Shown: positions 1-64,000 of the stretch, one piece after another
How the letters are laid out: every line of letters begins with the position of its first letter
Position numbering within the stretch: the stretch's first letter is position 1
The notes under the pieces: generated by a model
Database searches by the model: none
What the model was told of the DNA's origin: nothing
What the model saw: only the letters and a program-made list of their open reading frames with translations
Made by a program: the position numbers and the translations under genes
Source: Cephalotus follicularis
Taxonomy: Eukaryota; Streptophyta; Magnoliopsida; Oxalidales; Cephalotaceae
NCBI GenBank assembly: GCA_001972305.1
Contig: BDDD01006648.1
Location: 18,356-82,355, forward strand
Length of the DNA: 64,000 nucleotides
Direction of reading: 5' to 3'

Positions 1-285
1 TCTATCGTTCATCCAGTTGTGTACAGTGATGACGATGGGGGGCCTTTGCACAGGCTATGGAACCCATGTCTCATTACCACTCTAAACTTAAGCAACGGTA
101 TCATTATATTATATGATTCATGAAATCGTAAATAGAGGAAACATTATCCTAGGGAGATTTGCGCCAATAGCAAATTTTGGCAGACCCACTGACCAATGTC
201 ATGAGCATTAGTAGTACTTGAGAGATAGCAAAAGTGCGATAGGTTTAGGCTAAAGGTCTTCGTGGCTTGAGGTCCAAGTGGGAGA
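1..285 (+). mobile_element. Ty1/Copia remnant, end of pol and 3' untranslated part
   Basis: This stretch resembles, base by base with gaps, the end of the Copia copy at 22400-22654: the RNase H tail, the segment reading like 'gcagacccactgacc', and the purine-rich run just before an LTR start (TGTTAG at about 286-291). It is an old broken piece entering from outside the window. Assignment rests on similarity to the internal copy only. Confidence 0.6.
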
Positions 286-1021
286 TTGTTAGAGTAGGGA
301 CATACTATTAGCACCACTCAGCGGTGGGTTGTATGGGTCGGGAGGCCGAATGATGTATCGGATCTTGCATTTCAAGGGCGAGGCCCTAATGTAAATTGGC
401 CTTTAAAGCGTACCTATTTGGTATTATGGTTTGTTCGCTCAGCGGAGACCATAATATGCGAAATAGATTTCGATCCCCAGTAGGAAGCGGGTGCTTCACG
501 AATTCCACATGGAGGTGTGGGATACGATTAGAATAGTGGGATGAGCCATAATTACTAAAGACCAAGAATTATAGTAATAACTTAAAATTGAATGATCTGT
601 TAAATTACTCTCTTGTTTCTTCTAACAGGTTGTTAGATAACATATTATATATACTCAAATGGCAGACAACATCGTTATTTGGCATGTTTTTTATTTTCTT
701 AAGCGACATAATCCATGTTCTTTGAATGGTTGCGCATGGTTCTCACGAGCATGAGAGTTTCTCATGTCATGACTGATATACCCCCACATTAGAGATCAAT
801 GAATCTGACCATCACAAGGCCGGGGTGGCTAAGTGGTGGGACGACGATCAAAGACCTCAATACATGGCGAGTGTTGCCTTGATGCCAAACTGGAAAACAC
901 TATGTATTTTTCACAGACCTTATGTGCCGTGTTGATACAACTTGAGGAGTTGTTTGGCACACAGTCGAGGACTGATAAGGTAGTTTTGGACTAGTCTGGA
1001 TCAAAACAATCTGTGATACCT
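286..1021 (+). mobile_element. Ty1/Copia remnant: LTR edge, leader and gag fragment
   Basis: A few dozen bases of LTR edge run into a leader like those ahead of the gag genes at 9822 and 18600. The leader keeps a strong hairpin (9-bp stem, arms 422-430 and 448-456). A gag-like part at about 660-1021 follows. The segment continues at 4013 on the far side of the solo LTR, which proves that the LTR inserted into it. Old and broken in several places. Confidence 0.6.
1017..1021. repeat. Target site duplication TACCT, left copy
   Basis: TACCT lies directly before the TGTCACAACC start of the solo LTR. The same five bases follow its TTACA end at 4008-4012. Confidence 0.85.
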
Positions 1022-2214
1022 TGTCACAACCCCGTTTTCACGAGAAGGCAACATAAAAGGTAAGGCAATCAACACAACATAATTCAGCTTATGCGATATA
1101 ACGTAAAAACAAAAACCATCAGTAGCGGAAGCAATAACATGAAGTAAGCTGAATTAAAATATGTATCACGCATCCCATACTACGTGATACCCAAAGAGTT
1201 TATATAAAACCCAACAACATTGTCGATCGCCCATAAACGGAGCGTGATAATACAGTACGAAGAAACAAACCACGTTACAATAATCCAATTAACATAATCA
1301 TTGTTCAATAAACCAATACACAAAATAAGAGAACAACTCAATCTTCTCCTTAAGTCTCCTTGCGTTGCTCCATATCAAATCCCACTCCATCAATCTGTTA
1401 CAGTAGGGGTTAGCCTTTGTCCTCACTCGGCTAAGTGAATAAACTCATAAATACAGTTCGAGGTATATGATAATGAGTATCATGAATGAATGCATTATGA
1501 TGCAGTACAGTATATATATATTGCAGTATATATATCACAGTGTATACATGTATAAAGTATATGCATGTTCACAGTACAGGTATAACCTCGTAAGGCTACA
1601 TCAACACAAGCAGTAAGTATGTCCCAAAAGGAACCAGACAAACAAGTCGTCATGACCGTCGCCACCTCCTGGCCCCAACGTCATGCACTCTTACTCCAAT
1701 CCCCGTTTGCGAACGGTTTGAAGCAAGTCCTCCATACAGGTTGCTTAGCACGATGGCTAAACAATCAACAGGTTATTAGCACAACGGCCAATAATCAATA
1801 AGCACAAACACCGTACAGTACAAGTCAAGCAATAAATATAATTACTTGATTAAATATATTTGTTTAAAATATAAAACTCTGTTATCAGGTTGTAATAAGT
1901 TATAAAACTTAAAACAATACGATTTGATTGTATAACCAATCCTTTAAACATTTCTCTGTGTTTGGAAAATACTTTCCCCAGTCATTTGAAAATATTTATG
2001 TATTTGGCAAATATACAATTTCATGCAATTAATGATTATAATAATAATGTAAGCCTTTCAAATGGTTAACACTTTTTAGCAATCAACCAAAATACAATTC
2101 ACAGTACAGTAATAATGTAAACATATGCTCAGAATGCATCTAGGGTTGTTTCTAGAGTCGTTTCGGGTCTAACGGGTTCCATTCAAGTGAAACTCTTCCA
2201 AACAGAGGGATAAG

Positions 2215-2720
2215 CATCGATGTTTATCCTAAAGGCGCCGACGTCTTTACCCTAAGGTGCCAACAATTCGTACAGTTATTCCCAAGCATTTTTGGACAAA
2301 AGACATCGATGCTTTTCCAAAGACGTCGATGTCTTTATGATACCAGGGAGTATCAGTTCGAGAATCTTGATTCTAGAGGGTAGAATCCGACCCTTTAAAC
2401 TTTCGTATAAACAATCTCACCCTCTCCAAGTGAAGAGCATGCTACTGGTTAACAGAATATGTAGCCAGAACATCAAATCATGCATGCAACCCCAAGGGCA
2501 TTTCACCATCAAAAGTAAACACTACTATTCTGCAATACCCAGAAAAGGCGTCGATGTCTTCACAAAGACATCGATGTCTTTCGCATTCACACACGAAGGC
2601 ATAACATTGTTGTTCTACAATGCCCAGAAAACGCATAAATGTCTTTACAAAACATCGATGTCTTTCACATTCACACACGAAGGCATCGACGTCTTCATGT
2701 AGGCGTCGACGTCTATCCAA
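2215..2720 (-). repeat. GTCGA-core short palindrome cluster, downstream half of the solo LTR
   Basis: At least eight copies of a unit close to AAAGACGTCGATGTCTTT occur, for example at 2301-2340, 2551-2585, 2653-2668 and 2682-2717. They are imperfect palindromes with the centre varying between GTCGAC, GTCGAT and ATCGAC, as expected from decay of methylated CpG. In LTR orientation the cluster would be in the transcribed part. Confidence 0.8.
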
Positions 2721-3291
2721 CCCAGAATGTTTTCTCCACGGTTTTAACACACCAAGCCATTATCAAATCCATCCTTTACACAATCAGTTAACATATTCAT
2801 GTAATCACACATGCATGGTTACTCCGTACATCATAGTAGTCATTACAAGAAGTCCAGAGATTACAATTCACCCATTAACATGCAACTCATCAATGGCATT
2901 CATTATCTTAAACTCAAAATGCATGTATAAGAATCATCACTTTCCCCTACCTTGTTGTTCCACGTTAGGAACTGGAAGGTCCACCCCTTTACGTTCCAAA
3001 CTGGTTACAGCAGCCTCTAGATCCTTCCCGTTGCTGCAAGCCACCAGCTCCAAGTTCCAAGCTCTAACCAAGCTCAACACTGGTGTCCCTCTCTTTCTCC
3101 CACTCACTGGTTTCCTCCTCTTCCTTTCCTTTGGTGTTTTAAACGAGAGAGAGAGGTGGGGAGGGGGTTGTTCTTATGCAGATGGCTCCCTCTCCCTCTT
3201 TCTCCCTGCATTCAATGAACACTCTCGTGTTCTCTCCCTCTTTCCCAGTGAATTTCTGCATTTCATTTTGTTACTTTCTCATGTTTTCTGT

Positions 3292-3730
3292 AGGTTGCAT
3301 GCACACCCACACTTGTCATGTTCTTCCTCCTTCCTCAGTCATGCAGGTCAGGAGGCCATTATGCATGATCAACACGTCTCCTTCCCGTGCCTCAAGGCGT
3401 CTGCAAGGATCCTAATTCCTTCCCTCTTGCATGTTACTCTGTCAGTTCATAACGTGACTGATATTCTTTTCAAAGACGTCGACGTCTTTCCTTAGACGTC
3501 GATGTCTTTTCCATTTTTACANAGGTTGCATGCACACCCACACTTGTCATGTTCTTCCTCCTTCCTCAGTCATGCAGGTCAGAAGGCCATTATGCATGAT
3601 CAACACGTCTCCTTCCCGTGCCTCAAAAGTTGCCCCATTGCATGTTATTCTGTCAGTTCATAAAGTGACTGATATTCTTTTCAAAGACGTCGATGTCTTC
3701 CATAGACGTCGATGTCTTTTCCCTTTTCAT
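3292..3730. repeat. Direct duplication on both sides of an undetermined base
   Basis: The block starting aggttgcatgcaca at 3292 is repeated from 3523, immediately after the N at 3522. Both copies run through the same palindromes and differ at scattered sites and in one short segment. It may be a real tandem duplication, or two haplotype or contig ends laid side by side with a one-base gap. Confidence 0.75.
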
Positions 3731-3840
3731 ACGTGGGGGTCGATGTCTTTGCCTACATCAACGTGCATGTACATGCATTCATGTACGCCTTTGCTCCCAT
3801 AGGCGTCGACTTCTTTCCAAAGACATCGACGCGTTTATCC
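3470..3840 (-). repeat. GTCGA-core short palindrome cluster, upstream half of the solo LTR
   Basis: A perfect 18-bp palindrome, AAAGACGTCGACGTCTTT, lies at 3472-3489. Further units lie at 3493-3511, 3684-3720, 3748-3760 and 3800-3835. In LTR orientation this is the U3 (promoter) side. Confidence 0.8.
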
Positions 3841-4007
3841 CAAAACTGCACCATTTTGGTTTAAACACACACATTCCTCTCTCCCAAAGCAATATTTAGG
3901 GTTTGGTAAACATTATTGAGGCGAAATCTCCAACATTTTCATTGATCCAAGCATACGATTACATCTTAAAACAAAATATTACAAAAACGAAAATACCGGG
4001 CATTACA

Positions 4008-4012
4008 TACCT
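4008..4012. repeat. Target site duplication TACCT, right copy
   Basis: TACCT follows the LTR end directly and matches 1017-1021. Confidence 0.85.
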
Positions 4013-4815
4013 ATTCATTCTTCTGGAACAACCTCAGGGAGAGGTGGATCAAGAGAATCCAGTTTCAAGGGCAAGGAGCCCATAAGGAAGAAAGAAAAGG
4101 AACCACTTCACGTGGTTTGTGGATACCATTCATTAGAGGATGAAATAGATTATTAAAGAGATATCTTGCTTCTGTGTGGGAAGCTAGGATACTGGAAGAG
4201 AAATTGCGAACAATTTCTTGCTTCCATTGCAGATGGTGCCTCAGGGTTAGGTACCGTCATATTTTAATATTCCACTTAGCTTACAATGTAAGTTCAATTT
4301 GGGTTGTATACTCAAGTTGTGAGACTAACATTTGTAACTCTTTGCAGGATGCTAAGAAAAGCTAGGCAGCTGGGAGCTGAGGATGCAATGGACCTATGAC
4401 ATGAAGATCGGGGATCTACTTTTATGTTGTAAGATATTTTGATTTGTATGTATAAAGCAATGTGGCTTTTGTATATAGATTTAACCTTTGTAAACATTGT
4501 AAAGAACTTTTGATATAAACTTTGATTAGCATATCCAATGTATATTTTGTAAAGCTGAGAGCTTTTTATTTATTATAAATGGATAGTGGCTATTATTTTC
4601 TGGTTGTGTATCAGTCGATACTGATTAACTAGATAATGGGTTTTTAAGTCATAAATACTAATCAAACAATAGCACCAGCTATTGAGCAAGGAATTAAAAA
4701 TAAAAGACTACGAGAGATATGATATAAATCCTTCACAACCTTTTGCATTTTTGATTAGGTCATTCTAGTGAGGCTAGATAAACACGCTTGGTTAAGGATG
4801 AACTTTTGGACATCC
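4013..4815 (+). mobile_element. Ty1/Copia remnant: gag tail, nucleocapsid, protease and pre-integrase scraps
   Basis: This continues the gag remnant ending at 1021. It is recognisable by comparison with 10580-10830 and 19400-19620: a zinc-knuckle region near 4165-4205, the 'gggttgta...tgtgagactaac' protease segment near 4300-4350, and a pre-integrase scrap near 4745-4810. It is heavily decayed. The N at 4816 joins it to unrelated LTR sequence. Confidence 0.6.
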
Positions 4816-4816
4816 N
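4816..4816. other. Single undetermined base joining unrelated parts of an element
   Basis: Left of the N lies internal Copia sequence (pre-integrase). Right of it the sequence begins in the middle of a Copia LTR, matching about 23287 onward. A one-base N between non-adjacent parts suggests a contig join. Confidence 0.6.
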
Positions 4817-6670
4817 TGCTGGCAAAAGGGTTGTCTTTGGGCCTTGTGGGAGCTTCATTGAGATGTATGGGCGAGTTCGCAATAAGGGATCATCACACCT
4901 GTATGAAGGGTGATCCACTCTATATTATTTATGCCCGTTGAGACTCATAAAACCCTGATCAGGTATAGGCAGACTAGAAACAGTGTTTCCAGGGAGGTTT
5001 GCCGAAACTCTCAATGCGTACGCAAATTTATAGTTATCGCGACTTTACCTAGGGGTGACATTATTCCAAACCCTAGGTCGTAATCGGAGCCAAGTATGAC
5101 GTAGGATACATGACACATATGCCGATGACTGGATAAAGTACTGGTTTAACCGGATGTCGACTTGTAGACGTAGTTTATTCTACGGATCCGGGGGGTGATG
5201 GGATTCACACCGGGGTCATTTTGATAGTCGGGGACTATCAAGGTGGTCGTACCAGAACTCCTGGGATGTTCTGGGAAATTTATAGTTGTACCAGATTCAA
5301 ACCGGGATTTCAGGTCCCACATGATTATTAGAAAAGCGATGCATGCTACACACATGATAGCTTGGCGGGAAATCTGGTTTTAACCAGTATATAGTAATTT
5401 GGCATTAGTGGTTTATTTATTTATTTAAATTTACCACCGTATTGTCAAATTGATATATTAAGAGAAATCACAGTGGGAGTATGTTTAATCATACCATGTG
5501 CGGGGTGCACAAAAATTAAACTTAGAGAGAGATTTTATTTACTTATAATAAAAGAGAAAACACATGAGACTTTGACTAAGTCTCCCTTTTCTTCTTTGGC
5601 ATCCCGAGTACGCCAAAATAGCGCGCATGGTGTGCTAGCGGGTGAGAAACGCACGAATGCGTGCGCAGCGCCTGGACGGAGCTTCCGGCTGGAGAAGACA
5701 ACGCCGCTAGTGTCGATGGCCAGGGAAAGAGGCGGCCTTTCATCCACGGTAAGCCTCTCTTCTTTTCTCTCCCATTTTTCTCTTCTCTCTCTCTCTGGTT
5801 CGGCCCGACGCTTTATGCGTCACCCACTATCGCGGCTGCTCTTCCTCCGCCGGTGTCTTGGTAGGTGGAGCCACCTTGGCTCTACCTATTTTGGCCTTAG
5901 ACTAGGTGTTTTTCGGTGCATTTCCGGCCGGTTTCGCGCATCTGAGTCGACCCTGAGTGTGTTGTGCACTGTGACTCGGCGTTCCGCGCCGATTCACGGC
6001 GAGTCTTGCGTTGGGTTATGTTGGCCGTGCTTTGTAGGTGCTGGTTATGGTGGTGCGGTGTTGCGGTGATCCTGTTTTTGACGGGCGGGCTGACTCGCCG
6101 CTGTATGTTCGCCACATTCCAGGCCGAGTCTTACTGAGTCTCAGCGACCAATGGCTTTATCGGGTGTTTGTGGTCCACATATGTTGCGGCCGGTCAATGA
6201 CGCGTTGACCAAGTCGCACTGAGTCCGAACTCAGTGAGTCGCCGCCGCTGTTCGCCACCTTCCGGAACGCTTCCCGGCGCGTCTCCTCCAGAAATGAGCT
6301 GAGCATATTTTTTGGAGTCCGTTGGTGTCTTAGTTGAAGTTTTCGTGGACTGGCCCGAAACCGGCAGTGGAGCTGATAACCAGCAGTTGCTTCGACAAGC
6401 GCGTAGCGGCAAAGTGATGGAGCCGCCAACATTGGTATGGTTCCTAATCTTATGTTTTTAATGTTTACCGATTGGTTTCGGTTAAGTGGATGTATGCTTG
6501 ACTTTTCGTTTTGTTCTATTGAATATTGAACGGAGATCCTAGGCGCATAGATTTTGGTAGCAAGGTGTAAGTGTGACCTTGACTTCGTGTCTTGGTAGTT
6601 TTTGAAAAAATAAAATTATACACGCTTGCATCCTAGACCCAAAATCGACCGAGACCCCTCCCGGGTTCCA
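4817..6670 (+). mobile_element. Long Copia LTR, partial, right part to its end
   Basis: 4817-5400 matches the middle of the C3 LTR (23287-23860), and the part near 6380-6440 matches the Copia LTR at 56190-56290 (aagcg.gtagcgg...). The segment ends near TTCCAACA at about 6670, like the C2 LTR end CCCAACA. The open frames seen through it are not supported as genes. Confidence 0.6.
5590..6430 (+). repeat. GC- and CpG-rich LTR segment with a GAGTC/GACTC cluster
   Basis: Within this LTR piece the base composition changes sharply to GC-rich. Between 5940 and 6240 the word GAGTC or GACTC recurs about nine times. A TATA-like word (cttataataaaag, near 5540) precedes it. Other LTRs in the window have clusters built on GTCGAC instead. 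No convincing gene is seen. Confidence 0.5.
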
Positions 6671-7866
6671 ACAGAATCATCACACCCGATGCGAGGGTGA
6701 TAGGCTCTAAAGTATCTGTATCCATTATGAGCTTGTAAATACATGGCCAGGTGTAGGTGGACTGGAAACAAGGTTTCTGGAAAGGTCCACCAATAGTCGT
6801 ATTGGGATTATGGATTAATTAGAATTATGACATTACTAGGGTTGACACATATCCTTACCCTAAGTCATAGTCAGAGCCAAGATAATGATGAGGGAAATAG
6901 TGATATCTACTGTAGTCAGGACATTGTTCTGGATTGTTGGTAAATTGACGTAATACGTGGAAGTCAATTCCACACATAGAATAATGTGAGATGTTGATCT
7001 AGGTTCATTTTGATGGTCGAGTGACTAATTGAAATAAGTATACGGAATCCTGAGAAAATTCTGGATACTTATCGTCTTTACCATATTTCAATTCGGGCAA
7101 TCGGGTCCCGCCTGATTTTCGGACAAGTAACATATGCAGGGCATGTGTCGTTTGATGGAGGAAAGCTTCTTGGAGAAGCTACTTTGTTTCATACTTCTTT
7201 GTATGACATTTGGCAAGTTCTTATGGTAACACTTGTAATACATATGAAGAAAGTGATTAAATAAAGATTAAAAATGAGATATTTTGTGTGAGTAATGATG
7301 GTTCATCACATGGAATTTTGGAATATACCTTTGGGAGGTGAAAAACCCAAAATTCCTTCTTTATCACACATGCTCTCACTCATTCTTTATTTTCATTCTT
7401 TTTCAATTCATCTAAAAGAAAAGGCAAGTGTAAAGAAGAAAAACCTAGAGTGAAAAAGTTTAGAACTTTTGTGAGAAATCTTCTCTAATCTCCTCCTTTC
7501 TCTTAATCAATATAGGAGGTGATAGTCTTTATCTTGAAGGTTACCACTTCTTATTTTGATCTTAGTTTATATTAGAGTGTTTTGAGTGGGAGTGAAAATA
7601 GAATTTGAAGAAAGGAGCTCACGGATTCAAGGAGGATTATCTTGTTAATTCAACTTTGACAAAGTGTAGAGGGATCTTGAAGGAAGGAGTCTTCATTCCA
7701 AGGTGATGATTCTCTCCTCTTTCTTTCTTTGCTTAAACCCTTACATGCTTCTTATGCTTTTGTTTAATTGGTGCCTTAATTAGAAATTCTTGGAGGTTGA
7801 TACATGTTTATGAGTTTAGGTCATGTGACTTATTCCCAAGGTTTGGAAAGCTTTGACATAAAAATC
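6671..7866 (+). mobile_element. Second partial Copia LTR joined head to tail
   Basis: From 6671 the sequence starts again in mid-LTR (atcacacccg...), equivalent to about 4878 and 23350. It can be followed through the 'ggtcccgcctgattttcgga' area. The rest (7160-7866) is AT-rich and is placed here only by position ahead of the C1 leader. Confidence 0.5.
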
Positions 7867-8277
7867 AAAGTTAGTCATTTTAGTAACCTAAACCTTAAAA
7901 TGTGCCTTCAACCTATTCTAGCTTCCAACAAGTCTCTTGATTTTTCTTTTCACCCATTGGTTTCTCCAAGAAGACCAAGACTTGTTATATCTTACCAAGA
8001 CTTTAGATGAAATGATTTCTTGAGGTACTTTCTATAATCCGAAACTGTGCCAGACATTATTTGAATGCAAGAAGCAACTCAATCAATCCCAGTACAATGT
8101 CTTTGGATTACAAACATTCCTTAATTCAATCAATTACACAAAGGCTTGGTAAGATATAACAAGCCTCGGTCTTCTTGGAGAAACCAATGGGTGAAAAGAA
8201 AAATCAAGAGACTTGTTGGAAGCAAGAATAGGTTGAAGGCCTATTTTAGGGTTTAGGTTACTAAAATGACTAACTTT
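7867..8277. repeat. Long inverted repeat, 133-bp arms, 145-bp spacer
   Basis: Arms at 7867-7999 and 8145-8277 are reverse complements with six mismatches and no gaps by eye (about 95%). Transcription across it would give a long hairpin RNA. The spacer (8000-8144) is unrelated to the arms. No target duplication or transposase terminal motif was seen, and I do not recognise the arm sequence. Confidence 0.9.
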
Positions 8278-9821
8278 CTTCAAATGCTATTTTCAACATT
8301 TTTAGCAAGGCAGTTACTACGTATGGATGGGACGAGTATACACTATTCGTTCTAGGCAGATATTTGTAGTATCTATGCACATAGTTCATTTCTAAAGTAC
8401 ACGTTATATATAAAAAAAAATAATAGTATTATTTTATATTGAATATTTTTCAACGTGTACAAATAAACTTTGAATTTGATTTTTGGTGAGTCCAATTATT
8501 GAAAGTTGAGAACTAAAAGTTTATGGACACTAGATTTTAATTAATTTAGTGGGAGTTTTACATGGTTATTGACTACTAATTAATTTAATTACATAAGAGA
8601 CCGAATATTAATATTCTTTGTGTTCATTTAATTTAATATATTAGATGTATTATTTTAAATATCTTATGCATGATGGTAGGCATTGGGACTTGACCTAGCT
8701 TTCAGTTTTTGTCGTGGATATTTAATTTATTTTATTATCTTGCACTTCATTTGATTTGTAATATGGTTGCCTCCGTGCACCAGAATTCTTTATCTTTATA
8801 AATTCTAGAATAGAATTCTCTTCTCCATCTCTTTGTATTCTTTTCTTTTAATTATTGTATGTAATGGAAAAAGGCATGACAAAGTATGTTCAAGAGGGAG
8901 ATACAAGAAGTTACAAGACAAGTGAAGACTCTGTATGCTGGAAGCATTTTGTAATAAAGTATAATTAAATAGCTAACCTAGGAGACCGGGTGATAACATT
9001 CACTCATGTGATTCACCCATAGTTTAAGTCCCTAGCCTAGCCATTTTTTTCTTTAATGTTGGACATTAGGAGCATGAGATGGATGGTCCAAACACGTCAA
9101 GCATGCTAAGCCGTAATTAATTTGAATTGGATAATTGTAACCAATTGATTAATTGATGGCATGGTAATATAAAACCTGAGACCACAAATACCTCAAATAT
9201 GAAAATAATAAGTCTTAACGCCAAAGACACAAGATAGTGACCTGAAGTGGGCCTTCCATAGTTCCCGTTGAATGGCGTGGGTATACTATAGGCTGTGTGC
9301 TAAAGCTGAGGTACTACATTATGCCCACAGCTATGTCAACCTCAGTGCGAGGCGCTGAAAGGAAATAGCTCTTATTTTGGCATTTGGGACACCTAAAGGT
9401 GCGGGTGTTTCAAAATCGGCTAATTTCTTTGAGGATAATGGGTAGTGACTTATACTGGCTCTAATAGTTTGTCGAGCAAAAGCCGAGGCTATACTGAGAT
9501 GGTAGGCCGAATCTAATGATTAGATATTACATAGCAAGGGTGAGATCCTACGCAGTGTAAATTGGCAAGAGTGCCTACCTATTTTGGATATTATTGACTG
9601 CATGATAAAGTTGAGGTCGTAGTATGCTAAAATAGATTATAATCCCCACTAGGAGTGAGATCTCCCGAATTCCACATAGACGTGTGGAAATACGATTAAA
9701 ATAGTGGGAGTACAAACCATAAATACTAAAGACCTAGTATTTTGGAAGTAACATAAATATAATAATATCTACTTATTTACTTTCTTATCTTCTCTTTAGG
9801 TTGCAATATATATCTGTCACC
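8278..9821 (+). mobile_element. C1 Copia leader region
   Basis: From about 8460 to 9821 the sequence aligns with the reverse complement of the C2 leader (15430 down to 14080): 'cttatgcatg.tggtaggc' near 8660, 'tagaattctcttctcc' near 8810, 'catgagatggatg' near 9075 and 'agcatg.taagccgt' near 9100. A pyrimidine run followed by TAGGTTG stands just before gag. No clear primer-binding site was found at its left end. Confidence 0.65.
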
Positions 9822-10604
9822 ATGGCAGTAAGCACTGCAATTGGCCGTATCTTAGAAACAAATAAGTTAACGAGGCCGAACTTTCTTGATTGGCAGCGCA
9901 ACTTGCGCTTGGTTCTCACCAGTATGAAGCTATCATACGTGATGAATGAGACCGCCCCGGCTTTAGGCATCAATCTGATAGCGGAACACAAAGCCAAAGT
10001 GGCTAAGTGGCTCGATGATGATGAGCAAGCTCACTGTCTTGCGATCGCTGGCATGGTGCCAGAGATGCAAAGGCAGCATGAACGTATGGAGTCTCTTAGT
10101 GCTATACTTCTCCATCTGAAGGAGTTGTATGGTGCACAATCGAGGACTGCAAGATTCAACTTATCAAGTCGACTCTTCTGGTCGAAGATGTCCGAGGGAA
10201 CTTCGGTCCAAGAACATGGACTGAAGATGATAGATTTGATTGAGCAGCTAACTCAGTTAGATCTAGTCATGGATAATGATTACTACATAGATCTCATTCT
10301 CTCTTCCTTTCCACGGACATTCGCGCAGTTCATTTCGAACTTCCACATGAACAAAGTGGATTGTTCGTTACCGGAGCTCTTAGAGATGCTCCGTACTGCC
10401 GAGGCTGATTTTGACCATGGGAAGGAAAAATCGGATGTGATGCTACTTCCTTCTTCTTCAGGGATAGCCCCTAAGAGGGGTGCATCCCATGGTGTTGGCA
10501 AGGCCAAAATGAAGAAGAAGAAAGTGAAAAAGCTGAAGTCACTTGGAGTGACTAAGGATGCCAATAAATTCAAGAAAGAGGAGCTCCAGAAGCTTGCCGA
10601 ATAG
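9822..10604 (+). pseudogene. C1 Copia gag
   Basis: This is a Copia capsid-type gag (UBN2/DUF4219 class) whose ATG at 9822 sits in a good plant context (caccATGG). Recognisable parts are the N-terminal 'NFLDWQRNLRL' segment, the 'GLKMIDLIEQL' helix, 'FHMNKVD' and a lysine-rich tail. A zinc-knuckle nucleocapsid (FHCGKPGHWKRDC) lies just downstream near 10615-10655. The protein would coat the element's RNA in virus-like particles. Part of a broken element. Confidence 0.85.
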
Positions 10605-11100
10605 AAAGCCTATTTCCACTGCGGGAAACCAGGTCATTGGAAGAGGGACTGTCGTACTTACCTTGCTTCCATTGCTTCTACCTCGGGGTCAGGTATGTTC
10701 ATGATAGAACTTAATCTAGCGTGCAAAGTTAGTTCTACTTGGGTGTTAGACACCGATTGTGGTACTAATATTTGTAATTCTTTGCAGGGTCTAAGAAAAG
10801 CTAGGCAGCTAAGAGCTGAATAAGCTATGGATCTACAGTTGGGACATGGATCAAGGATCATCACCGCAGCTGTGGGTGTTTTTGATTTATTATTGCCCAG
10901 TGGTTTTGTATTAAACTTGAATCCTTGTTATTTTGTGCAAAACTTGATTAAGAATATTATTAGTGTATCATATGTATGTAATATGGGCTTAGAGCTCGTT
11001 TTTAATACTAATGGTTGTTCACTATTGTCATCTGAAAAAGTTTTTCTTTGTGCTGGATACATAGACAATGGTCTATATATTTTAAATACTAATTAATCAC
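10605..11100 (+). pseudogene. C1 Copia nucleocapsid and protease region
   Basis: A CCHC zinc knuckle near 10615-10655 is followed by the Copia protease region ('STWVLD' type near 10735-10760) and a stretch ending in 'LYILNTN', matching 19500-19894 in C3. The region is decayed. Confidence 0.7.
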
Positions 11101-11124
11101 TAGCATTGTCAATACATCAAGGTA

Positions 11125-11901
11125 GTGGTACTAAAAGACAGAGAGGAAAATGATGTTAATAAATCCTTTGCTTGGCACTATAGATTAGGTCATCCTAGTG
11201 AAGCCAGGTTGTCACAATTGGTTAAGGGTGGTCTATTAGACATCCAGGATTTGGAATCCTTTCCAACATGTGAAGCTTGCCTACTTGGAAAAATGACCAA
11301 GTCTCCCTTCTTTGGTAAAGGGGAAAGGGCTGTGGACATACTGGGTCTTGTCCACACTGACGTCTGCGGACCGATGTCAGTCAGTACGCAAGGAGGATAC
11401 CTTTACTTCATAACCTTTACTGAGGATTTATCTCAGCATGGGTATGTGTTTCTCATGAAACACAAGTCTGATTCTTTTGACAGATTCATGGAATTCAGAC
11501 TATAGGTAGAGAAACAAACAGGGAAGCCCATCAAAACACTTAGGTCAGACCGAGGTGGGGAATACCTGTCAAACGAATTTCGAAATTAACTAAGAGATAA
11601 TGAAGTTCTCTGTCAATGGACACCTCCTGGAACACCAAAGCACAATGGTGTGTTCGAAAGGAGGAACAGGACTTTGATGAACATGGTCCGATCCATGATG
11701 TCTTTTACGGATCTTCCTATCTCTTTTTGGGGTTACGCGAATGAGATAGCGGCGTACATCCTGAACCGAATTCCGTCAAAATCCGTGCCTTCCAAACCTT
11801 ACGAAGTGTATACAGGAAGGAACCCCATCCTAAACCACTTAAAGGTTTGGGGTTATCCAGCTTACGTGAGAAAGATGGAACCTTCTAAGCTAGAAGCATG
11901 A
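11125..11901 (+). pseudogene. C1 Copia integrase region
   Basis: A pre-integrase zinc-finger segment (WHYRLGHPSEARL, then CEACLLGK) is followed by the integrase core beginning VHTDVCGPM and by 'NRTLMNMVRSMM' and 'AAYILNRIPSK'. These are standard Ty1/Copia integrase words. The region is broken. Confidence 0.85.
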
Positions 11902-11997
11902 TCGAATCGTTGTCGGTTTGTGGGGTATCCCAAGGAAACAATGTGATACATTTTCTACCACCCCAGTGAGCACAAATTCTTTGTAGCTCGCAAAGTT

Positions 11998-12684
11998 GTG
12001 TTCTTAGAGAAGGAATACATTCTCAGCGGAAGCAGTGGGAGTAAAGTGGAACTCAAGGAGTTTCCATCTGGAGAAACACCACAGGATGAAGAGGACTTAA
12101 AGATTGGGACCTCTATAGACACAACTGGGGTAAGATCCCAGTATGAGATTGGATCTCATTCAGGCAATCCTCAACTGAGGAGATCAGGCAGGGTTTCTGC
12201 AATACCTGAGAGATATGGTTTTTTCGTTGATGGCACTGATAAACCTAATGTCATCGAGGATGATGAGCCTGTCAGCTATCAAGAAGAAGTGCAAGGCACT
12301 GATTCTAAGGCATGGCTTGAAGCCATGAAATCAGAAATGGATTCCATGCACGCCAACCAAGTTTGGAATTTGGTCGAAGCTCCCGATGGCATAGTGCCTA
12401 TTGGTTGCAAATGGATCTTCAATAAGAAGATTGGCGCTGATGGAAAGATAGAGACATACAAAGCAATGTTGGTTGCGAAAGGGTATAGACAAAGACATGG
12501 AGTCGACTATACCGAAACTTTCTCACCAACTGCTATGCTCAAATCCATTCGGATTTTGCTTGCTATTGCTGCTCATTATGATTATGAGATATGGAAAATG
12601 GATGTCAAGACAGCATTTATAAATGGCAGTCTTGAAGAGGACATTTACATGTCCCAACCCAAGGGTTTACCCATACTAGGATGA
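11998..12684 (+). pseudogene. C1 Copia reverse transcriptase, N-terminal part
   Basis: The Copia RVT_2 start is clear: 'SKAWLEAMKSEMDSM', 'WNLVEAPDGIVPIGCKWIF', 'GVDYTETFSPTAML' and 'KMDVKTAFINGSLEEDIYM'. Copia sequence on the plus strand ends near 12665-12683, where the oppositely oriented C2 begins. Confidence 0.85.
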
Positions 12685-13040
12685 CCTAATCTACAATGCC
12701 ATATGTATGAAGGGTTTACATCGCTTATCTCTCGTTGTCTTTTAGTGCTTGTTCCAGTTTGAATTGTTAAAGCCATATGTGCATTAGTATTTAAAACATT
12801 GATCCCATTATCAATGTGTCCATCACATAAAAGAACATTGTTAAGTATAGGTCTACAGCCATATGAAGAAAAACTGAGCTCCATGCCCATCTTATACAAA
12901 TAAGAAACAGATACAACGTTTCGAACCAAGTTCTTTACAAAATAACAAGGATCAAGTTTAATTACATGGCCATTTCCCAAAAACAATTCAAAAACGCCTA
13001 TTATCGTGGTGTGAATCCTTGATCCATCACATAGACCCAA
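12684..13040 (-). pseudogene. C2 Copia protease-side and pre-integrase part
   Basis: Reverse-strand words include 'GLCDGSRIHTT', 'FELFLGNGHVIKLDPCYF' and 'YIWHCRLGHPS', matching C3 at 19620-20000. The match stops at the C1/C2 junction. Confidence 0.8.
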
Positions 13041-13272
13041 GTCTAATGCTTCAGCCTCTCTCAGTTGTCTAGCTCCTCTTAGCCCCTACAAAGAGTTACA
13101 AATGTTAGTACCACAACCTGAATCCAAAACCCAAGTTGAACTAACATTGGTAGCTAGAAAAAGCTCAATCATGAAAGTACCTGACCTTGAGGCACCTCCA
13201 GATTTGGACTTTGGGAACTCACTGTACTGTGATCTCCAATGCCCATGCCTCCCACAATAGAAGCAGCAGTCA

Positions 13273-14078
13273 TCATCCTACAGCTGACAGATCATATCTA
13301 GAACTGTATCCCCAAACCACTGGCCCCATCGGCGCAGCTGGTCGTCTCCCTTTGTTCTTCTTATTCCCTTTAGGTTTCATGGGTGCTTTGCCCTTGGACT
13401 TGGATCCTTTCGATCCGCTCCCTCTCAGAGATGTCCTGGAAGAAGTAGATGGGAGAAGCATCACATCAGACTTGGACCTACCATGGCCCATGTCTACTTC
13501 GGCCGTACGAAGCATTTCCACAAGTTTAGGCAAATTAGTATCCACCTTGTTCATGTGGAATTTTGTGATGAACTAGAGTATGACCTAGGGAGGGATGATA
13601 AAACCAGGTCAATGTAGAAGTCATTGTCCATGGTAAGATCTAACTGAGCCAGATGCTCAACAAGATCTATCATCTTCAATCCATGTGCGTGGACTGAAGA
13701 TCCCTCGTCCATCTTCGTGCAAAAGAGCTGACGGGACAAGTTAAACCTCTCGGTCCTCGACCGGGATCCATACAACTCCTGAAGACGGAGAAGTATGGCT
13801 CCTAGGGTATCAAGATTCTTGTGTTGTCATTGCAATTCCGAGACCATACCCGAAATCGCTAGGCAACGAGCTTACTCGTCCTCGTCTAACCATTTGGCCC
13901 TCTTAGCCTTTTGCTCTTCTGATGGGTTGGCTCCCAGTCTAGGGGGGCTCTCAGTCATGACATGAGCAAGCTTCATGCTCGTGAGTGCCAAGCGCAAGTT
14001 GCGCTGCCAGTCCAAGAAATTTGGACCCTTGAGCTTATTAGTTTCAAGTACGCGTGATAGTGCTGAGCCAACAGACAT
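13273..14078 (-). pseudogene. C2 Copia gag
   Basis: It begins MSVGSALSRVLETNKL at 14078 and contains 'NFLDWQRNLRLALTSMKLAHVM', 'GLKMIDLVEHLAQLDL', 'NKVDTNLPKLVEMLRTAE' and a basic tail. It is nearly the same as C3 gag. Plus-strand open frames here are antisense shadows. Broken. Confidence 0.85.
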
Positions 14079-14329
14079 ATTGCAGAATATGGTGAAAACA
14101 ACCTATATAAGAGGAAACAAAAGAGAGTCTATTAGCAGATTATTCCAATTACATTATTACCATAATACTTGGTATTTAGAAATTATGGTTCCTCCCATTA
14201 TTCTAATCGTATCCCACACCCCCATGTGGAATTCGGGAAGCCTCTCGCTTCCTAGTGGGGATCGGAATCTATCTCGAATAGCATGGCCTCAGCTTAGGGC
14301 ATGACAAACCATAATACCAAGCTAGGTAG

Positions 14330-14620
14330 GTATGAATACCAATTTACATTAGGACCTCTCGCCCATATGTAAGATCCGATACAAGAATCGGCATACCAAC
14401 CCTTATGGTTTCAGCGGAGGGCATGACAGAACCATAAGAACCTGGTGTAAGTCAGACCCACAACCCTCAAAGAAATGAACCGATTTTGATACCCACCCAA
14501 GAGTGTATCAGAGTACCAAAACAAGGTTATTTCCTTCCAGTGTACCTCACACTGAAATTGAATAGAAATGGTCATACGGGGGACCTCAACGGAGGCTAGT
14601 GCTATCCCCAATATGTCCAC
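14330..14620 (-). other. C2 leader hairpin chain
   Basis: On the reverse strand the C2 leader keeps the hairpins of C3: arms 14402-14410 with 14430-14438 (nine pairs), 14483-14492 with 14513-14522 (ten pairs including two G-U), and a G-run/C-run stem at 14578-14609. Arm bases differ from C3 while pairing is kept. Confidence 0.6.
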
Positions 14621-15430
14621 ACCATTCAACGATGATCGTGGAAGGCCAACGTTAGGGCAGCCATTTGCCCCACCGCTTATAGACTTAATATTTGCAAGTT
14701 GGAGGGATTTGGTATCATCAATTTTACAAATTACCAAAAGCCGTTTTAGATTAATTTTAATCTTACAATCCATTTGGACGGCTTAACATGCTTGGACATG
14801 TTTGGATTGTTAAAGAAAAAACATCCATCTCATGCATCCTAAAAATGGCCTGACTTGGGACATAAGCCATAAGTGATCACGCGAGCCAACAAGACCACCA
14901 AGTCTTCCTAGGTGAACTAATTTAATTAACTCTATTACAATAGCTACCAGGCATACATGGCCTTCAACAGGTCTTGCAATCTTCTTGATCTCCTCTCCAA
15001 ACTTCATTGATCTCCTTTCTTCAATTTACAGCCATATGTACAATTAAATGAAAAGAAATACAATTGAGGGAGAAGAGAATTCTACTCTAATAATTAAAGA
15101 GCAAGAAAAGAAAAGGGCGCATGCAGGCAGCCTTATTACAGACCGATTGAATTCCATGAATAGTAAAAAAGCAATTAAATCAAACACAAAGAGAAAACAC
15201 AAAGCTAATCCGAGTCCCAAGCCTACCAGCATGCATAAGAAATTCAAAAATATAAACGATATATAATTGAATAAACACGTAACAATTTGGCATTCGATGG
15301 TATGTCGATTTCATCAGCCTAACTAACAAGCAACTCCCACTAAAGTAGAAATACTCAAATCAGTCAAACACATATGTCATCAACCATCCACCAAACATCA
15401 AATTGAGGTCTGATTGCAGTCGATTAGCAT

Positions 15431-15442
15431 GCTCTGATACCA
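15431..15442 (-). other. C2 primer-binding site
   Basis: On the reverse strand this reads TGGTATCAGAGC, the usual plant initiator-tRNA(Met) primer site, two bases inside the LTR end. Confidence 0.85.
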
Positions 15443-15444
15443 CT

Positions 15445-17965
15445 TGTTGGGAATGCTCGGCCCGAGCACAGCGGAAGACTTTACAATTCAGACTTAGTGG
15501 TTAAGGGCCGATTAACTTTAAAATTCTCTCAATTGGTTAATCCCTAAGCAATGGGATGCCCTAAGCAAAGTCCAAAAGGTCCCAATAAATTCCAAGGAAC
15601 ATCTAATCAACATCCAATTAAACCGAAACCATAAACCCAAGCATAAGGGCACAACGGGTTGATAAAGCTAGGGTTGCCATAAACCCTAGAATTGGACACT
15701 AACAATGGCTCACAAGGTACAACACACAAAACCCTAACCATGGCCCAATCAACCCTCACCCACATCATCCCTAACCATAAGAGATGAAACACAAAACAAC
15801 ACAAGGGAAAACCATGGTGGTTTTGGCAAGGGTTTCACACACTCACATTAAGACCCACTGCCATGGCACCACAAGAGGGGGAAGAAACAGATTCTTACCG
15901 GAGGTGAAGACTCCTTCCTTCAAGAAAGCTCCCTCTATACTTTATCCAAAAAAAAAAAACCAAGCTCCTCCAAGCGAATCCTCAAGCCAAATATGAGGAG
16001 GATGAAGGCCAAGTGTTTAAACCTAGTCTAAATCACTCTAGGTAAAGATAAGAAGCAGTGTGCAAGTTATCTCCACCTATTATGACATTGGATTGGTGAA
16101 ATGAGGCTTGGAAATGGCTGCTTTAACACACCAGGTGACACAGGCATCGATGCGTAGGAGATAGGCATCGACGCGTAAGAGAGCAGGTAGAAGAGATCGC
16201 ACGGGATGGAAGAGAGAGAAAGAAAGAGTAAAAGTGTGTTCAATAAGTTTCTCTCAAACTATTTATAGTGCTGACTTTCTCTCTCCTACTGTAGCGCGTA
16301 TCAGGCTACTTAGGAGTCAACGCCCAGGATAGGTGTCGATGTCTTGCGTCTCACATTACGAAAAGGAGTCAATGCCAAATATAATATGAAACAAGCACCT
16401 AGTCCATTTGTCTTCGAGTCAATGCCAAAACCCCATGGCGTCAACGCGTAAAGCCCCTGGTTTTTTCAGTGTTAACGCAATGCTCTCCACAGCGTCAATG
16501 CCCAGCAGAATTTCTAGTTTAGACGTAGACGTGATGCCCTCATGGCATCGACGTGCAAAGCTACTGGTTTTTCCAGTGTTAACACAATCCATTCGCGTCA
16601 ACGCCCAGCAGCCCAACTAGACATAGGAGTCAACACATACTCATAGCGTCGATGCCAAAGACAAAGAACAATTTCTTCTGTTTCCAAATAAGCCATCGCA
16701 TGGAATATTTCATCGTGGCATTGTGCCGACCTAAATCCATGCAAATGAAAAACTCACTAGCCAAACAACATATTCCCTGATGTTGTCCTTTCACTAAATG
16801 ATATGTGTCCCACCACATATCAACCTGTTCAAAGTAAGGCAGGACCCGAAAGCATGTCATTCTCCGGTATGATGATAAATTCTCAGTGCACCCCGTCATC
16901 TGGTATGAGCACTCTAACAAGTTACCTACTATCAGAGCACCCCCGGTGTGAGCGCCAGTCACCCCCCGGATCCGTGTATTACCACATCTATCAATCATGG
17001 TCCGAATAGCCATTCGCTTTATCCAGTCATCGGCATATGTGTCATGTTTCCCTCGTCATACATGGCTCCGATCACAGCCTAGGGTTTGGATGAATGACAC
17101 CCCTAGTATTGCTGTGATAGCTATGAATCTATGATCGCACTGAGACTATCGGTAGACCTCCCATGGGAACCTCTCATTCCTGGTCCACCTATGCCTGAAC
17201 AAGACTTTTAACTCCACAACGTACATAGACAAATAGAGCCGGTCACCCTCTGACCGGGTGTGACAATCCCATCTTGCGCACTCGCCTATACATCTCAATG
17301 TAGCTCCCACAAGACCCAAAGACAACCCTTTTACCAACACCTGGCTTGTGATGGAGAAGGTGGAAATCAAAGACAAGCAGTCACCACACAATGCATGCCA
17401 GCCGCTCAGGTCAAAGGAGACAACGCAGGCTATAGACCCACTAGTCACCATAGACTATTAACTAACGAGACCATAGGAATCCTATTGACGTTGGGTATAG
17501 AATATCCAAATAGGTTTCCTATTTGTGGGTTAGTCCAGTGTCATGCACTCTAGCATACACCTCACATTCAGCTTTAGGGATTACCCCAATTGGCTACGAG
17601 ATAACCAATCTCTACTGCTAACCCGAGAGCAAGCTTCACGTGACAAGTCTTCATGGTTCAACAATGGCCCTTAAGAAAGTGAACCTATGACTTGGAACAT
17701 TTGTCATAGGGAATAAGGATCTTATTCTCATAGCCCTCTCAGCAAGAGATCCAACCCTTTGAACGTGACAGGACGCTATTATGGCATACAGTTAATTACG
17801 TATAATTAGTCTGTTCCTTTTGGTTGGTTGGGATGAGCAACATAGCCTTGCCAATATATAAAGATAGACATATAATATAAAAGGAATTCAGAATTATATT
17901 AAATCAAGAGTGTTTATATACAAACGAGCTATATCGTGGCATACAGGGACACCCCTAATCTAACA
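15445..17965 (-). mobile_element. C2 5' LTR, about 2.5 kb
   Basis: On the reverse strand it starts TGTTAGATTAGGGGTGTCCC at 17965 and ends in CCCAACA at 15445, next to the primer-binding site. 17965 down to about 16750 matches the C3 3' LTR (22655-23867). A TATA box (CTATAAATAG, reverse strand) lies at 16259-16268. A GTCGAC-type palindrome cluster lies upstream of it and a smaller one downstream. Confidence 0.85.
16140..16660 (-). repeat. GTCGAC-type palindrome cluster around the TATA box of the Copia LTR
   Basis: More than ten units of the type GGCGTCGACGC or GCGTCAACGC occur, about three near 16145-16190 and the rest at 16315-16660. The TATA box (16259-16268) lies between the two groups. 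The core is the same as in the Gypsy LTRs, although the LTRs are otherwise unrelated. Confidence 0.75.
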
Positions 17966-18056
17966 CCTCCAACTTGTAAATAATAAGTCCATAAGAAGTG
18001 GGGCATATGGTTTTCCTATCGTGGGCCTTCCATAATCATCGTTGAATGATGTGGAT

Positions 18057-18480
18057 ATATTGGGGATGGCACCAGCCAAAGCTGAGGTCCCCCGTATAAC
18101 CATTTCTATTCAATTTTAGTATGAGGTACACTAGAAGGAAATGATCATGTTTTGATACTGTGACAGGCCAAAGCGTGTGGGTGTCAAAACAGATCTATTT
18201 CTTTGAGGGTTGCGGGTTTGACTTATACTAGGATCTTATGGTAACCATCATGCCAAAGCAGAGACCATAAGGGTCGGGAGGCAGAATCTTGTATCGGATC
18301 TTACATATGGGTGAGAGGTCCTAATGTAAATTGGTATTCATACCTACCTATTCAAATGTTATAGTTTGCACGTCCAAAGTTGGGACCAAAGTATTGTGGA
18401 TAGATTCCGATCCCCACTAGCAAGCGAGAGGCTTCCCGAATTCCACATGGGGGTGCGGGATATGATTAGAATAGTGGGAG
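18057..18480 (+). other. C3 leader hairpin chain
   Basis: Successive stem-loops occur: 18057-18098 (GGGGA/TCCCC plus outer pairs), 18149-18190 (ten pairs), 18235-18271 (eight perfect pairs, CTTATGGT/ACCATAAG), 18301-18329 (six pairs), 18361-18394 (seven of eight pairs), and an outer stem CCCACTA/TAGTGGG at about 18412-18478. Loops share a word like CCAAAGCNGAGG or GAGAGG. Function is unknown; packaging, dimerisation or translation control are possible. Confidence 0.65.
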
Positions 18481-18599
18481 GAGACATAATTACAAAAGAC
18501 CAAGTATTATGGTAATAATATAAATGGAATGATTTGCTAATTAATCTCTCTTTTGTTTTCTCTTTTATAGGTTGCTAGTTTTCACCATATTCTGCTACA

Positions 18600-19452
18600 A
18601 TGTCGATTGACACAGCACTTTCACGCGTTCTTGAAACAAACAAGCTTACGGATCCTAACTTGTTGGATTGGCAACGCAATTTGTGTTTAGCACTCACGAG
18701 AATGAAGCTTGCTCATGTCATGACTGAGAGCCCCCCTAAAATGGGAGCCAACCCGTCGAATGAGCTTAAGGCCAAAAGGGCCAAATGGATAGACGAGGAT
18801 GAGCAAGCTTGTTGCTTAGAGATTTTAGGTATGGTCCCAGAATTGCAAAGACATCACGAGAATATTGATACCCTAGGATTTATACTTCTCTGTCTTCAGG
18901 AGTTTTATGGATCCCGGTCGAGAACCGAGCGGTTTAACTTGTCCCGTCAGCTCTTCTGCAAGAAGATGGTCGATGGATCTTCAGTCCACGCACATGGATT
19001 AAAAATGATTGATTGTTGAGCAGTTGGCTCAGCTAGATCTCACCATGGACAATGATTTCTACATTGACAAGGAACTTTCATCTCTCCGTCGATCATACTC
19101 CCAGTTCATCACAAATTTCCACATGAACAAGGTGGATACTAATCTTCCTGAACTTATGGAAATGCTTCGTACGGCCGAAGCAGATATGGACCACGAGACG
19201 TCCAAGTCGAATGTGATGTTTCTTCCTTCTACATCTTCCCGGACAACTCCAAGAGGGAGCAGATCGAGAGGATCCACGTTCAAGGGCAAAGCGCCCATGA
19301 AACCTAAAGGGAAGAAGAAGAAAGAGAGAAAAGCAGCTGTGTTGGCAGGGCCAGCTGTTGGGGATCCATCCTTGATACAATTCGGTAGCTACAGGATGAT
19401 GACGGTTGCTTTTATTATGGAAAGCACGACATTGGAGATCACAGTGCAGTGA
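18600..19452 (+). pseudogene. C3 Copia gag
   Basis: It begins MSIDTALSRVLETNKL at 18600. It contains 'LLDWQRNLCLALTRMKLAHVM', 'EFYGSRSRTERFNLSRQLF', 'NFHMNKVDTNLPELMEML' and a lysine/arginine-rich C-terminal tail. It is the capsid protein of the element. Broken. Confidence 0.85.
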
Positions 19453-19894
19453 GTTCCAAAAGTACAAGTCAGGAGGTGCCTCAGGGTCAGGTACTTTCAT
19501 GATTGAGATTTTTCTAGCTACTAATGTTAGTTCAACTTGGGTTTTGGATTCAGGTTGTAGAACTAATATTTGTAACTCTATGCAGGGGCTAAGAGGTGCT
19601 AGACAGCTGAGAGAGGCTAAAGCTTTGGACTTCCGCTCAGGTAATGGATCGAGGATTCACACCACGACAATAGGCGTTTTTGAATTAATTTTTGGAAATG
19701 GCCATGTAATTAAACTTGATCCTTGTTATTTTGTCAAGAACCTTGTAAGAAACATTGTATCTGTTTCATATTTGTATAAGATGGGCATGGAGCTCACTTT
19801 TTCTTCATATGGCTATAGACTTATACATAACAATGTTCTTTTATGTGATGGACACATTGACAATGAGATCTATGTTTTAAATACAAATGCATAA
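19453..19894 (+). pseudogene. C3 Copia protease region
   Basis: The retropepsin-type segment 'SSTWVLDSGCRTNICNSM' is followed by 'GNGSRIHTTTIGVFELIFGNGHVIKLDPCYF' in pieces typical of Copia protease. It ends at 'IYVLNTNA' before the pre-integrase part. Confidence 0.8.
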
Positions 19895-19959
19895 ATTGTT
19901 TTAACCATTCAAACTGGAACAAGCACTAAAAGACAACGAGAGATATGCGATGTAAACCC

Positions 19960-20700
19960 TTCATACATATGGCATTGTAGATTAGGTCATCCTAGCGAGG
20001 CTAGACTAACACGTATGGTTAAGGATGGTCTTTTAAACATCCAGGACGTGGAGTCCTTTCCTACATGTGAGCCATGTTTAATTGGCAAGATGACCAAATC
20101 TCCCTTCTCTAGGGTAGGAGAAAGGGTAGTGGACATACTGGGACTTGTCCACACCGATGTCTACGGACCTATACCAGTCAATGCCAGTGGAGGTTTTCCC
20201 TAATTCATTACCTTCACCGATGACTTGTCACAGTATGGGTATGTATTTATGATGAAACACAAGTCTGAGGCCTTTGAGAGGTTCAAAGAATTTAGACTAG
20301 AAGTGGAAAAGCAAATAGGTAAACCCATTAAGATCCTCTGATCGGATCGAGGTGATGAATACTTGTCTGCTGAATTCCTGGGTTATTTAAGGGATAACAG
20401 AATTCTTTCTCAATGGACACCTCCAGGAACACCACATCATAATGGTGTGTCTGAACGGAGGAATCGTACTTTGATGAACATGGTCCGGTCCATGATATCT
20501 TTCGCTGATCTTCCTATATCATTCTAGGGCTATGCACTGCATGCTGCTGTGTACATCCTAAATCGGATTCCTTCAAAATTCGTCCCCTCCACTCCTTATG
20601 AGATTTATCTAGGGAGGAAACCCATCCTAAACCATTTGAAGGTTTGGGGCAGTCCAGCTTATGTTAGGAGGCAAGAGCCTTCTAAGCTGGAGGCATGAGC
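19960..20700 (+). pseudogene. C3 Copia integrase region
   Basis: The pre-integrase 'LGHPSEARL' segment, the 'CEPCLIGKMTKSPFSR' zinc finger, the core start 'VHTDVYGPI', and later 'NRTLMNMVRSMI' and 'VYILNRIPSK' type words are seen. The region is broken. Confidence 0.85.
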
Positions 20701-21079
20701 GGATCATTGCCAGTTTGTGGGGTATCCTAAAGAGACAAAAGAATACTACTTTTACCACCCCAGCGGTCAAAAGGTTTTTGTTTCGCATACTTCAAAATTC
20801 CTAGAGAAGGAATATCTGCTTGTAGGGAGTAGTGGGAGAAAGGTGGAACTGAGAGAGTTATCACCTGGTGAAAGCCCACAAGATAAGGAGGAATTAGAGT
20901 TCAGCCCTTTACAGACATAGCTGGGGAAGGTTCCCAACCTGATAATAGATCTTAGTTAAGCGCTCCTCAAACTAGGAGATCAGGCACAGTTTTGATTGCC
21001 TTTGAGATATATGGCTTTCTCATTGAGGGCACTGAAGAACTCAATGACATCGATGATGATGAGCTTGTCAGTTACGATG

Positions 21080-22114
21080 AGCCAGTGAAGAGCACTGAAT
21101 TCAGGGCATGGATAGAGGCCATGAAATCCTAGATGGACTCCATGGATGCCAACCAAGTATGGAACTTGGTCGATTCGCCTGAGGGTATTAACCTATTGGT
21201 TACAAATTGATCTTCAAGAGGAAGATTGGCGTTGATGGTAAGATAGAGACTTACAAAGCGCGATTGGTTGCGAAAGGGTATAGGCAAAGACACGGAGTCG
21301 ACTATACCGAAACTTTCTCACCAGTCGCTATGCTTAAGTCCATCCGGATATTGCTTGCTATTGCCGCTCATTATGATTATGAGATATGACAAATGGATGT
21401 CAAGACAACATTCTTGAATGACTTTCTTGAAGAGGACATTTACATGTCCCAACCAGAGGGGTTTGCATCCGAGGAGCATCCACAAAGAGTGTGTAAGCTC
21501 CAAAGGTCAATCTACAGCCTTAAGCAAGCATCTCGTAGCTGGAACATTCATTTGACGAGACGGTTAAAACTTTCGATTTCATCAAAAACGTGGATGAGCC
21601 TTGTGTCTACCGAAAACAGCATGGCCTGAACATCACTTTCTTGGTACTATATGTGGATGACATACTAATCATAGGGAACGATGTGGGTATGTTACAGTCC
21701 GTTAAAGTATGGTTATCAAAGAACTTCTCCATGAAGAATTTGGGAGAGGCTTCCTATATATTGGGTATAAAGATCTATAGAGACAGATCTAATAGGTTGT
21801 TGGGACTCTCCCAAAGCCAGTACATCAACAAGGTGTTGAAACGGTATGGCATTGAGAATTCCAAGCGGGGCCTACTTCCGATCGGCCAGGGAATTCACCT
21901 CTCCAAGAGGATGTCACCACAGAAAAATGAGGAGAGGGCTCGCATGAGTAGGCAGCCATATGCTTCGGTTGTTGGCTCCATCATGTATGTCATGCTATGT
22001 ACTAGACCTGATGTCGCTTATGCCTTCGGTATGGCTAGTCGATTTCAGTCTGACCATGGTGAGAAACACTGGGAAGCAGTCAAGGGGGGTCTCAAATACC
22101 TGAGACGGACTTAG
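21080..22114 (+). pseudogene. C3 Copia reverse transcriptase
   Basis: The Copia RVT_2 signature runs from 'GKIETYKARLVAKGYRQRHGVDYTETFSP' (in pieces) through 'EEDIYMSQPEGF', 'YVDDILIIGND' and 'MKNLGEASYILGIKI' to 'YASVVGSIMYVMLCTRPDVAYA'. The YVDD catalytic segment lies near 21645-21660. Broken. Confidence 0.9.
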
Positions 22115-22600
22115 GATACCTTCTTTGTCTATGGAGAAGATAATGAGATGAGATTAGAGGGCTTTACAGACTCTAGTTTCAACAGTGGTCCGGATGAACA
22201 CAAATCCGTTTCAGGATATGATTTCGTCCTGAACGGAGGTGCTGTGAGCTGGAGGAGTTCCAAGCAGGAAACTGCTACTGACTCCACCACGGAATCAAAA
22301 TATGTTGTAGCCTCATATGCCGCCAAGGAAGCTGTTTGGATGCAAAAGTTCATTGATGAACTTGATGTAGTTCCAACCATTGCAAGTCCAGTTGTGGTGT
22401 GCTGTGAAAATAATGGGGCTATTGCACAAGCCAAAGAACCATGGTCTCATCATCGCTCCAAGCATATACAGTGATGGTATCACCTGATTAAAGAGATCAT
22501 TGACAGATGAGACATTACCCTTAAGAGAGTTGCCACGGAGGCAAATTTAGCAGGCCCACTGACCAAGGCCTTGAGTAGCTCTATTCTAGAGAGACATCGA
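22115..22600 (+). pseudogene. C3 Copia RNase H and end of pol
   Basis: 'GFTDSSFNSGPDEHKSVSGY', 'GGAVSWRSSKQETATDSTTESKY' and 'CCENNGAIAQAKEP' are the Copia RNase H words. The tail leads to a purine-rich tract just before the LTR. Confidence 0.85.
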
Positions 22601-22639
22601 AGTGACATGGGCTTAGGATATAGATCGTCGTGGCTATAG

Positions 22640-22654
22640 GGCCAAATGGGAAAT
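22640..22654 (+). other. C3 polypurine tract
   Basis: A purine-rich run ending GGGAAAT stands directly before the LTR start TGTTAGG at 22655. This is the usual plus-strand primer site. Confidence 0.7.
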
Positions 22655-23867
22655 TGTTAGGTTAGGGGTGTCCCTGTATGCCACGATATGGCTTGTTGGT
22701 TGTACATATACACTCTTGATTTATACAATTCTGAATTCCATTCATATTTCATGTGCATATTTATTTATTGGCAAGGCTATATGGATCATCCCAACAAATC
22801 AAAAGGAACAGAATAATTATTCCTAATTAACTGTATGTCATATAGGGCCCTGTCACATCAAAAGGGTTGGATCTCGTGCCAATTAGGCTATGAGAATGAG
22901 GTCCTTACTCCCTATGACAAACCGTTCCAAGTCATAGGTTCACTTTCTTTGGGCCATTGATGAACCGCGAAGACTTGTCACGTTAAGCTTGCTCCCGGGT
23001 TAGCAGTGGAGGATGGTTATCTCGTAGCCATTTAGGTTTATCCCTAAAACTAAATGTGAGATGTATGCTAGAGAGCGTGACACTGAACAGACCCACCAAT
23101 AGGAAACCTATTTGGATAGTCAATACCCAATGTCAATAGGATTCCTATGGTCTTGGTAGTGTATAGTCTATGGTGACAAGTAGGTCTATAGCCTGCGTTG
23201 TCTCCTTTGACCAGAGCGGCTGGCATGTATTGTGTGGTGATTGCTTGACTTTGATTTCTGCCTTCTCCAGCACTAGTCACGTACTGGAAAAATGGTTGTC
23301 TTTGGGTCTTGTGGGAGCTACATTGAGATGTATGGGTGAGTGCGCAATAGGGGATCGTCACACCCGAGCTAAGGGTGACCGACTCTATTTATCTATGTAA
23401 GTTGAAAACTTAAAAGTCCTGATCAGGCATAGGTGAACTGAGAATGAGATGTTCCCATGGGAGGTCTACCGATAGTCTCAGTGCGATCATAGATTCATAG
23501 TTATCGCAGCAATACTAGGTGTGACATTCATCAAAACACTAGGTTGTGATCAGAGCCAAGTATGACGAGGGAAACATGACACATATACCGATGACTGGAT
23601 AAAGCCACTGGCTATTCGGACCATGATTAATAGACGTGGTAATACACGGATCCTGGGAGTGACTGGCGCTCACACCGGGGTTGTTTTGGTAGTCGGTGAC
23701 TATCAGAATAGTCATACCAGATATCAGGGTGTACTGGAAATTTATCATCATACCGGAGAACGACAGGCTTTCAGGTCCTGCCTGACTTTGAACAGGTTGA
23801 TATGTGACGGGACACATATCATTTAGTGAAAGGACAACATCAGGGAAGATGTTGCTTTGCTAGTGAG
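22655..23867 (+). mobile_element. C3 3' LTR, left part
   Basis: It begins TGTTAGGTTAGGGGTGTCCC and matches the reverse complement of 17965 down to about 16750. It stops at 23868, where the G1 LTR starts. Confidence 0.85.
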
Positions 23868-24039
23868 TGTAACGCCCGTAATTTTCATGTACTGTAATTT
23901 CACAATGTAATTGTACCTTATTTGTGGAATTAATAAAATGATGGATTTTTCCAAATTTGATGATGTTTTCCAGAACTATAATGATGTTGTTTTTAATCGA
24001 GTATACACTTGGAAGTGTGGTTACTTGGCAAATAAACTG

Positions 24040-24195
24040 GAGGCAGTCGACTGGCACGGGAGACCAGCCGACTGGATGACTGCTTGTGGAGGCAGTCGAC
24101 TGGTGGGATGAACCAGTCGACTAGCCAACTGTCGTGACACTTGGCAACAAACTGCCAGGCGAACAGCTGACTGCCAGGGAAAGGCAGCTGACTGG
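24040..24195 (+). repeat. CAGTCGACTG palindrome cluster, U3 side of the G1 LTR
   Basis: Six units stand within 150 bp; the first (24044-24053) and third are perfect 10-bp palindromes, the rest have one or two changes such as CAGCCGACTG and CAGCTGACTG. The cluster ends about 240 bp before the TATA-like word. Confidence 0.85.
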
Positions 24196-25009
24196 ATCAT
24201 GCTCTATTTTATTGTATGTGGCAGAAATCACATGTTACAACTGACATTGGAAGTAGAGGCCATCTGTGCTTCATGCAGCCAAATGGATGGAAGGAGAGGA
24301 CACCTGTGCATCATCCAAAACTACATGGGGCAGAGAAATCAGACCTGTGAGTGTATGCATGCATGTGAATGGGAGAGGGTGGCATTTAGTGCCATGTGAG
24401 GAGTGAAGGAAGAAAAGAAGGAAGGACTCTGCATAAAAAGATTCCACCCATCCTCTCTCGTACTAGTACTGAAAACTTAGAGAACCAGGGAGAATTGTAA
24501 GAGAAACCACAAGAAAAGAGGGAAGAGGAGTGTTTTTCCATTATTGAAGCTTGGAGATCAAGGTTGGAACTGTCCTTGGAGCTGCTGGGCTCGGAGTTGG
24601 AGCTTCTGGAGAGCTCAGAACGTCACTGATTGGAACGAAAAGAGGTGGACTTACAGATTCCTAACTTGGAATCAAAGGTAGGGGAAGTTGTAATGGCATT
24701 TTGAGTTTAAACTTACTGCATGTTCCATGATTCGAAATGCCTGGTTTCGTGAGTTGTAGCCAATGAATTTTGAATGTGGTTGCTACTGTTTTCAACTACT
24801 CTGCCTGCCTACTGAGAATCAATGTGATTATTGTACATACATGTTGAACCTTATATGGCTTTGGCTTGCATGATGGAATGAATGTTGGATAAACTGTTAT
24901 ATGGATGATACGACAACCTGTAGTTGTATCCCTGTCCTAGAGCCTGAATTATCTGCTTACCATGATCCGTTGGAGTAGATAGATCGATTTGTATGCCACT
25001 GGTTCGCAG

Positions 25010-25275
25010 AGCAACCGACTGTCGAAGGAAGAAAGTCGACTACTCAATTAGACCAGTCGACTGCCAATGGAAAGCAGTCGACTGCTCATACTTCATACTG
25101 CCCAGAAATGGTAACCTGGGAAACGTTCTCGTATGAGTGTACTGTAACAGTCAACTATTGAAGAACAACAGAAGACTGCCTAATGGACAGTCGACTGGTA
25201 GAAGGAACCAGTCGACTACTGATACTGCTCAACCCAGAACAGTCGACTGGTAAGGATTCCAGCCGAATGGTTGGA
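25010..25275 (+). repeat. CAGTCGACTG palindrome cluster, transcribed side of the G1 LTR
   Basis: About ten units stand at 25014-25270. They are separated by irregular 15-50 bp spacers and often lie as close pairs. The copy in the 3' LTR (29900-30160) is conserved. Confidence 0.85.
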
Positions 25276-26558
25276 CTGCTGTTTGCCTAAAAAGATGCGA
25301 AACGATCCCGGTTCCTGCTAGGATGCATTTGAGCATTTGTATGCATTGCATATATACTATTTACTGCCTGTTTGTACTGCTTGTACTCAAATTATGATTT
25401 CTAATGTGTTGTTACTTTAGAAATGCATATGTGAATTGAGACTGCTATTTTGAGTATAAACGAATATTGATATCGTATTTTCAAACATCTTTGGAAAGCG
25501 ATTTCCACTACTGAAACTGTTTAAAGATATTTTCTACTGAAAATGCAATATTTCAAATGTTGTCACTTTTGAAACATTTTGGAAATAACCTGCCTGTTGT
25601 GGATCTAAACGATCACTACTGTCCTGTTTACTGTACTGTTACTGCTTGAATTCTCTGTTTGCTCTGTGAATTGTTATGTGTTTGTGCTTGAGCCACTAGC
25701 TGCATGGCGGAGGCTGCCAGCGCCGGTTAGTGGTAGGGTTGACCTAGGGGCCAGGAGTATGGCTGGGTAACTCACTGTACTGTTGCCTCGCTCGGTTGCC
25801 TGAAGTAGGGACCGGAGTAGGAGTGTAGCGTGGGGCCAGGAGTTGACGGCGTTACACATACTGCCTGTTGTTGTGGTCCTATATGGACATCCTGTACTGC
25901 CTGTTAGTCCTTCTCGGACATTACTGTGCTTGATGATGTAGCCATGGCCGGGCTACTACTGTACTGTTTCTGCATACATATATTTTCTTATATATGTACC
26001 CACTGATATTTTACCGTACTGTTAAATATATATTTTTTCATATATATATAAACTGGAATTTCTACTGTACTGCATCATCCATGCATCCATATCATGACAT
26101 GCATTTAATTTTAAACCCGAACTACTTTTATGACTTAGCCGAGTGAGGACAAAGGCTAACCCCCTACTTTATAGATTGACGCAGTGGACCTGTTGGATTG
26201 GCATGGACGAAGAGCATGTATTATGTTGTTCTAGTTTTACTATTCTCCTGTTGTGTAATAACTGAGTTGTTAAGGAGTTTCTGATGTATCGTTCTTATGG
26301 ATGTAACTTGTGATGGATTTAAACTTGTACTGTGGATCACGCTCCGTTTTGCGGGCGATTAACAATATTGGACTTGTTGGGTAGCGTGTAGTATGGGATG
26401 CACGCTATGGATTTTACAGCTTATGGATATTTTATGCTTCCGCAACTGATTTCTGGTTTAAAGTTTAAATTTTATGGTTTTTAAATGAGCTGTATTTATG
26501 TGTTAATTGCCCTTACTGCTTAAATGTTACCTTCTCTTTAAAAGGGGTGTGACAAGCG

Positions 26559-26570
26559 TGGTATCAGAGC
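26559..26570 (+). other. G1 primer-binding site
   Basis: TGGTATCAGAGC, complementary to the initiator tRNA(Met) 3' end, lies four bases after the LTR end. Confidence 0.9.
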
Positions 26571-26633
26571 ATATTCCATATATGCTTAGCTAGGATATTT
26601 TCCTTAGCAATTGATGAATTATTTCCTAAAGTC

Positions 26634-28292
26634 GTGACTGGCCGTCATCCTTCTTATAGGAAAATGGACCGAAGGAGAACTCGAGCTAGGGCTAGAGCTG
26701 CTGAAGCTAATGCCCCTGAGGAAGCTAATATTCCGCAAGGGATGAATATTCCCCAAGACGACAGAGATCCAATGGCCCGAATTGTGGACTATTTTCAGCA
26801 ACAGATGGCCTTTAATAGGGCTAATGCGGAGGAGATGCACCAGCACTACGCGCAATCTCGACCACAACATAGGGCTCCCGACCTTTGCCCGGGGGAGGAT
26901 GGTACCCAGTTTGGGAGAGATATTGAGAAGTTCATGAGGTTGAATCCACCCAGATTCAAGGGAGAACTTGATGCTACTGTTGCTGAGAGATGGCTGCAAG
27001 ACCTGGAGAAGATCTTTGAAGCGATGGACTGTACTGATGCTCAGAAGGTGAAGTTTGCTGTATACCGCCTATGGGGCGAGGCCACTCATTGGTGGGAAAT
27101 GGTTAAAGAAAAATGGGAATCACAAAGACTGGACAGTACTTGGGACAGATTCCAGACGGAGTTCTTGGAGACTTATGTTCCGCATATTGAGCAAGAGCGA
27201 CGAGAGACTGAGCTTTTGGAGTTGCGACAGGGTGAGATGACTGTGGCTGAGTATCAAGCAAGGTTCATGGAGCTGGCCAGACATTCACCTTATCTGGTAG
27301 CTGATGAATCGAAGAAGATACGGAGATTCCTGAGAGGTTTGCGACCGGATCTTCGGTCAAGGATTAGAGCTATGGAGCTGAGGACTTTTGTGGAGATTGC
27401 TCAGAAAGCCAGACTGTTGGAGATGATATCCAGTGAGGACTGGGCTGAGAGAGCTCACGCACAGCAGAGTAAACAGAGTCCTACACAGTCCCGACCAGAA
27501 TCATCGAAATGGCAAGATGGTGGTTCTCCGACGAAGTCGTCTAAGAACAAGACTCAACAGACAGCTTCGCAGGGTACTCCTAGCCAAGGGAGTAATGCTA
27601 GATCCGGAGGTTGCTATTACTGTGGTCGTACCGGTCACCAACAGAAAGAATGCTGGAGGTTCAATGGCTGGTGTTTGAGGTGCGGGGCACCTGGTCATTC
27701 AGTGAAAGATTGTCAAAAGAGTTCTGCTACAGCGCCTACAGGGTCGGGGAGTAGTAGCGGTGCGGCTGCGGGACCCTCACAGAGGAAGGACACCGGCAAG
27801 GGCATCGCAAAAGGTAGAGTTTTTGTACTTGCTCAGACAGAGGTTCCAGAGTCGACTTCTGTTGTTGGAGGTACTCTGTATATATATGGTTTTTTTGCTA
27901 GAGTATTGATGGACTCTAGAGCATCGCATTTCTTTATATCTGCACATTTTACATCTTGCTTAGATATCACCCCTGACTGCATGTCTTATATACTTGATAT
28001 GAGCACACCGATTGGGACTTCTATGTATACTGACTCGGTATATAGGAGTTGTGAGATGTCTATGGCAGGCATTCCCTTGTATGCAGATTTGATTGTGCTG
28101 CCTATTCGTGACTTCGATGTTATATTAGGGATGGATTGGCTATCGGCACACCGTGCTCGTATGGATTGCTACCATAAGACTGTGGATTTTTGTCTGCCCG
28201 ACGGAACAACTTTTCAGTTCGAGGGAGACAAGGGGTTCTCGACACCGCTCATATCTTTTATTCGAGCATCGAGATACCTGGAGAAAGGATGA
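26634..28292 (+). pseudogene. G1 Gypsy gag and protease
   Basis: This is one long open frame (552 codons; a second in-frame ATG at 26664 starts the basic 'MDRRRTRARARAAEA'). Residues about 95-260 form the retrotransposon gag domain ('AERWLQDLEKIFEAMDC', 'FAVYRLWGEATHWWE', 'FLRGLRPDLRSRI'). Two CCHC zinc knuckles follow (CYYCGRTGHQQKEC, CLRCGAPGHSVKDC, about residues 325-365). A retropepsin-like domain then ends in 'FDVILGMDWLSAH'. It encodes the capsid and processing enzyme of the element, within a broken element. Confidence 0.9.
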
Positions 28293-28343
28293 GAGGGATA
28301 CCTGGCATATGTAATTGATCGCAGGAAGGAGAAAAGTTTAAAC

Positions 28344-28708
28344 TTGGAGGAAATTCCTGTTGTGTGTGAATTTCCAGATGTGTTCCCTGCTAACTTGGGG
28401 TCCTTACCACCGAAGAGGAGTATGGAGTTCGTTATAGATCTTGTTCCTGGAATGGCTCATATCTCTAAATCACCCTATCGGATGGCTCCTGCTGAGTTGC
28501 GAGAGCTGAAGCTACAGTTACAAGACCTTATTGATAAGGGTTTTGTTAGACCCAGTGTTTCTCCATGGGGTGCGCCTGTGATGTTTGTCAAGAAGAAGGA
28601 TGGGTCGATGAGACTATGCATCGATTACAGAATGTTGAACAAGACAACTATCAAGAACAAGTATCCTTTACCCCACATTGAGGATTTGTTTGATCAGTTG
28701 CAAGGATC
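28344..28708 (+). pseudogene. G1 Gypsy reverse transcriptase, front part
   Basis: '[16 protein letters not shown]', '[17 protein letters not shown]', '[17 protein letters not shown]' and '[14 protein letters not shown]' are the typical start of a Ty3/Gypsy RT. The sequence then passes to the element's 3' end. Confidence 0.9.
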
Positions 28709-28740
28709 GAGGTGTTTTGAATTTCGAGGACGAAATTCTT

Positions 28741-28756
28741 TTGAAGGAGGGGTGGA
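28741..28756 (+). other. G1 polypurine tract
   Basis: A purine-rich run, GAAGGAGGGGTGGA, stands immediately before the second TGTAACGCCC at 28757. Confidence 0.8.
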
Positions 28757-30435
28757 TGTAACGCCCGTAATTTTCATGTACTGTAATTTCACAATGTAAT
28801 TGTACCTTATTTGTGGAATTAATAAAATGATGGATTTTTCCGAATTTGATGATGTTTTCCTGATCTATAATGATGTTGTTTTTAATCGAGTATACACTTG
28901 GAAGTGTGGTTACTTGGCAAATAAACTGGAGGCAGTCGACTGGCACGGGAGACCAGCCGACTGGCTGACTGCTTGTGGAGGCAGTCGACTGGTGGGATGA
29001 ACCAGTCGACTGGCCAACTTTCGTGACACTTGGCAACAGACTGCAAGGCGAACAGGCGACTGCCAGGGAAAGGCAGCCGACTGGATCATGCTCTGTTTTA
29101 TTGCATGTGGCAGAAATCACATGTTACAACTGACATTGGAAGTAGAGGCCATCTGTGCTTCATGCAGCCGAATGAATGGAAGGAGAGGACACCTGTGCAT
29201 CATGCAAAACTTCATGGGGCAGAGAAATCAGACCTGTGAATGTGTGCATGCATGTGAATGGGAGAGGGTGGCATTTAGTGCCATGTGAGGAGTGAAGGAA
29301 GAAAAGGAGGAAGGACTCTGCATAAAAATGTTCCACCCATCCTCTCTCGTACTAGTACTGAAAAGTTAGAGAACCAGGGAGAATTATAAGAGAAACTACA
29401 AGAAAAGAGGGAAGAGGAGTGTTTTTCCATTATTGAAGCTTGGAGCTCAAGGTTGGAACTATCCTTGGAGCTGCTAGGCTCGGAGTTGGAGCTTCTGGAG
29501 AGCTCAGAACGTCACTGATTGGAACGCAAAGAGGTGAACTTACAGATTCCTAACTTGGAATCAAAGGTAGGGGAAGTTGTAATGGCATTTTGAGTTTAAA
29601 CTTACTGCATGTTCCATGATTCGAAATGCCTGGTTTCGTGAGTTGTAGCTACTGAATTTTGAATGTGGTTGCTACTGTTTTCAACTGCTCTGCCTGCCTA
29701 CTGAGAATCAATGTGATTATTGTGCATGCATGTTGAATCTTATATGGCTTTGGCTTGCATGATGGAATGAATGTTGGATAAACTGTTATATGGATGATAC
29801 GACAACCTGTAGTTGTATCCATGTCCTTGAGCCTGAATTATCTGCTTACCATGATCCGTTAGAGTAGATAGATCGATTTGTATGCCACTGGTTCGCAGAG
29901 CAGCCGACTGTCGAAGGAAGACAGTCGACTACTCAATTAGACCAGTCGACTGCCAATGGAAAGCAGTCGACTGCTCATACTTCATACTACCCAGAAATGG
30001 TAACCTGGGAAACGTTCTCGTATGAGTGTACTGTAACAGTCGACTGTTGAAGAACAACAGCCGACTGCCTAATGGACAGTCGACTGGTAGAAGGAACCAG
30101 TCGACTATTGATACTGCTCGACCCAGAACTGTCGACTGGTAAGGATTCCAGCAGACTGGTTGGACTGCTGTTTGCCTAAAACGATGCGAAACGATCTCGG
30201 TTCCTGCTAGGATGCATTTGAGCATTTGTATACATTGCATATGTACTGTTTACTGCCTGTTTGTACTGCTTGTGCTCAAATTATGATTTCTAATGTGTTG
30301 TTACTTTAGAAATGCATATGTGAATTGAGACTGCTATTTTGAGTATAAACGAATATTGATATCGTATTTTCAAACATCTTTGGAAAGCGATTTCCACTAC
30401 TGAAACTGTTTAAAGATATTTTCTACTGAAAATGC
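28757..30435 (+). mobile_element. G1 3' LTR, left 1.68 kb
   Basis: It aligns with 23868-25546 with scattered substitutions. After CTGAAAATGC at 30435 the sequence switches to the reverse-strand gag of G2. Confidence 0.9.
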
Positions 30436-32188
30436 GCCACCAGATGGGACCCCTCCAGAGATGGTGTGGATCACACCCTTGGGCTGCTACTCCTCTTTCT
30501 GCTGCAAAGCTTCTTCTCTACACTCCCTTCTTCCCTGGGGAGCATCTCTGTCAACGTATTTTCTTAGATGACCTTTGCGGATTAGGTCCTCTATTTGATT
30601 CTTCAAGTGCTTGCACTCTTCCGTATCATGCCCGTGATCACGGTGATACCGGCAATACTTGTTCGAGTTCCTCTTCTCCGTCGGGGATATCAATGGGGCT
30701 GGCCAGTGGAAAGGGACCTTGTCCTTCTCCACCACCAGTATCCTGGTCTGCGTCTCCATGAGAGGGGCAAAGTTGTTGTAATTGGAAATTGGTGTTCCCC
30801 TTTTTGGTGACTCCTCTCTCCTTGAGAGTTTGTGCCATCTTTAGTCAGCTTTGACCTCTCATTTCTCTTCTGTTTCTTCCCTGGAGCACTTCGCGAGTGC
30901 TCCTCTTTCTCCACCTGTTGACCCGACCAGGAAGTCTTCTGCTTCCTAGCCTCCATAACCTCCTCTGCATTGACATACTTCTCTGCTCTTCTCAGGAGGT
31001 CTGCCATGTCCAGAGCAGGCTTCCTCATGAGAGAAAAGGTAAAAGGTGAGTTGTCTTTTAACCCACTGTTCAGCGTTGCCAAGGCAAAATATGGCTCCAA
31101 ATCCTTCACCATCAAAGACTCCTTGTTGAATCTGGTGAGGTAGTCTCTGAGGGATCATTCTTCCCCTACACCACGTTGATCAGATGGTTCGAGTTCTTCC
31201 TCTGGGTGGTACTGTTGAGAAACTTGGTGACGAACATCTCCGTGAACTGTTTGAAGTTCGCCACCGAATTTGGGGGAAGCGTGGAATACCACGTATGGGC
31301 TGCATTTGTAAGAGTTACCGGGAGTCCTCGATAAAGCACAACATCGGAAGCTTGGTGTACCAGCATGATTTGGGAATAATAGCGCACATGCTGGATTGGG
31401 TCCGTGGACCTGTCGTAGTCATTAAGATTCAGGAACCAGAATCCTCTTGGGATTCGCTCCCTCATTATCTCAGATGTGAAGGGCATGCAATTTATATTTC
31501 GTACCTCAGACAGGTACCCCTTCGAGTGCTCGGATCCCCTGAGCCTCCTCTCCATCTCGGTAAACCTTATCTTCATGGTCTACTCGATATCCTCTATGTT
31601 CCTAGTCTTGCTAGAAACCTGTGACTGCACTGCTAGCGTGGCCGAGTAGTACGACCTACTCCTCGGTCGGGTCTCAGTCCTTCATGAGGCATAAGATCTT
31701 GCTCAAGTCTCCTCCTCATTCACTATGTAATCCTCTTCTATCAGATCTTGCTCTGGAAGGTCTTGTTGGGGATTATAGCTATAATCCCTAGCGCTCGTTG
31801 ACTACGCCCTCAGAGATGTATTAATCTCAGACCGCCTCGAAGGATGGATGCCCTTCTCGGCGTGTTTCGCCTGGCCCCTTGGGGCTGTTGTACTTACGTG
31901 GCTGGTCTGCTCGGCCCAGCATGATCTTCAAGGGCTGGTCGGCTTGGTCCAGCCTGATTTTGGTTGGCCAAGTTATTTGCCAGCAGAGTTGTAAGCCTCC
32001 CCATTTCATGGAGAAGCTAGTTGAATTTCTCACCAGTGATGCGAGCTTGCTCTGGAGCTTGTCCAGAAGCAGGAGCTTGACTATCAGCGACGGCTTGGCT
32101 GCCTACAGCCGTGGAGTTGGTGATTCTTCTCGAAGGCATGGTTCAGAAACTTTTTGTTGCGTTTCCTACAGACGGCGCAAACTATTGA
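30436..32188 (-). pseudogene. G2 Ty3/Gypsy gag, reverse orientation
   Basis: Reverse-strand parts are a retrotransposon gag domain ('FTSEIMRERIPRGFWF', 'DPIQHVRYYSQIM', 'TNAAHTWYSTLPPNS', 'FKQFTEMFVTKF') at about 31576-31166, a 'DLLRRAEKYVNAEE' segment near 31000, and a cysteine/histidine segment ('YCRYHRDHGHDTEEC') near 30660. This type accompanies Tat/Athila-like Gypsy elements. Broken in several places; only the 5' half is present. Confidence 0.8.
32171..32182 (-). other. G2 primer-binding site
   Basis: On the reverse strand the sequence reads TTTGCGCCGTCTG, close to the TGGCGCCGTCTG-type site common in Tat-like plant Gypsy elements. It lies just inside a presumed LTR end at 32189. Confidence 0.55.
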
Positions 32189-32700
32189 TGTTGAAATCAA
32201 CACCACAACAGTCCTCTACATATAAAGGTTTGATTTATAGAGGAAAACGCACCGGATGCTCCGAGGATGGTGTATGATTAGTGTTTGATGATCCTCTCTG
32301 CACAAAAGAAGCAAACTAAACGAAGGTCCATGAGGTATTACTCTTGGGGACTCTCCGATGCTTAAGTTAGATGGTGGCAGAGAAGATATAATAAGGTTCT
32401 TTAAGTCTCAGGTTGACCGATATGTGTAAAGTGTTTCGTTGTGGTATTTATAAGATCACTTCGTTGTAACTGTTTCCCCACAATCAGGTTATATTACGGA
32501 GATGATTATTGTACCCCTATAAAACAGTCGAGAATTTCGTCCGATCCCTTATTTGGCGCTCAAGCGTTAATTGTGCGTTATCACTTTGGATTATATCTGG
32601 ACCAATCACGTGTTTATCGCTCTAAAGGACACATGACTGAATCACCATTGTCGCTCTAGATGACACATGACTGAATCTCCAAATGACACATGATAATTTA
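32189..32700 (-). mobile_element. G2 5' LTR, outer end uncertain
   Basis: The inner end is placed at TGTTGAAATC (32189) next to the primer site. The outer end is not marked by a clear CA plus target duplication and is given only approximately. Confidence 0.4.
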
Positions 32701-33138
32701 TTTGACATCATTACTATCCCATCGAATGAGTAAATAGTTCACAATCACCTAAAAGAAGTCTTAGAGATCATCTTCTAGTGTTCTACTATAGAAATTTGAG
32801 TATATCTAGAATGCCAATCCATAAAAGTAGATTTTTGTGATTAGATCCGATCCAAGCTTTATTAAGATTTCTAAAATAAATGCATATTCCTATTTTACCA
32901 TTTTTTTAATTACAAACAATATTTAGTATTTTTTTTCACTTCAATTTCCTTTATCCAAACACAGTCTTTAAGATTTTCGATAATTGCAAAATCCATGTGG
33001 TCGAAGATTGTACAATCGTAGTGCAGCAGAAGATTCAGAATCCTAAATTCAGATCCGCATTATTCCCGAGAAAATTCCCCAAAGATTCCCTGCTTTTCTA
33101 GCACCAAAGAGACCATTAAGATTTATTTTTTTCACATC
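32701..33138 (+). other. 5' flank of the GDT1-like gene
   Basis: AT-rich sequence with no coding potential seen. It must hold the promoter and 5' UTR of the gene starting at 33139. No element is convincing enough to name. Confidence 0.4.
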
Positions 33139-36100
33139 ATGGGTTTGCAGTCAAACCCGAGAATTTTTACCCTCCGCCTTCTCCTTATTGCTTCTTTCGT
33201 TTTCTTCGTGCTCTCTCCTATCTCAGCTCAGGTGTATCTCAACATATTTCTTCTTTCTCTCTCGCTGTCTCCATACACACACACATATATATATTAATTT
33301 CATGTTAAGATTGATTGTAATGTGTTGGTTTATTGTTTTAGGAGTCTGTGCTTGAAAATGAGAGAGAAGGATCGAAGGAATTTAATAAAGATCTAGGCCG
33401 CCGTGGTTTGGTGATTCCGTTTGTTTGCTTTGTTACCAATTTTGAAGTTCAAAAACAATGGAATGATAAGAATATTTAAATTCATTTTATAAATAAATTG
33501 CGTATCTTCTCCTGGATGTAATCACTAATTATAGATTTGTGAACTGAGCCAAGATATACTGTAATGATTGGTTTCCGCTTAAATCATTTTTCAATGTTTA
33601 TCTGTCTGAGAAGTTTGAATTTTATTTTCGAGTTTTGTAGTGATAGTCGTAGTTTTATTTGTTAGTGGATTTCTGGGTGCAGGTTGTTTCAGGCAGTGGC
33701 GGTGTGGGAGACAAGAATGATCTGGATTCGGTTGCTCTTCATCTTAATTTGGCTTCTGGTCTTGGAATCTTCGATGCATTCTTTGCTAGTTTCTCAATGA
33801 TTCTTGTTAGCGAGGTTTGGATACAAATAATCTTAGTGTTAGTTATTTCCATTTTTATTTGATAATTACAAAAGATTGTAGTTTGCTCAATCATCATGTG
33901 ATCTGACTACTTTGATTGAAACTTTTGGGCTGAATCACATGGATATAGTTAATAGTGCTAGTTGTCCCAAGGCTTCTATCTTTTTATGTGGGGGTTTGTA
34001 ATTTAAGCCATGCCCCATAGATTCTTTGTACTTCCATGCCATTCGGTGTAAGTTTGGGGACGTTTAGTATTATCCTTCTTTGATATAAATCATTGGGGTG
34101 TCAATATTGTGGACTCTGCTTGGTCTAAAGAATTTTTCTCTTCATTGACAATTGTGCTGTTAGATTGGGGATGAGACTTTTATAATAGCGGCTCTCATGG
34201 CAATGCGTCACCCTAAATCAATTGTTTTATCTGGTGCGCTCACTGCATTGATTGTTATGACAGTAAGTCAGCTCTTTAATTTGATTTCCTTTCAATGCTG
34301 CACTGTATTCACCTGATGTTGTAATTGAATGCGTATAACAACTGAAAAGCATTACTAAAGGCTCATTCTCTTACATTATTGTTATTGAGGTTGAATCTGC
34401 TGTACTTGTCAATTAGGTACTTTCCACTGGACTTGGGAGGATTGTGCCGAATTTGATATCAAGGAAGCATACAAATAGCGCAGCTACAGGTACATGATTG
34501 CTTCTTTTTCAAATTCTGCTGTTTAGCTACCAGGATCTTTTTTTCTTGTGTTTTTACAATACTTTTGATGTCAAATTTTCCGATCTTATGCTCTCATATC
34601 ATGTTTAATTTTTCCGCTTGTAATTGGCTTTGTCATCTTTTTTCTCTAGATTGTTATAAGGTAAGTGAGGGTTAGAGCTACCTAACTACCAAGGTAAGGA
34701 ATTTGAGAGGTATGACTGACTATTTAATTGAGAGTTACACGTTGAATGGAAATGCCGAGGTCTTGTTTGCTGTTTGGTAACTTTCCAAGTAGGAAGGCCA
34801 TTGTCAGATTGGTAGATTAGCAAATTAAGGTTAAGGTTTAGCATTCAAAAACTGGGGTTGGCTTCAAATTACATTACCTCTTCTTTACGTACTTGTTGAT
34901 ATAGATTGAATTGTAAGGTGTACGATAGGATTTCGGTGAATTTAACTCCTACAGATTGTAACTTTACCTCACAAAATTTTGACTTCACCAATGTTGACCT
35001 CCTCCAACCCATACAATGGCGAAGATTTTATTTATTCAATTCTTGAGAAAACGTGTTCTTTTGAGTATAGGGACCTTCATTGTTTTGAATTCTAAATCCT
35101 CCGAAATTCAAATTAGAGGTTATATGATGTTTTTTTATTGGAAGAACAGAAGAAGAATTAACAGCAAAAAAAGCAGCAAGACTTAATATATTGGAAAGGA
35201 ACTTCTCTGCATTTTTTTTTAAAAACTGAAATTACTTAAATACAAACTAAAAACCTTTTTCATAAACACATGTTACTCACTAACCCACTAACTAACAGTT
35301 AACTCATAAAAAACATGACATAAACAAACTGACTTTAACAAAAAATATATAGTGTAGTCTTGATACATCAACACACTCCTCCTGGATCAAGTGCTGCATA
35401 CTCCTAGCTTTGCCCTTAAAAGTTCAAATCGACCAACATGAAATGACTTAGTAAATATATCTGCAATTCGATTTTATGAACTACAGTACACTAGCTTCAC
35501 CTCTCCAGCCTTCTGCACTTCTCTCAAGAAGTAATATCTGACCTTAAAATGCTTTGTTCTTCCATGAAATACTGGATTCTGTGAAATGGCCAGAGTAGCT
35601 TGATTATCCACAAATACTTCTATGCCTTCTTCTTGCTCCAAATGCATATCATCCATCAGCTTCTTTAACCATAATGCTTGATTCACAGCTGCAGTAGCTG
35701 CAATGAACTCAGCTTCTGCAGTTGATTGAGCCACTATTTCCTGCTTCTTTGAACACCAGGAAAAACATGCCGACCCAAACGTAAAGCAATAACCTGAAGT
35801 GCTTCTCATATCATCCACTGATCCTGCCCAGTCACTGTCAGAATACCCCTGCAACTTAAACTCTTGAACTCTGCAAAACTTAATTCCATATGAAATAGTA
35901 CCTTTCAAGTACCTCAACACCCTCTTTGCAGCTACCATATGCAACTCACTTGGACAATTAAGAAATCTAGACAAAACACTTACAGTAAACATAATGTCTG
36001 GCCTAGTTGTAGTGAGATACATAAGACAGCCAATTAAACTTCTATAAACTCTTTCATCTGTAGGTTCTGATCCATCCTTCTTTTGTAGCTTTTTCTTTTG

Positions 36101-39100
36101 ACCCATTGGAGTACTCACACTCTTGCACTCCTCCATGTTGAATCTCTTTAGGATCTCCTTTAAGTACTTCTTCTGACAGATAAAAACTTCATTTTGAGTC
36201 TGCCTAACCTCCATCCCCAGAAAATATGACATCTCACCAAGATCAGTCATTTCAAACATCTTCATCATCTCTTGCTTAAATGCAGTAATCTGAGTACTAT
36301 TACTCCCTGTCACCAGCATATCATCCACATAAAGAGACACCACCACTAAGTCAGATACAAACTTCTTGACATATAGAGTGGATTCACTGAGGCTTTTCTT
36401 GAAACCCAGGCCCAGCAAGTGCTCATCCACCTTACTGTACCATGCTCTGGGAGCTTGCCTCAAGCCATAGAGAGCCTTTCTCAGCAAATATACTTTCTCC
36501 TCCTGGCCTGGTGTGACAAAGCCTTCTGGCTGCTCAACATAAATCTCCTCCTGCAACACTCCATTAAAAAAAGCAGATTTCACATCTAAATGACACACCT
36601 TCCATCCTTGATGAGCTGCTAAAGCAAGAGTCATTTTAATTGTATCCAGTCTTGCCACAGGAGCAAAAGTTTCTGAGAAATCAACTCCCCAAACCTGTGC
36701 ATATCCCTTCACCACCAACCTGGCCTTATACTTATTCACTGAGCCATCAGGATTGAGTTTGGTCCTGAAAACCCATTTTACTCCATTCACCTTCATGTCT
36801 TCAGGCCTCTCTACTAACTCCCATGTCTGATTCTTTTCTATCATAGCCAACTCTTCCTTCATTGCACTCATCCACCTCTGATCATTATTAGCTTCCTTAT
36901 AACCTGAAGGTTCCAAAACAGCCACATTACACCTCTGATATATATCAGTTAGAGATCTGGTACCTTTAACTGGAACATCATCCACCAGCTCGTCAGGTTC
37001 CAGTGAGACCTCCTTGTGCTTGCCTTGTGGCTCATCTGTCCAGTCCCACTGCTCATATTCCAGGAACTGAACATCCCTGCTAGTGATCACCTTCCTTGTC
37101 TGTGGTTGATAGATCCAGTAGGCTTTTGACACTAAATTGTAGCCAACAAAGATCCCAGGTTTAGTTTTCTCTCCCAGCTTGTCTCTCTTGACCTGTGGAA
37201 TATGAGAAAAACACAGACAGCCAAACACTTTCAAATTTCTTAGAATTGGCTTGACACCAAACCAAGCTTCAAAGGGTGTCTTCTTCTCCAATACCCTTGT
37301 AGGCAGTCTATTCAACAGAAAAACTGATGTGTTTGCTGCTTCTGCCCAAAATTCTTTTGGTAGATTCTTCTCATGTAGCTGACACCTAGTCATCTCCATA
37401 ATAGTTCTATTCTTCCTCTAACTGACTCCATTTTGTTGTGGAGAGTAAGGAGCAGTAAGCTGATGCTCAATTCCAGCCTCTTCACAGAAAGAATTAAACC
37501 TCTGTGAAGTGTATTATGTTCCATTATCTGATCTAATGACCTGAATCTTGCAGCCACTTTGGTTCTCAACCCATCTCTTAAACTTTAGAAATATCTCAGC
37601 AACTTCTGACTTTTGCTTCATGAAATAAATCCAACACATTCTGGTATAATCATCAATGAAAATAATGAAATACCTGCTGCCATTTAGTGAAGGAGTCACT
37701 TGTGGACCGCAGAGATCTGTATGAATCAACTGCAGCTTTTCTGTAGCTCTCCAAGTGGATTCCTTGAAGGGAAGTCTTGTCTGCTTGCCCAGCAAACAAG
37801 CCTTGCACCTTGTGATCTGCTCCTCCAGGCTTGGTAACCCAGTTGCCATTTCATTCCTCTGCATGAACAGCAAGCCTTTGTGGTGGAAGTGCCCTAACCT
37901 CTTGTGCCATATCTTTGAATCACTGGCCTGACACTTAAATGCCACATGCTCCTTCTTAAGAGGATTCAGAGAAAAACTCTTTTGTTGCATCCTTATCTTG
38001 AACAGCTCCTGGCCACTAGAGTCAAAGATCAAACACTTCCCCTCTTCAAATATCACCTTAAATCCCTTTTCTACCAACTGCCCAACACTTAGCAAATTCT
38101 GATCAATCCCAGGCACATACATCACATTAGAAACCATCTTGGTTCCAACACAACTCTTTATTACTACAGTCCCTTTACCTTTCACTTCTAAGTACTCCCC
38201 ATTACCAATCCTCACTCTTGACTTCAATGACTTGTCAAGGTCTATAAATAACTTTTCATCACTTGTCATGTGGTTTGTGCAACCACTATCAACAAGCCAA
38301 CTGTCACATGAAGTACTAGAGGAGAAACAAGAGGCAACAAATAGTTGATCTACCTCTTGCTGGACTGCAGCATGTGCCTCACCTTGCTGTTGATCTCCGT
38401 TTTCTTTGCATAACCTCTCAATGTGTCCAAGCTTATGACATTTTCTGCACCTTACATCTGACATCTGGCCTCTTCCAACACCTAAAGTATGGATGATTCT
38501 GTTTTCCACAGTGCTGACATGAGGAATACCTTCTCCAATTGTTTTTGGAGTTGCCTGCACTGTTCTCTCCTGTAGCAGCTTCTGAACCACTACTGCCATT
38601 CACTTTCTTCCCTTTCCACTTCTTGCCTTTCCCTCTTATATTTTGCTGTTCTTTGGCCTGCAAAGCTCCTCTGTACTTCCTTCCAGCCTCATTAACCTCC
38701 TCTGCTCTTGTGCTTGTAGAGCACTAAGTAATTCCGCCAACTTGATCTGAGACAAATCCTTGGTATTCTCCAAAGAGGCAATGGTTGCCTCAAACCTTTC
38801 GGGCAAGGAGACAAGAATCTTCTGTACTAGCCTATTGTCAGAGAGGTCAGTGCCTAGAACTCCTGCGTGATTTGCAATGCTTATCAACTTATCAGAGTAC
38901 TCCTTAATTGTCTCAGACTCCGTCATCTGCAGTCTCTCGAATTCTGTGATCAGATTTAGCCCCTTCATGCTTCTGATCTTCTCATCTCCTTGATACTCAG
39001 CTTTGAGGAAGTCCCAGATATCTTTGGCTGATTCACAAGCCATAATTCTGCTGAAAATGGCAGGTGAAACAACAGCATATAAACAAGACTTTGCCTTTGC

Positions 39101-42100
39101 TTTCCTTGTTGTGCTCTCCTTGTAATACTTGATCTGATTAATGGTTGGATTGTCAGGAAGGGGAGCAACTTCATAATCTTGTTCCACAGCTTCCCAAAAA
39201 TCACAACCCTCTAGATAGGCTCTCATTCTCACTGCCCAGGTTTGATAATTTTCTCCATCGAACACTGGTGGGGCCATTGTTGAAAAGCCACTCGATCCTG
39301 CCTCCATATTGCCTTTGCTTCTATGGACGTAGTCACACCTCTCAATCAATCTTACAAGTCACTCATAGCCCCTTAAGATCAAGAGTGCTTTGATACCAAT
39401 GATGTTTTTTATTGGAAGAACAGAAGAAGAATTAACAGCAAAAAAGGCAGCAAGACTTAATATATTGGAAGGGAACTTCTCTGCATTTTTTTTTTGAAAA
39501 CTGAAATTACTTAAATAAAAACTAAAACCTTTTTCATAAACACATGTTGCCCACTAACCCACTATCTAACAGTTAACTCCTAAAACACATGACATAAACA
39601 AACTGACTTTAACAGAAAATATATAGTGCAGTCTTGATACATCAACAGTGAGCTTGCATTGGCACTGTAACTTAATAATGATTTATGTGTATATTATGCT
39701 AAACAGAAAAGCCATATATATAGGCTTATTACATGGATGTGGGCTTTTTTAGTTAAACCCAACTTGTACGTAAATAATAATGACAACACTCCCCCTCAAG
39801 TTGGGGCATACATATCATATAGTCCTAACTGATGACAAATATAAGACACTCGACCACTACGAAGAGGCTTAGTGAAGATGTCTGCTAGTTGTTCTTCTGA
39901 ACGGGTATGGACTAATTTAAGTTCCCCGCAATTAACTTTTTCACGAACATAATGACAATCCACTTCAATGTGCTTTGTTCGTTCATGAAACACGGCGCGC
40001 TAGGGGAGGCCAAACCAGGCTGTGGAGGGACGGCGCGCTAGGGGAGGCGCGGCGCAGAAGGGTTAGTTTCTAGGGTTTCTGTTTTTTTTTTTTTTTTAGG
40101 GTTTCTGTGTGTTTTTTTTTTAGGGTTTCTGTGTTTTTTGTTTTTGGGGTTTCTGTGTTTTTTTTAGGGTAGCTCTGATACCATGTAACTTAATAATGAT
40201 TTATGTGTATATTATGCTAAACAGAAAAGCCATATATATAGGCTTATTACATGGATGTAGGCTTTTTTTAGTTAAACCCAACTTGTACGTAAATAATAAC
40301 GACAACAGGCACCAAAGATGTAGAATTTTTGTATAGCCAACCTGAAGAATCTAGGCTTGAAGCCCGCTATTGATCACCTCTAATCGTCACTATAGTATTT
40401 TTCCAATCTGATTTGTGGTTGGCTGATATGGCCTAGTTGGGCATTTGGTTGAGTTTAATTTAACATTAACGTTTGTGTTTCCATTCAATATGCAGTTCTT
40501 TATGCTTTCTTTGGAATGCGGTTACTTTACATTGCTTGGAAATCAGATTCAAAAGCTTCCCATAAAAAGGAAATGGAGGAAGTATGTCTTTCTTTTACTC
40601 TGCTATGTATAGTGTTCACGGCACTTATATGTTATATATATGCTTCATATTTTATTCTATTTATCTTTTTTTGGTGTAGTGGTTTAGTGCTGATGATAAT
40701 TTAAAAAACGACATTTTGACACTATGAATTAACTCCGTTAAGAGAATGTTAACAGATTTTTGAAAAAGGCATTTTTACCCTTAAGCCAAAATCCACCACC
40801 AAACCTAATCATCATCACTCTCACTAAGAACATAGTTGGATTTTGTAGTATCCTTCAGCACAATGCAATCAAATTCATGTATTTGGCCACCAAATAAATA
40901 AATAAAAATATATAATTTGATTTAAACAAGAAAATAAAATTAAAATATTACTAGAACATGGGTGCATGTCACTTATGAAAAAACAGAAAACAATCACAAG
41001 CATCTTCAAATTCCCAAAACCATAACCCCTACCAAAAAAACAACAAACACTAAAACCCAAAATCAAGAAAAACCAAAAACACAAAAATAAAACCAATTAC
41101 CCCCTCAAATCCGCAAGCATCATTGCACACACCCACTACCGTACCACCTCATGCACACATTGTCAACCATTTTCATACCATTTCAATAACCTCCTCAAAC
41201 ATTCAAACACACACACAAAAAAGAAGAAGGAAGAAGTAAATAAAAGAACAACAAATTTTTTAAAAAACAACATATAAATAATAATAAAAGAACGAAACCC
41301 ACCTCTATGATTGCACCGCTGCTGTTGGAGAAGCTCACCGCAGCTCCAAACCCACTGGAAGAACCCCAACACATGGCCTCAGCTACCCTCAGCCACAGTT
41401 CTTGAGGTCGCTGTTACATTTTGGGTTTAAGCTTTGTTTTTTAGCTAAAAAGAAAAAAGGGAGAGGAGAAGAAGAAAAGAGATTAGGAAACCCATTCACG
41501 CTTTGCTCGCTCTTCACCGGTGAAGCCGGCGGAAGCTTGAAACGATATATATATATGAAAATTGACAGTTTTTAGAAGGTTGTTTAGGTATTAAAGAAAT
41601 TATTGTCATGGACAACTAACGGGATCGGTGTGTGTCTACCGTACTAAACTTCTCATGTTAAGCTGATAATTTTCAAACTTGAGGTGTTAATGTGTTCTCC
41701 GTACTAAACCTCGAGGGTATTTGTATATTTTATGCAAATGTTAAAGAATGCTGCGTAAATGTTGTGTGCTTACTTTCTGTTTTCCCTTTTTCTTTTTGTT
41801 TGTGATGGGGATACCTTTCTCTTGAACTGTCTTCGTCTCACACATCAGGTCGAAGAGAAACTTGAGTCTGGGCAAGGGAAGACAACCTTTCGTCGTTTCT
41901 TTTCAAGATTCTGTACACCAATCTTTTTAGAGGTATTTTTTGCATGTTTCTATGTGATTTTTTTTATGAATAGTTCATGAACACTGGATCTTTTATCCTT
42001 ATAGGTGTAGGCCTTTGCATAATGTGACAGCTAAGTATGTCTTCTTGACTATGCAGTCATTTATTTTAACCTTTCTAGCAGAGTGGGGTGACCGTAGCCA

Positions 42101-43210
42101 GATAGCAACAATTGCTGTAAGATCTATTTTCTTAACTTTTTCCTCTTCTTTTGCAATCTGTGCTATCACTCTCTATTACTTTACCTAGTTTGATCTTCTG
42201 GCCTTTATTGAGTGGTTGCTCGCTTTGATTTCATACTTTACTCATGTGGAAATTAAAAACGTGAGATTTAAATGATATTTGAGCATATTGTTATCTTATC
42301 AATGGTGAAATTAAAGCAATAAATATGAGATTGTTGCTTTGGATGCTTTTTTGGCTTCATTTTTCATCTATGGGACTCTGTAGGGGTTGAAAAAATGTCA
42401 ATGATTGTACAATATCTATTATGTAGAAATTTATATCATAGGGAATTTAAAGAAGACAAAGTAAATAGGAAATTATTAGAATGAATTTTAGTTGACTTGC
42501 CTGTCATAACATTAATTGGTATTCCAGAAGCCTGCGTATTAAAAAGTAGTCAAAACTATCAACAAAGGTGCCTTGATATGTGCAAGTATAACCAATTTTT
42601 TTTCATCTCATATAAAAATAATTCATAGTCTAGTAATGAATAATCATTTGCAAATTGAAAATAAAAGAATTGCACGAGAGATAGAGAGAGAGTGGGTTTG
42701 AGAGAGACGGCAAACATGGTGATCACTGCAATTTGATTGATTGAGATTTCTGTATTATATTTGCCGGAAAAAAATGGAACTAAAGACACGGATTGACAAA
42801 GAAATTGGAGTGGTGGTTTTTGTCGGCTGAACCCGAGATTTTAATGTGGATCTAATATGTTAGAACGTTTGAAGTTTTACTGTTTAAGGTCACATGAAAG
42901 GTGAGGTGCAAACATGCATAGAATCAAAGAGTTGAATCTGATTCATTGGAAAATTTCGTATCATCATCAGTTATTTTTGGTTTTATTGCAACTATGTTTA
43001 CGAATTTTTGTGATTGTGCAGCTTGCAACCCACAAAAATGCAATTGGTGTTGCTGTAGGGGCGACTGTCGGACACACTATTTGTACATCCGTAGCAGTGG
43101 TGGGCGGAAGCATGCTAGCATCCAAGATATCACAAGGAACAGTCGCCACAATTGGAGGCTTGCTCTTCCTTAGCTTTTCTTTGTCTTCGTATTTCTACCC
43201 ACCACTATAG
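33139..43210 (+). CDS. PML3: GDT1-like (UPF0016) membrane Mn/Ca cation transporter
   Basis: Nine exons splice to 294 codons: 33139-33231, 33342-33410, 33683-33814, 34164-34262, 34417-34489, 40496-40581, 41849-41932, 42057-42116, 43022-43210. All introns are GT-AG and phases fit. The product starts with a signal peptide (residues 1-30, a hydrophobic run ending PISAQ). It carries both hallmark motifs of the UPF0016/GDT1 family: E98-I-G-D-E-T, split across exons 3 and 4, and E221-W-G-D-R-S in exon 8. Each motif sits in a hydrophobic helix block, and a charged loop (HKKEMEE...EKLESGQGK) separates the halves. It ends SSYFYPPL. Length and sequence fit plant GDT1-like 3 (PML3), a Golgi Mn transporter in Arabidopsis; the symbol is assigned by resemblance. 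Nothing looks broken. Intron 5 (6.0 kb) holds two antisense Copia elements. Confidence 0.93.
35125..35373 (-). repeat. C4 3' LTR
   Basis: It matches 39400-39647 along its full length. A purine-rich tract (reverse strand CAGGAGGAGTG) lies just inside it. Confidence 0.9.
35474..37399 (-). pseudogene. C4 Copia integrase end, RT and RNase H
   Basis: A 641-codon open stretch. It holds the integrase tail ('TRVLEKKTPFEAWFGVKP'), RT ('VNGVKWVFRTKLNPDG', 'GVDFSETFAPVARLDTIK', 'HLDVKSAFFNGVLQEEIYV', 'YVDDMLVTGSN', 'MTDLGEMSYFLGMEV') and RNase H ('GYSDSDWAGSVDDMRSTSGY', 'STAEAEFIAA', 'VDNQATLAIS', 'GRTKHFKVRY'). It is part of a broken element. Confidence 0.92.
37514..38599 (-). pseudogene. C4 Copia nucleocapsid, protease and integrase front
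   Basis: The zinc knuckle 'CRKCHKLGHIERLC', the protease 'SWLVDSGCTNHMTSD', the pre-integrase 'IWHKRLGHFHHKGL' with 'CKACLLGKQTRLPF', and the integrase core 'LQLIHTDLCGPQ' to 'VIRSDNGT' are all recognisable. Confidence 0.9.
38636..39349 (-). pseudogene. C4 Copia gag
   Basis: A UBN2/DUF4219-type gag: 'PPVFDGENYQTWAVRMRAYL', 'SCLYAVVSPAIFSRIM', 'FERLQMTESETIKEY' and 'ILVSLPERFEATIASLE'. An in-frame ATG near 39307 (MEAGSSGFST) is a plausible start, since the preceding codons overlap the leader. Confidence 0.85.
39400..39647 (-). repeat. C4 5' LTR
   Basis: It pairs with 35125-35373 and lies next to the primer site at 39391-39399. Confidence 0.9.
39661..39665. repeat. Target site duplication GGCAC, left copy
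   Basis: GGCAC stands immediately before TGTAACTTAA at 39666 and is repeated at 40308-40312 after the right LTR. Confidence 0.9.
39796..39993 (-). pseudogene. Copia RNase H tail of the short element
   Basis: Reverse-strand words 'ERTKHIEVDCHYVREKV', 'VHTRSEEQLADIFTKPL' and 'LGLYDMYAPT' are the end of a Copia pol. Confidence 0.85.
39994..40172 (-). repeat. GC-rich doublet and T-rich tandem repeats in the short element
   Basis: The word CGGCGCGCTAGGGGAGGC occurs at about 39995-40013 and 40031-40048. Four copies of a T-run plus (A/G)GGGTTTCTGTG follow at 40058-40170. Slippage in the leader is likely. Confidence 0.75.
40308..40312. repeat. Target site duplication GGCAC, right copy
   Basis: It matches 39661-39665. 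Confidence 0.9.
40700..41740. other. Possible old insertion in intron 6
   Basis: The 1.27-kb sixth intron carries a block beginning near 'cgacattttgacactatg' and ending near 'ctcgagggtatttgtat'. Its style resembles dispersed plant repeats, and a partial inner repeat 'ccgtactaaac' occurs at about 41639 and 41699. No clear terminal inverted repeats or target duplication was found. Confidence 0.3.
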
Positions 43211-43771
43211 GGTGTGATATTGTGGGCTAACCAAATTATTTTAAGAGTGCAACACACCACTTAAATTTTCCGTCGTTTTTTGTGTGTTATATTGTCAATT
43301 GAAAACGCTTTTGTACGTACTGATTAAATACCAGTCCTTTCTGCCTATTCTTTTTACGTTCAGCTTGCAAAAATAATTTTAGTGGTCCTCAGAACTCTTG
43401 CAGATATTCAATTATTTATATTGGAAAGAAAAAGCGGTCACCGATTGTCAAGGCTCATATGCTCTACGTTTCTTAGTATAGTTTTATGTGTGACAGTGAA
43501 CAAGTAAAAACTTTGCGTAGACTGGTCTTGTAACTTGTGAAAGAAAATAAAGTTGGATTCAATTTTTGGAATATCCAATCACCTTTGTTCATCACAGTTG
43601 CTGATGCATATAAAAAATCAAAGCCAACCAAATTGGTTCCCATTTCTCATTGTTAAACATCAATACGAGCATTGAATTTCCCACCACCATTTCTCTTGAG
43701 TCTACTATGTTTCATTTCATTTCAGACTTATCCTGAAACTGGAGATTTGGTAGTCCTAAGTAGGCGACATA
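43211..43771 (+). other. Short intergenic gap between the two host genes
   Basis: It holds the presumed 3' UTR of the transporter gene. AATAAA at 43546-43551 is the best polyadenylation signal candidate, 336 bp after the stop. The remainder must include the promoter of the PPR gene. No other gene was seen. Confidence 0.45.
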
Positions 43772-46051
43772 ATGAGATGGGTCATTGGTACTTCTGCAAT
43801 CTCGAAACAATCTCATGTCCTCACCCTTGTCACTGTACGAAGAAATATCACTAATACAACTCGGTTTGAGTTTCACCAATTTAAATCCTACTGTTATCAC
43901 TCTTTACCCATCAATGACTTGACCAATGAGTCGATAGTTCAAACTATTCATGCTACGGTTATCAAGAATGCCTGTTTACAAAATAAGCATGTGGGGAACT
44001 ATCTTTTAAGCTTGTATGTGAAATCTCAAAATTTGAATTGTGCACACAAGTTGTTTGACGAAATTCCCAATAGAGATGTCCGCTCGTGGACGATTCTTCT
44101 ATTGGGTTTTGTACGGACTGATTGCCACCGTGTTGTGTTTGATATTTTCAGAAATATGCAGGTCGGGGGTGTTCGTCCGAATCAATTCACTTTGTCAAGT
44201 GTTCTGAAGTGTTGTTCTAATTTTAGTCAGCTGAAATTGGGGAAGGAAGTTCATGGGTGGATACTAAGAAATGGGATCGGTTTAGATCTTGTGTTAGAGA
44301 ATTCAATTCTTGATCTCTATGTGAAATGTGAGATTTATGATTATGTGAGAAGGGTCTTTGAATCCATGAAAGAAAAGGATTCCGCCTCATGGAATATAAT
44401 GCTTGGAGCATATTTGCATATTAGAGATATAGAGAAGTCTCTTGATCTATTTAGAAGTTTGCCCTATAAAGATGATGCAAGTTGGAATACGATTTTAGAT
44501 GGTTTAATCCAAATTGGGTTTGGAGATACTGCACTGGAGATACTTTATCAGATGGTAGAAAGTGGAAACGTGTTCAACGAAGTCACCTATTCTATAGCTT
44601 TGAAATTAGCTTCTTCTACATGCAATATGGAACTTGGGAAACAAATCCATGGCTGTGTTGTAAGATTTGGAATTCATAATGATAGTTTCATAAGGAATTC
44701 ACTTATTTATATGTATTGCAAATGTGGTAAAATAGAAAAGGCCGCGGTGGCTTTCACAAAAACACCCAGGCATTCTGTGAGATTACAAAATTCCAAGTTC
44801 TATTGCAGTGAATCAAAGGCACAAATTGTTTCATGGAGTTTCATGATATCTGGATATGTGAGAAATGGTGACCATGAGGACGCGGTAAAACTCTTTTGCT
44901 TTATGGTTTGCAAACAGTTTGAGATTGACAAATTTACCCTCACAAGCATTGTTTCTTCATGTGCTAACTCTGGGAACTTGGTACTTGGACAGCTAATTCA
45001 TGCTCTCATTCAGAAAGTTGGGCACAAAGTAGATGCTCACCTGGGTTCTTCATTTGTTGACATGTATGCTAAATGTGGATGCTTGGATGATGCTTGGATG
45101 ATATTCAAACAAGCAGATGATTTGAATGTTGTGTTGTGGACTTCAATGATTTCAGGCTGTGCTTTAAATGGGAAAGGATTGGAGGCTCTTTGGCTTCTTG
45201 AGTGTATGATAGACGATGGAATTATACCAAATGAGGTGACTTTTGTAGGGGTTTTAACTGCCTGTAGCCACACTGGGCTGCTTGAAGCAGGATGCAAATA
45301 TTTTCAGGTGATGAAAGAGGTTTATAGCATCATGCCTGCAGTTAAACATTTCACATGTATGGTTGATCTTTATGGTCGAGCTGGTCGCTTGAATGAAACA
45401 AAGGCCTTCATTCATGAACATGGTATTTCTCACCTGAGTGTAGTATGGAAGTCATTTATGTCTTCTTGTCGCCTTCACAATAATATTGAGATGGGAAAGT
45501 GGGTTTCTGACGTACTTCTTCAGCTTGAACCTTTGGATGCGGGATCCTATATTTTGTCATCGAGTATGTTTGCCAGGGATCATAGTTGGGAGAAGGCAGC
45601 TTGCGTGAGGAACAGGATGCAACACAAAGGGGTTAATAAACTCCCTGGTCAATCATGGATCCAACAGAAGAATCAGGTCCACACTTTTTTCATGGGAGAT
45701 AGGTCTCACCCAAAAGATGCTGAGATATATCTATACTTGGAAAAGCTAATTGGAAGGTTGAAGGAAATTGGGTACTTACCTGATGTGAGGTTGCTGATGC
45801 AGGATGTAGAAGAAGAAGAAGCAGAACGACTTCTTGGTTACCACAGTGAAAAACTTGCAATAACTTATGGTCTCATTACCACAACTTGTGGAACACCGAT
45901 TCGGGTGATGAAGAATCTTCGTGTTTGCACTGACTGTCATAATTTTACAAGGTTTACATCTAAGCTTTTAGGTAGGGAAATAATTGTGAGAGATATTCAT
46001 CGGTTTCATCATTTTAAGCTTGGCCAATGCTCTTGCGGAGATTATTGGTGA
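43772..46051 (+). CDS. Pentatricopeptide repeat protein, PPR-E-DYW class
   Basis: This is an intronless 759-codon gene. Residues 1-45 are basic, with hydroxylated residues, as in organelle transit peptides. About a dozen PPR units of P, L and S types fill residues 60-600 (for example 'GNYLLSLYVKSQNLNCAHKLFDEIPNRD' in part, and 'SWTILLLGFVR'). E/E+ motifs follow ('GQSWIQQKNQVHTFFMGDRSHP'). The last ~95 residues are a complete DYW deaminase domain: H691-S-E693, C719-T-D-C722-H, and C753-S-C-G-D-Y-W at the terminus. Such proteins bind organelle RNA and edit C to U at specific sites. The family usually lacks introns, and length is normal. No damage is visible. The target site cannot be read from the sequence by eye. 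Confidence 0.95.
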   Translation: MRWVIGTSAISKQSHVLTLVTVRRNITNTTRFEFHQFKSYCYHSLPINDLTNESIVQTIHATVIKNACLQNKHVGNYLLSLYVKSQNLNCAHKLFDEIPNRDVRSWTILLLGFVRTDCHRVVFDIFRNMQVGGVRPNQFTLSSVLKCCSNFSQLKLGKEVHGWILRNGIGLDLVLENSILDLYVKCEIYDYVRRVFESMKEKDSASWNIMLGAYLHIRDIEKSLDLFRSLPYKDDASWNTILDGLIQIGFGDTALEILYQMVESGNVFNEVTYSIALKLASSTCNMELGKQIHGCVVRFGIHNDSFIRNSLIYMYCKCGKIEKAAVAFTKTPRHSVRLQNSKFYCSESKAQIVSWSFMISGYVRNGDHEDAVKLFCFMVCKQFEIDKFTLTSIVSSCANSGNLVLGQLIHALIQKVGHKVDAHLGSSFVDMYAKCGCLDDAWMIFKQADDLNVVLWTSMISGCALNGKGLEALWLLECMIDDGIIPNEVTFVGVLTACSHTGLLEAGCKYFQVMKEVYSIMPAVKHFTCMVDLYGRAGRLNETKAFIHEHGISHLSVVWKSFMSSCRLHNNIEMGKWVSDVLLQLEPLDAGSYILSSSMFARDHSWEKAACVRNRMQHKGVNKLPGQSWIQQKNQVHTFFMGDRSHPKDAEIYLYLEKLIGRLKEIGYLPDVRLLMQDVEEEEAERLLGYHSEKLAITYGLITTTCGTPIRVMKNLRVCTDCHNFTRFTSKLLGREIIVRDIHRFHHFKLGQCSCGDYW

Positions 46052-46600
46052 GCGAAGCCAGTGCTCCTTGTAAGTATCTTGCAACTCATTAATGGATCAT
46101 TCTAGTGATGATCTGCGTGCTTTACATCCTATCTCTAGAATGAGAAGCAATCTTCCATTATCAAACCTTGAAAGAGTGACTTGGGATTTGGCAAACTGAA
46201 TGCAGTTCAAATGATGATCGCGTCCTTCATAAATGTTCAGGTTCAGGCTTCTGGTCCTTCTTCATTGATCTCAATGCTTGAATACAAAGAATATCAAGCA
46301 ATGATAAGCAAACTTACAAGAATATATCGCAGCCCATATTTCCCACATACATGTGTTAAAAATAATAATTTTAGCCAAACCAAACTATGACTTCACAAAG
46401 CTCCACGCAACCAGTTATTAGCAAGCCTTTCCAAATCTGATGCCCGATGGACATTCATGATAATTATAAATGTTTTAGAGTGTATTGAGAAGCGTATATG
46501 GCTTAAAGTATTATACTTTTCGTATCAATTTTAGAATAATCTGCAGTTACCTCCAGTTAGTGCACTTACATTTATACTAGGATCTTACTTTATTATGGCA
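46052..46600. other. 3' flank of the PPR gene
   Basis: AT-rich, with no gene or repeat recognised. A possible small open frame (46181-46390) has no support. Confidence 0.4.
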
Positions 46601-47689
46601 TCTAGTCCAGATAGTCCAAGTGTTAGGTCTTCAGTTATTAGGCTTATATTAAAACATAGTAGTTAGATACCCAAGTATCCAACAATATTCTCCTATGTTT
46701 TACATATAGCACAATCCAATACAATAGACAGTGTGATGTCCAAACAAAATATGGATCACCCACATTAAAAATTCTCAAATAATTCAATCTATGATAGAAT
46801 TTATCTAAGATGCATTTCATTATAAAAATGGACTAATCAAATATCTTAAACATGTTCTAAACTCAATCCAATCGTTTCAAATAAAGAGTTTTAGAAACAG
46901 TCTAAAAAAACAAAATATGCATGAAGTTTCAAGTATATGTGAAACAATCAGAAAAAACCGAAAACTGTAAAAATAACTTGAAATGAGCCATAGGTCTCAC
47001 AAACACATGAGCTTAGCAACATAGTCTCATAAATAAAATAAATTAAAACAATAAAATATACAGAATGTGGAATGTATATACAACAGCAAAGAGATGACAA
47101 TACCCCCACAATCTTCACAAATCAAGATAATATCACTCATCAAGTAAATCATCCTGGTCAAGATCCTAATTAATAGTTGCTCCTCTATTTTCGTCATAAT
47201 CTGTAAATCAACAAATATGAATTTCATATAAAATGAATTCAATCATCTGTGTAATTTACCAGAATAATGTCTAGTTATACCAAGAAGAACTTAGCATCAT
47301 ATCAACAGACTGAAAATAGATATCAATGTCATTCAAGCATTAATATCAAACTCATAAGCATTATTATCAACTTTCAATTAAGAACAAGATCAAAACAGTT
47401 TATTTTACAAAGAACTGATTACTGTCAAGTTTCAATTAAGAACAATACCAAAATAGGTTTCTTTCGCAAATAACCATTTCCATGTTTCAATTTGGAATGT
47501 CACAGTCATCTTATCCTTCTTAGTTAAATTGTCTTACATCAAGTTTGAAATGAGACAATTTAATCAAAGAGGACTATCCAAATTTAGTTAAGTTGTATCA
47601 TCAAATTTTGAATGAGACAACTTTCCTAAACAAGACATCTTAAGTGAGATATGCTATCTTCATCAAGTTTGGAATGAGACAACCTATTC
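46600..47689 (-). mobile_element. Copia C5, 3' LTR edge and 3' untranslated part
   Basis: On the reverse strand a purine run (CATAGGAGAATAT, 46685-46697) leads into TGTTGGATACTTGGG at 46684, which looks like a polypurine tract and LTR start. The outer LTR end is unclear. At 47500-47689 three degenerate ~70-bp repeats occur ('tca(a)gttt.gaatgagacaa'). The element continues at 50977. Confidence 0.5.
47500..47685. repeat. Degenerate tandem repeat in C5
   Basis: The phrase 'tcaagtttgaaatgagacaa' and close variants recur near 47540, 47600 and 47665, with related filler between. Confidence 0.6.
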
Positions 47690-48274
47690 TGTAACGCCCC
47701 AAAACCCTAGGGTCAACCCCCAAGGTTTGACGCGCTACGAACAGTACCATTCATTTACAATTTAGCGGAATAATTAAAAAAAACTTTCAACAATATAATA
47801 TTGCATGTGGAATAAATCCAATAAATACTCACTTGTGTGGATATTACCCAATGTTATACAATGCTATTCATAAAAAGCTCTGCCACATGTCGGCAGGTCA
47901 AGAAATACAATATTCAAAAATATAAATAAGCTGGTCGTCGATCTGCAGTGGAGGAGACTCACCCGGGGCTTCAATCCTCGGCTAGCTGCGAAGCTCTGCC
48001 TGTACCTGACCCATTACATTAAAATGCAATGGGTCAGCGACCACTGGTCGTGTAGGAACTACCACCCACTCATGCATGGGGATGCAGATGCAGCAAGCAT
48101 ATGTGATGCAAATGAGAGATGCGGGCAGACCGGTTCCTCGGGTTCCTCAGCCGTAGGAAGAGCAATATACGCGCTCTAGGCGTTAAAGGCAGAGGAGAGG
48201 AACACAACATTGTATAGTATTAGTAACAGTCATTCAGTACATTATACAATAACATTAACAATAACAGTCAGTGT

Positions 48275-48420
48275 GGCTCATCTCAGTTGGTGATCCGTCG
48301 GCTCATCTCGGTCGGTGATCCATGGGCTATCTCGGTGATCCACCAGGCTCATCTCGAAGATAGCCTTACCGGCTCATCTCGGTCGGTGATCCCGTAGGCT
48401 CATCTCGGTCGGTGATCCGT
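48275..48420. repeat. Minisatellite, GGCTCATCTCGGTCGGTGATCC unit variants
   Basis: Six head-to-tail units of 18-27 bp share GGCTCATCTCGGT and GGTGATCC with short variable joints. They lie in the transcribed half of the solo LTR. Confidence 0.85.
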
Positions 48421-48779
48421 TACAGTACTTTAACATTACATTGACACTACAGTATAGTAACACTACACTATTATTCACTATTATTTACTGTGGGCTGCCT
48501 TTTAATACTATGTTTGTCATTCATTACATTTTATCAATCTCTAACAACTTCCTTCCATTTATATCCATTACACTACACTCATTCTTTATTCATTTATTAC
48601 TATTATACACTGCACTTATCCTCACTTTTACTGCACTTATCATTTATATATATTAACATCACCTGCTCTTGTCACTTATATATTGATATAATCCTTCTAT
48701 TCATCCATCTTCGGGCATCATCTCCAATACACGCCAGCCTTCCCCTAAGCGCCTTCTCTACCTGCTCTGGACACTTTAC

Positions 48780-50035
48780 TGGGTATGCTCAGCACGCAGG
48801 AGAGAGCTAGGCGGATGGCAGCTCGAGATGAGGCGTGCTCAGACGATGCATGCTCAGGTGCTTTGACGTTACATGCAGGGGATGCGCACTCACCGTCAGC
48901 CATGGGAGTTCGGCCGCCTTGGACACGTGCTAACAGTGGCGCCTTGTACGCCTGACAATGGTACCTGGGCGCGCGTTCCTCGGCTCAGGGTATTGGTGCA
49001 TCCCCGGCATGTGTCATCGAGTGGTTTTATTGGAGATGACGCGTGCAGAGGACGCATAGTACAAGTTAAGGCGCCCAAGTGGAGAACTATGGCGCCTACC
49101 AGAGGGAGCCATGGCCGGCTTCTCAACGCTGAGCAGAGGAGGCCCACATGGCAGTGCATGCTCCTCGGATGCATGGATGGAGGAACGCATCGTCGGCGCA
49201 TGCATGACGGCAATGGCGCACCTTCGGACGCCTGGCAGAGGAGAGCCTGGTTGGTATACTTTGGACGCATGCCTTATTGGGAGAGCTCGGTGTCGTGCCC
49301 AGTGTTGAGTGCTATAGCAGAGGAGAACCATGCCTGGCAGAGGAGGGCTTGGTGCATGGCGCATGGATGCCATGATTGGACGCTCACTTAGCATGCTGGG
49401 CGCGCATGGTAACGTCTGGTGTACTCCACATGCACGGCAGTGGAGAGCTTAGCATGCCAGAGGATAAGCTCGTATGTGTTGGGCGCTTAGATTCATGGCA
49501 GAGGAGAGACCGCAAGCATAGCATGTTCAAGCAACATGCAGAGGAGAATGCTTCAGCGCCGTTACAAGCTTGGGTGCATGCAGAGGAGGACTCGCATGCT
49601 TGTGCGCTCAGCGCATGGCACCTCGGGGTACGGCTCCTCAGCCCATGGCTCCTCGGCACGCAAGCATGAATGACGACCATGGTACACCACACTGCTGTCC
49701 TCGGATGTGTGTCCTCGGCGTACGCACATCCTCGGCACATGGACAGTAGGATGTGTCTTCAGCACATGCATGGCCACCTCTCAAGTACATGGCATCTCGG
49801 ACGCGTTCCTCGGCACCTGCATGGCAGAGCACATGCTCGGCGCTCATGGCGTCTCCGGCACCATGGCAGTGGAAAGCCATAGTCGCCACTTCAGGACATA
49901 TGGCGAGGTCACCTCGGCACATTAACCAGTGGAGAGCCATGGTTGGCATCTTGGGTTTTGGATGCTCATCTTCTCTGTATGTGGCTGCTCAGTACATGGC
50001 ATGCAAGAAAGGGATGCTCGGGTACGTATTTTAAT
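48780..50035. repeat. Degenerate short-motif field in the solo LTR
   Basis: About 1.25 kb is made largely of scrambled copies of GCAGAGGAGAG, CATGGC, GCATGC and CTCGGC. It is GC-rich against AT-rich surroundings. Open frames on both strands reflect this composition and show no protein family signs. Confidence 0.7.
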
Positions 50036-50976
50036 GTGCTAAGGTGCACAACACTAACACGTTTGGGAGCAAATATGGCGCATTGCTTTGGCGCCAAGTG
50101 CTAGGACACACTATTCGGCATATGCGTAGTCGGGCGCATACTATAGTTATTTATTCCATTATTTTCACAGTAATCTAATAACCATCAATTTGCGGAGGAC
50201 CCTTAACTCATCTCTGTCATTTTACCCTTATACATTTGCTTGACACTAACCAAAGTAATCACCCTATAATAACATTCCTAAACAGCACACAACAATAAAA
50301 CACTGAGTAGGTAGTAGAACCTACCTGGAATCCGAGAACTCACAGCACCCTTCCTTGTCTTCACTATGCATCCTTCCTTCATTCCTCTCTCCTTTGCTCC
50401 TTCCTTGATAGCTTTCCTTTACTCTGCTCACAGCTTCAATTCCTCCTTTGTCTCCAGAGAGCACCACTCTCATTACCTCATTCTCTCTCAATTTACCAGC
50501 AGCCAGCCCCAATGTCCATACTCCCCCCTTATATAGACACCCATGGAAGGCTCTAGACTTCTCTACACATTTCTATCATTTTTAACACAATTCGAGCCTG
50601 GAGTATTAAAATTGTCAGCCCATTTTCTCCGTCTCTTCCCTTAATTCTTTTAACCCAAATTTTCCCCCTTTTTCCATTTACAATAAAAGGCCCAATAAAT
50701 ATAAACATTTCAAAGCCCAAAGGCAATATCAATATATATTTTAGGCCCAATATCCTTCTTTCTTCATTATAATAATTAGCCCAATATCAAGATTAAAACT
50801 CTTCAAGCCCAAGTACTATACCTTCCTTTATTTATCATAATTGGGCTCAAAGCCAAATATAAATATTCAAGCCCAAAATATCACTTATCCATTCAACTCA
50901 ATTTCCAGTCCAATAACAGTAGCACATTTGAGCTCGATTTCCATGCTTTAATATTTATAAAATTTCGGGTATTACA

Positions 50977-51722
50977 ATTCACTCAGATTTTCGACAACTG
51001 TAAGTATCGATGAAACATAAAAACAAGTGCTTATCTTATTTGTTCAGCAAAGGAATATTCGATATTTCAAAACAATTAAGATGTAGGTTAAGACATGTCT
51101 ACATAGTCTTTAACCCCATTTCCCCCCATTGTTTTAAATATTCGACTTTATTCAAACCTTTTGTGAGAGTATCAGCCATATTATCCTTCTATCTCACATA
51201 GACCCAAGTGATAGCCCCACGTTCTATAAGATAATTCAACAATGCATGTCTCAGTCTCACATGTCTCCTGTTACAATTAAATAGTGAGTTTTTGATGAAG
51301 TGGACTGTAGCTCGATTATCACAGAACATGCTTAAAGAGTTAATCTTTAGCCAAGTCAATAGAATATCCATAGTTAGATTCTTTATCCACTCTGCTTCTT
51401 CTCCTGCAGAAGCTAGAGCATAAAGTTTCGACTCCATAGACGACAATGCAATACAAGTCTTTCTCTTGGACTTCAATGTAACAGCAGCTCCACCCAAAGT
51501 GAACACATATCCACTGGTAGACTTACTGTCGCTAATATCTGAACACCAAGAGGCATCAAAATATCCTTCCACAGTAGGAGGATAACCAGGGTAGCAGAGA
51601 GCATAATCTTTATTACTTTTAAGGTATCTCAGCAGCCTCGTAAGGGCATCCCAATGCTCATTGCTAGGATTACTAGTGAAATGACTCATGTAACACCAAG
51701 TGTTAATTTTGGACAAATTAAT
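50977..51722 (-). pseudogene. Copia C5 RNase H and end of pol
   Basis: Reverse-strand words 'NEHWDALTRLLRYLK', 'TSGYVFTLGGAAVTLKSK', 'ALSSMESKLYALASAGEEAEW', 'MFCDNRATVHFIKN' and 'RHVRLRHALLNYLIE' are Copia RNase H. The pol end near 51115-51185 follows. The segment stops at the Gypsy LTR start at 51723. Broken. Confidence 0.85.
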
Positions 51723-52974
51723 TGTCACACCCCGTTTTCCTTTCCATTAAGTAAATATGGTTATCAGTTAATCCAGCATTTACTAATAATAGAAAATTTT
51801 TAAACTTACGCAGAAGCATTCAATAATACTGGATTTAAATAAGCGCATACGCACGCAACCCATACTACGTGCCCAAGCTCAATAAAGTACATGTTATATA
51901 TTATATATCAAAAATGTAAACATAACGTAACGAAGCATGACTTATTACAGTACAATATAACAACCTTAAAACAGAAGCCTTCAGCTATAAGCTTCAACAA
52001 CAAGTCTCCACCTACCTTCGTTAATCTGTAATTGTAGGGGTTAGCCGTTGTCCTCACTTGGCTAAGTAGGAAATATGCATGAGTATGAATATATAAATGA
52101 CATCATGCCTGGCAGTTTATATCTTTAAAACAGTGTATATATATATATATATATATAAGCAATCATGCCAAATGGCTATAAACAGTCAGTCATTAAGCAT
52201 ACCGCACAAGGGTACAATCAATCAGTTGCCCGAAGACCAGTAGTGGGTGTCATCTATCGCTAACTCTTAGCCCCAACGATGCACCACCTAACTACCACCA
52301 TGCACTCCGATGATGATAGAAAAGGTAAACAGAACTGTCGGCACTTGGCGGGCAGCTAACAGTCAGGATCTGCAATGCAGATAAGTTTGCTGTATAAGCT
52401 CTAGCCAACTCCTAGCACCTAGGTTCACCACCGCAGTCCGTGACACACTCCGATCACAAGACCATCGGCAACTATCAATCACAAATAGTACAGTCCAGTA
52501 TAGATATTACATATATAATATGTGATATAACAATAGTTTTCTTTTAGAAAACGGTAAAACAGTTCAGTAAAATCTCTTTTGAGAAAACGGTAAATAGTTC
52601 AGTAACAGTGTCTCTCATTGGAGGAAAATAGTACAGTGCAGTAATTCTCACTTGGAGAAAACAGTAACAGTACATCTCATAGGAGGGAACAGTAAAATAT
52701 AGTAACAGTGGAAAAACCTTCAAAAGTACTTATAGTACTCAGTTCCTTGAAAATAGTAAACAGTAGTTTATGCATATAGCACTCAGTCTTTAAAACCTTT
52801 AAACAATAATATTTGTATCAATTACATTGATAGATATAACTATCAATAATAGAATAACATTCAGTGATATGCAATTCAGTCAACAGTACAATCATTGATG
52901 ATTCTAAGAATCAAACCAGTGAAATGCAAGCAAATATATGCACAGAATGCAAAACAGTCCTTTTGGCATCAAAG

Positions 52975-53360
52975 TGTATCTTATGCGTCGACGTGTATAT
53001 AGGCGTCAACATGTTTCCCCTTTTGGCGTTAACGTAAAACAGTGTATAAAAAGGATATCATCAACTGTTCTTAAGGCGTTAACGTGTATCCTAGGCGTGA
53101 ACGTGTATATAGGCGTCAACGTTATCACTAGACATTAACGCGTTAAGGTAGGAACCTTGAGCGTTATCTTTCTCTTTAGCGTTGACGCGATAAGGAAGGA
53201 ACCTTATGCGTCAACGTGTTCCTTAGACGTCAACGTGTTCCAAGACAGTGACTTTGGACGTCAACGTTATCCTTCCTTGGCGTCAACGAAAATCAAACAT
53301 ACACAGGTAACCATTGTCTACCTCGGTATCGCGTTAACGTGCAACATTGGCGTCGACGTA
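52975..53360 (-). repeat. GTCAAC/GTTAAC/GTCGAC-type cluster in LTR G4, transcribed side
   Basis: About fifteen units of the type GGCGTCAACGTGT or GCGTTAACGTGT occur in under 400 bp. They are CpG-decayed relatives of GCGTCGACGC. Confidence 0.75.
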
Positions 53361-53944
53361 AATCATACAGAACAGAATATGCAGTCCATAAATCGGTTCA
53401 AGCAAGCATGGATTCAACAACTTAGCATCAACATGCAAACACAAATAACCACCTTAACACAATACACATGCTATATCTTCATAAACATGTCATAAACCCT
53501 ACCTTTGATCCCAAGTTAGGAATCTAAGTCCACCTCTCTAAGCTTTATTGACCAGCAGCTTCTCCCAGCTCCCCGATTGGTACGGTTACTCCAAGTCCAG
53601 GTTCCAACCTTCAGTTCCCAACCTTATCTTCCTGGCGCAACAATGGTGGAATAACCACTCCTTTCTCTCATTGTTTTCCTTCTCTTTCTCTTATGATATC
53701 AATAGAAGGAGATGAATGTAAAGGTGTGTCTTTATGGAGGAGTCCTCTCTTTCTCTCCCTTCCACCCGCATTCATGGCGCCAAGCGCCTCTCTCTCTCTC
53801 CTTCTTTCCTCTGTTGATGTGACAGCCACCAGCCACTTCTATCTTCCCTTTTGACATTGCAGAGCATGGGGAAGAGATAAAGTACCTTTAACTTGGTCCT
53901 TCATGCATCTTCTGTCAGTACTTTGTCTTATTCTGCCGACAGTT

Positions 53945-54150
53945 TAGGCATCGACGCGTTGACCTTTCTTCACAGCGCTAACAGGCTCTAGCGCACTGCA
54001 TTAACGCTTATCCCTTTTCTCCATTATTGGTGTCAACGTCATGACTTGGAATCAACATCTTAAGGCCTCTCCTTCACTCAACTCGTGTTAAAACACATGT
54101 TCAGTTCATGGCGTCGACATCATTTGTTAGCGTTGACGTCTATGCGTCAG
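53945..54150 (-). repeat. GTCGAC-type cluster in LTR G4, U3 side
   Basis: About seven weaker units occur (for example 'ggcatcgacgcg', 'ggcgtcgacat', 'agcgttgacgtc'). The TATA-like word near 53735 separates this from the other cluster. Confidence 0.65.
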
Positions 54151-54337
54151 ATTTTTTTTTTCCTTAAGCTATTTTAATTTAACTTCAAATTTTATTCAAC
54201 TTAGTCCTTAACCCATTCGATTAAACTCTTAATAATAAAATTAGCTTAATAAAAAGGACAATTAACATGAATTCCAACTCAATATATATTTTATTCATCA
54301 TTTATACAATATATATTAAATTGAATTTGCGGTTATT

Positions 54338-56529
54338 ATTAGATGTAGTGACTCGACAAGCCATTGGATGGACTGTCGTTTTATATCTATTCTTGTCTTA
54401 TTCCTTATATATGATGAGTGCTAATTTATTATGGCAATATCACTTGTGTTTTATCACTTAATTGAAGTAGTTTATTATTTACCTGCTTACACTTATGATG
54501 CCCTGACATAAGGTTGGATGCCTAGCATGGAGGCTGTGAGATAGGTTACCTTATTCCTTATGTCAAATTAGTTCCAAGTCATAGGTTCACTTTGTAGGCA
54601 TTAGTGAACCGGATAGACTTGCGCATATGTTACCTGCTCATGGAATTAGAGGATGGATTCTGTCACTACCATCTGTGTTGGACACTAGGGCAAATACGGG
54701 GTGTGAACTGGGAGCGTGTACACTGAACTGGACCCACGTAGGAGACACTATTTGGATAGTCGCTATTCTCGTGTCAGTAGTGACTCCTACTTGTTGCTGT
54801 CGAGTATAAGTGATGATCACTAAGCGAGTTCTCAAACTCATCTGATCCTTAGACCTGAGCGACTGCTCTATATTGTATGGAGACGGTTATGCTTTGATCT
54901 CCACCTTACCTGGTCCTTACGCAGGGCTGGAAATTGGGTGGTCTTTGGGTACGATCAAATCTATACGAATATAAGTGAGTGCGCAATATGGGATTGTCAC
55001 ACTTGAGCGAAGGTGATCGGCTCTATTATGATCTGATTATACTTTGGACTTATGAAATCCTTGGCCAAGGTTGAGGTAGACTGGAAATTAGATTTCCGGA
55101 GAGTTTACCAAAGGTCCTAGTAATGATCAAATATTTTAGTCATTGAGGTATTATCTATGGTTGACACATATCCTTACCCTAGACCTTAATCGGGACCAAG
55201 CATGACAAGGGATTATAGTACACATGAACCGACGCCTTAGAAAATCTATGGTTATTGAGGTGTGTAATAAATTATGAAAAAATTAATTAGATTAATTTTT
55301 CCATCTGGATAATATTAGATATTATTCTGATAGTATTTAAATTGGTCAAGGACTATTTAGAATGGCTAAACCGAACCCTAGGGGTATTTCGATAATTTAT
55401 GAGCACCTCTGGTTTTAATCAAGATTTTATAGGGTCCCTGCCCAATAATGATTAGATCTTTAATATGTTAGACATATTAAGGCTTTGTGTCAAATATCGG
55501 TTATGTGGATTTTGCATTTTGTGGAAACACATTTGTTTGATCTTACTTAATTAATATTCAAAGGGTACATGATATCACTAAAGGAGTTAGACTCAAAAAA
55601 CCTCACCTGCCAGGAAAAGCGTCGACGCCTTATGGGAAAGGCATCGAGCGTTATTGTGTTTTTAGCGTCAACGCCTTCTGGGAAGTGTAAACGCTTAACA
55701 CTTGTAAAGACGTCGATAGCGTCGACGTTTTTAGTGCCACATTACATAAGCGTCGATGTCTTTTGCCAAGCATCGACGTCTTTGAGTAGGACGTGCAACC
55801 TATGCACGAACTCACTTCGCGGGCACGTTTTCTCTCTCATCTCCAGCAGTTATCTCCCATTCTTGCATGTTATGGGAACGTGGGGATCATGACCACAGAC
55901 TCCTTAGGAGTGAGGACCATGATCCTAAGTGAATGGGAGAGTGGGAGAGAGAAGAAGGAGGCTAGTGATAATAAAAATCTGCAGATTTTAAAAGAGAGGA
56001 GGGTTGAGTTTTTTGCTGGACAAGAGTAGTTCGGATTTCTCTCTGCAGATTGTGTTCCCTTCACTGTAATACACCAAGCAAGTTCTTGTCTAGGGTGAAT
56101 TGATTTTGGCTAAGTCTTGTCAATGTCAATTTACTCTTCTCAAGCTTAAAGAGAGAGTGAGAGAACTTTGTTTTTAATCTTGCTGGTTGGAGTAGATTCT
56201 GTACCAGGGATTTTGGCAGCAACAAGTTTGGTATCTTCCCAAGCGTGTAGCGGCAGAGATAGAAGGAGCCTTCACCCGCTGGTATAATATCTTTGTCTCA
56301 TTCTCTTATTGTCATGCTTGTGTGTGTCACCATTGCATGCTATGGTGACACCAATTCAATCATTGTAATGATGTGGTGATCCATGTGGTCTGCAGACTTG
56401 CCATAATGGACTGTATTTGATTTTATTGGGTGTTCTTCCGCTGCCATGTTTGTATGATTAATTTTTGTTCTACACCCTATATGCCTAAGTCCGATTATGG
56501 CTCCGGATTTGGATATTCCGATTCCATCA
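54338..56529 (+). mobile_element. Copia LTR of the C1-C3 family, plus orientation
   Basis: 54500-55470 aligns with the C3 LTR (22860-23800), including 'ttccaagtcataggttcac' near 54571. The end CATTCC/ATTCCATCA lies next to a primer-binding site at 56531. It holds a GCGTCGACGC cluster at 55615-55790. Confidence 0.75.
55615..55790 (+). repeat. GTCGAC-type cluster in the Copia LTR
   Basis: About seven units occur (for example 'gcgtcgacgcc', 'gacgtcgatagcgtcgacg', 'gcgtcgatgtc', 'catcgacgtc'). They are of the same form as in C2 and in the Gypsy LTRs. Confidence 0.75.
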
Positions 56530-56530
56530 G

Positions 56531-56541
56531 TGGTATCAGAG
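56531..56541 (+). other. Copia primer-binding site
   Basis: TGGTATCAGAG directly follows the LTR end. A leader of about 140 bp is left before the next insertion. Confidence 0.8.
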
Positions 56542-56689
56542 AGTCCCACATCATCCTTAGTTGGATTTATGCCTTAGATGATATACTGATTAAAGGTTTA
56601 ATTATGGATGTGTTTGTATGGTTAAACTTGATTTTAAAAGTGCCTTAGTGAAAATTGCATGAAATTGGATTTCATAATGTTTAAGACCT

Positions 56690-57936
56690 GGGGATTTTGT
56701 TTTAAAGCGTCGACGATCTTAACCTAAGCGTCGGCGCTTCTGGCGTTCTTACGAATTCCAGGAATAAATCAAAATAGGGCATGCACAATTTTCATTCAAT
56801 CTCAGTCCAATTCAATCATGCAATCAAGTATTAACCATCACAACACATTATACATGTTATATGTTCAAAAACATGTCAAAACCCCTACCTTTAAAGCGCT
56901 ATCCCGAAATCAATTTGGATTGATTTCTCTCTCTATGTCAAAATGTTCTTCACTCTCCTTCAATCTTCCAATCCCAACAATTTTCAGTCTATAATTGCAT
57001 TTTAACAGAGGATATATACATAAAATCAGAATGTATATACAAATTAGTTACTATAACCATTATCCGGTTTGAATCAAAAGGATTATAAAAACTTCTAAAC
57101 CTCTAATCCTATTTAAATCAATTATCCATTTTCAATTAACTTCCACAATCCATCTACAGACTTGCATGTTCAATCAGTAGTGTATCATTGATATCAACAT
57201 GTTACATAATCATCAACTTAACCACAAGTGAACTTTGCACTAATGACTTACCAATTCCCAGGTGATGCTCCAAGTTCCACTTTGAACTTCAAGTCCCTTC
57301 TACATGCAATCTCAGCCACTGTCCAATTGTTCTTCCTATTGCTCAGTGTTTTCTAACACCCTCATTCAATCTCCCACAGTTGATATAAAGGCTCAACTTG
57401 TGTCTTTAATTTCGTCGGTTTCCCTTTCCTTCATTGCACATTTCTCTTTCCCTCATGCGTGCATTCTTCCTTTTGTTCTTTTTCTTTAATTTCTGGCAGG
57501 TTGCAGGTTTCAGGCTTTTAGGTCACATGCAAGGCTCTATCCTTGCATGTTACCCAGCTGGTGAAGGCTTCTGGTGTGTATTGACTCGTTTACAGGACAC
57601 TTAGCTCACATGGAATCCATTTGGCGCCACTGCTCTGTTCTAACAGGCGTGTATCACATTCCTGACACCGCGCACAACGTCGACGATTTTCTCTCTGGCA
57701 TCGGCGGTTTGTGCGTCATAACTCAGCCTATAACTGTGCGTTTTGTACACGTGTCTGGGCTTAAAGCGTCGACGGTATGGCTTTAGGCGTCGGTGGTTTA
57801 GCACCAGATCTCATTTTTATTTAAGAATTTATTCCAATTTTCATTCTAATCAAAAGATAACCAACATAAGGTCTCAAAAGTATATTTTATTCATCGTTGG
57901 GTACAAAATACATGAATTGAAATTGCGGTTATTACA
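56690..57936 (-). mobile_element. Gypsy LTR piece G5, reverse orientation
   Basis: The right end GCGGTTATTACA (57925-57936) equals the end of the G4-type LTR. 'acccctaccttta' near 56882 corresponds to 53498 in G4. The left boundary is approximate and no TGTCACACCCC end is present. It holds GTCGAC-type units near 56705-56745 and 57675-57800. Confidence 0.6.
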
Positions 57937-58682
57937 TTATCTCTCAAATAAACAAGAACAACAATAGGCTAAGGGCACACAAAGAACTTTGATATAGAGC
58001 TTTGATGATCTTGGTATAACTTTGCAATTGATGTTGTTTTCTCTTTGTATATTGATCACTTGTGTTCTTGTTGTTTTTGTTCTTCTTGTTCTCTTTGTGT
58101 ATATAGCCATTTTTGACTTGAAGGATCCGTTGGTAGTGTCTTGGGGCTTGTTGCTTAAAAGACGGCGCATTAAAAATCTGCCAGAAATTGTCTCCAGTGC
58201 GCAAAGCGTCGACGGTGTTCTTCAAAGCATCGACGCTTATATGACCGTTGGAAGTTTGAATTTGAATCTATGCTCTAAGCACTAACGATCTTGAACTTTG
58301 GGATCGACGGTTGTCCTCAAAGCACTGATGGTTTGAGTTGAGCGTCGACGCTTTGGGTAATTTTGATTAGCCCAAAAGTCCCTGGTTTTAACCGCTGAAG
58401 TAGCCCTCTTAAGCGCTGGCACTTGGCCTCAAAGCGCTAATGCTTTCCTCAGAGCGTCGACGGTTGGAAAATTTCTTCATTGCTCGGTTGGCGCTTTGTT
58501 CCCAGCTTTCGACGGTTGTCCTTAAGCGCTGAAGCTTACATTTAAAGCGTTGACGCTTTAACCTGTAATTCCAATTTTCTGGTTTGTTTTGCGACATTCT
58601 TTCTTTTCTTGCACTTAAAGAAACTTTGTTAAAATACAAATATGTTATCATCAAAACTAGGATTGAGACATAAATGTCAACA
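57937..58682 (-). mobile_element. Sirevirus-like Copia 3' LTR, cut by G5
   Basis: On the reverse strand it begins TGTTGACATTTATGTCTCAA at 58682 and runs on until the G5 insertion. A TATA box (GGCTATATACAC, reverse strand) lies near 58095-58107. A dense GTCGAC-type cluster lies upstream of it. The same LTR start, in plus orientation, reappears at 63800. Confidence 0.7.
58200..58560 (-). repeat. GTCGAC-type palindrome cluster upstream of the Sirevirus-like TATA box
   Basis: More than ten units occur. AGCGTCGACGCT at 58341-58352 is a perfect 12-bp palindrome. AAAGCGTTGACGCTTT lies at 58544-58559, and the identical 16-mer occurs inside the element at 60712-60727. Confidence 0.85.
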
Positions 58683-58912
58683 ATCTCCCCATTTTTAATG
58701 ATGACAAAATTTACTATACATTTAGACAAGTTAAGAGTATTATAATGCATCAAGTGACATAACTCATAAGTTTAAACAAAGTAACTCCCCCTTAATTCAT
58801 AACCTCCCCCTTAGAGTGACAAGGGGTATTTAACTTGTCATTGCTTACTTCCTATCAATTATCTCCCCATTTCTTTTTATATTTTCTCACAATATATATC
58901 TCCCCCTTTTTG
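58683..58912 (-). repeat. Five polypurine tracts before the 3' LTR
   Basis: Reverse-strand G-runs stand at 58683-58690, 58785-58791, 58804-58810, 58861-58868 and 58898-58910. The first touches the LTR. Multiple polypurine tracts are a known Sirevirus feature. Confidence 0.7.
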
Positions 58913-59317
58913 TTATCATTTCAAAAAGGACTGAGCTAATTTTAGTCAATACATTTATAATTCTTCCATTAAACATATTCAACTATTAATACCATTCTAT
59001 TCCAAGATATCTAGTGTAAAACACAATATTATCAAAGCATTGAATATTGAACCATTCATGAGTGTTAAAGTGCTCATGAATTTCATATTGCAAAACAAGC
59101 GTAGATCACAAAATTCATTCATAATATCAAATTTAAAACGCATGTTCATAACAAACTTTCAAAGACATGGTTCAAAGACATAATGCCACATTGAAGTACA
59201 AATAGATTGTTCAGAAAACATAACATCAAAGTGAATTACAACCTTTCAAATTGTTTGTCGAGAATATCAACACCAAAAATAACAAAGATGCAAAATAAAA
59301 AATGAAATGCATGACGC

Positions 59318-59941
59318 TCAATCGTCCATTGGAGTATCATCCACGTCCCCCTCCAAATCATCAGCGGCCACATCTTCTCTTGGGTTGCCAATATCGTATT
59401 GGCTTGAAGAAGAAGAAATAACAATACCTTCATTGTCAACCATCTCTTTTTGTGTAAAATGTTTTTCCAATCTCTTTTGCCTTCTTTTGATGGTTTGAAC
59501 TTCGACCTTAATTTCTTTGACTTCTTGTTGAATTCCTTTTATCGCTTCCAAGAGTTCTTCCATTTGATTTCTCGGTAGGTTGACGTTTGGTGTTGGATCA
59601 ACTTGAGGTTCATTTGTGGCTTCTCCTTGAGCTTCTTCTCCCAATTCTTCCCCTTCCACATCTTCAATCATCCTGTTTGAATCCTCTTCTCTTGGGATCC
59701 AAGTGCCTAACCTCTTGTGCTTCTTAAAGCCCATTCTACCTAGAGTCCCCTTACCTAACTTATCTACACCTTGGAGTGAATGATGTAGTTCTCCACTGAA
59801 GTCTACTCCAAAATGCATGAGGATTTTTGTGATGATATTGCTATAGGGTAAGTGTGCATTCTCCCTATTGTGCATAACGTGCATATGGTTGATGATTAGA
59901 GTAGGTACATTTATCTTTTGACCCATGATGATATGGAACAT
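59318..59941 (-). pseudogene. Extra reading frame of the Sirevirus-like element, C-terminal part
   Basis: A 207-codon open stretch on the reverse strand. It contains 'NVNLPRNQMEELLEAIKGIQQ' followed by a heptad-rich lysine/glutamate helix (a likely coiled coil) and ends in a very acidic tail with serine runs. It lies between pol and the 3' LTR, the place of the env-like frame in Sireviruses. No signal peptide or membrane segment is seen. Fossil; broken. Confidence 0.6.
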
Positions 59942-60210
59942 GGTATAAGCCTCTATGTGGGTTACTTCATCAAAACCACCGGCCTTTGGTAAATGTGTGT
60001 GGCTACGACTCGGTGTAAAAACCTATGATGCAAACTAAGTTTTCTAGTGTACATTCGTTGCATCACATAAGCATTTTCTCCAAACAACATTCGCACACAT
60101 TCTTCTTTGTTAAATTGATCCTTAATAATCTAGTTTCGTTGATTCCATCCCCTAGCACCTTCACACGGTATCTCTAAAATTGAAGCTAAGGTTGCATAAG
60201 TGAACTTAAT

Positions 60211-60567
60211 CTACTTGTTCTTAACACTAGTGCTCAAGCTTACACTAGAACTAGAGAGAATATTAACATAAAATTCCTTCATTAAATCGGGATAATAAGT
60301 CAAATTTATGCTAAACAAAGGAGATAAACCTAGTTCCTCCAACCATCCTACAATGGGGAACCATTCTCTATTGGAAAATTCGAAGTCTAGAGTCTTTCCT
60401 ACAAGAATCTTGCGGTTAAAGTAAGCTTCGGGATACCTTATCACAGGAGGAATCTCTTCTGGAGTAGGTGGATCGACAGTTACAGTTCCTTTCTTGTTCT
60501 TTTGTCCCAAGTGCTTTATTTTCTTTCCGGATGATTGCCAAGCTTCAATGTTCTTTGATTTTGGCAT
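60211..60567 (-). pseudogene. Extra reading frame of the Sirevirus-like element, N-terminal part
   Basis: It starts MPKSKNIEAWQSSGKK at 60567 and is basic at first. It then contains 'FEFSNREWFPIVGWLEELG' and 'YYPDLMKEFYVNI'. These resemble the domain annotated in plant genomes as 'putative plant transposon protein', whose hallmark is a ...FYANL-like end. The function of that domain is not known to me. About 130 bp upstream lies a TATA box and a palindrome cluster. Fossil; broken. Confidence 0.6.
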
Positions 60568-60697
60568 GTTTAGTGATTTCAGTGATGTATATGTGTTTAT
60601 CGAAGAGAAATCGTTCCAAAATCGCCAGAAATTGGTTTTTGGGGGTTTAGAGTTCTAATTTTTGCGCTAAAAATGTTTGACATATGAAGAAATCTGT

Positions 60698-60900
60698 CTT
60701 ATAGTCCGACTAAAGCGTTGACGCTTTTTCTTAAAGCAGCGTCACTTTGTGAAATTTTAAATTTCGAGCTCTAATTTTAGTGTTAGAGCGCTGACGCTTG
60801 AATTCTAGGCGTCGGCGCTTTGCATGTTTTGCAAAGTTCTAATTCTAAGAGCAGTGTTAAGCGATGATGCTTAGATTCCAGGCGTCGGCGCTTTGCTCTG
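60698..60900 (-). promoter_or_regulatory. Possible internal promoter ahead of the extra reading frame
   Basis: On the reverse strand a cluster of about six GCGTCGACGC-type units (60712-60895) is followed by CTATAAG at 60698-60704. The ATG at 60567 lies 131 bp further. The layout copies that of the LTR promoter of the same element, including one identical 16-base unit. Inference from layout only. Confidence 0.5.
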
Positions 60901-61049
60901 TTTTTCTGCCGATTTTACCAATTCGTGCATGAATGAATGCAAATGATGCATTAATGAACAAACAAGCATATCAAGTAAACATATATTAACATACCAATCA
61001 TGTTAATCATTCAATTTCACACAACCCTAATTCTAATCTAAATTTCTAG

Positions 61050-61449
61050 AAAGTTTGTTAATCTAAGGGTTTTATGAAAATGTTTGCGATTTGTTCTTGA
61101 GTCGGAACAAAGATTAATTCAATGTCACCTTTCTCAATATGGTCTTTTATAAAATGATACCTAATATAAATATGTTTTGTCCTAGAATGATGTACGAGAT
61201 TTTTGCCTAGACAATTTGCGCTAGTGTTGTCACACATAATCGGAACTTTTTCAAAATTAAAGCCGTAATCAAGAAGTTGTTGTTTCATCCACATTATTTG
61301 TGCGTAACAACTTTCGGCGGCAATGTACTCAGCTTCGATAGTAGAAAGTGCTACCGAATTTTGTTTCTTGCTAAACCAAGAAATAAGCATATTGCCTAAG
61401 AATTGACAAGTGCCACTTGTACTTTTTCTATCTACTTTGTAACCTCCGA
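61050..61449 (-). pseudogene. Sirevirus-like Copia RNase H and end of pol
   Basis: Reverse-strand words 'RYIGGYKVDRKSTSGTCQFL', 'WFSKKQNSVALSTIEAEYIAA', 'CDNTSANCLGKNLVHHSRTKH' and 'VPTQEQIANIFIKPLD' give a clear Copia RNase H. The sequence stops at an inserted LTR at 61450. Confidence 0.85.
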
Positions 61450-63799
61450 TGTAACGCCCCAGATCCGAGTTCACTTTATGCTCAAAGCAAGTCTCGAGGG
61501 ATCGGTGCGTTACGTGAGGGTGAAACCTATAATCCTTTAACAATCTTACTAATTGCTAATATTTATTCAATTTCTCACATAAATAACTTGCAACTTGTCA
61601 TACTAAACTTTAAAATATTATACTCTCATTGAAATCATCATAAACCATAACAATTATAGTCAACATCTTACATCTACACAGGATCTGTCATAAGGAATTA
61701 TACATCGGATAACATTAGTTTATAATGTCATAAACTGTTTATACAAAATGTTATTTCATAACATTATTTCTTTCCGAAATATCATTTATGAGCTCATGCT
61801 AAAGCTCGACTTTCCTCGTTCAACCTCTTCCTGGAAAATTTTAGTTGAAAACAAAACATTGAAAGGAGTGAGCATCAAAATAGCTCAGTAAGAATTATCG
61901 TAATAAAATATTATTGAAATTCATTTTCTGGTATTTTTATAAAACCAGTACATTTCACATTCATTCATCTCTTTCTGACCATATCTCATGAACCAGAACA
62001 TTTCATAAATAATTGAGGGGTTTTAAAGAGTCGACGCTTTGGGCAACGGACGACGCTCTAATTGTAAACGTCGATGCATTGAAGTCAAGTGTGTCAATTG
62101 ACCTGGATGAAGACTTAAAGCGACAACGCTTTGTAAGAAAGCGTCATTGCTTTAGTCGGGATAGAAGTGGAGAACTCAGGTTAAGCACGTGACGGGCGAC
62201 GCTTAGGGAGAAAAAGTCGACGCTTTGAGCTACAGACAAAATGCAAAATCTGACTCTTTGGCATTTTGTGAGTGAAAATCTTTAATTTTTGACATGTGGC
62301 AGGCCAGGGGAGGATGATATGAGATGTTATCAGATGATCTAACAAGTGTCATCACTTGGATTGGTTGAATTTGAGCACATGGGCTGCCAAGAGAGAGAGT
62401 TGAGTTGTGTGAGAAGGGGAGAAGACTTGCCTCCCAAGTAACCCTTCTATTTAATGGCAAAGGGGGTTGAACTCAGTCATTTTGGCTGAGAAGGGAAGTG
62501 CTCCTGCTGAGAGTGAAGTGGAGAATTCGTGGGAGAGCAAAAGAGAAAGAAATTCTAAAGCAAAGTAAGGAAATTCTATACCCATTTTCTGCAAAGTATT
62601 CCCCTGTTTTACTTCAAGTTTTATAGTAGATTGTTCTATTGATATCTTGCTCAATTCCTGATGAATTTTTGAATGGTTGGATGTTCTGGAAACTTTAGGA
62701 TGTACTCTTCAACTTTTATGCTTTGCATGTTTCAAGATTCTATCGTTTTCTTGATGAAAATTCATGTTTTAAATTCCTGTTTGGGTACTGTTTTATTCCT
62801 GGATTATGCAACAACTTCTTTAAATCATATCCTGATCGTTTCTTAATGAAAAATTAAATGGTTGGATGTTTTGAAAACCTTAAGATGTTCTATTTAACTT
62901 TTATGTTTTATGTATCTCTAAATTCTATAGAATTCTTGATGAGAATTGATGTTTCATTTTAATGCTCAAGCCATGTTTTCATATGGAACCAACCACTTTC
63001 AAAAAATTCATAACGGATTCAATTCTAAGCCAAATGTCATGATCTTGAGCTTTCTGAATTCTTAAAGAGGTCTAATTTAATGTTTATGTTTTAAGTTTTA
63101 TCTTAAAATTCTTATTTCTATATGAATTATCAGTATTAGAAAAGCTACGCAAAACTGTTTTTATGAACTTATTTGAGTCAATTACTCAAATGAAGAGAAA
63201 AGTTTATGAATTGTGAAAGAAATGTTATGAAATGATTTTTATGAATGCTTTGAGCTAATCACTCAAAGTAAATGATGAATCAACCTCCCTTGGATTTCTA
63301 TCCAAGGGGAATGGAGCGAGATGCTCAATGTTAATGGAGCGAGATGCTCACGGACATGCATGTGATGTAAGGATAGTAGTCGGGGTGCACAATACCCCGA
63401 TGAAGCGGTGTAAAGGGTTCATTAGGGTTTTTATGACTTCTATGTTTATGAAATGTTCTAGTTACGAGTTTGTAATTAGAAAATTGATATACTTTACGAA
63501 ATGTTCTAGTTATATGTATTGACTAGAAAAATGTTATGATGAAATGTGTTTAAACACCTTACTGAGCTATTTTGAGCTCATTCCTTTAAATGTTGTTTTC
63601 AAATAAAATGTTTTCAGGAAATGAATGAATGGAGATTACAAGCTTAGAGGAAGCTCTTAAGAAGGAGTTTTTGTGAAAGAAAGGCTATGCAATGATGTTT
63701 GCATAAATGTTTTGATATGTAATAAGGACAAAGTTTTTCCGCTGTATTATATGTTATGATAAAGAATGATCCTGTGTTAATGTAGACCAACGATATGGT
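61450..63799. mobile_element. Two Gypsy LTR pieces in opposite orientation (G6)
   Basis: 61450-about 62000 starts TGTAACGCCCC and reads as the reverse-oriented end of an LTR ('tgagcatcaaaatagctcagtaag' area near 61870). From about 62000 to 63799 the same LTR type runs in plus orientation. It has palindrome units at 62030-62230, a TATA-like word (CTATTTAATGG) near 62447, and 'cttactgagctattttgagctca' near 63559, the mirror of the left piece. The right end is lost at the next LTR. Confidence 0.6.
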
Positions 63800-64000
63800 T
63801 GTTGACTATTTAGTCTCAATCCTTGTTTTGATGATAACATATTTGCATTTAACAAATCTACTTGTTGTGCAAGGAATTACAATAGAAGTACCAAAGTAAA
63901 AATACCATCTGCACAAAAGACATTGATCTCCCAGGAAAGAAGTCGACGTCCGTACTAAAGACATCGACGCCTTCCAAGAAGACATCGACACCTTTGATGC
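63800..64000 (+). mobile_element. Sirevirus-like LTR, plus orientation, leaves the window
   Basis: TGTTGACTATTTAGTCTCAATCC is followed by 'tttgatgataacatatttg', matching the reverse complement of 58682 down to 58640. A GTCGAC-type cluster starts at about 63940. Confidence 0.7.

Follow-up and report, generated by a model that had tools for sequence, protein, structure and literature searches.

Palindromic units similar to those described here are known from Sireviruses, in which the RM boxes, short palindromes repeated many times within an LTR, in most cases have CpG at the core and together form CpG islands (Bousios et al., 2010; PMC2829016). In that study, RM boxes are described as specific to Sireviruses, number at least eight units in the published elements and lie upstream of a conserved TATA box; of 13 elements, 12 have CGG-CCG as the core, and some carry additional boxes ahead of their envelope gene. 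The RM of a Vitis Sirevirus, CGGTCGACCG, has GTCGAC at its centre, and the authors could not name a binding factor common to the boxes. For maize Sireviruses, a role of the palindromes in attracting silencing through small RNA was proposed. The VANC targets of VANDAL DNA transposons are short motifs accumulated in non-coding DNA, and they diverge jointly among related elements (PMC5735166, PMC10398659). The hexamer itself is known as a host site from the Arabidopsis FT promoter, where binding of FD to GTCGAC and to GACGTC was shown by ChIP and by site mutation (PMC13360168).

The arrays found in the window (the whole 64,000-nucleotide stretch of Cephalotus follicularis DNA that was analysed) resembled RM boxes in consisting of palindromic, high-copy LTR units, with strict counts (RTCGAY, GTTGAC and GTCAAC) of nine in L005, eight in L008 and seven in window positions 58208-58681, where the seventh unit lay at the LTR start and looser units raised the numbers. 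Looser units lay between a Copia RNase H-like remnant and an ORF remnant in envelope position (60711-60904), the latter with only a sub-threshold Transposase_32 match and no established ENV identity. In contrast to RM boxes, the core was GTCGAC, flanked on the outside mostly by T or G, and the Vitis form was not enriched (50 sites genome-wide versus 191 for the control). A relation to TATA words, assessed over LTRs of all classes, did not exceed chance. Arrays were not confined to Sirevirus-like elements but also occurred in LTRs that adjoin Gypsy coding sequence for gag, protease or RT (Gypsy B of the window, L021 and L022) and in long-LTR Copia elements (window and L021:818, the LTR of the latter being so classed by 84% LTR identity with the window element). 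Helical phasing was evident here, whereas the available portion of PMC2829016 makes no mention of it for RM boxes. Unlike the palindromes described for Sireviruses, the same core here ran across Gypsy and Copia LTRs, in hundreds of thousands of copies within one genome. A search of one open-licence library found no description of GTCGAC palindromes in retrotransposon LTRs and, for palindromic repeated motifs in gypsy LTRs near the TATA box, the 2010 Sirevirus paper as the sole match; a GTCGAC motif was named in three papers, one of which concerned plants.

Enrichment of GTCGAC and placement of the arrays

GTCGAC ranked first among palindromic hexamers both in the window (42 sites versus 4.9 expected from dinucleotides) and in 20 other 10-kb places (99 versus 15.5), and 849,481 sites were present in the whole genome. 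A neighbour within 130 bp was found for 99 of the 141 sites of window and sample, compared with about 18 if sites were placed at random, and runs of at least three sites with gaps of at most 250 bp occurred in 11 of the 20 other places. This excess and clustering ruled out chance or base composition as the source of the arrays and bore out the sequence-only reading as to where clusters lie in the window (Table 1). Its figure of 6-16 units per cluster, however, was reached only when looser units were included, strict counts in the ten intervals concerned being 3-14. The LTRs that carried arrays were of Ty3/Gypsy, long-LTR Copia and Sirevirus-like Copia type; 7 of 18 anchored LTRs contained no array. 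A scan of the window against Rfam gave no family at gathering score.

The claim that clusters lie just upstream of a TATA word was not borne out. Of the 13 LTRs considered, which came from all classes, 8 had a TATA-like word at a distance of 40-350 bp past their upstream array, versus 6.6 expected for random positions of the same LTRs, and TATAWA alone was noted in 3 versus 4.4 expected. In Sirevirus-like LTRs, the distance from array to TATA word was 108 bp in the window and 92 bp in L005, while no TATA word occurred within 350 bp of the array in L008. Further units were observed beyond the TATA word CTATAAATAG, at 16145-16180.

Table 1. Array-bearing LTRs and arrays of GTCGAC-type units in the window
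Feature	Position	Strand	Remarks
Gypsy family A LTR	1021..4006	-	unit type AAAGACGTCGACGTCTTT; two arrays, first partly duplicated
Gypsy A array 2	2210..2710	-	
Gypsy A array 1	3470..3840	-	
Long-LTR Copia LTR	15443..17965	-	primer-binding site at 15442
Long-LTR Copia array	16316..16653	-	54 bp before TATA word CTATAAATAG (about 16,267)
Gypsy family B LTR	23868..26550	+	unit type CAGTCGACTG
Gypsy B array 1	24044..24190	+	CAGTCGACTG and CAGCCGACTG units
Gypsy B array 2	24983..25262	+	strict-unit gaps 52, 21, 21, 73, 40, 21, 31 bp
Second Gypsy B LTR copy	28757-30435	+	97% identical
Second copy, array 1	28933..29080	+	
Second copy, array 2	29872..30151	+	
Gypsy-like LTR C	about 52361-54336	-	classed by LTR similarity; no internal ORF attached
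LTR C array 2	52987..53357	-	
LTR C array 1	53950..54137	-	
Second long-LTR Copia LTR	54345-56530	+	
Second long-LTR Copia array	55621..55777	+	TATA word not found after array
Gypsy-like LTR D	56680-57937	-	
LTR D array 2 (tentative)	56709..56740	-	assignment uncertain because units also lie 178 bp past Copia primer-binding site 56531
LTR D array 1	57679..57800	-	
Sirevirus-like LTR array	58208..58558	-	LTR start about 58682; 108 bp before GGCTATATACAC (about 58,105)
Looser units	60711..60904	-	between Copia RNase H-like remnant and ORF remnant in envelope position
Looser array	62030..62230	+	after TGTAACGCCCC LTR-start word, about 61451
Array at window end	63942..63996		cut off

Over 2,544 bp, the Gypsy A LTR shared 89% identity with that LTR of L021 whose downstream ORFs match Gypsy gag and RVP_2. 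Downstream of the Gypsy B LTR were a primer-binding site, at 26559, and an ORF that gave the same two matches (26553-28289). On the internal side of the first long-LTR Copia LTR, 15278-13442 matched 8620-10459 (68%), a stretch with Copia gag at 9738-10601. The Sirevirus-like LTR of the window was 81% identical over 536 bp to that of L008, which precedes Copia gag.

Helical phasing of the units

Array units tended to lie on the same face of the DNA helix. In 20 arrays without common 14-mer blocks, pair distances peaked at 10.38 bp (bootstrap 10.25-10.55) with a phasing power of 71, the maximum in 1,000 random placements being 16, and contig C1, for which the first 100 GTCGAC sites were used, gave a period of 10.30 bp (power 33), or 10.26 bp (power 32) when two evident second copies were left out. 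Genome-wide, 174,792 pairs were spaced 19-22 bp apart versus 6,252 at 24-27 bp, and 9,171 were spaced 30-33 bp apart versus 1,677 at 35-38 bp. Phasing was imperfect, off-phase spacings of 27-28 bp being noted, by our own reading, in 10 of about 100 listed places. In L012, nine GCCGAC and three GTCGAC units formed a single row with 10 of 11 gaps at 20-21 bp.

Plain satellite-like growth, in which a segment about 21 bp long is duplicated in tandem, might be suspected from the short period-21 arrays that Tandem Repeats Finder reported at 16142, 25034, 29901 and 63943. Odd turns were as common as even turns, however (3.9 and 4.0 pairs per spacing value, compared with 0.85 for half-turns), and linkers were poorly conserved, with 36% identity within arrays versus 32% between arrays; the corresponding values for unit flanks were 50% and 36%. 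Conservation of a whole unit including its linker, as in a satellite, was thus not seen, and the equality of odd and even turns together with weak linker identity ruled out simple 21-bp growth, leaving this kind of origin with hardly any credibility.

The observed period (10.25-10.55 bp) matches the helix repeat of B-DNA, that of RNA helices being roughly 11 bp. A period of roughly 10 bp is typical of nucleosomal DNA, and the spacing might reflect nucleosome rotational positioning or another constraint of DNA structure that involves no specific factor. Against this, a specific word with constrained flanks recurred while linkers varied, and the symmetric flank form CGGTCGACCG was not enriched; this reading is therefore considered very improbable. 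Only slightly better placed is the possibility that the palindromes act in RNA, as hairpins or dimerisation sites, or else as sources of small RNA that attract silencing. In maize Copia (Sirevirus) families, LTR regions rich in palindromes are described as hotspots of small-RNA mapping (PMC5311732), but the period observed here was that of B-DNA and not of an RNA helix and, in clustered sites, clear symmetry outside the core was limited to the first flank base.

On balance, we are inclined to read the arrays as enhancer-like rows of putative host-factor sites that would drive or regulate transcription in several LTR-retrotransposon lineages. A sequence-specific DNA-binding protein of the host would occupy the phased units, and same-face copies would let bound proteins touch one another or a common partner, probably in a promoter setting and with activation as the presumed outcome rather than repression. 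Spacing of this kind would be a physical trace of proteins aligned along the DNA, and its occurrence across unrelated families suggests that these families borrowed one kind of DNA-binding protein. Given the phased and shared core, the role of LTR palindromes, which is an old open question, therefore becomes directly testable.

Flank types, core variants and exchange between lineages

Two flank forms were abundant genome-wide, CAGTCGACTG with 197,377 sites and GCGTCGACGC with 73,186, while CGGTCGACCG did not exceed its control, which indicates that the choice of flank is constrained. In all nine LTR copies of Gypsy or Gypsy-like type, both arrays agreed in majority flank type (T or G, the G-type class pooling GC and GT), these copies being non-independent in that two came from one element and others were related. 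The call rested on three half-sites each for L015 array 1 and LTR D array 2, and 5 of 12 half-sites in LTR C array 1 belonged to neither type. In a Gypsy LTR, two arrays about 0.5-1 kb apart thus had one broad flank type in common, and the match suggests that the same factor serves both.

Flanks had been taken as family-specific, and they did differ between families: Gypsy A and Gypsy B, which are 77-79% identical in gag/protease, differed in flank type in both arrays. G-type flanks were nevertheless found in Gypsy and Copia LTRs alike, so flank type was not strictly bound to family. The accompanying claim, that variant cores are one-step CpG-decay forms, fitted the GC and GT flank types and failed for the CA...TG type. 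Thus, among 19 distinct contexts of CA-6-TG variants, 14 were T2C (GCCGAC, the usual variant), 2 were G1A, 3 were T2A/G and none was CpG decay, which ruled out decay as the sole source of variants in these units; among 35 variants in looser YA-6-TR frames, 18 were T2C, 4 G1A, 5 CpG decay and 8 others. Between the LTRs at 23868-25546 and 28757-30435, 57 substitutions were counted, including 6 CpG transitions, too few events for a comparison of CpG loss in units with that outside them.

The concerted difference between Gypsy A and Gypsy B arrays, which lie in non-coding DNA, resembles the behaviour of VANC targets (PMC5735166), and the units might be addresses for an anti-silencing protein encoded by the elements. 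VANDAL elements are, however, DNA transposons with an element-encoded binder and family-specific motifs, whereas one core was common here to several unrelated LTR lineages. In addition, Pfam revealed no DNA-binding regulator in the 26 of 33 window ORFs and 20 of 36 sample ORFs that were scanned, and we regard such addresses as improbable.

Arrays may also have spread as LTR segments exchanged by recombination or template switching, by transfer rather than convergence and possibly with the same function. In support of exchange, the L010 LTR was a mosaic that shared 79% identity with Gypsy B over 693 bp on the 5' side and 79% with Gypsy A over 1,158 bp on the 3' side, the switch lying around array 2, and Gypsy A and long-LTR Copia arrays fell into one 14-mer group through common G-type units. 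Matches between superfamilies were short, however: among 14 LTR stretches compared, those of Gypsy A or D with Copia measured 30-43 bp and those of L005 with L010 measured 74 and 19 bp, the longest cross match (110 bp) being a Copia LTR that carries a Gypsy B insertion. Linkers, moreover, were poorly conserved even inside arrays. A single exchanged block with alignable flanks, named by the sequence-only reading as a finding that would overturn it, thus lacked support between Copia and Gypsy; inside the Gypsy lineage, an alignable LTR backbone and the recombination visible in L010 indicate that exchange contributes. As an account of the arrays in general, exchange is unlikely, if less so than the addresses considered above. 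Under the host-factor reading, use of the units across lineages would stem from convergence, from exchange of LTR segments or from both.

Candidate host factors

The idea of a shared factor that would bind GTCGAC, which had been put forward from the sequence alone, gains indirect support from the helical phase of the units, the weak conservation of linkers and the agreement in flank type between paired arrays. DRE/CRT-type sites have the sequence RCCGAC, and the barley CBF site is RYCGAC; DRE/CRT sites are usually single, non-palindromic and located in stress genes. Because GTCGAC, GCCGAC and some ATCGAC units fit the half-site RYCGAC, a DREB/CBF-type AP2/ERF protein is a candidate. A bZIP protein such as FD may be another, by analogy with its published binding to GTCGAC, and both GTCGAC and GACGTC were contained in the AAAGACGTCGACGTCTTT unit. 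The FD sites are, on the other hand, single sites in one gene promoter, and GCCGAC, frequent here, is absent from the FD motifs named in the available part of PMC13360168. The same open-licence library contained no bZIP ChIP-seq report that named both GTCGAC and the C-box.

More tentatively, many Gypsy and Copia lineages might have come to rely on a single family of host transcription factors as their driver, by means of helix-phased arrays with two matched flank types, a possibility that we hold to be real but doubtful. If so, the approximately 0.7 million excess sites would be a genome-wide sink for the factor, linking element success, factor dosage and control of host genes. Even one host factor that served several unrelated lineages would represent clear regulatory convergence among transposons, and the arrays would be a large natural decoy for it.

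Additions to the sequence-only reading were helical phasing, the matched flanks of arrays in Gypsy LTRs, the second copy at 28,933-30,151 and the looser units at 60,711-60,904.

GTCGAC counts in the window and across the genome

Palindromic hexamers were counted in the window and in twenty 10-kb places (L005 to L024), picked by round coordinates, of the same genome (1.577 Gb in 9,746 contigs). GTCGAC ranked first in both sets, with 42 occurrences against 4.9 expected from dinucleotide frequencies in the window and 99 against 15.5 in the sample. Among sample hexamers with at least 12 occurrences, only CGACGC (8.4-fold) and CGTCGA (6.7-fold) exceeded it in enrichment, and both are found within G-type units, i.e., short palindromes with a GTCGAC-like core in which the next outward flank base is G rather than T (T-type). 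Runs of at least three GTCGAC, with gaps of up to 250 bp, were present in 11 of 20 sampled places.

Genome-wide, exact GTCGAC sites numbered 849,481, against about 0.12–0.13 million by our extrapolation of the dinucleotide expectation of the sample. Relative to reversed words, which are rough controls because they are poorer in CpG, exact sites numbered 197,377 against 939 for CAGTCGACTG, 73,186 against 121 for GCGTCGACGC, 4,083 against 18 for AAAGACGTCGACGTCTTT and 3,552 against 5 for AAAGCGTCGACGCTTT. Given such controls, the counts for CGGTCGACCG, a form known from a Vitis Sirevirus (50 sites against 191 reversed), indicate lack of enrichment and not active exclusion. For the same reason, CAGCTG (231,366 sites) is an unfair yardstick for GTCGAC.

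Arrays in Gypsy and Copia LTRs

Nineteen primer-binding sites were noted in the window and sample. Among the 18 LTRs anchored by such a site, an array lay within 3 kb upstream in 10 and the result was ambiguous in one (L018, with five units but one GTCGAC); no array was found within that distance in the remaining 7, i.e., two small Copia LTRs (window 39398 and 40183), L006, L009:8077, L019, L020 and L021:3792. The LTR of L014 lies beyond the stretch edge, and its array is between the primer-binding site and gag. Element class was taken from Pfam matches of open reading frames past the primer-binding site or from the other bases listed in the table. The array-less L006, L019 and L020 are Gypsy elements too; thus, arrays are not universal among Gypsy elements.

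Elements, arrays and neighbouring features
Feature	Location	Basis or observation
Gypsy class	window Gypsy B; L021:7454; L022	Pfam: Gypsy gag, protease or RT
Copia class	L005; L008; L014	Pfam: Copia gag and/or RT
Element classed by LTR similarity	L010	
Element classed by primer-binding site alone	L015	
Long-LTR Copia	window	DNA similarity to neighbouring Copia gag
Sirevirus label	window, near 58682	PPT/LTR junction of the kind in the available text of PMC2829016, and similarity to L008
Conserved stretch between Gypsy LTR arrays	window ~24674, 53506, 2954	Ends in (A)AAGGTAGG; resembles splice donor
Leader array, ~300-530 bp past primer-binding site	L014:390-571	Copia gag and RT
Leader array, ~300-530 bp past primer-binding site	L021:284-519	Belongs to L021:818, Copia by LTR similarity
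Single row of twelve units	L012:879-1141	Nine GCCGAC, three GTCGAC; gaps 20-21 bp (ten) and 49 bp (one)
Mosaic LTR	L010:3241 (reverse)	5' part 79% identical to Gypsy B, 3' part 79% to Gypsy A
Looser AAAGCG...CGCTTT-type units	window 60711-60904	Copia RNase H-like remnant on one side, ORF remnant in envelope position on the other
ORF with caulimovirus coat-protein domain (PF22909)	L007:6657-7856	Probably endogenous pararetrovirus remnant
PPR-DYW gene among retroelements	window 43760-46048	Open frame of 763 residues
Large inverted repeat between elements	window 7867-8277	410 bp, 82% identical to own reverse complement

In the Gypsy and Gypsy-like LTRs with a known start (A, B, C and D), the first array (array 1) begins 165–200 bp in and the second (array 2) at 980–1300 bp, with an (A)AAGGTAG word between them in B, C, D and both copies of A. 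Array 2 may lie in a leader intron, if (A)AAGGTAGG is a splice donor.

The sequence-only reading had placed the clusters just upstream of a TATA word. Of 13 LTRs, 8 did carry a TATA-like word 40–350 bp past their upstream array. It was CATAAR at 219–339 bp in five of them (both copies of Gypsy A, along with B, C and L010), and the others had one at 54 bp (long-LTR Copia) or at 92 and 108 bp (two Sirevirus-like LTRs); none occurred at that distance in L022, D, two long-LTR Copia and L008. Since 6.6 of 13 were expected at random positions in the same LTRs, that placement was not borne out and the TATA relation does not locate the promoter.

Helical phasing and matched flanks

For analysis of spacing, units were RTCGAY, GTTGAC or GTCAAC with gaps of up to 130 bp. 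The 33 arrays of at least four units in the window and sample fell into 20 groups after those with at least 12 common 14-mers were joined, and each group was represented by a single array. The strongest period among 313 pair distances of 10–130 bp was 10.38 bp (bootstrap over arrays 10.25–10.55) with a power of 71, whereas random placement of the same unit numbers never exceeded 16 in 1,000 runs. Phase was kept in 210 pairs at least 45 bp apart (10.42 bp, power 34). Tandem duplication of 21 bp does not account for this spacing, because odd and even turns were populated alike (3.9 and 4.0 pairs per spacing value) and half-turns sparsely (0.85). Identity within and between arrays was 36% against 32% for linkers and 50% against 36% for unit flanks.

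Phasing was repeated among the first 100 GTCGAC sites of one contig, C1 (102 pairs, 10.30 bp, power 33), also after removal of two evident second copies (91 pairs, 10.26 bp, power 32). Genome-wide counts, which are weighted by family copy number, gave 224,538 GTCGAC pairs at 10–40 bp, with 174,792 at 19–22, 6,252 at 24–27, 9,171 at 30–33 and 1,677 at 35–38 bp. Off-phase spacings of 27–28 bp numbered 10, counted by eye, among about 100 genome-wide matches listed.

Arrays 1 and 2 had the same majority flank type in nine of nine Gypsy or Gypsy-like LTR copies, not all of them independent. Both were T-type (CAGTCGACTG) in Gypsy B, its second copy, L010, L022 and L015 and G-type (GC and GT pooled) in Gypsy A from the window and from L021, C and D; typing involved three half-sites each for L015 array 1 and D array 2, and 5 of 12 half-sites of C array 1 were outside both types. 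Gypsy A and B are 77–79% identical in protease and gag, yet differ in flank type in both arrays. G-type units were noted in Gypsy A, C and D as well as in long-LTR and Sirevirus-like Copia, and both types in L012, an element without class assignment. The mosaic LTR of L010 switches around array 2 and is, judged by similarity of its two parts, visible LTR recombination near an array.

Core variants, candidate factors and Sirevirus boxes

Variant cores had been ascribed to one-step CpG decay, which held in part. Such decay was frequent in GC-6-GC frames (9 of 21, plus another 7 G-to-A, which in that context are CpG changes as well) but absent from the 19 one-step variants noted beside 21 exact cores in CA-6-TG frames of distinct context, where 14 were T-to-C (GCCGAC), 2 G-to-A and 3 T-to-A or T-to-G. 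The 35 variants in looser YA-6-TR frames comprised 18 T-to-C, 5 CpG decay, 4 G-to-A and 8 others. The L012 row mixes GCCGAC and GTCGAC mostly at 20–21 bp, and GCCGAC therefore behaves like a full array member.

The best-supported reading is that these are arrays of putative transcription-factor sites, which the element lineages may have come to share through convergence or exchange. The site form of barley CBF factors is RYCGAC, which the tolerated cores GTCGAC, GCCGAC and ATCGAC would fit. According to the available text of PMC13360168, the bZIP factor FD binds GTCGAC and GACGTC in the Arabidopsis FT promoter. CBF-like or FD-like proteins, if either, are thus candidate factors.

The closest counterpart in the portion of the literature available is the Sirevirus RM box (PMC2829016). 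Compared with RM boxes as described there, the Sirevirus-like arrays are alike in build and unlike in core, while the Gypsy and long-LTR Copia arrays break their Sirevirus-only feature. The variant seen here consists of LTR palindrome arrays that span superfamilies, keep helical phase and have matching flank types. The looser AAAGCG...CGCTTT-type units may correspond in place to the RM boxes that this text describes upstream of ENV. Among neighbouring features, the PPR-DYW gene had its best named relatives in rosid plants (about 60–63% identity).
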